A stretch of 42,962 nt of DNA from an uncultured Bacteroidota bacterium. GTDB taxonomy: Bacteria > Bacteroidota > Bacteroidia > Chitinophagales > Chitinophagaceae. The stretch is from contig CAISOH010000061.1 of the NCBI GenBank assembly GCA_903887005.1, positions 1 through 42,962 of the forward strand. Reading direction: 5' to 3'. The translations under genes were made by a program, and so were the position numbers. The notes beneath the pieces were generated by a model, which saw only the letters and a program-made list of their open reading frames with translations, did no database searches and was not told where the DNA came from. Shown here in pieces: positions 1-42,962 of the stretch (position 1 is the first letter of the stretch; the number at the start of each line of letters is the position of its first letter).

Positions 1-35
1 ATTTCCTGCAAATAAAATTCACAAATGGGGCCTCG

Positions 36-64
36 TTTGTTATAAGTACAATTTCCTATATTTG
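36..64 (+). promoter_or_regulatory. Bacteroidota-type promoter of the left biosynthetic operon
   Basis: TTTG at 36-39 and TATATTTG at 57-64, separated by 17 bases, match the Bacteroidota consensus TTTG / TAnnTTTG. Transcription would start near base 71, leaving a leader of about 68 bases before the ATG at 139. No other good match lies in the first 138 bases, and no gene was seen there. It would drive the block 139-8727. Confidence 0.6.
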
Positions 65-138
65 AGAAGTAAAGTAACATCTCATTTGAGTAGTATTTCA
101 AACTTTTCCAGAATGATAAATAGTAATAGTATATCAGT

Positions 139-1443
139 ATGAGCTTGACAGAAACAGGTCGTTTATTACAAGATCCAATAAAAACCATGCAGGAAAAGAA
201 ATTGCGGGAACTATTATCCTATCTTGACAAATATTCTCCTTTTTATCAAAAGCTCTTTTTACAGCACAGGATTGATATAAATAAGATCAACAAACTTGAG
301 GACATTGTCATAATACCTACTACAAGTAAAGAAGACATTCAAATATATAGTGATAAATTTTTATGTGTTTCTCCTGAAAAAATCATAGAATATACTGCTA
401 CATCTGGCACTTTAGGTAGCCCGGTTACTATTTCCCTTACAGAAAATGACCTGGAGCGTCTTGCCTGTAATGAGTATAATTCTTTCTTAACAGCAAATGG
501 AACAGAACATGACATTTACCAGCTGATGCTTACACTTGACCGGCAATTTATGGCCGGGATAGCATATCATTCAGGAATTCGCAAACTGGGCGCAGGTATT
601 ATTCGGTTGGGACCGGGTGTGCCTTCTTTGCAATGGGAAACCATACAGCGGTTACGGCCAACCGCTATTGTGGCAGTGCCATCATTTATTTTAAAGCTAA
701 TCAGGTATGCGAAAGAGCATGACATTGATATGAACAGGTCTTCTGTAAAAAAAGCTATTTGTATCGGAGAAAACATACGTAATGTCAATCACTCATTAAA
801 TATTCTTGGTAAAAAAATTAAAGAAGCCTGGGATATAGACCTGTATTCTACCTATGCTTCTACCGAAATGCAAACCGCCTTTACTGAATGCACTGAAGGA
901 TGTGGCGGACACTACCAGCCTGAATTACTGATCCTTGAGCTACTGGATGAAAATGGCAAACAGGTAGCGGCCAATACGCCGGGAGAAGTGACCATTACCA
1001 CATTGGGAGTAGAAGGGATGCCGTTGTTGCGTTATAAAACAGGCGATATTTGTATGTATTTTGATGAGCCTTGCGCCTGCGGAAGAAATACATGGCGTCT
1101 TTCTTCTGTAATAGGGCGAAAAAAACAAATGATCAAGTTTAAAGGAACAACTCTTTATCCCCCTGCGCTTTTTGATCTGCTGAATGAGATGCAGGAAATA
1201 CTTGATTATGTTATAGAGATTTATAACAATGAAGTTGGCCTGGACGAGGTGTTATTATACCTGGTGCCAATTAATATAAGCGTAGAGACTGATAATAGAA
1301 TCAGAGGTTATCTACAGGCAAGGTTAAGGGTAAGCCCACATATACAATATGTCACCAATGAAGAAATACAAAAAATACAATTTCCGGAAATAGGTAGAAA
1401 AGCAGTTAAATTTGTTGATAAACGAATAAAACAAGAGGAATAG
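139..1443 (+). CDS. Adenylate-forming ligase, PaaK (phenylacetate-CoA ligase) family
   Basis: At 434 residues this has the size of the PaaK branch of AMP-forming ligases, which activate a carboxylic acid as an acyl-adenylate and pass it to CoA or a carrier protein. The nucleotide-binding loop reads TATSGTLGSPV near residues 86-96. The adenylate-contact segment reads YSTYASTEM near 239-247, followed by the cysteine-containing segment CTEGCGG. Further on are RYKTGD and the hinge region GRKKQMIKFKGTTLYP. The gene opens the operon, 79 bases before an aromatic amino acid ammonia-lyase. Activation of the cinnamate- or coumarate-type acid made by that enzyme is therefore the natural inference, as in flexirubin clusters. 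The exact substrate cannot be read from the sequence. Confidence 0.85.
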   Translation: MSLTETGRLLQDPIKTMQEKKLRELLSYLDKYSPFYQKLFLQHRIDINKINKLEDIVIIPTTSKEDIQIYSDKFLCVSPEKIIEYTATSGTLGSPVTISLTENDLERLACNEYNSFLTANGTEHDIYQLMLTLDRQFMAGIAYHSGIRKLGAGIIRLGPGVPSLQWETIQRLRPTAIVAVPSFILKLIRYAKEHDIDMNRSSVKKAICIGENIRNVNHSLNILGKKIKEAWDIDLYSTYASTEMQTAFTECTEGCGGHYQPELLILELLDENGKQVAANTPGEVTITTLGVEGMPLLRYKTGDICMYFDEPCACGRNTWRLSSVIGRKKQMIKFKGTTLYPPALFDLLNEMQEILDYVIEIYNNEVGLDEVLLYLVPINISVETDNRIRGYLQARLRVSPHIQYVTNEEIQKIQFPEIGRKAVKFVDKRIKQEE

Positions 1444-1458
1444 CAGGCTATAAGCCTG
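1444..1458 (+). other. Hairpin directly after the ligase stop codon
   Basis: CAGGCT-ATA-AGCCTG is a perfect 6-bp stem with a 3-base loop that begins on the base after the TAG stop. No T-run follows, so it is not a typical terminator. It may stabilise or partly attenuate the message between the ligase and the lyase. Confidence 0.35.
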
Positions 1459-1522
1459 GTATGCATTTTCAGACATTCACCATTTAATTTCGCTCCTTAA
1501 AACATTAAATAAATTTCAGCCA

Positions 1523-3085
1523 ATGATCGCTATTGGACAAAACATTCTTACTCTGCAGGATTTTGCTGATATACTGTTTAAGGAAAAGATGGTCATTTTA
1601 AATAAGCCAGACCTGGAAACGGTAGATATAAATTTTCGTTTTCTTAAAGATTTTTCTTCAAACAAATTAATTTACGGGATCAATACAGGCTTTGGCCCAA
1701 TGGCCCAATACAAAATCAGTAAAGAAAACCTTTTACAACTTCAGTATAACCTTATACGCAGCCATTGCTCCGGTAGCGGAGCGCTTTTGCCTGCACAGTT
1801 AGTAAAGGCATTAATGATTGCACGCTTAAACAGCCTGATGAAGGCGTATTCCGGTGTTCACACTGATGTCGTAATGTTGCTCAGGGAACTGATCAATAAT
1901 AATATCACTCCTTGTATTTATGAGCATGGAGGGGTAGGGGCCAGCGGAGACCTGGTGCAGCTTGCCCACCTGGGCTTAGTATTGATTGGTGAGGGAGAGG
2001 TTATATGGGAAGGACAGACCTACCCGGCTTTAGAAATATTCAGGCAGTTTGATATAAAACCGCTTACAATTTATATAAGAGAGGGATTAGCTGTTTTGAA
2101 TGGAACTTCTGCTATGACCGGTATCGGGTTAGTTAATATCATAAAGGCTAAAAAATTATTGGAATGGTCTGTGATATTGTCTGCTTTGATAAATGAGGTA
2201 ATGGAGGCTTTTGATGATCATTATTCATATGAATTAAATATTGTAAAGCATCACAGCGGCCAAAACAGGATATCAGCTATGATGCGGGAGATACTTAAGG
2301 ATAGTAAAATGATCCGTACCCGTTCTGAACATTTATACCAGTCTGAAAATCAAAACCAGGATATATACGAAGATAAAGTGCAGGAATATTATTCATTGCG
2401 TTGCATCACTCAAATCCTGGGGCCAGTGTATGATACTATACACCAGGCTGAAAAAATATTAGTGGACGAATTGAACTCTGTAAATGATAATCCTGTGATT
2501 GATCATGTGAACAAAAATGTATTTCACGGAGGCAATTTTCATGGCGATTATGTGTCACTGGAAATGGATAAACTGAAGATCGCTATCACTAAATTATCTA
2601 TGCTTTCAGAGCGACAGCTAAATTATCTGCTCAATGACAAGCTGAATCAAAAATTCCCTCCTTTTGTAAACCTTGGGGTATTGGGGTTTAATTTTGGTAT
2701 GCAGGGCATGCAGTTTACGGCCACATCTACGGTTGCAGAAAACCAGACGATGTCATTTCCTATGTATGTGCATAGTATTCCCAATAACAATGATAATCAG
2801 GATATAGTGAGTATGGGCTGCAATGCTGCTTTAATGACCAAAAAAATAATTGATAATTCATTTACTGTGCTGGGAATACAGGTAATGGCCCTATTGCAGA
2901 CTGTTGACTATTTAAATTGCCAGTCAAAATTGTCCGTTGTCACCCTATCTGTTTACACGGAAATGAGAAAAATTTTTCCGAAATTTATTGATGATCTTCC
3001 TAAATATAAAGACCTTCAAAAAGTTAAAAATTTCATGGAGGAGCCTGATAGTATTAATTCATTATACGCAAAAACCAAGTTATGA
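1523..3085 (+). CDS. MIO-type aromatic amino acid ammonia-lyase (HAL/TAL/PAL family)
   Basis: This is a full-length (520-residue) member of the family that removes ammonia from histidine, tyrosine or phenylalanine with the self-formed MIO cofactor. The cofactor triad Ala140-Ser141-Gly142 sits in GGVGASGDLVQLAHLG. The catalytic tyrosine loop YGINTGFGPM begins at residue 51. The selectivity segment reads Ser80-His81, where classical histidine lyases also have Ser-His and the Rhodobacter tyrosine lyase has His-Leu. Context (a PaaK-type ligase upstream, darA/darB and many ketosynthases downstream) argues for a tyrosine or phenylalanine lyase that makes the aryl starter of a polyene pigment rather than for histidine catabolism. 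No hutU, hutI or hutG gene is nearby. The gene overlaps the next by 4 bases (ATGA), so the two are probably translationally coupled. Confidence 0.88.
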   Translation: MIAIGQNILTLQDFADILFKEKMVILNKPDLETVDINFRFLKDFSSNKLIYGINTGFGPMAQYKISKENLLQLQYNLIRSHCSGSGALLPAQLVKALMIARLNSLMKAYSGVHTDVVMLLRELINNNITPCIYEHGGVGASGDLVQLAHLGLVLIGEGEVIWEGQTYPALEIFRQFDIKPLTIYIREGLAVLNGTSAMTGIGLVNIIKAKKLLEWSVILSALINEVMEAFDDHYSYELNIVKHHSGQNRISAMMREILKDSKMIRTRSEHLYQSENQNQDIYEDKVQEYYSLRCITQILGPVYDTIHQAEKILVDELNSVNDNPVIDHVNKNVFHGGNFHGDYVSLEMDKLKIAITKLSMLSERQLNYLLNDKLNQKFPPFVNLGVLGFNFGMQGMQFTATSTVAENQTMSFPMYVHSIPNNNDNQDIVSMGCNAALMTKKIIDNSFTVLGIQVMALLQTVDYLNCQSKLSVVTLSVYTEMRKIFPKFIDDLPKYKDLQKVKNFMEEPDSINSLYAKTKL

Positions 3086-3804
3086 AATGTGCTTTAGTTA
3101 CAGGTGGATCAAGGGGTATTGGCAGGGCAATATGTATTAAATTGGCCGCAATGGGGTATTATGTGCTGGTAAATTATAAAAGCAATGAACCGGAAGCTGC
3201 AGCTACACTTGAGTTTATAAAAAAAGATGCCGGTGATGGTGAATTATTGCAATTTGATGTTTCAAGTAAAGATCAGGTAGTGCAAAAACTGGGCAATTGG
3301 ATAGAAGCGAATGAAGAAAAATATATTGAAGTCCTGGTAAACAATGCAGGTATCAGGGATGATACACTGATGGTATGGATGCAGGATGAACAATGGGAGC
3401 AGGTAATAAAAACAAACCTGGACAGCTTTTTCTATGTTACCCGGCAAGTACTGAAAAGTATGATCTTTAAAAAGTATGGCAGGATTATCAATGTCGTTTC
3501 ACAATCAGGATTAAAAGGGTTGCCGGGGCAAACAAACTATTCTGCAGCTAAAGCCGGGGTGATAGGAGCTACAAGGTCCTTAGCTCAGGAAGTAGGCCGG
3601 CTGGGGATCACAGTTAACGCTGTGGCTCCGGGTTTCATAAAAACAGAAATGACACAGGATTTAGATGAAACAGCACTTCAAAAACTGATACCTGTCAGGC
3701 GTTTTGGACTGCCGGAAGAAGTAGCCTATGCCGTAGCATTCCTGGCATCGCCTGAGGCCGCATACATAACAGCTGAAGTATTATCTATTAACGGAGGACT
3801 ATAA
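3082..3804 (+). CDS. 3-oxoacyl-ACP reductase, FabG-like SDR
   Basis: This 240-residue short-chain dehydrogenase has the dinucleotide-binding motif TGGSRGIG at residues 7-14 and NNAG at 87-90. The catalytic set includes Asn112, Ser140 or Ser142, Tyr153 and Lys157 (NYSAAK). It would reduce the 3-keto group after each condensation with NADPH. It overlaps the lyase by 4 bases and lies 3 bases before a dehydratase. That places it as the ketoreductase of the polyene-building set, equivalent in role to the reductase of aryl polyene clusters. A housekeeping fabG elsewhere in the genome is likely, so the gene symbol is withheld. Confidence 0.88.
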   Translation: MKCALVTGGSRGIGRAICIKLAAMGYYVLVNYKSNEPEAAATLEFIKKDAGDGELLQFDVSSKDQVVQKLGNWIEANEEKYIEVLVNNAGIRDDTLMVWMQDEQWEQVIKTNLDSFFYVTRQVLKSMIFKKYGRIINVVSQSGLKGLPGQTNYSAAKAGVIGATRSLAQEVGRLGITVNAVAPGFIKTEMTQDLDETALQKLIPVRRFGLPEEVAYAVAFLASPEAAYITAEVLSINGGL

Positions 3805-3807
3805 CTT

Positions 3808-4230
3808 ATGGATCTTGCAGAAAATATATTGTCACTGATACCGCAACGTCATCCTTTTGTGATGATAAGCGAATTGCTGTACTCGGATCAACAGCTTACC
3901 CGGACGGGATTCCGCGTTAGTGAAGATAATATTTTTGTTGAGCATGGTAAATTTAATGAGGCCGGTTTATTAGAAAATATGGCACAAACCGCAGCTGCCG
4001 GCGCAGGGTATGCCGCGGGCATGGAAAACAGGCCAGTTGATATAGGTTATATAGGGGCAGTTAAAAATTTTGAAATATTTGAATTACCCGGGGTAAACGA
4101 TGAATTAATAACTGAAATAACAATTGAGAACAGGATATTTGATGTCACCGTAGTTGCAGGAAATATCTGGTGCAATAAAAAACTTATTGCCCGGTGCGAG
4201 CTTAAAATATTTATTAGGAAAATTAACTGA
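3808..4230 (+). CDS. Hotdog-fold 3-hydroxyacyl-ACP dehydratase (FabZ/ApeP-like)
   Basis: At 140 residues this is the normal length for a single hotdog dehydratase. The N-terminal PQRHPFVMI (His15) matches the PHRxPxLL motif of FabZ. Glu56 in AGLLENMAQ occupies the position of the catalytic acid. The loop between the central His46 and Glu56 is shorter than in standard FabZ, which separates it from the housekeeping enzyme. It would dehydrate 3-hydroxyacyl-ACP to the trans-enoyl-ACP. Because no reductase acts on polyene intermediates, the double bonds are kept. It sits between the ketoreductase and the first ketosynthase. Confidence 0.75.
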   Translation: MDLAENILSLIPQRHPFVMISELLYSDQQLTRTGFRVSEDNIFVEHGKFNEAGLLENMAQTAAAGAGYAAGMENRPVDIGYIGAVKNFEIFELPGVNDELITEITIENRIFDVTVVAGNIWCNKKLIARCELKIFIRKIN

Positions 4231-4258
4231 ATTCAGTGCATCTGAGAAATTATCCCGG

Positions 4259-5419
4259 ATGAATAAAATGATTCCAATGACTGATGTGTTTATCGCTGCT
4301 GATAATATTTTATCTCCGCTTGGTTATACAACTGCAGAAAACTATTCGCAGCTAAAAAAAAATGTTTCCGGTGTAAAGCTGCATAATAATACAGCTATGT
4401 CTGAAATGCCTTTTTATGCTGCACTATTTGAGCATAATAACTGGTATGTTAAGGATGAGCATATCAAATTTACAAAGTTTGAACAACTGCTTGCTGCATC
4501 TATAGCAAACGCTTTGCAGAATTGCAGTGTTGATACACGTGATAAATATACACTGCTCATCATTTCTTCCACAAAAGGGAACATAAGCCTGCTTGAAACG
4601 GAAGCAAAAAGCACTGAGCTGAAAGAAAGAATAGCACTGCATACTTCAGCAGGAATAATTGCCAGGCATTTTCATTTTGTAAATAAACCGGTGGTTATTT
4701 CCAATGCCTGCATTTCAGGTTTGCTTGGCATTTTAACCGGTATGCGGCTTATACGTTCAGGCCAATATAAAAATGTGGTTGTCGCAGGGGCGGATGTTGT
4801 TTCCAGATTTATTTTGTCTGGCTTTCAATCTTTTCAGGCAATCAGCTCTCAACAGTGCAAGCCATTTGATAAAGAGCGCGACGGAATTAACCTGGGTGAG
4901 GGTGCAGGAACCATAGTTCTTTCATCCGATACAATGTATGCCCGGAGTATTAAAGTAATGGGGGGAGGAACAAGCAATGATGCCAATCATATTTCCGGCC
5001 CTTCACGTTCCGGTGCAGAACTATACCAGGTAATAAAAAACACTTTGAAAGAGGCTAACCTGTCCCCAACTGATATTGATCTCATATCAGCACACGGCAC
5101 GGCTACCATTTATAACGATGAGATGGAAGCCAAGGCAATTTCACTGGCAGGAATGCAATCTGTGCCTGTAAATAGCCTGAAAGGATATTTTGGTCACACA
5201 TTAGGCGCAGCAGGGCTCATTGAATCCATTGTTACTATCCAGTCAATGAGGGAGAACACAGCATTGCCTACTAAAGGATTTCAAAATCACGGGGTATCAG
5301 AACCCATAAATATTTGTATTAATTTACAACAGGCTGAGCTGACAAACTGCCTGAAGACGGCATCTGGTTTTGGGGGTTGTAATGGCACGGTATTGTTTAG
5401 CAAAACATCAACGAATTAA
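4259..5419 (+). CDS. Beta-ketoacyl-ACP synthase, FabF-like, with complete triad (KS-A)
   Basis: This is a thiolase-fold ketosynthase of about 386 residues. Cys151 lies in NACISG, one catalytic His in SAHGTAT and the second in YFGHTLGAAG, so it should be a working condensing enzyme. GEGAG and the C-terminal SGFGGCNGT are also present. The open frame runs back to 4154 inside the dehydratase gene. The ATGs at 4259, 4268 and 4277 are better starts because they lie after the dehydratase stop; the one at 4277 gives the N-terminus most like the paralogue at 9768-10955. It is the least similar of the four complete ketosynthases to the others and is followed by a cysteine-less partner. Confidence 0.82.
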   Translation: MNKMIPMTDVFIAADNILSPLGYTTAENYSQLKKNVSGVKLHNNTAMSEMPFYAALFEHNNWYVKDEHIKFTKFEQLLAASIANALQNCSVDTRDKYTLLIISSTKGNISLLETEAKSTELKERIALHTSAGIIARHFHFVNKPVVISNACISGLLGILTGMRLIRSGQYKNVVVAGADVVSRFILSGFQSFQAISSQQCKPFDKERDGINLGEGAGTIVLSSDTMYARSIKVMGGGTSNDANHISGPSRSGAELYQVIKNTLKEANLSPTDIDLISAHGTATIYNDEMEAKAISLAGMQSVPVNSLKGYFGHTLGAAGLIESIVTIQSMRENTALPTKGFQNHGVSEPINICINLQQAELTNCLKTASGFGGCNGTVLFSKTSTN

Positions 5420-6056
5420 CCTTATAATTTATAGTACTTTGGTTATAGAAAAATATATCGCTGCAAGTTGTGTTATCAGCAGGAATGTAATTTTAAAAAA
5501 CGGAAAAAATATTTTCGAAAATAAGCATGCGGATTTGCATGATTTCCTCCTTTCTGTATATCAACATTTTAATATTGTCTATCCTAAATTTTATAAGATG
5601 GATAATCTAAGCAAGCTGGGATGGCTGGCTGCTGAGATATTGCTACAGGAATTTAGAAAAGATGATTACCGCCCGGAAGAAACCGGAGTAATATTGTCTA
5701 ATGCCAATGCAAGCCTTGATACTGATCTTAAGTATTTTGAAACGATAAAAGATATGCCAAGCCCTTCTTTGTTTGTTTATACCTTACCGAATATAGTGAC
5801 GGGAGAAATATGTATCAGGAATAACTTTAAGGGTGAGAATGCGTTTTTTGTTTCCGATCATTTTGATGCCGCATTTATAGAGCAATATGCAGGTAACCTC
5901 CTGGATCTTAATATATTGAACGTATGTATTTGCGGATGGGTTGATGTGTATGAAGAAACCTATAAAGCGGTTTTGTTTTTGGTTAAAAAAGAGAAAGAGG
6001 ATATTTTGTTTACAAAAGAGAATATGGACAGGATATATAAAACGGCTGTAACATAA
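5382..6056 (+). CDS. Short cysteine-less ketosynthase-like protein
   Basis: About 224 residues resembling the N-terminal half of beta-ketoacyl synthases (the ketoacyl-synt_2 type family). The segments GVILSNANASLDTD, PSPSLFVYTLPNIVTGE and ICIRNNFKGEN follow the ketosynthase order. Where the nucleophile Cys would be, the protein reads FKGENAFF, so it cannot act as a standard condensing enzyme. The C-terminal half with the two histidines is absent and the frame ends normally, so this is a family trait rather than a truncation. It probably partners KS-A, as chain-length factors do. The start is uncertain: ATGs at 5370 and 5382 lie inside the KS-A gene, and a non-ATG start near 5427-5439 would remove the overlap. 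Its stop overlaps the next ATG by one base. Confidence 0.65.
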   Translation: MARYCLAKHQRINLIIYSTLVIEKYIAASCVISRNVILKNGKNIFENKHADLHDFLLSVYQHFNIVYPKFYKMDNLSKLGWLAAEILLQEFRKDDYRPEETGVILSNANASLDTDLKYFETIKDMPSPSLFVYTLPNIVTGEICIRNNFKGENAFFVSDHFDAAFIEQYAGNLLDLNILNVCICGWVDVYEETYKAVLFLVKKEKEDILFTKENMDRIYKTAVT

Positions 6057-7273
6057 TGCAAATTTATAACAAGCACACACCTGTTTTTGTTGCAGGTACG
6101 GGGGTGATCTCAGCTATTGGCAACAATGTACCTGCGTGCCTTTATGCGCTCGAACATGAACAGGCTGGCATAGGTGAAATATCTTATCTCAGCACATTGC
6201 ACCGCCAGCAGATTCCTGTAGCAGAAGTTAAACTAAACAACAAGGAGCTTTCCTTACTTTCAGGCTTGCCTGCCGGAATCAGCCGTACAGCTTTGCTAAG
6301 CATGATCGCTGCCCGTGAAGCAATAGACAATGCAGCTATTGAAAATTTATCTGCATTACGGACAGGGCTCATTTCCGCTAACACCGTAGGTGGTATGGAT
6401 AAAAGCGAACAATTCTTTATTGATTTTCTTGCTGACCATACGAAAGGGAAATTGAGGGATATCGTCTATCACGAATGTGCTAGTGCAACCAAACTGGTAG
6501 CAGATCAATTAGGTATTCGCAGCTATGTCACCACAATTAGCACAGCTTGTTCTTCTTCTGCCAATGCTATTATGTATGGCGCAAGATTAATCAAGCATGG
6601 CATGCTGGATGTAGTAATTGCCGGTGGCGCTGATGCGATGACAAAGTTCACACTAAACGGATTTAATACCCTTATGATACTGGATAATGAATACTGCAAG
6701 CCTTTTGATGAGGACCGTAAAGGTCTAAACCTGGGGGAAGGCGCCGGATATGTAGTGCTTGTATCAGAAAAGGTAGCGGGATCCTTAAAATCGGATATCT
6801 ATTGTAAATTAAGCGGCTATTGCAATAAGAATGATGCTTATCACCAGACAGCTTCATCACCTGACGGCAAAGGTTCTTATCTCGCAATGAACGGCGCAAT
6901 AGAAAATAGTGGTTTAACACCGTCAGATATTGATTATATAAACCTGCACGGTACCGGCACTCAAAATAACGATCTGGCTGAAGGCACTGCTATAAAAAGA
7001 TTGTTTGAACCCCGTTATCCAAAAATGAGCTCTACTAAATCTTTCACAGGGCATACACTGGGGGCAAGCGGAGGCATTGAAGCGGTGTTTTCATCATTAT
7101 CTGCAAAGTATGGTCTCATTTATCCTAACCTTCGTTTTAAAACTCAGATGAAGGAATTGCCATTTATACCGGAAACTGCTTTTTCGAAAAATGAGCCGGT
7201 AAGACATGTGCTGTCTAATTCTTTTGGTTTTGGCGGTAATTGTTCTTCATTAATTTTTTCAAAAATTTCATGA
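6056..7273 (+). CDS. Beta-ketoacyl-ACP synthase, FabF-like, with complete triad (KS-B)
   Basis: This 405-residue ketosynthase has Cys165 in STACSSSANA, a His in NLHGTGTQNND and a His in FTGHTLGASGG, all at the expected spacing. GLNLGEGAGY and the glycine-rich C-terminus (NSFGFGGNCSS) are also present. It is closely related to KS-C on the opposite strand; the segment after the cysteine (IMYGARLIK) and the region around the GEGA motif are nearly the same. It overlaps the preceding stop (TAATG) and is followed by a cysteine-less partner whose start overlaps its stop. That is the arrangement of the ApeO/ApeC-type ketosynthase/chain-length-factor pair known from aryl polyene clusters. Confidence 0.9.
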   Translation: MQIYNKHTPVFVAGTGVISAIGNNVPACLYALEHEQAGIGEISYLSTLHRQQIPVAEVKLNNKELSLLSGLPAGISRTALLSMIAAREAIDNAAIENLSALRTGLISANTVGGMDKSEQFFIDFLADHTKGKLRDIVYHECASATKLVADQLGIRSYVTTISTACSSSANAIMYGARLIKHGMLDVVIAGGADAMTKFTLNGFNTLMILDNEYCKPFDEDRKGLNLGEGAGYVVLVSEKVAGSLKSDIYCKLSGYCNKNDAYHQTASSPDGKGSYLAMNGAIENSGLTPSDIDYINLHGTGTQNNDLAEGTAIKRLFEPRYPKMSSTKSFTGHTLGASGGIEAVFSSLSAKYGLIYPNLRFKTQMKELPFIPETAFSKNEPVRHVLSNSFGFGGNCSSLIFSKIS

Positions 7274-8334
7274 TGAAGATATACATACGGTCCTCGGCAA
7301 ACATATCGCCACAGCAAACATTTAAACATCAGGCATTTCCATTCAAGGCTGTGGCATATACCGGTAATATCTTAAAAGCTATAGAACCGGATTATAAGGA
7401 TATCATTGATGTGAAAATGGTACGGAGAATGAGCCGTATCGTAAAGATGGGAGTGGCCGCGGCTTTGGAGTGCTTAAAAAATGCCGGTGAAGAAAGCCCG
7501 GGCGCTATTGTAACAGGCACAGCATATGGCTGTCTTTCGGATACAGAACAATTTTTAGGCAGCATAATCGCACTAGACGAGGAAATGCTATCCCCTACAT
7601 CTTTTATACAATCCACTCATAATACTGTAGGTGCGCAAATCGCCCTCCTGCTTCAATGCAACAACTATAATAATACTTTTGTTAATGGGGGATTTTCTTT
7701 CGAAAGCGCGTTACTTGATGCTATCATGTTGCTGCGCGAACAAGAAGTAACAAATGTACTGACAGGAAGCGTAGATGAGCTAACAGGTTTGAGCTATGCA
7801 ATCCTGAGCAGGTTTGGTTTGTACAAACGGCAGCAAGTTTCAAACATGGATCTGTTTGCTACCGCTTCTAAAGGAACGATCGCAGGAGAAGGTGCAGCCT
7901 TTTTTTTACTTGCCAGCCAACCCTCACCAGATGATCATGCCCAGCTTGAGGGGATAGCTACTTTTTACAAGCCAGGAGACACAACAGAAATAGCAAATCA
8001 TATCACTGCTTTTTTAGCGGCACATTCAATAAATGCAACTGATATCGACCTGGTAATTACCGGAAAAAACGGTGATATACAAAATGATGCACATTACGAC
8101 CGGTTAAAAGAAATGATATTTATTAAAAATGAGCTGATCCACTATAAGCACCTGTGTGGCGATTACCCTACGGCTGTTTCTTTTGCTGTATGGCTGGCAG
8201 CAAATATCATAAGGACGGGACAGGTACCCGAAGGTACAGGAGACAGGGTTTCTAAAGCAAATAAATTACAGAGGATACTGATATGCAATAATTACCAAAA
8301 CCTGCATCATTCCCTGATATTAATTTCTGCCTGA
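7270..8334 (+). CDS. Ketosynthase-like chain-length-factor homologue lacking the catalytic Cys (CLF-1)
   Basis: About 354 residues with the ketosynthase fold: ISPQQTF at the start, GAIVTGTAYGCLSDTEQF and GTIAGEGAAFFLL. The nucleophile-elbow segment reads VNGGFSFESA, with no cysteine, and the HGT and GHT motifs are replaced by TGKNGD and HLCGDYPTA. It is therefore non-catalytic for condensation and most likely forms a heterodimer with KS-B, shaping the chain-length pocket. Two in-frame ATGs lie at 7270 and 7273, overlapping the KS-B stop; earlier in-frame starts inside KS-B were rejected. A homologue, CLF-2, lies on the opposite strand at 8693-9763. Confidence 0.8.
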   Translation: MMKIYIRSSANISPQQTFKHQAFPFKAVAYTGNILKAIEPDYKDIIDVKMVRRMSRIVKMGVAAALECLKNAGEESPGAIVTGTAYGCLSDTEQFLGSIIALDEEMLSPTSFIQSTHNTVGAQIALLLQCNNYNNTFVNGGFSFESALLDAIMLLREQEVTNVLTGSVDELTGLSYAILSRFGLYKRQQVSNMDLFATASKGTIAGEGAAFFLLASQPSPDDHAQLEGIATFYKPGDTTEIANHITAFLAAHSINATDIDLVITGKNGDIQNDAHYDRLKEMIFIKNELIHYKHLCGDYPTAVSFAVWLAANIIRTGQVPEGTGDRVSKANKLQRILICNNYQNLHHSLILISA

Positions 8335-8349
8335 CATAAAAATAATACT

Positions 8350-8727
8350 ATGCTGAAGGATGATTTCTATACTGTCACATCAATAAATATGGAAAGCAAT
8401 GTTATTGCTGCCACCTTGACAATAAACGGAACACATAAAATATTTGAAGGTCATTTTCCCGGTAAGCCAGTGGTTCCCGGGGTATGTATGATGCAGATGG
8501 TAAAAGAAATAGCAGCAATGGCTCTTGGAAGAGATCTGCAACTGATAAAAGCAGATGAGCTTAAATTTTTACAGGTAATAGATCCCCTGGAAAACAAGGA
8601 AATAAAAATGCAGGTACAATATAATGAGGTGTCAGAGCAGGTTGTGAATGTATCAGCAAGCCTGGTTAAAGAAAGCTTAGCCTGCTTTAAATTCAAAGGG
8701 TCTTTCCATGCACGCCATCAGCAGTAA
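8350..8727 (+). CDS. Hotdog dehydratase-like protein (ApeI/FabZ-like) with Gln at the acid position
   Basis: This 125-residue hotdog protein carries FEGHFPGKPVVPGV with His35, the signature of the FabA/FabZ superfamily. Fourteen residues after the histidine, where FabZ has its catalytic Glu, this protein has Gln49 (CMMQM). A weak, specialised or lost dehydratase activity is possible. ApeI-type proteins of aryl polyene clusters look similar in this segment from memory, which would need an alignment to confirm. It follows CLF-1 by 15 bases. Its last 35 bases overlap the 3' end of the convergent CLF-2 gene. Confidence 0.72.
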   Translation: MLKDDFYTVTSINMESNVIAATLTINGTHKIFEGHFPGKPVVPGVCMMQMVKEIAAMALGRDLQLIKADELKFLQVIDPLENKEIKMQVQYNEVSEQVVNVSASLVKESLACFKFKGSFHARHQQ

Positions 8728-9763
8728 TAGTCACTTGCATTAAGCTGTGTTGCTTACCTTTATCATGGTTGTAAATAAGTATATTTTTATAGCCGGTTTG
8801 AGAGCCTTGTTTTTTTATCATGTGGCCGGGTAATGTCTGGCTCGTTAATGCCCGGCAGGCAAGCCAGAGCGCAAATGCCGAAGCTGTAGGGTATGTGCCA
8901 CTCATATGCTTAAAGCGGGCAACGGTAACATTACTATCCATCAAGGCTTCACACTGTAAATAAAAATGTTCAAAACGATTATCCCCGTCCTCCCCTGTAA
9001 GGAGAAGATCTATGTTGCCTTCTGCCAAAACATGGTTGGTAAGGAAATCTTCCATTATGTGCTTAACCGTCATTGCATTTTCGGAATGTATTGTAGTTAT
9101 GGCTGCTAGTTTTGCCAGCGCATTGTGCTTTACATTATTTACCAGGAACATTACTGCACCTTCCCCCGGTATTGTGCCCGGACTATCTGATTTATACAAA
9201 TGTTTATTGGAAACGACCTCTTTTTTATACCATCCTTCTATTTGCTCAAATTTGTAATTATAACCAGATATTTCATCAACAGCTCCTAACAAATAGCTGT
9301 GGCGCCGATTTTCTTTAAGCATCATTGCTGCATCAATGACTGCGTTTTCAAATGCCGTCCCCCTGTGTACATGAGTCATATTATATCCCTTGTTGTGGCT
9401 CAATAAACTTAACTGCGAAGCAGCAGCATTAGCGGTGCTTTGCACGAAATTGCCTGGCATCAGTATCCCCTCATTATATTCTATTATTTGGTTAAGAAAC
9501 AAGATACTTTCCTCCATACCACCGTTTGCTGTTCCAATAATAATACCGGAAAGCTCTTGTAATCCCTGAATAAGCGGTAATGCGGCACCTACTCCTATTC
9601 TTACACCTTTATTCATCCGCCGCAATACCTTCATTGGAATGCCCTCGCAGGAAGGTTCTATTACGGTTAATTTATTGCCTGCAGATTCAACAAGCATATT
9701 AATATCAGGATCTGTATAAGTTTGTTGCGGCGATATACAGCAGGTTTGATGAATATAAAACAT
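8693..9763 (-). CDS. Ketosynthase-like chain-length-factor homologue lacking the catalytic Cys (CLF-2)
   Basis: A 356-residue homologue of CLF-1, sharing the ISPQQT start, the xLRRMxKGVRIGVGAAL helix, GIIIGTANGGMEES and GTIPGEGAVMFLV. The nucleophile segment reads HRGTAFENAV with no cysteine, and the downstream histidine motifs are changed to TGEDGDN and HMSGTYPTA. It ends the minus-strand operon and lies 4 bases after KS-C, its presumed heterodimer partner. Its 3' end overlaps the convergent dehydratase by 35 bases. No terminator fits between the two operons, so opposing transcripts must overlap. Confidence 0.8.
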   Translation of the reverse strand: MFYIHQTCCISPQQTYTDPDINMLVESAGNKLTVIEPSCEGIPMKVLRRMNKGVRIGVGAALPLIQGLQELSGIIIGTANGGMEESILFLNQIIEYNEGILMPGNFVQSTANAAASQLSLLSHNKGYNMTHVHRGTAFENAVIDAAMMLKENRRHSYLLGAVDEISGYNYKFEQIEGWYKKEVVSNKHLYKSDSPGTIPGEGAVMFLVNNVKHNALAKLAAITTIHSENAMTVKHIMEDFLTNHVLAEGNIDLLLTGEDGDNRFEHFYLQCEALMDSNVTVARFKHMSGTYPTASAFALWLACRALTSQTLPGHMIKKQGSQTGYKNILIYNHDKGKQHSLMQVTITADGVHGKTL

Positions 9764-9767
9764 ACCG

Positions 9768-10955
9768 TCAGGTTTTAGAAAAAATCAAAGAAGTACAATT
9801 ACCGCCAAAGCCAAAAGAATTGGACATGACATGCGTTAAGGCAGTCTTTTTAAAGGATAGCACAGGTTGCAGCCCGGTGCCTGTAATAGGCTGTTTAAAA
9901 TGAAGTGAAGGAAATACTTCCTGGTACGTAAGATTCAATATGCAATATACAGCTTCTATTGCTCCCGATGCCCCAAGGGTATGGCCGATGTTGGATTTAG
10001 TAGATTCAAATGCCGGTGGTGTGCCAAATAAGCGGATCATCGCATTGCTCTCTACTATATCATTATTTTCTGTAGCGGTACCGTGGGCATTTATAAAACC
10101 GATCTGTCCCGGGCTTAGTTTAGCTTCAGCCAATGCGCCCTTCATGGCCAGGTATGGCCCATCGCCCGCTCCTGATAATGATGATGGATGATAGGCATCA
10201 TTAGTATTACAATAGCCGGTAATTTCCGCATATACTTTTTTGTTTACTGTATCCGTTTCCCTTTCTAAAACAAGAAAGGCAGCGCCTTCCCCTAAATTTA
10301 ATCCACTCCTGTTTTCATCAAATGGCATACAAACATCAGAGGAAAGTATATGCAGTGAATTAAACCCATTTATAGTAAATTTTGACAGACAATCTGTGCC
10401 TCCTACGATTGCTTTTGTGGCAAAACCGTTCTTAATAAGCCGGGCGCCATACATGATAGCGTTAGCTGATGAAGAACATGCGGTATTTATAGTATTAATA
10501 AGGCCATTCATTCTGTAACGCTGCTGCATATATAGAAATGCGGATGCACAATCGTAAGAAGAAAGAAATGGAGAATGTTTATTAACATCATTCGCATCTG
10601 AATACAATTCATCGGTTAAGCACATGCCCCCCACTGTAGTGGCGCCGATGAGTGCGGTATTGCCGGAGGTGAGCTGTGAAGAGGTAAGCCCTGCATCCTG
10701 CACCGCTTCATCAAAAGCATTAATAGCAAGCAGCATGGTGCGCGTGATACCAGCATCATTAATATGTAATCTTTCCTTTAGTTCTTCTGTACTTAATGAG
10801 ACCTCTCCATATGGCAAAATGCCTGAATATTTAGATGGGAAACCGCCAGACCTGGAAATACCACATTTACCCATCATGAGTGCTGCATGGTTTTCGGCTA
10901 CTCTATTTCCTATAGCACTGATAACTCCTATCCCGGTAATAAAAACCCTGCTCAA
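9768..10955 (-). CDS. Beta-ketoacyl-ACP synthase, FabF-like, with complete triad (KS-C)
   Basis: This 395-residue ketosynthase begins MSRVFITGIGVISAIGN. Cys160 lies in NTACSSSANA, with the two His residues in NAHGTATENND and SNIGHTLGASG. GLNLGEGAAF and NSFGFGGNC complete the family motifs. It is the closest relative of KS-B in the window. It lies 10 bases after an ACP gene and 4 bases before CLF-2, so ACP, KS and CLF form one cassette like a minimal type II polyketide synthase. It is expected to condense malonyl-ACP with an acyl-ACP in the cytoplasm. Confidence 0.9.
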   Translation of the reverse strand: MSRVFITGIGVISAIGNRVAENHAALMMGKCGISRSGGFPSKYSGILPYGEVSLSTEELKERLHINDAGITRTMLLAINAFDEAVQDAGLTSSQLTSGNTALIGATTVGGMCLTDELYSDANDVNKHSPFLSSYDCASAFLYMQQRYRMNGLINTINTACSSSANAIMYGARLIKNGFATKAIVGGTDCLSKFTINGFNSLHILSSDVCMPFDENRSGLNLGEGAAFLVLERETDTVNKKVYAEITGYCNTNDAYHPSSLSGAGDGPYLAMKGALAEAKLSPGQIGFINAHGTATENNDIVESNAMIRLFGTPPAFESTKSNIGHTLGASGAIEAVYCILNLTYQEVFPSLHFKQPITGTGLQPVLSFKKTALTHVMSNSFGFGGNCTSLIFSKT

Positions 10956-10965
10956 TTATTGGAAT

Positions 10966-11229
10966 TTACTTTGTCCTGTACTGTTCAATATGATCAGCCA
11001 TTGTATTAATGTCAACCAATATTTTTCTCCCATCTTTTGGATCCTTGATAATTATCCCATATTCGCGGTGCAGCAAAACAATAAGCTCCAGGGAATCAAT
11101 AGAGTCTAATCCTAACCCTTCGCCAAATAATGGTTCATCATCTTTAATATCTTCAGGTTTCATCTCTGTTAAGTTCAGGAATTCAATAACCTGCTTTTTT
11201 AACTGTTGCTTTAATTCTTCCGCTGCCAT
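10966..11229 (-). CDS. Acyl carrier protein
   Basis: This 87-residue acidic protein has the ACP four-helix pattern and the attachment motif LGLDSIDSLEL, with Ser43 as the likely phosphopantetheine site. FGEGLGLDS is typical of ACPs in aryl polyene and flexirubin clusters. It sits between the exporter permease (13 bases) and KS-C (10 bases). It probably carries the growing polyene chain for the KS/CLF pairs and is activated by the phosphopantetheinyl transferase at 20217-20888. Confidence 0.88.
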   Translation of the reverse strand: MAAEELKQQLKKQVIEFLNLTEMKPEDIKDDEPLFGEGLGLDSIDSLELIVLLHREYGIIIKDPKDGRKILVDINTMADHIEQYRTK

Positions 11230-11242
11230 AATTATATATAAT

Positions 11243-12523
11243 TTAGATCAGTTTTTTCTTCTTTAGCCCGATAAAAATCAATAACTGGATTAATATCGTT
11301 ATTAGAAGTAAAGGTATAATATTTATCAAAACATCTTTTAGTTTTCCTCCTTCAAGGAATAATGCATAATATGCTTCCAGGCACCAATGCAGAGGCGATA
11401 TTTTCATAATTGCCTGGAATGAGCCAGACATAGCAAAACCTGGTACCATTAACCCGCCAATAATCGCGAGTATGACTATAGATATGGCACCGAAACCATT
11501 TGCCTGTTCTCTGGTCCGGGCAAAGACGCCAACGCAAATGGCATAACTAACCGCACACCATCCGCAAATTAAAGTAACCAGGAATAATGCAATGAGATCA
11601 GAAGGGAGGTGCAATATGGGCAAACCTATTAATGGGAATACGCAAATGCCAATTGCAAATATTATCATGGCTTGCAGTATGGTAACCCCTAAATAAGTTA
11701 TTTGCTTAGATAACAGTGCTACGTAATAGTTAGTAGGTAATGTTTTTAATCTTATAAAGCTTCCATTAAGCTTTTCCTGTACTACACTGCCCCCTAAAGA
11801 CATAACGACAAAGAACATAGCAAAAATGGTCCAGGCCGGCACATTATGCTGCGAGGCGTTTGGAATAATTTTATTTCCGCCCATCATAAGCGGCTCCTCC
11901 TTTATTTTCATGTTGCTGCTGAGCATATCCTGCTCCAGCGTATCAGGTAGAGGTTTTTCATTTATTGAAAAGTACAGGCATTTTAATACCTCGCCGCTTT
12001 CCACCATTTGCAACGCACTGTTTAATGAGCCTTCTATGGAAAGCTTGTATGACTCCTGCAAAACCGGAGCATAATATAAAGTTACAGGACTGTTATTATT
12101 ACCTGCACTTACTTTAAGTGAGTCGCCTGGCAATCCGAAAGAGCTCAATGCCCTGGCTGCGGTGCTTTTGGCTTTAACATCCATTTGTACAGAAAAATCT
12201 GAAGGTACTACAATACCGATCAGTATTTTTTTCGCACGCATATGGTCTTTTATCTCCGTTTCGCTTTTCCCGGCAGGTACCGGAACTATATTAAACATCC
12301 CTATTTTATCAATAGCCTGTAAAAATTGCCGGGCAGCGGCGCCGGTGTCTTTATTGCAAACTACCAGTGCGATTTTGTTTTTATTTAATAATTCAAAAGT
12401 ATTATTCTGTATGCCCGTAACCACAACCACAAGGATAACAGGCATACCAAACATAAGTATGATACCCACTTTGTCACGCAACAAAAGCCGGAGATCTTTT
12501 TTTATAGTAGCCCACAGCTTCAT
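11243..12523 (-). CDS. ABC-2 type transporter permease
   Basis: The 426-residue protein has an N-terminal membrane segment near residues 17-37 (VGIILMFGMPVILVVVVTG). A long extracytoplasmic domain of about 200 residues follows, then a C-terminal block of about five to six hydrophobic helices from near residue 232 to the end. This is the layout of the ABC2_membrane_3 permeases (YhhJ/DrrB-like). It overlaps the ATPase gene by 4 bases. Together they would form an exporter, plausibly moving the pigment or an acyl intermediate across the inner membrane. The substrate is inferred only from position in the cluster. Confidence 0.85.
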   Translation of the reverse strand: MKLWATIKKDLRLLLRDKVGIILMFGMPVILVVVVTGIQNNTFELLNKNKIALVVCNKDTGAAARQFLQAIDKIGMFNIVPVPAGKSETEIKDHMRAKKILIGIVVPSDFSVQMDVKAKSTAARALSSFGLPGDSLKVSAGNNNSPVTLYYAPVLQESYKLSIEGSLNSALQMVESGEVLKCLYFSINEKPLPDTLEQDMLSSNMKIKEEPLMMGGNKIIPNASQHNVPAWTIFAMFFVVMSLGGSVVQEKLNGSFIRLKTLPTNYYVALLSKQITYLGVTILQAMIIFAIGICVFPLIGLPILHLPSDLIALFLVTLICGWCAVSYAICVGVFARTREQANGFGAISIVILAIIGGLMVPGFAMSGSFQAIMKISPLHWCLEAYYALFLEGGKLKDVLINIIPLLLITILIQLLIFIGLKKKKLI

Positions 12524-13278
12524 TGGTTCCTGAAATCTTTACCTGTTAAATTTAAAAATAGCTCTTCCAGTCCCTTTTCTTTATTGTCAGCTAATAATGT
12601 TTCAATATCATCACAGGCAATTATTTTCCCTTTATTGATAAATGCTATTTTTTTGCACAATTCCTCGGCCTCGCTTAGCTGGTGAGAGGTGTATATAAGT
12701 GTAGTACCATTTTTATTCAGCTCTTTGAGGTATCCGATAATACCATGCCTTGTCTGCACATCTACCCCTACTGTAGGCTCATCCAGGAATAGTATGCGGG
12801 GATTATGTATAATGCCTATCGCAAGGTTTACACGCCGCTTCATGCCCTCTGAAAATTTCTCCACCGGTTTATTTTTTACCGCCTGCAAGCCCATTATATC
12901 CATCAATTCATCCGTCCTTTTTTTAATTTCTTTTTTATCAAGACCAGACCATGCGCCAAAGAATTCTAAATTTTCAACCGGGCTAAGTTCCTGGTAAAAA
13001 GAAAAATCCTGCGGCACAAATCCAAATAGCTTATTCACTACTTTGTCTTTTGACTTTATTGGATTTCCATAAAGCCATATGTTTCCACTTTCGCAGGAGA
13101 GCAGCCCGGTCATGAGGTTGATCAATGTGGTTTTCCCGGCCCCGTTAGGACCAAATAAGCCAAACCTTTCTCCCGCAGAAATCTCCAGATTTAAATCTGA
13201 AAACAGCATATCCTCCTGCCCGGGATACCGGAAATAAAGGTGCTCAATTTTCAGTGCGGGATAATTCATTAATGCCAT
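12520..13278 (-). CDS. ABC transporter ATP-binding protein
   Basis: This 252-residue nucleotide-binding subunit has the Walker A motif GPNGAGKT at residues 43-50, a Q-loop in FVPQDFSFYQ, the signature FSEGMKRRVNLA, and Walker B ILFLDEP followed by the D-loop. The H-loop His is in YTSHQLSEAEEL. It is of the CcmA/DrrA drug-exporter type. It overlaps the permease by 4 bases and the BtrH-like gene by 10 bases, so the three proteins are probably made together. The annotated ATG could be replaced by the one three codons later. Confidence 0.92.
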   Translation of the reverse strand: MALMNYPALKIEHLYFRYPGQEDMLFSDLNLEISAGERFGLFGPNGAGKTTLINLMTGLLSCESGNIWLYGNPIKSKDKVVNKLFGFVPQDFSFYQELSPVENLEFFGAWSGLDKKEIKKRTDELMDIMGLQAVKNKPVEKFSEGMKRRVNLAIGIIHNPRILFLDEPTVGVDVQTRHGIIGYLKELNKNGTTLIYTSHQLSEAEELCKKIAFINKGKIIACDDIETLLADNKEKGLEELFLNLTGKDFRNQ

Positions 13279-14288
13279 TTTATTTTAGACAGGATTTCAA
13301 AAGCATACTTCTCCACTTCCGCTATTTCCAGCAGATAATCCCCCATTACATTAAAATCTGCCTGGCTACCTAATCTGCCTTTATATATACCTGCGGCCTG
13401 CACTGCTGCGGTACGCCACAGATCACCTGCGTTTGTGAAGGTTTCAGATGCCTGTAGCAGCTGACCATTATTATGATAGGCATTCGCTTCCTGCAAAAAG
13501 GCTGCATACATATAACGAAACCCACCACCACCTGTACCTATCTCTTCCTGCATACGTACCAGTTGGGCCAGGTATAATCCTGCTTTTTCCAATCCTAATT
13601 TATCGCGCCATTTTTTAATCCTGTTACCGGTATATTTTATTCCATGCAAACCGCTTATAAACCCCGGGAAGGTGAGCATGCTGAATACATTCCTTTTAAT
13701 ACCAGTTTTTATAGCATCCTTTATCGTTTCATCATTTACTATATGTTTTTTTACAGGATAATAAAGCTGTCCTTTAGGAGCTAACGCACCTTTTGCAAAT
13801 CTTACCCGCTCCAGTTCATAGGTGGTTAAAGTAGTTACTGTTTCCATAATGGGGTCACTGATCAGGTACTTATCCGCTTCTTTGCCATAAACAATTAAAT
13901 TATGGGCATTGAAATGAAACCGGTATTGTTTCGGGAAATAAGGTAAATAATAAACGCCTACCTGGCAGCCCACTGCGTAACCATCTGTAAGGCTTTTGTC
14001 CAAGGCTTTTTGCGCATCTTCTTTTGATCTGAATTTTTTGCGGACTATATTAACACCAAGTGAATCGCATGTTTTAGAAAAAATATGACCCGGCAATGTG
14101 CGGAAAGCTATAGCAGGCCCGTTATTTATTTTTAGTAATGGAATATAAGCAAAAAACAAACCCGAGCCTATGCCAAAAGCTAAAGGCTCTGTCATCTTAT
14201 CTATGCCTATGCCCCTTAATAAATTAGTAGTAACACCTGTTTCACAATGTGCGGCCTGTATGTGCTTAAAGTCATTGCTCATGCCCAT
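13269..14288 (-). CDS. BtrH N-terminal-domain protein (DUF4872-type), putative acyltransferase
   Basis: This 339-residue protein has an N-terminal AHCETGVTTNLLRGIG segment (His14-Cys15-Glu16), the hallmark of the BtrH_N family. The central region (YFPKQYRFHFNAHNLIVYG) and the helical C-terminal half fit the associated DUF4872 domain. BtrH of butirosin biosynthesis moves a gamma-glutamyl-AHBA acyl group from a carrier protein to an aminoglycoside. By analogy this protein could move a carrier-bound polyene acyl group to a hydroxyl acceptor such as a dialkylresorcinol. That is inference; only the fold family and the position between DarB and the exporter are seen. It overlaps genes on both sides. 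Confidence 0.72.
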   Translation of the reverse strand: MGMSNDFKHIQAAHCETGVTTNLLRGIGIDKMTEPLAFGIGSGLFFAYIPLLKINNGPAIAFRTLPGHIFSKTCDSLGVNIVRKKFRSKEDAQKALDKSLTDGYAVGCQVGVYYLPYFPKQYRFHFNAHNLIVYGKEADKYLISDPIMETVTTLTTYELERVRFAKGALAPKGQLYYPVKKHIVNDETIKDAIKTGIKRNVFSMLTFPGFISGLHGIKYTGNRIKKWRDKLGLEKAGLYLAQLVRMQEEIGTGGGGFRYMYAAFLQEANAYHNNGQLLQASETFTNAGDLWRTAAVQAAGIYKGRLGSQADFNVMGDYLLEIAEVEKYAFEILSKIKWH

Positions 14289-14679
14289 TCATATTTTTAA
14301 GTTCAGCCGGTGTTATGTCAAAAACTTCTGCATATCTCTTCAACTTTTTGTCAGTTAACTTCTTAAATCCCTTTGGCGTTAAATGTCTCTTTATCTGCCA
14401 TTTCCAAAAGCCGGTATAGCCTGCTAAAATATTAATATCCATAAGCCCTTTTTCCATAAAAAAAAGTAATGGGCTTGCTTCATTGTTTACTATTTTTTCT
14501 TTAGCGGCGGCTATGCGCTTTTCAATATCCTGCCATGCTGTATCCAGCGCAGTTATTTTTATATCCCAACCTTTACTCAGTTCCGTAACGTATTTGCCGG
14601 ATCTATCTGTAGCATAGCAAACTTCTTTGGTAACCTTGCCGAGCGCACTCATGTCCTGCGGCACATCCTCTTTTTTCAT
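14272..14679 (-). CDS. Small protein with HTH-like C-terminus, function unknown
   Basis: A 135-residue soluble protein not recognised by name. The N-terminal half is charged and helical (TAWQDIEKRIAAAKEKI), suggesting a short coiled coil. The C-terminal 60 residues, from MDINILAGYTGFWKWQIKRH to LKRYAEVFDITPAELKN, follow the helix spacing of a Cro/C1-type helix-turn-helix. It overlaps the BtrH-like gene by 17 bases and lies 34 bases after DarB, so it belongs to the operon. It may be a local regulator or an adaptor for the BtrH-like protein; neither is proven. Confidence 0.6.
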   Translation of the reverse strand: MKKEDVPQDMSALGKVTKEVCYATDRSGKYVTELSKGWDIKITALDTAWQDIEKRIAAAKEKIVNNEASPLLFFMEKGLMDINILAGYTGFWKWQIKRHLTPKGFKKLTDKKLKRYAEVFDITPAELKNMNGHEQ

Positions 14680-14713
14680 ATAAAGAGATTAAATGATAAA
14701 CAGCCATCCGTTA

Positions 14714-15877
14714 TCAACAAACTTTTAGCATAGCATACATATACGAAAAACGGGCACTTTCGGGCACAAGCAACAGGATATTTTCTCCTTTTTTTAATTT
14801 GCCGCTATGAAACAGTTCATGCACCATAAGATATACAGAGGCAGCGCCAACATTGCCCATACTGCTTAGATTAAGGAACCATTTCTCATAAGGGACATTT
14901 TTCCCCAGCACAGACATTATTTCGAAGATCTTGCTTTTGAAAAATTCGCTGGAAATATGTGGCAAAAAATAGTCAACATCGTCAACATCAAGCCCCCTCC
15001 GGTCAAATATCTCTTTTATTTTTTTGCCGCCAAGCACTATTATATTATTGCTTAATAAAGTAATATCCTGCTTTATACTAAAAATTGAATTAGCCATGAT
15101 CTCATCCGGCGTATAGTCCAAATAGCTTTTCAGCATACCGTCAGGTAACTTGTCAGCGCCCATGTACATACATGTCTTCATTTCATTGGCATACGATACG
15201 CCTTCTATCCATTCTATCCTCAGGCTTATCCCATTTTCATTTGGTTGATCCGCCATCAGGAAGGCGGCAGCGCCGTCAGACAGCATCCAGCGCAGGAATT
15301 CCTTCTCAAACGCTACATATTTGTTTTCGTCCAGCTCTTTTAATTTTTTCGACTCCTCCTCAAAAACATTCGAAACAAGTGAGCCTGAAAATCTTTCTGA
15401 GCCCGTAGCTACGGCTAGTTTCACATCTCCTGTTTTAATTGCCATATACGCATACTTCATTGCGTGCATACCAGCGCAGCATACGCCGGCAGGAGATACC
15501 ACTTCAATAGACCGGGTGCCTGGCAGCCAGCCATGCACCATTACGCCATGTGAAGGCATCATCTGATCTGGTGAAGAGGTACCGCAGGATAATAATTCTA
15601 TACCTGCTAACTGTTCTTCAGTATCATTGTCAAATAATGCTTTTACCGCAAGGGCGGTCATTTCAGCATTAGTATGTGTAGCTTTTCCATCTTTTGATAA
15701 GGCATAATACCTGGTTTTTATACCATTGTTCCTTAAAACGATTTCTTTAGATTTGGAAGGTTTACCATTTATAAAACCAAGATATAATTCCATGTCATCA
15801 TTTGGAACTGCTTCATTCGGAAGAAAAATAGAGGTATTGGTTATATAAACATCGTTAGCAAGCCTGTCTGTTCTCAT
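14714..15877 (-). CDS. darB: DarB-like ketosynthase III, dialkylresorcinol-forming
   Basis: This 387-residue protein has the KAS III layout. A Cys pair lies in SPAGVCCAGMHA (Cys134 is the likely nucleophile), the His in YFLPHISSEFF and the Asn in LSSMGNVGAAS. It is longer than housekeeping FabH and starts with a distinct N-terminal segment. Its start codon shares a base with the stop of the DarA-like gene, and the two are paired in dialkylresorcinol and flexirubin clusters. There DarB condenses two beta-keto or enoyl thioester chains into a cyclohexanedione that DarA aromatises. The name rests on pairing with DarA and on motifs, not on an alignment. Confidence 0.78.
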   Translation of the reverse strand: MRTDRLANDVYITNTSIFLPNEAVPNDDMELYLGFINGKPSKSKEIVLRNNGIKTRYYALSKDGKATHTNAEMTALAVKALFDNDTEEQLAGIELLSCGTSSPDQMMPSHGVMVHGWLPGTRSIEVVSPAGVCCAGMHAMKYAYMAIKTGDVKLAVATGSERFSGSLVSNVFEEESKKLKELDENKYVAFEKEFLRWMLSDGAAAFLMADQPNENGISLRIEWIEGVSYANEMKTCMYMGADKLPDGMLKSYLDYTPDEIMANSIFSIKQDITLLSNNIIVLGGKKIKEIFDRRGLDVDDVDYFLPHISSEFFKSKIFEIMSVLGKNVPYEKWFLNLSSMGNVGAASVYLMVHELFHSGKLKKGENILLLVPESARFSYMYAMLKVC

Positions 15878-16776
15878 TAGTTTAAATTTAAAATAGATTC
15901 TTTTTGTTTTCTGATGTACTTATGTAAAAAAGGCTTAAAAAAAAGCTGATCAATTACATATACGATTGGCGCAGCTATAAATAGCGAAATTAACAGATAA
16001 TATTTAAATGCTGTAAGCCAGGCAGTCTTATTTTGCTTCTTTGAAATAATTTTGGCCCATGCCTTAAACATAACACCGGCTTTTGATTCAATGAATATTA
16101 AATGATATTTTAAGTCCATTGCATTTTTATCCATTAGCGCAGCCTGCAGTCCACCCCATTCGTTTTTTTCAATATAAGGAATTGCGATCCTGCCAAAGAT
16201 TCCGGTGTTTGCTATATCTTCATCAGACACGCCTGGTTTAGGAAAAATATTAAGGTATTTATCCTTTTTATTATGAAGCATCCAATGAAAAATAGTAACA
16301 ATGCTTACCAGGTTCAGATTTTTATCTACTAATGATATATTGCCGGCCAATTTAGCTCCTGATTCCTTTAATATATTTTTCACCCCTTTGTAAGCATTTA
16401 CCCACATATTTCTTGCCCCGGTAATGGTGATAACAGGTGTATTCTTTAAAACCTGCTGCACAGATGGATGATGTACAAAAGAATTAAAAGGAATACTGGG
16501 CGACAGGAACCAGGCCTGGTACCCTAAAATAATTAAATCATACGATGTTTCCTTAAGTACAAAAGGATTAATATCTGCCGGTACACCTAAAACACAATCG
16601 GGCATTACACTGAAAAAGCCGTCAGCGGTCCAGGGAAGAATATGCTCGTTTTGTAGGGTTATTTCCACTTTTTCTACAGAAATTCCTGTTTCAATAAGCG
16701 GTTGGCAAAAATTATCTATGATATCCTTTAACTGACCCGATTGCGAATAATAAATGGCTAATGCTTTTTTACTCAT
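15877..16776 (-). CDS. darA: DarA-like dialkylresorcinol biosynthesis enzyme, flavodoxin-like
   Basis: The 299-residue protein starts with a flavodoxin-like phosphate-binding segment, IYYSQSGQLKDI at residues 8-19, as in the DarA family of Bacteroidota. A long hydrophobic helix near residues 254-275 (YYLLISLFIAAPIVYVIDQL) is followed by a lysine- and arginine-rich tail, so the protein is probably membrane-anchored. DarA acts with DarB to oxidise and aromatise the cyclic intermediate to a 2,5-dialkylresorcinol. The gene overlaps the upstream small exported protein by 4 bases and touches darB by one base, giving tight coupling. Confidence 0.8.
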   Translation of the reverse strand: MSKKALAIYYSQSGQLKDIIDNFCQPLIETGISVEKVEITLQNEHILPWTADGFFSVMPDCVLGVPADINPFVLKETSYDLIILGYQAWFLSPSIPFNSFVHHPSVQQVLKNTPVITITGARNMWVNAYKGVKNILKESGAKLAGNISLVDKNLNLVSIVTIFHWMLHNKKDKYLNIFPKPGVSDEDIANTGIFGRIAIPYIEKNEWGGLQAALMDKNAMDLKYHLIFIESKAGVMFKAWAKIISKKQNKTAWLTAFKYYLLISLFIAAPIVYVIDQLFFKPFLHKYIRKQKESILNLN

Positions 16777-17279
16777 TCTGTTGCAAATATAAGATTTTCC
16801 GGATGCAATATTTTTGAGGTTTTGCTGTAATCAAGAACTGCATGTTGCACAACGGGTGGTAATTTTCTGAAATATTTCTGAATATACCGGCTGTCATCAG
16901 GAAGACGGGAATGGTATTTTACAATTTTGGGCGCATGCTCCTCTATCATAAGGCGCAAAAAGTGATACTCTACATTACTGCTGTCTGAAGCAAGAGCTGT
17001 CTCCAACTTTATCCTTCCTGCTTTGAATAAACTTAACTTATCTTTTGGCAACGAAACCAAATCGGCTTTTTTCATTAGTAATGTCCCTATGTACGCATTC
17101 TTCTCAATTATTGTGCCAACAGATAATAATGCTATTTCATTGTCAATTTCATCAGCACTTCCGGACTTCAAAATGCTGTAGAATGCCTGCCTGTCAAAGT
17201 TTTGAAATAATGGCGAGCCTTCTATATCTTTGGCATTCATAAAAATTGATAGAAATAAAATAAATATTTTCGATTTCAT
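16773..17279 (-). CDS. Small exported protein of unknown function, first gene of the dar operon
   Basis: A 168-residue protein not recognised by name. The first residues (MKSKIFILFLSIFMNA) look like a short signal peptide without a lipobox. The rest is helical and mixed in charge, with no cysteines and no repeats. The motif NVEYHFLRLMIEEHAPKI suggests a helical repeat or scaffold. It overlaps darA by 4 bases, so it is co-translated with it and is likely to take part in pigment biosynthesis or placement at the envelope. It is the first gene of the 8.6-kb minus-strand operon. Confidence 0.65.
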   Translation of the reverse strand: MKSKIFILFLSIFMNAKDIEGSPLFQNFDRQAFYSILKSGSADEIDNEIALLSVGTIIEKNAYIGTLLMKKADLVSLPKDKLSLFKAGRIKLETALASDSSNVEYHFLRLMIEEHAPKIVKYHSRLPDDSRYIQKYFRKLPPVVQHAVLDYSKTSKILHPENLIFATE

Positions 17280-17385
17280 AATGCTTTTAAAATAGAATCG
17301 GAAATAAAGATAAGGAATATAATAAGTTTTCCGGTTGATCCAGGCAAGTGACAGGTGATCATCAATATATTTAATTCATTTTAGA
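17280..17385. promoter_or_regulatory. Divergent intergenic region of the middle and right operons
   Basis: About 106 bases separate the minus-strand dar operon from the plus-strand reductase operon, so two promoters should lie here. Only weak matches to TAnnTTTG are visible: TATATTTA at 17366-17373 on the plus strand and TATCTTTA on the minus strand. No clear operator palindrome was seen. Confidence 0.35.
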
Positions 17386-18204
17386 GTGGATAACAGAGAG
17401 CAGTTTATCGGGTTGTGGGGTGTAATATTAGGAGGCTCAAGTGGTTTTGGGTTTGCCGCCATAGAAAAACTTGCCCTTCATGGCATGAATATTGTTATGT
17501 TATTCAGGGAAACTGCAGGTGTTGAAAAAGTGCTTAATGAAAAAATTTCACTGATTACGGCTAAATCTGATGTAAAAATTTTGCTTATTAATGCCAATGC
17601 TTTGAACGAAGCAGGAAGAGATCTTTTTCTTGAAAAATTTAAGGAAACCGTTGGAAAAGATGGAAAAATACGCCTATTGCTACATTCAATAGCAAGGGGT
17701 AATTTGAAACCATTAGTATCGGGGGGGGTATCTGATAATGATTCTGGTGAAATGCTTTCTATTGAAGATATTCAACTTACCACTTACGCTATGTCTAACA
17801 GTATATTGGACTGGACCAGAATGCTCTTAAAAGAAGGCCTCTTTTATAAGGATGCCAGGGTTATAGGCATAACAAGTGAGGGAACTCATAAATACTGGGA
17901 TAGCTATGCTGCCGTATCCATAGCCAAAGCGTCGCTTGAAAGCCTTGCAACATATATGGCTGTCGAATTTGCAACATATGGCCTGAAGACAAACCTGATA
18001 CAAGCAGGAATCTCGGAAACACCTTCATTGAAAAAAATACCTGGTAGTAAAGAGCTGCTTCAAATAGCAAAAACCAGGAATCCTATGGGAAGAATAACAA
18101 CACCCGAAGATGTGGCAAATGTTATTTACTTATTGTGCACAGACGAAGCTTCATGGATTAATGGATCAGTTATTCACGCAGACGGAGGGGAACACTGCCG
18201 TTAA
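17386..18204 (+). CDS. Enoyl-ACP reductase-like SDR (FabI type, Y-x6-K)
   Basis: The 272-residue protein begins with GTG; no upstream in-frame ATG exists. The dinucleotide-binding motif is ILGGSSGFG at residues 14-22. The active-site motif is Tyr174-x6-Lys181 (YAAVSIAK), the spacing typical of FabI enoyl reductases rather than the Y-x3-K of ketoreductases. The C-terminal ITTPEDVANVIYLLCTDEASWINGSVIHADGG is also family-like. The N-terminal motif is unusual for FabI, whose loop is normally GIAxxxSIAxG. It would saturate trans-2-enoyl-ACP and so supply alkyl rather than polyene chains, fitting a role in the resorcinol half of the product. Confidence 0.78.
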   Translation: MDNREQFIGLWGVILGGSSGFGFAAIEKLALHGMNIVMLFRETAGVEKVLNEKISLITAKSDVKILLINANALNEAGRDLFLEKFKETVGKDGKIRLLLHSIARGNLKPLVSGGVSDNDSGEMLSIEDIQLTTYAMSNSILDWTRMLLKEGLFYKDARVIGITSEGTHKYWDSYAAVSIAKASLESLATYMAVEFATYGLKTNLIQAGISETPSLKKIPGSKELLQIAKTRNPMGRITTPEDVANVIYLLCTDEASWINGSVIHADGGEHCR

Positions 18205-18219
18205 TTTATTACAAAAAAC

Positions 18220-18690
18220 ATGTATCAATATATATTAGACCATTTACCCAATAAATCTTCGTTCCGCTTTGTTGATAATATATCATCTTTAGACGAAAAT
18301 GGAATTACAGGGGACTATACTTTGAGGGAAAATGCTTTTTTTTATGAAGATCATTTTATCGGTAATCCGGTTACGCCCGGAGTAATTCTTACTGAAATAA
18401 TGGCCCAGATAGGATTGCAGTCATTAGGTATATATCTTATTCTGAATGGATTAAAAGAAATTAAGAAAGATGGGGACAGGACTTTGTTTCCTTTACTAAC
18501 TGCCACTGATGTTTCTTTTTATAAAATAGTATTACCGGGACAAAAGGTGACAGTAATATCTAAAAAAGAATTTTTTCGTTTCGGTAAGCTTAAATGCTAT
18601 GTTGAAATGCTGGATGAAAATAAAGACTTAGTTGCAAAAGGGATGTTAGCCGGAATAATCAAGGGCGCTGCAAAAACTAAATTATCATGA
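18220..18690 (+). CDS. 3-hydroxyacyl-ACP dehydratase, FabZ-like
   Basis: This 156-residue hotdog protein has both catalytic positions: His45 in EDHFIGNPVTPGV and Glu59 in LTEIMAQIG, at the FabZ spacing of 14. It is the most canonical of the three dehydratase-like proteins here. It follows the enoyl reductase by 15 bases and overlaps the next ketosynthase by 4 bases. With those two and an ACP it forms a nearly complete extra fatty-acid elongation set; the ketoreductase would come from 3082-3804 or from the housekeeping pool. Confidence 0.82.
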   Translation: MYQYILDHLPNKSSFRFVDNISSLDENGITGDYTLRENAFFYEDHFIGNPVTPGVILTEIMAQIGLQSLGIYLILNGLKEIKKDGDRTLFPLLTATDVSFYKIVLPGQKVTVISKKEFFRFGKLKCYVEMLDENKDLVAKGMLAGIIKGAAKTKLS

Positions 18691-19967
18691 ATCGTCGTGT
18701 AGTAATTACTGGTTTAGGAGTTGTTGCGCCCAATGGCACCGGGATACCGGATTTTTTACAGGCTATTCAAAATGGTGTTTCCGGCATTCGGTTTAATCCT
18801 CAGTATGAAGCTCTTAACTTCAATTGCCAGGTTAGTGGTGTACCTGTTTTTGAATGGAACCATCTTGAAAATTATGTTACTGAAGTCAGCTTTCATGGAT
18901 TAAAGGGGCAAGGAATAGGTTATGCCATTAAAGCGGCGCTGGATGCATGGACAGACGCAGGAAATACCTTTGATACTGAAAATGATACTCATTGGGATAC
19001 CGGCTGTGTTTTTGGCAACAGCGTATCTGACACCTCAGTAATAAAAAATATCATTGCCCGTGTAGATGCCAAAGAAGCTAAAAAATTAGGTTCCCGTGTT
19101 ATAGAACAGGTTATGAACAGTGGTGCTACTGCCTATATTTCCGGACGATTGGGATTGGGGAATAAAGTAATCACTAATTCCGCTGCCTGCGCTACCGGGT
19201 CGCAAGCCGTTTTAATGGGATATGAGTATATAAAGTATGGCATGGCAAAGCGTATGCTTGTAGGAAGTACAGAGCATGTTGATCCCTATATTTTTGGCGC
19301 TTTTGACTCCATGCGTGTTTTATCAAGAAAATTCAACTCTGTTCCAGGGCAGGCTTCAAGGCCCATGAGCGCAACCGCAGGAGGATTTATTCCCGGATCA
19401 GGTGCAGGTGCATTAGTACTTGAGGATCTTGATTTTGCGCTTGCGCGCGGGGCTTCTATATATGCCGAAATATTAGGCGGGGCCAATAATTCCGGCGGCC
19501 AGAGGAATGGTGGGTCTATGACTGCACCAAATAATGAGGGCGTTATTAAATGTATAGAGGATGCCATAACAAATTCAAATGTAAACCCTCATGATATAGA
19601 CTTGATCAGTGGCCATTTAACGGCTACCCTGGCGGATAAAATGGAGATACGCAATTGGGTTGCGGCATTGGGTACAGATAGCAGTAAGTTCCCGCTTACT
19701 AATTCATTAAAGTCAATGACAGGGCATTGCCTGAGCGCTGCCGGATCTATAGAATGCATTGCAGTTGCATTGCAGATATTTCACCAGTTCATACATCCCA
19801 ATATTAATCTTGAAGACCCAAATCCTGAAATAGTTGAAATGACAGGTATGGATGCTCTTCCAACAGCGTGCATAAAAAAAGAAATAAATATAGTTGCAAA
19901 AGCTAATTTTGGCTTTGGCGATGTTAATACATGTTTAATATTTTCAAAATTCAGAAACAATGGATAG
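18687..19967 (+). CDS. Beta-ketoacyl-ACP synthase, FabF-like, with complete triad (KS-D)
   Basis: This 426-residue ketosynthase has Cys168 in NSAACATGSQA, a His in SGHLTATLAD and a His in MTGHCLSAAGS. The second motif reads GHLTAT rather than the usual AHGTAT but keeps the histidine. It begins MNRRVVITGLGVV and ends with AKANFGFGDVNTC. It is clearly a different lineage from KS-B and KS-C and has no cysteine-less partner beside it, so a homodimer is expected. It overlaps the dehydratase by 4 bases and the ACP by 8 bases. Confidence 0.88.
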   Translation: MNRRVVITGLGVVAPNGTGIPDFLQAIQNGVSGIRFNPQYEALNFNCQVSGVPVFEWNHLENYVTEVSFHGLKGQGIGYAIKAALDAWTDAGNTFDTENDTHWDTGCVFGNSVSDTSVIKNIIARVDAKEAKKLGSRVIEQVMNSGATAYISGRLGLGNKVITNSAACATGSQAVLMGYEYIKYGMAKRMLVGSTEHVDPYIFGAFDSMRVLSRKFNSVPGQASRPMSATAGGFIPGSGAGALVLEDLDFALARGASIYAEILGGANNSGGQRNGGSMTAPNNEGVIKCIEDAITNSNVNPHDIDLISGHLTATLADKMEIRNWVAALGTDSSKFPLTNSLKSMTGHCLSAAGSIECIAVALQIFHQFIHPNINLEDPNPEIVEMTGMDALPTACIKKEINIVAKANFGFGDVNTCLIFSKFRNNG

Positions 19968-20220
19968 ACAATCAATTTTAGAAGAACTTAAAAGAGTACT
20001 CACTCCCTATACTGCCAACAAAGAAGATCTGAATTCTATTAATGACGATACAGACCTGATAAAAGATTTGAAAATTAATTCAGCAAACCTTATTGACATT
20101 ATCATTGATGCGGAAGCAAAGTATGGTATAGAAATAGATGCGGATTCGGCAGAGAAGATGAGCAACGTAGGAAGCTGTATAAATGTGATCATTGAAAAGA
20201 TGCAGCAAAAAGAAGGATGA
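19960..20220 (+). CDS. Acyl carrier protein, second copy
   Basis: This 86-residue protein has ACP helix spacing and the attachment segment DLKINSANLIDI, with Ser41 as the probable phosphopantetheine site. The usual Asp before the serine is Asn here, an uncommon but tolerated change. It overlaps KS-D by 8 bases and the phosphopantetheinyl transferase by 4 bases. It likely serves KS-D, the FabZ-like dehydratase and the enoyl reductase. It is clearly different in sequence from the ACP at 10966-11229, which suggests two separate carrier pools. Confidence 0.82.
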   Translation: MDRQSILEELKRVLTPYTANKEDLNSINDDTDLIKDLKINSANLIDIIIDAEAKYGIEIDADSAEKMSNVGSCINVIIEKMQQKEG

Positions 20221-20888
20221 GTACAGGAAATGATATTATTTCATTAGAGCATATTAATGTTCAGCGTACAAAACAGAAGCAGTTCTATGATAAAATTCTG
20301 TCTCCTTCTGAACTGGAGCTTTATAATACTGAGGCTATTGCTGAAATGCCCTTTGAAATTTTTGTATGGTTGGCCTGGTCAGTAAAAGAGTCGGCATATA
20401 AATACCTGAAAAGGCATACGCCCGGTCTTCGGTTCTCACCTGCCAAAATAAATATTCATAGCATTACCCCCCCCGGAAGTTATACCATTAAAAAATTCGG
20501 ATATCTTCAATATGAAAAAAAATCATTTCATGAAGAAGTTGTTTATCATGGTACGGTTCGTTACGGGGCTGCTTTTTTTCATTCAAGTTCTATAATTCAT
20601 CATGAGCTAATATATACTGTAGTCAATAAGGATGAATCATTCGGGAATTTATGGTGGGGAATTAAAACTATAGGATTTAGCGATCATAATCATCAGTCAG
20701 CAGAGGTCAGAGCGTTTCTATTAAAGAGATTGCATGCCATTTTGCCGGATCACAACCTGACCATAGATAATAGCACCGGCGGTTTTCCGGTAATATTAAA
20801 TGAAAGAAAAGAAATGGATATTCCGGTTTCATTTACACATCACCATCACTTTATCGCTTATTCCTTTTTATCAGGCGATTCTTATTAA
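20217..20888 (+). CDS. 4'-phosphopantetheinyl transferase, Sfp-like
   Basis: This 223-residue protein has the two signature motifs of the superfamily. Asp6 in GNDIISLEH binds magnesium, and WSVKESAYKY (Trp54, Lys57, Glu58, Lys62) is the WxxKExxxK motif. It would move phosphopantetheine from CoA to the serine of the ACPs. A run of histidines (FTHHHHF) lies near the C-terminus. It overlaps the ACP gene by 4 bases and closes the biosynthetic cluster; the next gene is 497 bases away. Confidence 0.87.
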   Translation: MSTGNDIISLEHINVQRTKQKQFYDKILSPSELELYNTEAIAEMPFEIFVWLAWSVKESAYKYLKRHTPGLRFSPAKINIHSITPPGSYTIKKFGYLQYEKKSFHEEVVYHGTVRYGAAFFHSSSIIHHELIYTVVNKDESFGNLWWGIKTIGFSDHNHQSAEVRAFLLKRLHAILPDHNLTIDNSTGGFPVILNERKEMDIPVSFTHHHHFIAYSFLSGDSY

Positions 20889-21385
20889 GTAGCACCCGTG
20901 TTATAAAACAGGGAGTCCCTGCAGGAAATTGAAAAAGAAACACCAATAGTAGCAACCAAAATGTTTCAACTGTTTTTATAGTCTTTTGAAGAATCTATTC
21001 CGCTACGACTCCTCTATGAAAAACAAACTGGCTGGCTTTTCAGCTTGCCCGGCGAGGCTACTGAAACATATATGCAGACCAGTCTGTTATTTTCAATATG
21101 AATAGCCATAGGCGAAAATAATTCATTACCAGAAAGGCTTTTGTAAAAATTGATGTCCGCTTATGTTTGTATTTATTTATAGTTGAGTGCGAAAACGTCA
21201 CAATTCTGCCACCTCTGTGTTTTTTATAAGAGGAAATTAAAGTCAGGTAGATTCCAGCCAGATCCACGAAAAGCGAGACATGCCTGGGTTGGAAATAATA
21301 ATAATTTATAATGGTATGATTTTTATAAAATTTAACAACACAATACCTATGCAAGAACTTGTCTTTAAAAAAAGAATATTAATAC
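20889..21385. other. Gene-poor spacer after the biosynthetic cluster
   Basis: No convincing gene was found in these 497 bases. A short perfect inverted repeat CAGGGA-G-TCCCTG lies at 20909-20921, with a loop too small for a normal terminator. A good promoter match lies at 21140-21169. A 98-codon minus-strand frame (21058-21354) has no recognisable features and overlaps the promoter, so it was not called. Confidence 0.5.
21140..21169 (+). promoter_or_regulatory. Bacteroidota-type promoter for the exported hydrolase gene
   Basis: TTTG at 21140-21143 and TATGTTTG at 21162-21169, with an 18-base spacer, match the consensus exactly. The predicted start near 21176 would leave an unusually long leader of about 210 bases before the ATG at 21386. 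Confidence 0.5.
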
Positions 21386-22552
21386 ATGAATAGATGTTTT
21401 CTTATGATGTGTATTATTTTATTTCAGTGGAGGGGTAGTTTTGCACAAATACCAAAACCATATAACCATTATGATGTAACATTTGGTAAGCACAATAAAA
21501 AATTACCAGAGGAAGCGAGTAATATAGTTCGGATTTTCCTGGATAAGGATGGTAATTATTACCCCGAAATGTATATAAATGACAGAGACTTGCGCAAATG
21601 CCATAATTCGCTTGCAGAGTGGTATGCCGAAAACGTAGATGAATTTGGCGAATTATGTGTTATCAATAATATAGCTACAGGGACTTTTGAAGAAAAACTA
21701 ATAAAGCTAAATGATGCATTGGCTTTAAAAATAGCAAATAATATTAATGCCAGGAATGAAAACAGCTATCTTGTAAATGTATCTATACACGGATTCTCGA
21801 AAAAGGCTTACGGAGTCCGGATAATGAACCGCCTGGCTTCCGGCGACAATAAGAAACTGGAAGCAGCTTTATCTCAAAAAGCTAAAGGGAAATTATTTTT
21901 TGTAGAAGTGTATTGGGATGCGAAATATATTGGTATGCTTCAAGGATCTATACTAGCTAAGTGGTCTTATATATTCAGAGATGCAGCAATGCCTAATGCT
22001 ATGAATGTAGGTCTGAGCTTGCGTAAAGTAATTTCAAATATTGCAAATCAGCATATTAACATTATTACTCATAGTTTGGGGGCAAGGGTGGCGTGCGAAT
22101 TATTGTTTAATGCCGAAGACAGCAATATTGCACGGCAACATTCAATTCCTACCCCACAGCAGGCTCATATAAAGCTATGTATGATAGCCCCCGCCATTTG
22201 CACCGGATTGTTTAAGAATTACTGGCAAAGAATACCGGAGGTCACAAAACCGGTGAATGACAACTACTCTATATCCGTGGTGTATAATACCAATGATATT
22301 GCCTTAAACAAAAGTATGCCGTTTTTGTTTTTCCATATAGGCAACAAGACAGCAGATGATGTTGCATGCACCTCTTTAGGGTGCGATTATAAAAATGATC
22401 TTGCCAAACTGAAAGACAGTATGAATAACAAGTTGCGCACATTTAACCTGTCTGGTAAACATGGGACGCCGCGGATTGGGCATTATTTGAATCATTGCTA
22501 TATCAGGAATAAAGCACCATTTGCAGATGTTGTTGAGTACCTGAATGAGTAA
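21386..22552 (+). CDS. Exported alpha/beta-hydrolase-like protein
   Basis: The 388-residue protein has an N-terminal signal peptide ending near FAQ (residues 19-21). A conserved strand and oxyanion segment VNVSIHGF lies near residue 135. The nucleophile elbow IITHSLGARV places Ser230 in a Gly-poor version of GxSxG (THSLG). This matches DUF900-like serine hydrolases that act outside the cytoplasm. The C-terminal HGTPRIGHYLNHCY could supply the catalytic histidine. Substrate unknown. It stands alone with its own promoter, 71 bases before the PAP2 gene on the same strand. Confidence 0.68.
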   Translation: MNRCFLMMCIILFQWRGSFAQIPKPYNHYDVTFGKHNKKLPEEASNIVRIFLDKDGNYYPEMYINDRDLRKCHNSLAEWYAENVDEFGELCVINNIATGTFEEKLIKLNDALALKIANNINARNENSYLVNVSIHGFSKKAYGVRIMNRLASGDNKKLEAALSQKAKGKLFFVEVYWDAKYIGMLQGSILAKWSYIFRDAAMPNAMNVGLSLRKVISNIANQHINIITHSLGARVACELLFNAEDSNIARQHSIPTPQQAHIKLCMIAPAICTGLFKNYWQRIPEVTKPVNDNYSISVVYNTNDIALNKSMPFLFFHIGNKTADDVACTSLGCDYKNDLAKLKDSMNNKLRTFNLSGKHGTPRIGHYLNHCYIRNKAPFADVVEYLNE

Positions 22553-22623
22553 ATGGGTACTCTGAAGTCTGCTGGCATAATAATTAGGAGAAAAGTGATA
22601 AGAGAGATTAACAATGAATTATT

Positions 22624-23496
22624 ATGCTGATAAAAAATATTCTGATACTGATAATATTATTTCCCTGCAATTTATATGCGCAGGATGACTCTTCTTTAAC
22701 CCAAAAGGAGCCTATACTCCTTACAAAAGAAGCAGGAAAGGAAAAACCTGCCGGTAAAATATATCATATTAATCCTGCCATAGACTGGTCTGTAAGCATT
22801 GCAGCAGGAGGATGGTCTGTATATTCAATGACCAGGATATATAACAAACCACCAGCTTCAGAGCAGGAAATTATAAACTTAAACAAAAACAATGTTCCTT
22901 CATACGACCGGGGGGAAGCGGGAGTATATAACAGGACAATGGATAAGAATAGCTATTATCCTTTTTACGGCGTAATGCCCCTTCCGCTTCTTCTTCTTCT
23001 GGATAAGAAAATAGCCAAAGATAAGGGTGATATAGGATTGTTATACCTTGAATCGTTTGCTTTTGAGGGATTGTTTTATACAACCTCGCTATGGTTAGTG
23101 GACAGATACCGGCCTGAAGCTTACAATACCAATCTGCCACTAAGTACCCGTACGAATGGCAATTTACGCAACTCATTTTTTGCGGGCCATGTTGCAGTAA
23201 TGGCCAACTCAACTTTTTTTATTTCCAAAATATATGATGATTATCATCCTCATTCAAATTTCAAATGGGTACTCTATGGTGTGTCTGCCGCAGCTACTTT
23301 GGGTATGTCTTATATGCGGCTGGAAGCCGGCCAACATTTCCCTTCTGATATAATAACAGGCATTGTCGTTGGCACTGCTTGCGGATTGCTTACGCCCCAG
23401 CTACATAAAAAAAGGGACTTTAAAGAACAGAAATGGAGCATGTTGCCTTCCTTTGATAACGGAACAGGCGGGTTTGCTTTTGTTTATAGGTTTTGA
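22624..23496 (+). CDS. Exported PAP2-family phosphatase
   Basis: The 290-residue protein has a signal peptide (LILIILFPCNLYAQ). All three PAP2 motifs are recognisable: DRYRPEAYN for KxxxxxxRP, NSFFAGH in place of PSGH, and RLEAGQHFPSDI for SRxxxxxHxxxD. The change of PSGH to FAGH is common in Bacteroidota members. Substrates may be lipid phosphates or undecaprenyl pyrophosphate on the outer face of the inner membrane. The N-terminal third (residues 25-110) is an extra domain of unknown role with one hydrophobic segment. Confidence 0.82.
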   Translation: MLIKNILILIILFPCNLYAQDDSSLTQKEPILLTKEAGKEKPAGKIYHINPAIDWSVSIAAGGWSVYSMTRIYNKPPASEQEIINLNKNNVPSYDRGEAGVYNRTMDKNSYYPFYGVMPLPLLLLLDKKIAKDKGDIGLLYLESFAFEGLFYTTSLWLVDRYRPEAYNTNLPLSTRTNGNLRNSFFAGHVAVMANSTFFISKIYDDYHPHSNFKWVLYGVSAAATLGMSYMRLEAGQHFPSDIITGIVVGTACGLLTPQLHKKRDFKEQKWSMLPSFDNGTGGFAFVYRF

Positions 23497-23612
23497 TCCG
23501 TTTGTTTGCAGTCTTCAAATAAATAAACCCGGATTTTGCAGTCAAATCAAACGTGTAGCTTAGAAATATGACCAGATAAAAGGATTTTCAGAATGTCCCG
23601 GCTCCTCCTTTT

Positions 23613-23631
23613 CCAACTGCATAGCAGTTGG
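23613..23631 (+). terminator. Perfect hairpin, possible terminator
   Basis: CCAACTGC-ATA-GCAGTTGG forms an 8-bp perfect stem with a 3-base loop, followed on the plus strand by ATTTTG. It lies 117 bases after the PAP2 stop. The T-run is short, so strength is uncertain. Confidence 0.45.
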
Positions 23632-23962
23632 ATTTTGAATAGCAAAAGTCAATACTGGCAATGGTTTCATCTGACGAAAACTTAAAAAAAGTTATCTACT
23701 GCAAAATCTGGGTTTAAAAACAATATCCGCCAACATACCCAGCTTTGCTTTGCAAAATTACTTTTAGCAAAATCTTCAGCATTAACCTTTTAGCTGAATA
23801 TTGCGGGGCATATAAAGCGCCATAATACAGGGTAACACTATCGCCGGTAAAAAACACCTTTTGCTTAGAATAATTTTTTATTTCTTCTTCCCCCAATAGA
23901 CAATTATTATTTTGAGAATCTATTTCTTTACGGCTGCTCTACGGCGAAGTTTTTAAAACGAC

Positions 23963-23987
23963 AAAACCCGTGACTGACGTGGGTTTT
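23963..23987 (-). terminator. Terminator after the fibronectin-III gene operon
   Basis: On the minus strand the sequence reads AAAACCC, an 11-base loop, GGGTTTT, then GTCGTTTT. The stem is 7 bp and a T-rich tail follows, about 113 bases after the stop codon at 24100. It is symmetric enough to work on both strands. Confidence 0.5.
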
Positions 23988-24008
23988 GAAAGCTATTTGC
24001 GGACAGGA
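23964..24008. repeat. Direct repeat of the tRNA-Asp 3' end and terminator (left copy)
   Basis: Aligned without gaps to 36496-36540, 35 of 45 bases agree, including an unbroken TATTTGCGGAC. In the right copy the last nine bases are the 3' end of tRNA-Asp. Both copies have the same orientation. This could be an old attachment site or the remnant of a duplicated tRNA gene. Confidence 0.5.
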
Positions 24009-24099
24009 TTCGGTAGTTACAATATCCTTATCAGATAAGAATGGTAGAATGGAATACTAAATTAGCAATTTATTTGACGGATAATTTTTAAAAACCATT

Positions 24100-26112
24100 T
24101 CACTGAATAGGTTTAACATTTGCGGCTTCAGAATTTTTGTAGATATCAGCATCAGTAAAGAAACTTCTGACCATATACTGATAAGATGATCCGAACTGCA
24201 CATTTTTATCAATAAAACCGGCGGTTGTAACCATTTGTGAAACCGGAATAAAGGTCTTTTCGTCGTACTCTTTTCTGAAAATGATATAACCCTGAATGTT
24301 TTTTGAACTGTTACTCCATGTAAGATGAACCGCCGAGTCCGTCTTGTTAAAATCAGCGAGTATATTTTCGGCTGCTTTTAATGCGCTTGTATCCGGCTCA
24401 ATGTAAATAGCCCTTGTATTAGAGGCTTTTGACTGATTATTTGCGTCATCTTTGGCCTTCACCTGGTAATAATAGGTCTTGCCACCAATCACATTGTCAC
24501 TATATGTTTGCTCTTTTACAAGATTAGCATTTATCTTCCGGAAAGTACCTTTTCCAGAGTCTTCCGATTTATAGATGTCATACCCAATCACATCGTTATC
24601 AGATGGTTTTTGCCAGTCGAGAATAACAGATTTATCGGCATATTTGATCTCATTAATATAGGGTGCATGTGGTGCTAAGGTATCAGGCAGATGAACAACG
24701 ATTGTATCGGAATTTGAACTTTCATTATAATATTTATCAACAGCCTTCAGATAATAAACAAATTCATTTTTGGCTACTCCGGGTAGTGTGTCAGTAAAAC
24801 TGTTCTCCTTTATAGGCGCTTTGCTAATGAGGTTGAAATACGATTTATCATTTTTTACGCTTGCCCGGTACAGAAAATAGCCCAGCATATCGCCCTCCGG
24901 ATTTTTATTCCAGGTAAGTTTTACAATCCCCGGAGTTAAAATACCCTTTAGACCTTTGGGCTTTTCCGGAGGCGTCACATCCGGAAAGAAAACCTTGTAA
25001 GTATGCGTTTTTGCAATATTCCCGGCTTCGTCTATACTTTCTATGTAATAGGCATAATCGGTGCCTTCAGGTGGTTTTTTATCTGAATAAGAAGTTGCGT
25101 TAACAGGTAACAATGTTGTATTAATTTTTTTAAAAACGGTATCAATAGTTGAACTTCGATATATATTGTACCCAATACAATCTTTGTCTGTAACAGGTTG
25201 CCAGTTCAATACTGCATCTTTATCTTTCTTTTCGGCTTTTACTTTACTTACTTCGTGTGGCGGGATCATATCGCGAACCTGTACTTCCAACTCCTTCGAC
25301 AATGCCGACTCATTATTCATAATATCAAGGCCGGCAACCTGGTAATATACGTTACTTCCCGGCAATCTTGCGGTGTCGAGATATTTATACTTGTCTGAAT
25401 TATCTTTCACAGTTTCACCCGTCATTTTTGCTAATAATATGGGCTGACTGGTGACAGGTACAGGCATATCAGTTAAGCTTTTTTTTCTGTATAACCTGTA
25501 AGCATAAAATTGCGGTTGTTTATTCCAGTTCAGGTACACATAATCCTTTCTCTGTTTAGCAGAAAGGTCTGGTATAACAGGCAAATAATTAAGTGCAACG
25601 GTAAACGAAGCTGACACAGCTAATTCTTTATCGGCCTGTTTTGCATCGGTAATGCGGTACTGGTAAGTTACACTATTTTGTGCATCCTGGTCTTCAAAAT
25701 AACAGCCTGCATATTTCGCAAAAGCATTATCAGTAACTATCATGAGGCCGGCTATAGCCAGGTAATTATTTTCATCCATTGCATTCGTTCCCTGTTTATG
25801 ATTCATGAATCCCTGGTAGGTTTTATAAGCCTCATCCCCGGTTTGTGCAGATGATTTAAGTTGCTCAACTGTGATCACCGGAGTCTTCATTATTTCAACC
25901 TTGTTTATTTTTTCCCAATTACCCCCTGATGCCTTCCTGAAGACATTAATAGAATAAGGAGAAATAACCGCAGATTCAAACATAAACTTCACCTGCACAA
26001 CCGGATTGGTTCCCGTTACCGGTTTTTTGCAACCAATAACTAATCTGGCATTCTGTGCATGAAGTACAATACCTGATATAAAAAAGAAAAGAAAAATAAT
26101 TACGTGTTTCAT
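24100..26112 (-). CDS. Secreted fibronectin type III repeat protein
   Basis: The 670-residue protein has a signal peptide (IIFLFFFISGIVLHAQ). From about residue 185 it carries around five tandem fibronectin-III-like units, each with a pattern such as VxLxWxxxxDxDxxGYxIYRS and a closing YYYxVxAxDxxxNxS. Examples are LNWQPVTDKDCIGYNIYRS and LDWQKPSDNDVIGYDIYKS. No catalytic domain and no T9SS-like tail are visible; it ends SEAANVKPIQ. Such proteins work as surface or secreted adhesion and scaffold modules. It is the last gene of a minus-strand operon, 15 bases after the 1434-residue protein, and its role is probably tied to that protein. Confidence 0.82.
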   Translation of the reverse strand: MKHVIIFLFFFISGIVLHAQNARLVIGCKKPVTGTNPVVQVKFMFESAVISPYSINVFRKASGGNWEKINKVEIMKTPVITVEQLKSSAQTGDEAYKTYQGFMNHKQGTNAMDENNYLAIAGLMIVTDNAFAKYAGCYFEDQDAQNSVTYQYRITDAKQADKELAVSASFTVALNYLPVIPDLSAKQRKDYVYLNWNKQPQFYAYRLYRKKSLTDMPVPVTSQPILLAKMTGETVKDNSDKYKYLDTARLPGSNVYYQVAGLDIMNNESALSKELEVQVRDMIPPHEVSKVKAEKKDKDAVLNWQPVTDKDCIGYNIYRSSTIDTVFKKINTTLLPVNATSYSDKKPPEGTDYAYYIESIDEAGNIAKTHTYKVFFPDVTPPEKPKGLKGILTPGIVKLTWNKNPEGDMLGYFLYRASVKNDKSYFNLISKAPIKENSFTDTLPGVAKNEFVYYLKAVDKYYNESSNSDTIVVHLPDTLAPHAPYINEIKYADKSVILDWQKPSDNDVIGYDIYKSEDSGKGTFRKINANLVKEQTYSDNVIGGKTYYYQVKAKDDANNQSKASNTRAIYIEPDTSALKAAENILADFNKTDSAVHLTWSNSSKNIQGYIIFRKEYDEKTFIPVSQMVTTAGFIDKNVQFGSSYQYMVRSFFTDADIYKNSEAANVKPIQ

Positions 26113-26127
26113 TTTTATGGCTTTATT

Positions 26128-29100
26128 TTAGAAGCAATTATCAAAGATGATACCGCCATTTTTAATGCCGGCACTTAAACTGAAATCTTTCAATGGCGTT
26201 TCTATGGTGATTCCAGCACTAACACATGTGGGCTGCGGGAACATTACCTGCGCAACAAGCGACAAGCCAATACTTCCGTGCAAATGGCAACCTGCTACAT
26301 CAACTTTGCCATAAAGTGTACCGCTGCCTGTAAACTGGAACGGGCTATAAATTACATTGGCATCGAATTGTATACCAGAAATTATATCAATAGAAGGATC
26401 GCAGATGAAAAAATCGTAGTCCTTGTGAATGGTAATCAAAGAAAAGTCTCCAAACAATCGTGCTCCCTGATTGTTGAGATCAACTCCAAAATTATTCATC
26501 CCAAAGCTGCTGTTGCCAAATAACTGACCGAACGAAGCGTTTCCCCAAAAGTGATAACTCTCCGGGGTAATATCAAAACCCGCATCCGCTGACGCGGTAA
26601 CGGCATCCATAAAATTCGCACTTACAGCAAAATTACCGTTCATGTCTTTTTTTTGCCAATCGAAATTCAGCGTACAGCTTTCAGCCTTAATCATTCCCGC
26701 CTTATCCACACCGTTTGACATCAGGTCGCCACTTCCCCTAAAGCATATGCTGCCAAGACCGCTATTTGTAGTCAGTACCTCAAAGCTTACCTGGCCCCAG
26801 AACAAGACACCCTCATCCGGTTGTGTTTTTAATTTAGTTAACGCATATATTCCCAGGAAAGAACCATCATCAGGCACATAATCGCCCTGATCTATGTTGT
26901 TGCCACCTGCATGCTTCATTTTATAATATACCCTGCCCGTGAAACCATAGATAACAACACCCAGTACACCTGTGGGCACTTCTGCAACATTATCTGCGCC
27001 AGCCTCAATAAACCAGTAGTGGAAACCCTCTGGTGCTTTGGCGACTATCATTTTGGCATGTACATCGAATTTGGCAGGTTGTGTCATTGAAATGTCGCTC
27101 ACATATTTGAAACCCTTACCCGTATTGTCATCGAAATAAGTGAATTTTCCGTTCACATCACAAACACTCTTATTAGGGCATATACCGGAAATATATGAGG
27201 AGCCTATTGATACCGATTTCGATTGCCCTTCACCCTTATTTGATGCATCTGGAAATGCAACCGCGGTGGTGAAATTGGGCGCACCTTCGGTGCTGCTGGC
27301 AAGATTGTCAGCAAGCACTAACATACCGCTAAGTGACAGTTTATAACCGCTGGTTGTATGACTTAGCTGCATACTGAAAGGTGTAAATTCAAAGTCATTG
27401 TATTTGCTACCCTGAGGCTGGTTAACAAATGAATTATCACCCATCATGCCAACATCACCATTTCCCCTAACGTAAAAATCCGGCGTTTCGATATTTTTTA
27501 TCAGGTATCCTATTTTAAAACTTTTCGTGTTGTATAACGTTAGTGTGCCATTCATAATAATCCGGTCGTTTTTAAGGGTGCCCGAATTCGGCCTGAAATC
27601 ACAAACATCTCCTGTTTTTACATCCTGGTAGACCATTGTAGTTGTACCAGACGCAATAGATACCGCAGCGTCACCCTGCAATCCGTTTTCATCTGCTGTT
27701 ATTTGGATGCTGCCTTTTTGGTTTACAAAGGGGACATTGATATTGCCATCAATATTCAATCCTACTAATTTCGATTTCTGTATTGAAATTTTTGATTTAT
27801 TCAGCGCAACCAGGAAATCACTTAAAAAATAAGAACTGTTTAAGTCAGATGCGCCATTACAGGCAACACCTTCTAACACCTTAAAATATGCGTTTTTATA
27901 GTTTAATGCAATAGGTTTACCCATTGTAGTCAATACAATATCAAGAGAAGGTATGGAGATAAAGCTGGAAGCATTTCCATTCAGGTCAACTTTTGCAGCA
28001 TCAAATGACGCTGTTATAGCTTTATCGTTCGTAAGTATAACAGTATGTTTATCTACAGGAACAGTAAAGACAAGGTCTTTCTGATTTGTAAAATTGATAA
28101 TCAGGTTTTCTTCTTCCTTGTTACCCTGCAGGTCACAATAGCCATCAAAACTAAAATGTACCATCGGTTTCTTTTTCCTTAATTCAGTAGTTAAAGTTGG
28201 AACAAGCTTTATGGTAATTCCCTTCGGTTTTAATAAAGGGATAACACCTGCTTCGCTCGTAACCTTGAATAAAGGGTTGAACTGCGCTTTACCAAATAAA
28301 TCAGTATAGTCAAATTTTGCTGTTATTTTCTGTGTGTAAAGTGCATACTGCTGTACATTAAGACTGCCCACAAATAAGAATTCTGTTTGCCAGTTAAAAG
28401 TGCCTGTTATTTGCACACCATGAGCATCATTTTTGCCATCCTCAATAAAATGCCGTCTTTTAGCATCATAATGACTTTTAATAGATGGGATGAATTTTAG
28501 AAGTTCCACATCAAACCAAACTGCACCGTTAACATTCCCGGCATTCTCAAAGTTTATTTTTGACTTAAAAATTTTGTCTGTAATTTCTCCACTGACGGCT
28601 TGCCACAGGTTTAACTCCCAGGTGGTATCCTTGGCCTTGTCTGCAAATTGCGTCGGGTCTTTAAGCTTGCCTATAATTGGTTTTGCACTAAATGGTTGTA
28701 TTACAAGGTTATCAAAACTAATGGGAACCTCTTTTCCTCCGTCATACAAATTAATAACACCATTGCCGACAAACGTGAAGCCTCCTTTATCAGTTATAGA
28801 AGTCACAGTAACAGGATAGCCACACAGGTTAAACTCCTTCACTACAGCTTTACTTTCAGATATATTCGATTTTACAGTAAACGTTCTAAAATCGCTTATG
28901 TAGGTTTTATCAGCAACCGTCAATTTTACATACCAAACAAAAGTTTTCCCATCGGGATTACCTCCTGTATAGTTGAACATAGCTTTTTTATTAGGTTCAT
29001 TTGTCGAGTTCACCCTGGTGTTGTCCTGGATAGCGTCATGAACAGTTTGTCCGGATTTTAATTCTACCATTATTACATCTTCATAAAAACTTTTGTTGGC

Positions 29101-30432
29101 CGGGTTGGAATAATCCCATTTAAAATAAAACTTATTGGCGTCTATCCCGGCAATTGACGGCATAGCAGCACCATCGGCCGGGTAACTTAATGTAATGACC
29201 GGAGCCTGGGCCTCCCCGTTGACTGTAAATGTTCTGAAGTCACTTTTGTATGTTTTTTCCCCATCATTTAATGTCACATACCAGGCAAATGTTTTACCAT
29301 CAGGATTCCCGCCAGTATAATTGAACATAGTTTTTTTGAATGGTTCATTGGTCGTATTTACCCTGCTGTTTTGCAGGAAGGCGGTTTTTGCATCCTGCCC
29401 TGGTTTTACCTCTACCATTATTACGTCTTCATAGGTGAAACTTTGTTTGCCAGGATTTGCATAATCCCATTTAAAATAAAACTTATTGGCCTCAATACCT
29501 GAAATTGACAGCATTTTAGCCCCATCAGCAGGGTAAATCAATGAAATGACCGGTGGCAGGAATTCCTGTTTTCCGAAAATAAAACCTCTTACTTCACTGG
29601 TGCCATTATTTTTATAGGCAGTACCCTTGGGGCCAACTATTGCTGTAACAGCCCATGCATATTTGCGTCCTTTTACTAATGTTGGTTGTGCCGGGCCATA
29701 AACAAATACATTTGACATCAGGGTTGTTTCAAAAAATGTAGGTGTAGTAGCGCTCTTATATGCATCGTTTATGTTTTTGGCAGGGTCCGGCATCTCTATG
29801 ATACGCAACTTGTATTGTGTGCCTGGTTCTGCCCCCGAAGGGATAGTCCATGTAAAAATTAAGCTTTGAGGAAGTAGGACGTTTAATTCCTCGTCAGCCA
29901 TTGGCTTAATAGGTATAGGAGGCTCCAGGTTAGCGACCTGAATATTGCGGCAGCCCAGAGGCGCATCACCGGAAAGAGGCGCATTTGTAGTATAGTCATA
30001 AGCCCTGATACAAATATCATAATTGCCCTCCGGCAACCCGTTTTTCTTAAAAACATCCGCCTGTGTTACGCCTTTATAAACATATTTAGTAGAAGTAAAC
30101 AAATCACGTAACGTGTTGATATCTGCCTGGAAAATCTGGTTGGGTTGCAACGCAATTGGCTGCGTTGTTTTCGTGCCCGGTATTGTATTCAAACTAACGC
30201 CATTATCGCCAGTTACATTTACATGCAGGTAAATTGTCTGTGCACTTGATGTATTATTTTTCAATAACAAAATTACTTTTCCTGGTTGCTCTGCATAAGT
30301 ACCAAATTGTGGGCTGTATGGAGGAATGATATTTAATGTTACACCAATGCTGTTTTGGGCATTTGTGTCAGCACTGCATAATAGAAAAGCAATGAAGCAA
30401 ATGAAAAGTGAACGACTAAATTGATGAAACAT
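26128..30432 (-). CDS. Very large secreted multi-domain protein with internal repeats (TANFOR-like N-terminus)
   Basis: The 1434-residue protein has a signal peptide ending near DTNAQ (residue 26). Residues 27-170 form a beta-rich domain (IIPPYSPQFGTYAEQPGKV) that resembles, from memory, the TANFOR-type domain of Bacteroidota. Residues 175-290 look Ig- or FN3-like. Residues 293-406 and 411-522 are a tandem repeat of about 110 residues sharing FYFKWDY, EDVIMVE and FNYTGGNPDGKTF. The rest, about 900 residues, is beta-rich and glycine/asparagine-rich with no family I can name; it ends IKNGGIIFDNCF. It lies between the barrel protein (11 bases) and the FN3 protein (15 bases), suggesting one surface or secreted complex. 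Confidence 0.75.
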   Translation of the reverse strand: MFHQFSRSLFICFIAFLLCSADTNAQNSIGVTLNIIPPYSPQFGTYAEQPGKVILLLKNNTSSAQTIYLHVNVTGDNGVSLNTIPGTKTTQPIALQPNQIFQADINTLRDLFTSTKYVYKGVTQADVFKKNGLPEGNYDICIRAYDYTTNAPLSGDAPLGCRNIQVANLEPPIPIKPMADEELNVLLPQSLIFTWTIPSGAEPGTQYKLRIIEMPDPAKNINDAYKSATTPTFFETTLMSNVFVYGPAQPTLVKGRKYAWAVTAIVGPKGTAYKNNGTSEVRGFIFGKQEFLPPVISLIYPADGAKMLSISGIEANKFYFKWDYANPGKQSFTYEDVIMVEVKPGQDAKTAFLQNSRVNTTNEPFKKTMFNYTGGNPDGKTFAWYVTLNDGEKTYKSDFRTFTVNGEAQAPVITLSYPADGAAMPSIAGIDANKFYFKWDYSNPANKSFYEDVIMVELKSGQTVHDAIQDNTRVNSTNEPNKKAMFNYTGGNPDGKTFVWYVKLTVADKTYISDFRTFTVKSNISESKAVVKEFNLCGYPVTVTSITDKGGFTFVGNGVINLYDGGKEVPISFDNLVIQPFSAKPIIGKLKDPTQFADKAKDTTWELNLWQAVSGEITDKIFKSKINFENAGNVNGAVWFDVELLKFIPSIKSHYDAKRRHFIEDGKNDAHGVQITGTFNWQTEFLFVGSLNVQQYALYTQKITAKFDYTDLFGKAQFNPLFKVTSEAGVIPLLKPKGITIKLVPTLTTELRKKKPMVHFSFDGYCDLQGNKEEENLIINFTNQKDLVFTVPVDKHTVILTNDKAITASFDAAKVDLNGNASSFISIPSLDIVLTTMGKPIALNYKNAYFKVLEGVACNGASDLNSSYFLSDFLVALNKSKISIQKSKLVGLNIDGNINVPFVNQKGSIQITADENGLQGDAAVSIASGTTTMVYQDVKTGDVCDFRPNSGTLKNDRIIMNGTLTLYNTKSFKIGYLIKNIETPDFYVRGNGDVGMMGDNSFVNQPQGSKYNDFEFTPFSMQLSHTTSGYKLSLSGMLVLADNLASSTEGAPNFTTAVAFPDASNKGEGQSKSVSIGSSYISGICPNKSVCDVNGKFTYFDDNTGKGFKYVSDISMTQPAKFDVHAKMIVAKAPEGFHYWFIEAGADNVAEVPTGVLGVVIYGFTGRVYYKMKHAGGNNIDQGDYVPDDGSFLGIYALTKLKTQPDEGVLFWGQVSFEVLTTNSGLGSICFRGSGDLMSNGVDKAGMIKAESCTLNFDWQKKDMNGNFAVSANFMDAVTASADAGFDITPESYHFWGNASFGQLFGNSSFGMNNFGVDLNNQGARLFGDFSLITIHKDYDFFICDPSIDIISGIQFDANVIYSPFQFTGSGTLYGKVDVAGCHLHGSIGLSLVAQVMFPQPTCVSAGITIETPLKDFSLSAGIKNGGIIFDNCF
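28867..29553 (-). repeat. Tandem repeat inside the 1434-residue protein gene
   Basis: Two units of about 335 bases (29216-29553 and 28867-29200) encode nearly parallel protein segments with shared FYFKWDY, EDVIMVE and GGNPDGKTF stretches. The DNA is also visibly alike, for example both contain cccatttaaaataaaactta. This points to a fairly recent internal duplication or gene-conversion-maintained repeats. Confidence 0.75.
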
Positions 30433-30443
30433 AATTATATTTT

Positions 30444-32159
30444 TTAAAAGATTAAAGTATAGCCGACTTCACAGGTTTGCTCGGTAAATGCTGGGCTTGT
30501 CAAATATTTTTTATCAGGGATATTGCTGATCATATTCCAACGCAATGAAAACCGGTGGTGTTTATTCACATCATAGCCTGCACTTATTCCAAAATTCAAA
30601 ATCGTTGCCCCCCCATATTGGTCGCTCCTGGTAAATGAGTTATTTGTTGCTAAATGCAGTTTATTATTTACCAGGTTTTTGTTTACTCCAAGCAGCAGTC
30701 CATAATTATTCACATCACCGGTATATAATGTGTTTTTAGTCTTATTAAGCCCTGCTGTGGCGGTTAAAGCAGATTTATTGAATGTAAGATTGTAATTGAG
30801 ATACAAAACATTTGTTTTAATGTTATTGTAGGTACTTGTTTCTTTATTAAGGTCCACCAATGTTGAATAATTGTAGCTTATTACAGCGACATGAGTACAT
30901 TCTTCTTTTGCTAAAATATATCGTGGCGAAAAAGAAAGGTTATGTGTCGTTTGCGCCAGCAGATATTTATTATTTACACTTACAATTTGGGGAGTGGCAT
31001 TTGCGGAAAAGTTCACATAGTTTGCGTCCAGACCTAATTGCGAGGTAATATCACAGGAAAGATTTGCCATTCCTATTATCCGGGAAGTAATTGCCGCCTT
31101 TTGTTTCCTTAAGTTGTCATGTTGAAAACCGATACTTCCACTAAACCGCAGGCGGTTTTTTAATGCATTAAAAGCAGGGGAAAGGCAATAGCTTTCCACA
31201 TCATTGTTGAAAAAGTAAGCGCCCATACTTTGAAATTCAGGATCAATATGTTTAAAAGTGGCCTTTACCGAGTAGTTTTTTGCCCTATACCCTATACTGG
31301 CCGAATAGGCCGCATTAAACTGGCTGGAAACATTAACCGGAATGATACTGCTTGTGTAACTATTCATCGTTTTGATGTCATCTGTAACCGCAATTACTGA
31401 GCCGATGTTATAAGTATAAACACTAAGGCCGGCATCCATTTCAATAAAAAACTTCTTATAAACAGTATAAATTGCCCTGAATCCAAAAACTGCATTGGCT
31501 GCTGGCGTAATGGTTCTGAGTGTGTCGGGTATTTCTTTCCTGACAGTGCTGCTGTCATCTCTGGCATTGAGGAAACTAAACTCTGCAAAATTCTTTTCTG
31601 TTCCGTAACCCAATTTCAACGCATATCCTTTGCGGGAGAAAGAATAGGGCTGCACGGTTCCTCTGTTTGTATCAAGAGCTGTAGCTCTGTTCAGACGGCC
31701 GTACATAAATCCGAAACGAAATTTACCTGGATTTAACTCAGCACCTACTCCTAACATCGTATATCCCGCGAGCGTATAAGGAGAGAAAACAATGTTTCTA
31801 TAACCAACATGCACGGTAATCCATTTATAGGTAGGGCTCATCCCAAATTGATTAAACGGCTGGCTGACGCTTCTGTCCTGCTCGCTGATTGTTGCTGAAA
31901 GTGGAATTGCCAAGCCATAAAAATTAACAAGTGCATTACCATTAATAAAATAAGAAAATGGAGTCCTTCTTGCAGCGATACCATTCATTGAATAACCAAT
32001 CCCTCGCAGATCAACGGAGCCGGAAATAGTTACCGGCTTATCTCTTATGCTTTTCTCTATATCCTGCGCCATTAGGTTATTACCTGAACAGGCTATAATA
32101 CAGCATAGTATCAGTTGCTTCAACAAGGTATTACGACAATATGTAGCTGGTCCTGCCAT
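30444..32159 (-). CDS. Predicted outer-membrane beta-barrel protein
   Basis: The 571-residue protein has a signal peptide (LILCCIIACSGNNLMAQ, residues 16-32). The mature part shows repeated alternating strands ending in aromatic residues, such as KFRFGFMYGR, YALKLGYG and HRFSLRWNM, and it ends in CEVGYTLIF, with the terminal Phe expected of outer-membrane barrels. No TonB box or plug domain is visible. It may be a porin-like anchor or export partner for the secreted proteins encoded next. Its ATG overlaps the stop of the small upstream gene by one base (TAATG on the minus strand), implying coupled translation. Confidence 0.72.
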   Translation of the reverse strand: MAGPATYCRNTLLKQLILCCIIACSGNNLMAQDIEKSIRDKPVTISGSVDLRGIGYSMNGIAARRTPFSYFINGNALVNFYGLAIPLSATISEQDRSVSQPFNQFGMSPTYKWITVHVGYRNIVFSPYTLAGYTMLGVGAELNPGKFRFGFMYGRLNRATALDTNRGTVQPYSFSRKGYALKLGYGTEKNFAEFSFLNARDDSSTVRKEIPDTLRTITPAANAVFGFRAIYTVYKKFFIEMDAGLSVYTYNIGSVIAVTDDIKTMNSYTSSIIPVNVSSQFNAAYSASIGYRAKNYSVKATFKHIDPEFQSMGAYFFNNDVESYCLSPAFNALKNRLRFSGSIGFQHDNLRKQKAAITSRIIGMANLSCDITSQLGLDANYVNFSANATPQIVSVNNKYLLAQTTHNLSFSPRYILAKEECTHVAVISYNYSTLVDLNKETSTYNNIKTNVLYLNYNLTFNKSALTATAGLNKTKNTLYTGDVNNYGLLLGVNKNLVNNKLHLATNNSFTRSDQYGGATILNFGISAGYDVNKHHRFSLRWNMISNIPDKKYLTSPAFTEQTCEVGYTLIF

Positions 32160-32413
32160 TATATTTTTTGTGTAATTACATTTTTATCATTCACTATCCT
32201 GATAGAGTAGTTTTTTGTCGCGTATTGAATCCGTGAAATAAAATTCGTCCCCTTTATCAATTCAAACTTTTCGAGTACCTCTCCACTGTAATTAAGAATG
32301 AAGGCGACAGGTAAAGACTTCTCGTTTATTGATTCAATATTTATGACCAATTTTTCATTATCCAAATCCAACCTTATACAACCCACTGGTTTAATATTTT
32401 TCATTGTAAACAT
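32159..32413 (-). CDS. Small protein resembling a stand-alone T9SS C-terminal sorting domain
   Basis: The 84-residue protein has no signal peptide and no room for a cargo domain. Its pattern (KLVINIESINEKSLPVAFIL, then SGEVLEKF, KGTNFISRI, KNYSIRIVND and ITQKI) follows the strand order of type A T9SS sorting domains, including the central sG.vl element and the late Y-x-I-R-I strand. The PNP-like start of the classical domain is absent. It is the first gene of the operon and is coupled to the barrel gene. It could be a remnant of a lost cargo protein, a decoy or regulator, or an unrelated small beta-sandwich. A second in-frame ATG is at 32404. Confidence 0.55.
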   Translation of the reverse strand: MFTMKNIKPVGCIRLDLDNEKLVINIESINEKSLPVAFILNYSGEVLEKFELIKGTNFISRIQYATKNYSIRIVNDKNVITQKI

Positions 32414-32472
32414 ACATTAGCGCTTAACTTCTAAAAAGATGCATTTAGCATTTGGTGGCCGCGGTTTAGTAA

Positions 32473-35400
32473 GTGGTAACAAATAGTTGGAAATTAGGCT
32501 ATACTTTCGGGCTATATTCTGAAAAATTGAAACACAAGGGGACATTTGATACACTCATAGATGCAACGAAGACGTTATATACGTTTTGGCTTGCTTTTAT
32601 TATGACAGTGTTCTGTTCCATAACACAAAATGCACCAGCGCAGGAAATCAAACTTTCAAAGGACACCAGATTTAATAACTATAACACTAAAAATAATTTT
32701 GTCAGTGTTTACTTTAAATGTGTTATCCGTTCTAAAAAAGGGTACATATGGGTGGCTGGAAACGGTCTATACCGCTTTGACGGGAAAAAGTATGTTTATT
32801 ATAAGGCATTTGAAAATGAACATCACCAACTTAAAGAGGTTTATGTTACGGATATTCTTGAGGACCGGCAGGGTAGAATCTGGTTATCAGGCGGAAGTTT
32901 AAGCTATTATGATGAACAGCAGGACAGGTTCAGAAATATCGACATTGATACTACGAATAAAATAAATGTTGCTTTTGGTTTGTGCGCCACCGGGGATAAA
33001 TTATGGTTTACAAGTAATACCGGACTCTACAATATAGATGTGGCTACATTAAAACCCAAAAGTACATCATTAAAGAGCAATCCGGATTATCCGTATAATT
33101 CCGCTATCGACAGTAATACTATTATTCATTCCGGATACTCCACCCATTATTATGTTTATCACATCGATAAGGATAAATACGATTCTGTGTTTATTTCGAA
33201 AACAGCGAAAATATTTGTATCCAGCGTGATAAAAGCCGGAGGTAAATTATGGTTCGGAACATCTGATGGCCTGTGGTGTGCAGATAATATTACTGATGAA
33301 CCGAAACAAATTAAGTCAACTGAAAGACTGGGAATTTACAAATTGATAACTGTACCTGCAATAACAGGTGATTCCCTACTGTTGATAGGAACAGACAAAA
33401 ATGGGTTACTCGTTTACAATATCAGGCAAGAGAAAATAGAATTTTCCTTTACTCATGACGCAAATAATCCTTACAGCCTTCCGGGAAATGAAGTATTAGG
33501 AATGTTTGCTGACAGGAATAACATTCTTTGGATATGTACCAACAACGGCCTTTGCTCTATTGATGGCACAAATCAATTTTATAAAGAAAGACTGCTGCCT
33601 GATCAAAATCCCACCAAGCTTGTCCAGGATAAATACGATAGGAATATTGTATGGTTGTCTATCCATCAGAAGGGCATATTAAAAATTGACTGGAGCCGGA
33701 AATGTGTGGTTGGTTTTTATCCTTTGAGCAAAATTGCCGGGCATGATGAACTTGGAGAGGGCATTTATGATATGTTGCAGATAGATAAACATAGGTGGCT
33801 TTTTCTCGGACAGCCATGTTTGGTATTATGGAACAGTAATATAGGGACGGGACGGGTCCTTAGTGATTTTCCACTTGCAAAAACTCACCGTGGTTTACGC
33901 CTGAGATTTATTATTCCATACAATAAAGATTCCTGTTTTATTACCGGCAACAACGGACTATTCCTGTTCCACATTCCCGCCGGAAAAATTGATACCGCCA
34001 TAGTGCGCCATAACATGAACACCTATAGTGACTGCGATTTGATGAGCGGGGTGTACGATAACAAACGTACCCTATGGATCGCCTCAAGGAATGGGTTAGT
34101 AAGCTATAACATTCTTACTGGAAAAAGAAAAACCTACATGGTTAATGAAGGCATTACCCTCAGTAATTATTTGACTGATGCTGCTGTAACCAAAGCTGGT
34201 AAAATAATTTTTGTTTCAGGTGCCGGAATAGGCGTTTTGGATACCCTTACTGAGAAAATTTCTTTTTTTGAGAAGTTTAAAAATACAAAACTCTGGGGTG
34301 GTGCAATAAGCATTGTAGATAGTATTGCCTGGATCAGTTCAACACCAGGGATTATGCACCTGAATCTGAACACATGGGCTCCGGATTTTACCACGCCCTC
34401 AAGTGAAGGAGATAACTTTTCGAATTTTGCTTTTGGAAAAGTAAACGATGAATTCGTCTGGCTGACCAGGAACCGGTATATTTATTTTAAGCCTTCACTA
34501 TTGGCAAAAGAGGCTTTGCCTCTACAAACTATTATCGAGAAGGTAATTATCAATAAAAAACCATGGTATTACCCCACTGGAAGCTTAACCACGTTATTGA
34601 AATATGAACAAAATAGCATCAACTTTTATTTTACTGCATTTGAATTTAATAATCCGAATGGAATCCAATTCAGATATAAATTAGAGGGGCTGGATAAAGA
34701 CTGGAATTTCTCGGAAGGGCAGAGGGAAGCCAACTATATTCATATACCTCCCGGCAAATATACGTTTGTGGTGGAGTCTGGCAATAAAGATGATGTATGG
34801 AACACAACGCCTGCGACATTATCTTTTGAGATCATTCCGCCTTATTGGCAAACTTGGTGGTTCAGGTTGACGATTGTTTTTAGTTTTATAGGATTAGTAG
34901 TTGGAATTGCGGCAATAAGGATCCGGATCATTAAAAAAAGAGAATTTGAAAAAACAGAAGCCAATAAGGTTATTGCGGAAATGGAATTAAAAGCATTACG
35001 CAGCCAGATGAATCCGCACTTTATATTCAATTCGCTTAACTCAATTCAAAAATTCATTTGGGAAAACAAACAGGAGGATGCATCAGAATACCTGATAAAA
35101 TTCTCCAGGCTGATACGACAGATCCTTGATAACTCTATGAGCAAACTGATTACACTGGAGCAGGAATTAACCACACTATCATTGTATATTGAGCTGGAGC
35201 ATCGAAGAAGCAATAATAAATTTGATTACCGGATAAATGTAGGCGATGATTTGGACACTGCGCACATACTCGTACCTTCATTGATTTTGCAGCCATATGT
35301 TGAGAACGCCATATGGCATGGATTGCTCCATAAAGACGGAAGAGGAACGCTGGAAGTTAGTATCTTACATAACCGTGAACTTAAAGAAATACAATACATC

Positions 35401-35619
35401 ATTGAGGATAATGGCATAGGAAGAAAAAAATCTTTGGAGTTAAGAACGAAAAAAACTCCTTCATATGGGACGCAGATAACGGAACAACGGCTTGCTATAC
35501 CTGATTCGTGTGGTCGGTATTCAAGGGTAAAAGTTGAGGATAAATATGATGAATTTGGGATTGCAAAGGGTACAAGAATAGTTATCAACATTCCAATTAC
35601 TGATTTTATAAAAATATGA
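32473..35619 (+). CDS. Sensor histidine kinase with beta-propeller sensor, Y_Y_Y domain and LytS-type kinase
   Basis: The 1048-residue protein has a hydrophobic N-terminal segment near residues 36-52. A periplasmic propeller of about 700 residues follows, with repeats such as GYIWVAGNGLYRFDG, GKLWFGTSDGLW and NILWICTNNGLCSID. Next come a Y_Y_Y-type domain (FRYKLEGLDKDWNFSEG and the segment after it), one transmembrane helix near residues 795-815, and a His_kinase core with His849 in MNPHFIFNSLNSIQ. VENAIWHGLLHK and EDNGIGRKKS form the ATP-binding part. The start is GTG. It lies one base before the LytTR regulator and divergent, with only 59 bases between, from the secreted-protein operon, which it may control. 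Confidence 0.87.
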   Translation: MVTNSWKLGYTFGLYSEKLKHKGTFDTLIDATKTLYTFWLAFIMTVFCSITQNAPAQEIKLSKDTRFNNYNTKNNFVSVYFKCVIRSKKGYIWVAGNGLYRFDGKKYVYYKAFENEHHQLKEVYVTDILEDRQGRIWLSGGSLSYYDEQQDRFRNIDIDTTNKINVAFGLCATGDKLWFTSNTGLYNIDVATLKPKSTSLKSNPDYPYNSAIDSNTIIHSGYSTHYYVYHIDKDKYDSVFISKTAKIFVSSVIKAGGKLWFGTSDGLWCADNITDEPKQIKSTERLGIYKLITVPAITGDSLLLIGTDKNGLLVYNIRQEKIEFSFTHDANNPYSLPGNEVLGMFADRNNILWICTNNGLCSIDGTNQFYKERLLPDQNPTKLVQDKYDRNIVWLSIHQKGILKIDWSRKCVVGFYPLSKIAGHDELGEGIYDMLQIDKHRWLFLGQPCLVLWNSNIGTGRVLSDFPLAKTHRGLRLRFIIPYNKDSCFITGNNGLFLFHIPAGKIDTAIVRHNMNTYSDCDLMSGVYDNKRTLWIASRNGLVSYNILTGKRKTYMVNEGITLSNYLTDAAVTKAGKIIFVSGAGIGVLDTLTEKISFFEKFKNTKLWGGAISIVDSIAWISSTPGIMHLNLNTWAPDFTTPSSEGDNFSNFAFGKVNDEFVWLTRNRYIYFKPSLLAKEALPLQTIIEKVIINKKPWYYPTGSLTTLLKYEQNSINFYFTAFEFNNPNGIQFRYKLEGLDKDWNFSEGQREANYIHIPPGKYTFVVESGNKDDVWNTTPATLSFEIIPPYWQTWWFRLTIVFSFIGLVVGIAAIRIRIIKKREFEKTEANKVIAEMELKALRSQMNPHFIFNSLNSIQKFIWENKQEDASEYLIKFSRLIRQILDNSMSKLITLEQELTTLSLYIELEHRRSNNKFDYRINVGDDLDTAHILVPSLILQPYVENAIWHGLLHKDGRGTLEVSILHNRELKEIQYIIEDNGIGRKKSLELRTKKTPSYGTQITEQRLAIPDSCGRYSRVKVEDKYDEFGIAKGTRIVINIPITDFIKI

Positions 35620-35620
35620 T

Positions 35621-36370
35621 ATGCTTACATGCCTGATCATTGACGATGAACAACCCTGTGTTGAAACATTAGAAATAATGTTGAAAAAAAAATTCCATTC
35701 CCAGGTAAACGTGCTTTCTACTACTACCCAACCGAAGGAAGCCGCTGAACTAATACATACGCATCAGCCAGACCTTATTTTCCTTGATGTGGAAATGCCG
35801 CACATTACGGGAATAGAATTATTGCGGTCTCTGGAAAATATTAATTTCCAGGTGATCTTTACTACTGCACATCAGCAATATGCTTTGGAGGCCATCAAAT
35901 TAAATGCGATTGATTATTTACTAAAACCAATAAGCCTTGATGAACTGTCTGTGGCAATCAATAAGTGTATTACAAGGAAGCAACAGCATGGAAGTGACCT
36001 GGTCAATGCTTTTCTGCAACAAATAAAACCCGGAAACTTGTCGGTAAAACGTATTTCAATACCTTCAAACGATACAACGCAATTCGTACCCATCAATGAA
36101 ATAATACGTATAGAGTCGCAAAGCAATTATAGTGTCATTTATTTTACCTCGCGCCCAAAATTACTGGTAGCAAAAACCCTTAAGGAATTTGAAGACCAGC
36201 TTTTGCCTTTTGATTTTTTAAGGGTTCATAATTCTCACCTGATAAACATGGAACATGTGATTGGATATAAAAATGTTGATGGCGGATATGTGATCATGAA
36301 CGGGAATGAAGTAATAGAAATATCTCGCAGGAAAAAACAGGAGGTATTGCAAAGACTCCATGCGTTATAG
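35621..36370 (+). CDS. LytTR-family response regulator
   Basis: The 249-residue protein has a receiver domain (residues 1-125) with the acidic pair in IIDDEQ, phosphoacceptor Asp56 in LIFLDVEMP, Thr in FTTAH and Lys in LLKP. A LytTR DNA-binding domain fills residues 145-249, with IIRIESQSNYSVIYF and FLRVHNSHLINMEHV. It follows the kinase by one base and is its obvious partner. Likely targets are nearby genes, above all the divergent operon from 32413. Confidence 0.92.
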   Translation: MLTCLIIDDEQPCVETLEIMLKKKFHSQVNVLSTTTQPKEAAELIHTHQPDLIFLDVEMPHITGIELLRSLENINFQVIFTTAHQQYALEAIKLNAIDYLLKPISLDELSVAINKCITRKQQHGSDLVNAFLQQIKPGNLSVKRISIPSNDTTQFVPINEIIRIESQSNYSVIYFTSRPKLLVAKTLKEFEDQLLPFDFLRVHNSHLINMEHVIGYKNVDGGYVIMNGNEVIEISRRKKQEVLQRLHAL

Positions 36371-36495
36371 ATAAGATAGTAGCCTATGAACCAAAATTTT
36401 GTAGTTGAGTAATATATACTAATTCATCCCATACTTGTCTATAAAATGAAGAAAATGAACTTGAAAAACCGCCACCTCGTTTGCACTAAAAAGCG

Positions 36496-36519
36496 AAACC
36501 CGCGATGGGCGCGGGCTTT
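36496..36519 (-). terminator. Terminator of the tRNA-Asp gene
   Basis: On the minus strand CCCGCG-CCCAT-CGCGGG is a perfect 6-bp GC stem followed by TTTCGCTTTTT, 17 bases after the tRNA 3' end. It also lies about 125 bases after the response-regulator stop and may end that transcript too. Confidence 0.7.
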
Positions 36520-36540
36520 GAGACGTATTTGCGGACCGGA
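36496..36540. repeat. Direct repeat of the tRNA-Asp 3' end and terminator (right copy)
   Basis: This is the parent copy of the block at 23964-24008; it contains the terminator and the last nine bases of tRNA-Asp. See that entry for the alignment. Confidence 0.5.
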
Positions 36541-36605
36541 CGGGACTCGAACCCGCGACCTCCGCCGTGACAGGGCGGCATTCTAACCAACTGAACTACC
36601 GATCC
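36532..36605 (-). tRNA. tRNA-Asp (anticodon GTC)
   Basis: The minus strand folds as a 74-nt tRNA. The acceptor arm pairs GGATCGG with CCGGTCC (one T-G wobble) and the discriminator base is G. The anticodon loop CTGTCAC gives anticodon GTC for aspartate. The T arm contains GGTTCGAGTCC-type sequence. The 3' CCA is not encoded; CAAA follows. Confidence 0.95.
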
Positions 36606-36712
36606 ATTAATTTAAGAACTCTTTTTATTTTCTGAACCCGTCACGGTTCAGCCAGACATCAGTCGGGAGATTTTTAGTTTACCCAAAGCCTCCTTTTTTT
36701 CTGTTCGGGCTG

Positions 36713-36745
36713 CAAATATAGCGTCTATTTTCTGAAATCTCCAAA
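36713..36745 (-). promoter_or_regulatory. Probable promoter of tRNA-Asp
   Basis: On the minus strand TTTG (36745-36742) and TATATTTG (36720-36713) are separated by 21 bases. Transcription would start near 36706, about 100 bases before the mature tRNA 5' end. A 6-bp hairpin TGAACC/GGTTCA at 36633-36650 lies in that leader. Confidence 0.45.
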
Positions 36746-36791
36746 GTTCTTTTTTAAGCCCGATTGATTTATTTTTTTACATTTGTTGAAC

Positions 36792-37979
36792 ATGCAAAGC
36801 ACTACCGGAAAAATATCATACCTGGAAGGAATACGGGGTTTAGCCGCTCTTTTGGTGCTTTTTCATCATTTCGGGCTGGCATTTTATTCTGCGTATTTTA
36901 CTCATAATTTAGACGCATCACATCTTAATGGGTTGGAAGTCCATTATGGGCAAAGCCTTTTTAGTGTATTTTCCAACGGCAATTTTTGTGTATATGTATT
37001 TTTTGTGCTTAGTGGCTTTGTATTGAGCAGGAAGTATTTTCAAACAAATGCCTTCAGCGCCCTTATCTCCGGTGCCCAACGCAGGTTTATTCGTCTTTAC
37101 ATACCCATAGCGGTTACTGTCATCCTTGCCTTTATTTTAATGCAGTCCGGCCTTTTTTATAATGTCCCGGCAAGCTCCATCACACATTCAGAATGGTGGC
37201 TTGGCAGTATGTGGACTTTCCCTGATGCTGTCAGTAAATTGTTTTCCACCCTCATTTATGGAACCATGTTTATGGGAGATAGTTCCTTTGATACCACATT
37301 GTCCAGTATGTCTATTGAGTTTTATGGTTCACTGCTGGTTTTTGCTTTCCTGGCCTTAACGCATAATACCAGGAATAAGTTCAGCATGTTGATATTGCTA
37401 TTTTTATATTGTGCCGTTACCGCGCATCTGAATTCCACATCATTTATTTTTGGCATCAGTTTAAATTATATCGAACAACAACGCCATGTCGCTTTGAATA
37501 AATCAATTAGTAATATACTTTCAGTTGTATTGCTTTTCGTTGCATTGATATTGGGTTCATTCCCTACCAATGGCTTGATTGACGGTACTTTCTACGAGCA
37601 TATGTCTGGTGAAATACTGGCTTATAGTGGCTGGTTTCATATAATAGGCGCATTCTTTTTAGTGTCTTCCTTCGTCCTGTCGCCTATATTACAGCGTCTT
37701 ATCAGCCTGCGTGTTTTCAGATTTTTAGGCTATATATCTTTTGCGTTGTATTTATTGCATCCATTGATAATTGGTTCTTTCAGTTGCTATGTCTTTCTGA
37801 AATTGTCTGAAAGTATGGCATATAATAGTGCTGTAGCAGTAGTGTTTTTATTGACGATAGCAATATGTTTACCTCTGTCATGGCTGATGACAAAGTATAT
37901 TGATGTACCTGGTACAGCATTTTCAAAATACGTTTATGAGCGTTTTGCAAAAGCAGCATCCATCCCGGTAAATAAATAG
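36792..37979 (+). CDS. Membrane acyltransferase, acyltransferase-3 family
   Basis: The 395-residue protein has about ten hydrophobic helices. The N-terminal motif reads ISYLEGIRGLAALLVLFHHFG, where the paired histidines and the Arg of the EGIRG motif mark the acyltransferase-3 (OafA/NodX) family. These enzymes move acetyl or other acyl groups to surface sugars or lipids. The open frame begins with TTG at 36783, but the ATG at 36792 (MQSTTGKISYLEG) is the better start. It is a single gene, followed by accA after 99 bases. Substrate unknown. Confidence 0.8.
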   Translation: MQSTTGKISYLEGIRGLAALLVLFHHFGLAFYSAYFTHNLDASHLNGLEVHYGQSLFSVFSNGNFCVYVFFVLSGFVLSRKYFQTNAFSALISGAQRRFIRLYIPIAVTVILAFILMQSGLFYNVPASSITHSEWWLGSMWTFPDAVSKLFSTLIYGTMFMGDSSFDTTLSSMSIEFYGSLLVFAFLALTHNTRNKFSMLILLFLYCAVTAHLNSTSFIFGISLNYIEQQRHVALNKSISNILSVVLLFVALILGSFPTNGLIDGTFYEHMSGEILAYSGWFHIIGAFFLVSSFVLSPILQRLISLRVFRFLGYISFALYLLHPLIIGSFSCYVFLKLSESMAYNSAVAVVFLLTIAICLPLSWLMTKYIDVPGTAFSKYVYERFAKAASIPVNK

Positions 37980-38030
37980 TATTGTACAATTTTGCATGAT
38001 TCACATATGAATTTTGAATTTGAGGTGGAT

Positions 38031-38060
38031 TACTTTTGACTGTTATTATCGTTACTTTTG
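38031..38060 (+). promoter_or_regulatory. Probable accA promoter with two TACTTTTG boxes
   Basis: TACTTTTG occurs at 38031-38038 and again at 38053-38060; both match TAnnTTTG. The second box would start transcription near 38067, only about 12 bases before the ATG at 38079. The TTTG of the first box is 14 bases upstream of the second box, shorter than the usual spacing. Confidence 0.4.
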
Positions 38061-38078
38061 TAGTCCCAAATTTTATTT

Positions 38079-39080
38079 ATGCAATTTCTGGATTTTGAAA
38101 AGCCGCTTGAAGAACTGTATTCGCAGATAAATAAATTAAAGGATATTTCTGCTAAAAACAATAAGGTGGACGTGACTAATAGCCTGCGCGAACTGGAAAC
38201 CACATTCGAAACAACCCGCACGAAGATATACCAAAACCTTACTCCCTGGCAGCGTGTGCAACTGAGCCGGCACCCCGAGCGGCCTTATACACTTTACTAT
38301 ATCCAGAAGATATTTACCAACTTCATAGAGTTATATGGCGACCGCCAGGTAAAAGATGATAAGGCTATGGTAGGTGGCATGGCAGAACTGGAAGGACAGC
38401 CGGTAATGGTAATAGGCCATCAGAAAGGGGTTAACACCAAAATGCGCCAGATGCGTAATTTCGGGATGGCTAACCCGGAAGGTTACCGCAAGGCCCTGAG
38501 GCTGATGAAGATTGCAGAAAAATTCAACCGGCCTGTTATTACTTTTATTGATACTCCCGGCGCATTTCCCGGACTTGAAGCAGAAGAGCGCGGACAGGCG
38601 GAAGCTATTGCCCGCAACCTTTTTGAAATGGTGAACATGAGGGTGCCGGTAATTTGCGTTATCATAGGTGAAGGCGCATCTGGCGGGGCTTTGGGCATAG
38701 GCGTTGGCGACAAAGTAGCCATGCTCGAAAATACCTGGTATTCTGTTATTTCTCCTGAGTCCTGCTCTTCCATTTTATGGCGTAGCTGGAATTTTAAAGA
38801 AAAAGCCGCGGAGCAACTGAAACTGACTTCGCAGGACATGAGCGGCTTCGGATTAGTGGATGACGTAATACCCGAACCCCTTGGCGGCGCACATTCCGAC
38901 CACGATAGAATGGCTGAAACACTAAAATATTACCTCATAGATAATATAGCTGCATTAAGTAAGATTTCTCCTGACGACCGCATAAACCAACGGATAGAAA
39001 AATTGTCCAAAATGGGTTTTTATGATGAATTGGATAATGTCCCAATGGCTGAATTCCTCAATGAAAATGGCTCTAATTAA
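38079..39080 (+). CDS. accA: Acetyl-CoA carboxylase carboxyltransferase subunit alpha
   Basis: The 333-residue protein is close to the family's usual 315-330. It opens with [19 protein letters not shown], the N-terminal helix of AccA. The carboxyltransferase core includes [55 protein letters not shown] and [12 protein letters not shown]. It joins AccD to move CO2 from carboxybiotin to acetyl-CoA, giving the malonyl-CoA needed for fatty acids and also for the pigment cluster in this window. The last codons lie within a 13-bp tandem repeat, so the C-terminus ENGSN may vary between strains. Confidence 0.96.
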
Positions 39081-39221
39081 TGGCTCTAATTAATGGCTCA
39101 ATGGCTGAATTGCTTAATGGCTCAATTTTCCAACAGAACTAACGACTAATTACTATTTACTAACGACTAATTACTATCAACTTTATACTTCGATTTCACA
39201 CTTTTGACTTTTGACTTTTGA
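39066..39221 (+). repeat. Three kinds of short tandem repeats in the accA-dapA spacer
   Basis: AATGGCTCTAATT occurs twice in tandem (39066-39078, 39079-39091), with diverged copies after it. ACTAACGACTAATTACTAT occurs twice (39138-39156, 39159-39177). CTTTTGA occurs three times in a row (39201-39221). The first unit spans the accA stop codon. These look like slippage products; no gene is present. Confidence 0.8.
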
Positions 39222-39231
39222 ATTAAAAAAC

Positions 39232-40113
39232 ATGTCTTATATACAACTTAAAGGTACTGGCGTAGCACTGGTTACGCCTTTTCAAATGAATGGGAAAGTT
39301 GACTTTCCCGCACTCGGAAAATTAGTGGACAATGTGATAAACGGCGGCGTTGATTTCCTCGTTGCATTGGGTACTACTGCCGAAACTCCCACACTTACCA
39401 TTGACGAAAAAAAGGCTATACTTAAATCTGTCATTACCCATTGCAACGGGCGTGTACCGGTAGTTTGCGGCATTGGTGGTAATAATACAGAGGAAGTAAT
39501 TCATCATCTCCACGACTTCGACCTAAAGGATGTGGCTGCCATACTCAGCGTTTCCCCTTATTATAATAAGCCTTCGCAGGAAGGCATTTACCAGCATTTC
39601 AAAGCTGTTGCAAAAGAAACCGATAAGCCCATTATTCTGTATAATGTGCCGGGTCGCACCGGGAGTAATATACTTCCTGCTACCGTGCTTCGACTCGCTG
39701 CCGATTGCCCTAATATCATTGCTGTTAAAGAAGCCAGCGGTAATATTGTGCAGTGCATGGAACTGCTGCAAAACATGCCCGAAGGCTTTGCCGTACTCTC
39801 CGGAGATGATAACCTCGTACTGGCACAAATGGCCATTGGCATGGATGGCGTTATCTCGGTAGCCGCCAATTGTTTTGCCAAAGACTTTACAGACATGGTA
39901 AACCTCGCAATGGTGAATAAGTTCGATAAAGCCCGTAAGATCCACTACAAACTGCTTACCGGCCTTGATCTGTTATTCGTTGATGGAAATCCTCCCGGTG
40001 TAAAGTATGTGCTCAGTCAGCAAGGCGTTTGCAACAATATCTTCCGCCTGCCCGTAGTACCTGTCAGCGATGCTACCGCTCACAAGATCAATACATTCCT
40101 CAAGGCGCTTTAA
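39232..40113 (+). CDS. dapA: 4-hydroxy-tetrahydrodipicolinate synthase
   Basis: The 293-residue protein has the expected length and a TIM-barrel sequence. The Schiff-base Lys166 is in IIAVKEASGN, Tyr137 is in ILYNVPGRTG, and the Thr48-Thr49 pair is in ALGTTAETPTL. It condenses pyruvate with aspartate semialdehyde in the lysine and diaminopimelate pathway. The open frame extends to 39211 with a TTG-type start, but the ATG at 39232 (MSYIQLKGTG) is the normal start. It ends 8 bases before the convergent DUF2442-HTH gene. Confidence 0.96.
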   Translation: MSYIQLKGTGVALVTPFQMNGKVDFPALGKLVDNVINGGVDFLVALGTTAETPTLTIDEKKAILKSVITHCNGRVPVVCGIGGNNTEEVIHHLHDFDLKDVAAILSVSPYYNKPSQEGIYQHFKAVAKETDKPIILYNVPGRTGSNILPATVLRLAADCPNIIAVKEASGNIVQCMELLQNMPEGFAVLSGDDNLVLAQMAIGMDGVISVAANCFAKDFTDMVNLAMVNKFDKARKIHYKLLTGLDLLFVDGNPPGVKYVLSQQGVCNNIFRLPVVPVSDATAHKINTFLKAL

Positions 40114-40121
40114 AATGCTTT

Positions 40122-40634
40122 TTATTTTATCGAAACCTGTAACTCCTTTCCTATTCCCAGAGTGACAATTTTGTATAAAGTATCCACTTGTATATCCGAT
40201 TGCTCATTTTCTATCCTGGAAATGTAGTTGCGGGATGTTCCACTGTTTTGAGCAACCTGTGTTTGGGATAGCCCTGCATTTTCTCTTGCCGCTTTTAGAA
40301 TAAGCCCGATATGCGGTCGTTCATATTTCTCTGTCAACTTACTTTTTTCATAAAGCACATCCGGATCCAGATCCAATGTTGATTCTTTTGTAATGCCTTT
40401 GAATACAAGTTTAATTTTTATTTTGGGCCAGCATAAAGTATGTTCCGGTGAAACAGAAACAGACCTGAATATTTTGGCATCATATAGCGGCGCATACATT
40501 TCTTCTTTGTTTTCTTTCCATTCTTCCATCAGGGGCTTAAAATCAATATCCCGAACTTCGCCATTATTCCATAGTGTTTTTATTATGAAATTGCGAATGG
40601 AAATCACTTTTACTATTCTTGGTAATCGTTTCAT
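40122..40634 (-). CDS. DUF2442 and HTH (Cro/C1) fusion protein, antitoxin-like regulator
   Basis: The 170-residue protein has a DUF2442-like N-terminal domain, residues 1-85, with NGEVRDIDFKPLM, FRSVSVSPEHTLCWP and LDLDPDVLYEKS. The C-terminal XRE helix-turn-helix, residues 108-168, contains ARENAGLSQTQVAQNSGTS and ISRIENEQSDIQVDTLYKIV. DUF2442 proteins are often paired with DUF4160 proteins, as found directly upstream here in broken form. A perfect palindrome over the upstream promoter is a likely binding site for this HTH, which would give autoregulation as in toxin-antitoxin pairs. Confidence 0.82.
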   Translation of the reverse strand: MKRLPRIVKVISIRNFIIKTLWNNGEVRDIDFKPLMEEWKENKEEMYAPLYDAKIFRSVSVSPEHTLCWPKIKIKLVFKGITKESTLDLDPDVLYEKSKLTEKYERPHIGLILKAARENAGLSQTQVAQNSGTSRNYISRIENEQSDIQVDTLYKIVTLGIGKELQVSIK

Positions 40635-40851
40635 TTTAATTTTGTTTTTGGATTAAGTTTATAAAAAATATCCAGCAAGTCAATTTCATTTTCTTTTACA
40701 TAAATACTGACAATTTGCCTTTAAATATCTTTCGTGTCTTTATTTCTATCAGGGCTTCATGGTCGCTATATATGGCATGTATATGAGGCGGCACATGGTC
40801 GTTTGGGTAAATATTGATCTTAATACTTTTAATTGTATCTATATTTGGCAT
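40631..40851 (-). pseudogene. Frameshifted DUF4160-like gene, partner of the DUF2442-HTH gene
   Basis: From the ATG at 40851 the frame reads MPNIDTIKSIKINIYPNDHV, then PPHIHAIYSDHEALIEI, and stops early after about 52 codons at IFKGKLSVFM. In another frame the family's expected C-terminus follows at once: IVSIYVKENEIDLLDIFYKL, then NPKTKLK. It ends in TGA, overlapping the start of the next gene by 4 bases. The join point falls near GKL, where relatives normally have a few more residues (about LPxxQ), so a small deletion that shifted the frame is likely. The intact ATGA overlap shows the two genes were once coupled. A sequencing error is the main alternative. Confidence 0.6.
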
Positions 40852-40880
40852 ACAGGTACTTTTAGGTAATTTAAACAGTA

Positions 40881-40909
40881 CAAATATACGAAGGTATCTA
40901 CTTAGATAC
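40881..40909 (-). promoter_or_regulatory. Promoter and palindromic operator of the DUF4160/DUF2442-HTH pair
   Basis: On the minus strand TATATTTG lies at 40888-40881, giving a start near 40874, about 23 bases before the ATG at 40851. Just upstream, at 40894-40909, is the palindrome GTATCTA-AG-TAGATAC with perfect 7-bp arms. It covers the place where the upstream promoter box would be, a typical position for a repressor site. Confidence 0.6.
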
Positions 40910-40920
40910 GTTTATTTTTT

Positions 40921-42066
40921 TTACAGATAACTCAGCCACCACTTCCGGTGGTTTTGTTTTATATACATGAACCACCTGCACGGGAAGTACAGGATCACTA
41001 CCGCCAGCAACCAAAATCCATATACCCAGGGCAGCGGATAGCCGGGATGGGCGAATACACTTACTCCTGCATTACCCTTAAAGAGATAACCCGCCAATAT
41101 TGCCATGCCATGTACCAGGTATAGGTGCAGCACATAATAAAACAGCGGCACCCTGCCATATACCCTGAAGATATTCCCTGCAGCGCCGCTCATTTTTCCC
41201 AGTATAGGCAGTAGTGCGATGGCCGGGCCAAGGGTCATCAAAAGGTACAGCAGTGATGGCGGGTACTTGGTGCAGTTTATGAACGACAATACAGTGCGCC
41301 ACCATGTTACCTGTGTATGCCAGGGCGACATATCGCCATATACATTTATAGCGCGCAGTATTACGAACCATACTATACAACTGACGCCAATATTATACAG
41401 GCTTTTATTTTTCAGGTGTTCCGGCAATTGAAATATCTTACCGAAACAATAACCCACGGCCATAACCCCTATCCACGGCACAAGCGGGTACATGATCATG
41501 ATGGTATTCCCGTGGCCATAAGTGATAGGCCCCTGCACATGCAATACATCCCAAAACGTTGTCATTACTGCTGGATGTACATTATCTAATGCATTGTGGC
41601 CGAAAATCATGATCAAACCAATTCCCAATATCCACTCCCATGGCAGAAATATAAGCGCCGACAGCACCACCATGCTGCACCCTATGGCCCAGATAACCTG
41701 CAGGAACACCATGTGATAATTAATATCAAATGACCAGCCAAGGCGAACGAATGTAACCTCTAAAACTATCAGCCACACGCCCCTTGTAAATAACCGCCAG
41801 GCCGCTTCTTTCTTGGAAGCTATTTTCCCAAGCGACAGGAATGCGCTCGTGCCCGACAGGAAAATAAATACCGGCGCGCAAAAATGCGTGATCCATCTTG
41901 TGAAAAACATTATGCTACTTGCGTGTTGCAGGTCGGTAGGATCAAAATTGAAATCGCTGAAGAAATCCCGCACATGGTCCAGCGCCATTACCACCATCAC
42001 TATGCCGCGTAGTATATCTATAGAGTTTATCCGTTTGGTAGTTGTTAGCGGCGCTGTCATGCTCAA
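40921..42066 (-). CDS. Membrane protein, heparan-alpha-glucosaminide N-acetyltransferase-like (DUF1624)
   Basis: The 381-residue protein has about ten transmembrane segments. The N-terminal motif is INSIDILRGIVMVVMALDHV, followed by FFTRWITHFCAPVFIFLSG. These are hallmarks of the HGSNAT catalytic-domain/DUF1624 family, with the conserved DxxRG and the His of LDHVRD. The family is thought to acetylate sugars using cytoplasmic acetyl-CoA across the membrane; the bacterial substrate is unknown. It is a single gene with no coupled neighbour. A second in-frame Met two codons in is an alternative start. Confidence 0.85.
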   Translation of the reverse strand: MSMTAPLTTTKRINSIDILRGIVMVVMALDHVRDFFSDFNFDPTDLQHASSIMFFTRWITHFCAPVFIFLSGTSAFLSLGKIASKKEAAWRLFTRGVWLIVLEVTFVRLGWSFDINYHMVFLQVIWAIGCSMVVLSALIFLPWEWILGIGLIMIFGHNALDNVHPAVMTTFWDVLHVQGPITYGHGNTIMIMYPLVPWIGVMAVGYCFGKIFQLPEHLKNKSLYNIGVSCIVWFVILRAINVYGDMSPWHTQVTWWRTVLSFINCTKYPPSLLYLLMTLGPAIALLPILGKMSGAAGNIFRVYGRVPLFYYVLHLYLVHGMAILAGYLFKGNAGVSVFAHPGYPLPWVYGFWLLAVVILYFPCRWFMYIKQNHRKWWLSYL

Positions 42067-42437
42067 ATTTAATGATTGTTTTCATATGTTGGTATTCATT
42101 GATAGGGTTGCTTACCAAAATAAAAAACTGTTTGTATGCGTTTTAAAGTCTTAAGCGGAATGTTGGGGGTTTCCTGCTACAATCTCTTTACTGGTCGAAG
42201 TGGGACGCTTAGTCTGTTATTGTCAAATACCTGCTTTCTTTTCACTTTTAATTTATTCCAAAATTGATATTTTTTCCATTTTTCGGAAATATCATCCGCC
42301 ATTCGGAATTGTTGATGCTGTGCCAATTTGTCAAGTAATTGGTTTTCAACCAATTAAAACTTTGGCACAACAATGGATATATACTATTCAAACAAACAAA
42401 CATTCTTAACTAACTCAAAAACAAAAACAAAAACAAA
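42067..42437. other. Intergenic region upstream of the DUF4402 gene
   Basis: No gene is supported in these 371 bases. The notable element is the dyad at 42320-42368. After it come a weak promoter match and an A-rich leader with repeated AAAAAC units just before the ATG at 42438. Confidence 0.55.
42320..42368. promoter_or_regulatory. Large dyad-symmetric element upstream of the DUF4402 gene
   Basis: Outer arms GTGCCAA (42320-42326) and TTGGCAC (42362-42368) flank an inner perfect hairpin TAATTGGTT-TTC-AACCAATTA (42336-42356). The symmetry suggests a dimeric regulator site or a cruciform. The TTTG at 42361-42364 and TACTATTC at 42382-42389 could form a promoter with a 17-base spacer, although the second box matches the consensus only partly. 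Confidence 0.5.
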
Positions 42438-42962
42438 ATGAAAAACTTCTCAAAAGCAATCATCGCAGTAGCAGTAGTAGTACTCGGTTCTACTAATATC
42501 TCTTTCGCCCAGGCATCAGCAACAGCTTCATGCGCAGCAACCATCATTACTCCTATTTCCATCTCTAAAACAGTGGATATGAACTTTGGTAACATAGCAG
42601 TATCTGCTTCTACAAGCGGTACCGTTGTATTGTCAACCTCCAGCTCACGCACAACCGGCGGTGCAGGTGGTGTAACACTTCCTTCTACCAATGGTACTGT
42701 AACTTCAGCTGAGTTTACCGTTTCCGGTGAAGCAAGCTATACTTACGCTATTACTTTGCCTTCAACCGCTACCCTTTCTGACGGTAGCAGCCATACAATG
42801 ACAGTTGGTTCTTTCACCAGCAATCCTTCTTCTACCGGTACATTGAGCTCAGGCGGTACCCAGACTTTAAAGTTAGGTGCAACACTCAGCGTATCTGCAG
42901 CACAGGCAGCAGGAACTTATACCAACTCAACTGGTGTTCCGGTAACTGTTAACTATAACTAA
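42438..42962 (+). CDS. Exported DUF4402 domain protein
   Basis: The 174-residue protein has a signal peptide (KAIIAVAVVVLGSTNISFAQ, residues 6-25). The mature part is rich in Ser, Thr, Gly and Ala, with the DUF4402 pattern: ITPISISKTVDMNFGNIAVS near the start, a central GEASYTYAITLPS, and a final AGTYTNSTGVPVTVNYN. The C-terminal strand motif resembles pilus- or spore-coat-U-like beta-sandwich subunits. It ends exactly at the window edge, so a downstream partner such as a chaperone or usher cannot be checked. The upstream dyad and A-rich leader suggest regulated, possibly high expression. Confidence 0.85.
   Translation: MKNFSKAIIAVAVVVLGSTNISFAQASATASCAATIITPISISKTVDMNFGNIAVSASTSGTVVLSTSSSRTTGGAGGVTLPSTNGTVTSAEFTVSGEASYTYAITLPSTATLSDGSSHTMTVGSFTSNPSSTGTLSSGGTQTLKLGATLSVSAAQAAGTYTNSTGVPVTVNYN

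Follow-up and report, generated by a model that had tools for sequence, protein, structure and literature searches.

Flexirubins serve chemotaxonomists as a marker of Bacteroidota. The locus analyzed here, from an uncultured member of the Chitinophagaceae, carries genes for a yellow pigment of this type and holds three pairs of a ketosynthase (KS) and a cysteine-less partner. Does this number of pairs set the locus apart, as a first-pass annotation proposed by comparison with aryl polyene (APE) clusters, or does the difference lie elsewhere? We find that it lies elsewhere. The locus is a compact variant of the known flexirubin type that carries an additional cassette of five genes; it is the layout that differs, and not the number of pairs.

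Identity and extent of the locus

The window, by which we mean the whole stretch of 42,962 nucleotides that was analyzed, is the complete contig C61. The cluster occupies positions 139-20888, and its first gene, flxY, starts 139 bases from the contig end. The open frames in this interval belong, by Pfam and NCBIfam, to the families that the first-pass annotation had listed: four complete KSs, three cysteine-less partners, the KAS III-like DarB, three dehydratase-like proteins, one ketoreductase, one enoyl reductase and two ACPs. To this inventory we add a 4′-phosphopantetheinyl transferase (PPTase; 20217-20888, Pfam ACPS), the last gene of the final operon.

Six proteins score above curated NCBIfam cut-offs. 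Three of them open the polyene operon (139-8727, forward strand): FlxY, a putative 4-coumarate CoA ligase (139-1443; NF053551, 652 bits, cut-off 520), and the tyrosine ammonia-lyase FlxA (1523-3085; NF053541, 838 bits, cut-off 700), both over equivalog cut-offs, and the ketoreductase FlxB (3082-3804; NF053542, 385 bits, cut-off 340). The other three are in the dar operon (8693-17279, reverse strand): DarB (14714-15877; NF053539, 616 bits, cut-off 550), DarG (14272-14679; NF053545, 191 bits, cut-off 170) and DarH, a BtrH-related acyltransferase (13269-14288; NF053550, 451 bits, cut-off 300). Beside them lies DarA (15877-16776), which has no Pfam or NCBIfam match and is named by homology and place, with 37% identity to darB's neighbour in Chitinophaga pinensis and C. 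tropicalis. The earlier assignment of darA and darB survives this homology check. Naming DarA through plasmid annotation led to three Streptomyces matches, all labelled 'hypothetical protein'. Homologues of darA occur in 27 of 149 genomes of the class and 90 of 294 of the family.

The polyene set of KS/partner, ketoreductase and dehydratases is present as well, and gene content and order are conserved in relatives, a recurrence well beyond chance. An APE cluster is a KS/partner set without dar genes; since dar genes are present, the locus is not filed as one. A Pfam scan of the 26 proteins of 139-23496 finds no chalcone-synthase-type domain that would indicate a type III polyketide synthase (PKS). 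The pathway type first read from this DNA, an aryl polyene plus a dialkylresorcinol, is borne out by the six flx and dar proteins, and judging from sequence we have very little doubt that this is a flexirubin-type locus in compact form. Downstream, a promoter and terminator scan of 20700-21500 gives a signal no higher than chance.

Are three ketosynthase pairs unusual?

All four KSs, KSa (4265-5419, flxI-type by gene order), KSb (6056-7273, flxN-type by gene order), KSc (9768-10955, reverse strand, adjoining CLFc) and KSd (18687-19967, forward strand, unpaired), match Pfam (ketoacyl-synt for KSa) and retain the Cys, both His and the Lys in the alignment. The KSa frame has an alternative start at 4154 (TTG). 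In the same alignment the Cys and both His are absent from CLFb (about 7276-8334, flxO-type by gene order) and from CLFc (8693-9763, reverse strand, at the end of the dar operon), both of which are chain-length-factor-like and match Pfam Ketoacyl-synt_2. CLFb, without a catalytic triad, has as its best PDB chain 7f28_A, which we take to be ApeC, at only 25 bits; the CLFc model (pLDDT 89.7) has a full KS fold. The third partner, CLFa (5370-6056, 228 aa, flxL-type by gene order), matches neither a Pfam nor an NCBIfam family at E 0.001. Its structure model (mean pLDDT 88.6) finds its best fold matches among KS and chain-length-factor entries (AntDE, actinorhodin, ishigamide), and thus as modelled CLFa is a half-length KS-fold protein. 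Of the "three cysteine-less ketosynthase relatives" described at first, all three indeed lack the Cys, but CLFa is not a complete relative. Searches with tblastn place CLFa in L123, L127, L129 and L139 too.

In order to judge the number of pairs, we need the right comparison. C. pinensis is described in PMC3992019 for strain DSM 2588, and compared here is strain YS-16 (L099, L229, L244). Its two loci add up to four KSs and three partners, the same totals as in the window. One locus keeps homologues of KSa, CLFa, KSb, CLFb, DH1 and DH2 in the same order, and the dar genes are darA, darB, darG, darH and the ABC genes followed by an ACP, a KS and a partner, although this last pair belongs to a lineage other than KSc/CLFc, and there are two loci rather than one. 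APE clusters (ApeO/ApeC, ApeR), as far as PMC8253772 and PMC8358021 describe them in the passages available, resemble the window in having a KS with a cysteine-less partner, an unpaired KS, two dehydratases and two ACPs; they differ in having one KS/partner pair and a starter from 4-hydroxybenzoate, and no dar genes are annotated in the CFT073 stretch examined. They were the wrong yardstick. The comparison with C. pinensis and relatives rules out three pairs as an oddity.

Could the pairs still be three specialized machines, for starter extension, polyene length and the resorcinol chain? KSa (39-row clade, support 100), KSb and KSc (15-row clade, support 99) form separate lineages in a KS tree, of a kind that joins long branches, and the b and c partners divide likewise in the partner tree. 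Moreover, many genomes have the c pair as the last genes of the dar operon, with CLFc at most 12 kb from darA in 22 of 34 (farther away in 6, on another contig in 6; relatives are not independent, and Fisher values for this proximity are descriptive only), and the C. pinensis dar genes also end with a KS and a partner. On the other hand, the rest of the locus stays where a pair is missing. In 16 related loci there is no c pair in the interval from DH2 to ACP1; G114 and G207 have the b pair and no c pair; and G420, the sole genome for loss of b with c kept, has the c pair with b cleanly absent. In G210 the c pair sits at the polyene locus, which, together with the 12 of 34 genomes where CLFc is not within 12 kb of darA, rules out a strictly dar-only KSc/CLFc. 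Three specialized machines, as first suggested, are thus unlikely, and three obligatory ones do not fit relatives that miss b or c. That each of the two is missing somewhere speaks for overlapping roles, and on these sequence comparisons we lean toward b and c pairs that overlap rather than form separate machines. KSa/CLFa and KSb/CLFb would extend 4-coumarate on ACP1 (10966-11229, reverse strand; Pfam PP-binding; NF006617, 73.9 bits, cut-off 70), and KSc/CLFc is probably a paralogous second elongating pair on the same ACP.

A proposed route from tyrosine to the polyene

In the proposed polyene operon, FlxA would convert tyrosine to 4-coumarate, which FlxY would activate; both activities have been reported for the C. 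pinensis enzymes (PMC3992019). Reduction would fall to FlxB, whose Tyr and Lys are kept in 35 of 35 homologues, and dehydration to two incomplete subunits. DH1 (3808-4230, flxF-type by gene order), with FabZ matches far under the cut-off, keeps the Glu (Glu56 in 69 of 69 homologues) and has no conserved His; DH2 (8350-8727, flxS-type by gene order; Pfam FabA) keeps the His (86 of 86) and has Gln in place of the Glu (81 of 86). The alignments thus show split halves of a dehydratase active site, and DH1 and DH2 may be complementary halves of a FabZ-like site acting as a heterodimer. There is no enoyl reduction in this operon, so the double bonds would stay.

The dar operon and the proposed ester

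The dar operon starts with a conserved gene to which we give no family (16773-17279), kept in the same place in many relatives' dar operons and not found in the C. pinensis stretches examined. DarB and DarA would join two acyl chains into a dialkylresorcinol, the reaction that PMC3992019 reports for C. pinensis darB and darA together. Between darH and ACP1 lie an ABC transporter ATPase (12520-13278, Pfam ABC_tran) and membrane subunit (11243-12523, Pfam ABC2_membrane_3). The ester between resorcinol and polyene may be formed by DarH, which we put forward, tentatively, as the likeliest remaining enzyme. The Bacteroidota promoter pattern TAnnTTTG is absent between the dar and cassette operons of the window and found in 8 of 18 corresponding stretches.

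A cassette beside the resorcinol genes

What follows the dar operon is the cassette (17386-20888, forward strand): the enoyl-ACP reductase-like SDR ER (17386-18204; Pfam adh_short_C2; Tyr and Lys in 27 of 27), the dehydratase DH3 (18220-18690; Pfam FabA; His and Glu in 32 of 32), KSd, ACP2 (19960-20220; Pfam PP-binding; Ser in 24 of 24) and the PPTase. The spacing of Tyr and Lys is Y-x6-K in ER and Y-x3-K in FlxB, which we assume distinguishes an enoyl reductase-like protein from a ketoreductase. Together the cassette proteins would amount to a small fatty-acid synthase without a ketoreductase of its own, whose saturated acyl chains would go to DarB.

The association with resorcinol genes recurs. 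Among 12 genomes with a KSd at least 66% identical, all 12 carry darA, against 90 of 294 in the family overall, and in 9 the cassette lies within 12 kb of it, counts that describe relatives which are not independent. In G207 cassette and dar operon are not neighbours, and the neighbourhood is hidden in G252 by contig ends and in G289 by the shortness of the contig. C. pinensis has no homologue of ER, DH3, ACP2 or the PPTase in about 11 kb beyond darA. Five genomes (G153, G322, G319, G149, G246) carry a sister cassette next to a gene for a type III PKS. In the first three, all Chitinophagaceae, it follows genes for an FAD-oxidoreductase, a methyltransferase and the type III PKS, an alkylresorcinol-type operon of a kind that according to passages of PMC10896814 makes alkylresorcinols in Planctomycetota; there the ring comes from the type III PKS and not from DarA/DarB. 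(G153 and C. tropicalis L098 have identical CLFb proteins.) The pairing of cassette and resorcinols is not exclusive, since six cassette relatives show no type III PKS, G222, G339, G370, G332 and G212 in about 20 kb each and G292 in about 4 kb.

Could the cassette serve the polyene instead, with KSd replacing FlxC and ER trimming or ending the chain? Compact cassette loci do lack FlxC, partly by definition, because FlxC was used to call loci classic; the first tree has KSd and FlxC on the same side as ApeR; and ApeR, their nearest APE relative, is reported in PMC8253772 as a requirement for initiation in vitro, so that KSd may yet have a part in the polyene. But KSd and FlxC form separate clades, which rules out KSd as a FlxC orthologue, and the same source reports that E. 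coli without apeR keeps its main APE lipid. In G154 and G210 the cassette is by the dar operon while the KSb/CLFb locus, with LolA-type genes, is elsewhere, and in G210 that polyene locus also has FlxC (73% over its last part). An enoyl reductase, moreover, would remove conjugation. A polyene role is therefore improbable, and we think it likely that the cassette feeds the resorcinol half with saturated acyl chains. The idea that the resorcinol chain has its own machinery was well taken; the unpaired KSd, with a DH, ER, ACP and PPTase of its own, is a better candidate for it than any of the pairs.

Compact layout and missing classic genes

The window has the cassette in a single locus without FlxC, export or tailoring genes, the usual accessories of flexirubin loci, which are not part of the chemical definition. 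Present in C. pinensis and missing here are FlxC and thioesterase, methyltransferase, halogenase-like, LolA, deacetylase, glycosyltransferase, exporter and AAT-like genes. Flavobacterium-like clusters (G101, G065, G021) likewise have the dar genes inside a single polyene locus, but with no cassette and, in the stretches examined, no KSc/CLFc; G101 and G065 have FlxC, and G101 also LolA-, exporter- and acyltransferase-like frames. Close in layout are compact Mucilaginibacter loci (L118, L131, L133, L140, L142 and others), which in records of sufficient length show the same three operons; they share the cassette and the lack of classic accessory genes, and differ in having no KSc/CLFc between DH2 and ACP1.

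Is the compact locus then a decaying or silent remnant that makes no pigment? A search of the window found neither FlxC nor any of 11 classic export or tailoring genes. Genome-wide, the exporter and lipid-A-type acyltransferase queries matched no more than weakly and in part (34 and 23 bits), the AAT-like query gave no match in a search without a positive control, an outcome that carries no weight by itself, and, beyond the cluster's own KSs, ketoacyl-synt has a single strong match, a FabF-like protein on C431. The window's contig stops at base 1; what lies beyond FlxY in G200, G114 and G241 is no more than an AcpS gene or unrelated frames. Yet the frames are intact and closely spaced, with overlaps of 1 to 50 bases in many cases, the active-site residues are retained, and the same compact set is found again in Mucilaginibacter and Chitinophagaceae. 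We regard a remnant as quite improbable.

In a survey of 600 Bacteroidetes genomes, PMC9248904 reports at least five flexirubin gene cluster families. The compact type could be one of these; the available passages of that paper give no gene content for families without a reference. In literature listings we found no published account of flexirubin or dialkylresorcinol clusters with an enoyl reductase and a PPTase, and, by title, no pigment tests in Mucilaginibacter.

What the compact variant may tell us

Overall, a three-operon flexirubin-type locus with a cassette supplying the resorcinol chains is probably the best explanation. A broader reading, which we offer as speculation, is that the cassette is a portable acyl-chain supply, joined within one bacterial family to two unrelated systems for making resorcinols, DarA/DarB and type III PKSs. 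It would let these bacteria control the chain length of their resorcinols independently of membrane lipid synthesis, and the compact locus would make an untailored flexirubin-like ester, formed by DarH and placed without the LolA/MMPL-type export set.

As far as the literature found goes, direct tests cover only FlxA, FlxY and the resorcinol step (PMC3992019, in the passages available). A locus that naturally lacks FlxC and the exporter and AAT-like genes limits the set of genes that could be indispensable. It also makes DarH a candidate for the ester step and yields single-gene predictions. Three pairs are ordinary for such bacteria; the cassette beside the resorcinol genes is the variant that deserves a test, and if it is an acyl-supply unit, it may help predict the chains used by a resorcinol cluster.

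Cluster layout and gene families

The genome holding the window comprises 5.96 Mb in 453 contigs, and the window is one entire contig. Judging by open frames and the gaps between genes, 139-20888 consists of three tightly packed operons: a polyene operon on the forward strand (139-8727); the dialkylresorcinol (dar) operon on the reverse strand (8693-17279), the end of which overlaps the polyene operon by 35 bases; and, divergent from dar with 106 bases between, a forward-strand operon (17386-20888) that we call the cassette, made up of an enoyl reductase-like gene (ER), a dehydratase-like gene (DH3), a ketosynthase (KSd), ACP2 and a 4'-phosphopantetheinyl transferase (PPTase). The divergent arrangement around the dar/cassette spacer (17280-17385) is found in 18 loci including the window's, with 57 to 361 bases between the operons. 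A 174-aa frame with a secreted-looking start (42438-42962) runs to the contig end.

The protein families proposed in the first-pass annotation were confirmed by family searches, and six proteins (FlxY, FlxA, FlxB, DarB, DarG and DarH) pass the curated flexirubin/dialkylresorcinol cut-offs; flx letters outside those curated families are assigned from gene order.

Three ketosynthase pairs are an ordinary number

In an alignment that includes ApeR and ApeO of E. coli CFT073 and the genome's FabF, all four ketosynthases (KSa, KSb, KSc, KSd) have the Cys, both His and the Lys, whereas neither the Cys nor either His is present in the partners CLFb and CLFc. The predicted model of CLFc shows the complete KS fold; that of the half-length CLFa resembles KS and chain-length-factor chains.

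In a KS tree of 135 rows, a quick search with long reference branches, KSa (39 rows, support 100) and KSc (15 rows, support 99) each form a single clade, and 44 of 46 KSb rows fall in one clade with support 98, the two strays (G411 and G242) lying outside both b and c. A partner tree, likewise from a quick search with long reference branches, separates b from c with support 100. Since the partners divide just as the KS do, pairs b and c were probably duplicated as whole units. Tandem KSb-CLFb-KSb-CLFb arrays occur in five MAG loci (L145, L158, L162, L176, L177).

Is it unusual to have three pairs, as had been suggested? It is not. In C. pinensis YS-16, one locus (L099) contains FlxC, KSa, CLFa, KSb and CLFb, and another (L229/L244) contains darA, darB, darG, darH, ABC genes and an ACP together with one more KS and one more partner; counted together, the two loci have 4 KS and 3 partners, the same totals as the window. 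For C. pinensis DSM 2588, Schoner et al. (PMC3992019) list FlxC, FlxI, FlxL, FlxN and FlxO of the flx locus as putative synthases, which by gene order we match respectively to FlxC, KSa, CLFa, KSb and CLFb. In the partner tree, the Chitinophaga dar-end pair is of a different lineage from KSc/CLFc, and thus a dar-end pair originated or was swapped on more than one occasion.

Proposed overlap between the b and c pairs

The pairs had also been proposed to be separate machines, and gene losses among relatives argue instead for overlap. Of 294 family genomes, 96 have CLFb-family genes and 34 have CLFc at an E-value no higher than 1e-110. Among compact loci (single loci without FlxC, export or tailoring genes), those of the window, G200, G241, G180, G219 and G420 include the c pair, and the stretches read of two others, G114 and G207, do not.

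From the best 80 of 536 relatives, we recounted by tblastn the 28 loci that have at most one accessory gene. In 16 of them ACP1 comes next after DH2, without an intervening c pair, and in 2 (L146 and L151) the c pair lies between the two. KSa occurs with CLFa in 23; the remaining five are either cut off near KSb (L117, L146, L153) or have CLFb and DH2 without KSb (L113, L172). G420, a genome 98% complete, has no b pair: CLFa abuts DH2, and both KSa/CLFa and KSc/CLFc are in place. Thus b and c are each absent from some of these loci, whereas every locus in which the polyene operon is covered retains KSa/CLFa; the relatives compared are not independent of one another. We read this gene content as indicating that the roles of b and c overlap, with the b-loss side coming from one genome.

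Three dehydratase-like genes, probably two activities

DH2 has the His in 86/86 homologues, with Gln replacing Glu in 81/86; DH1 has the Glu in 69/69 and no conserved His. Given this complementary retention, DH1 and DH2 appear to make up a single polyene dehydratase, each supplying one half, in the manner of the paired dehydratase subunits described for APE systems (PMC8358021). DH3, which retains both His and Glu in 32/32 homologues, is the dehydratase of the cassette itself. On these residue patterns, the three genes probably amount to two activities.

A probable link between the cassette and the resorcinol genes

KSd relatives (E of 1e-100 or better) occur in 23 of the 294 family genomes, and in 12 of these, the window's included, KSd is at least 66% identical. 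All 12 have darA, which is found in 90/294 overall, and in 9 of them the cassette is within 12 kb of it. In G207 it is not; in G252 both are at contig ends, and the G289 contig does not extend far enough to judge adjacency. In the KS tree the compact-type KSd rows form a clade of 12 separate from an FlxC clade of 20, both with support 100. In G154 and G210 the KSb/CLFb locus with the classic accessory genes (export and tailoring genes of the C. pinensis type) stands apart from the cassette, which ties the cassette to dar. Near darA in C. pinensis YS-16 there is no homologue of ER, DH3, ACP2 or PPTase.

ER has Tyr and Lys spaced Y-x6-K, the mark of enoyl reductases, in 27/27 homologues, and the ketoreductase FlxB has the Y-x3-K that marks ketoreductases in 35/35. 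An enoyl reductase fits saturated resorcinol chains, not a conjugated polyene.

A type III PKS gene adjoins the cassette in 5 of the 11 other KSd genomes (G153, G322, G319, G149, G246), in the first three together with FAD-oxidoreductase and methyltransferase genes, an operon type reported to yield alkylresorcinols in heterologous tests (PMC10896814). No type III PKS is near the cassette relatives in G222, G339, G370, G332, G212 or G292 (about 4 kb read in the last). In L220 (G370), L221 (G332) and L222 (G212), KSd relatives stand as tandem pairs beside a DH3-like gene, although the surrounding genes differ; these may represent a further small type II system.

A compact type of flexirubin cluster

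At E 1e-5, 11 classic export/tailoring queries and AcpS have no match in the window, where the sole match to FlxC is KSd, at 31%. Searched against the whole genome, the exporter reaches at best 34 bits with partial coverage and the lipid-A-type acyltransferase reaches 23 bits, whereas nothing matches the AAT-like query at E of 1 in a search without a positive control; among ketosynthases genome-wide, only the cluster's own and FabF score strongly. For thioesterase, methyltransferase, halogenase-like, LolA, deacetylase and glycosyltransferase genes, absence refers to the window. Completeness is given as 99.8%, and genes could still hide in assembly gaps.

The loci retrieved by CLFb alignment, the best 80 of 536 relatives, divide into 52 with at least two accessory genes and 28 with fewer, several of the 28 being short records. 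Mucilaginibacter contributes 15/28 accessory-poor loci versus 5/52 accessory-bearing ones; M. phenanthrenivorans (L133) and M. corticis (L118) are examples of species that carry the compact locus. KSd is present in 11 of the 28, all eleven with DarB.

Plasmid pAUEa (6065-21165) of Aureispira anguillae, which belongs to Saprospiria, carries a polyene cluster of flexirubin type (L180); a 600-genome survey reports no flexirubin cluster in its two Saprospiria strains (PMC9248904). Bacteroidota-type flexirubin clusters in records titled Beijerinckiaceae and Alphaproteobacteria (L159, L176) are possibly misbinned contigs.

As far as limited literature searches show, the compact type appears undescribed. 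The same survey distinguishes at least 5 flexirubin cluster families (PMC9248904), and the compact type may belong among them.
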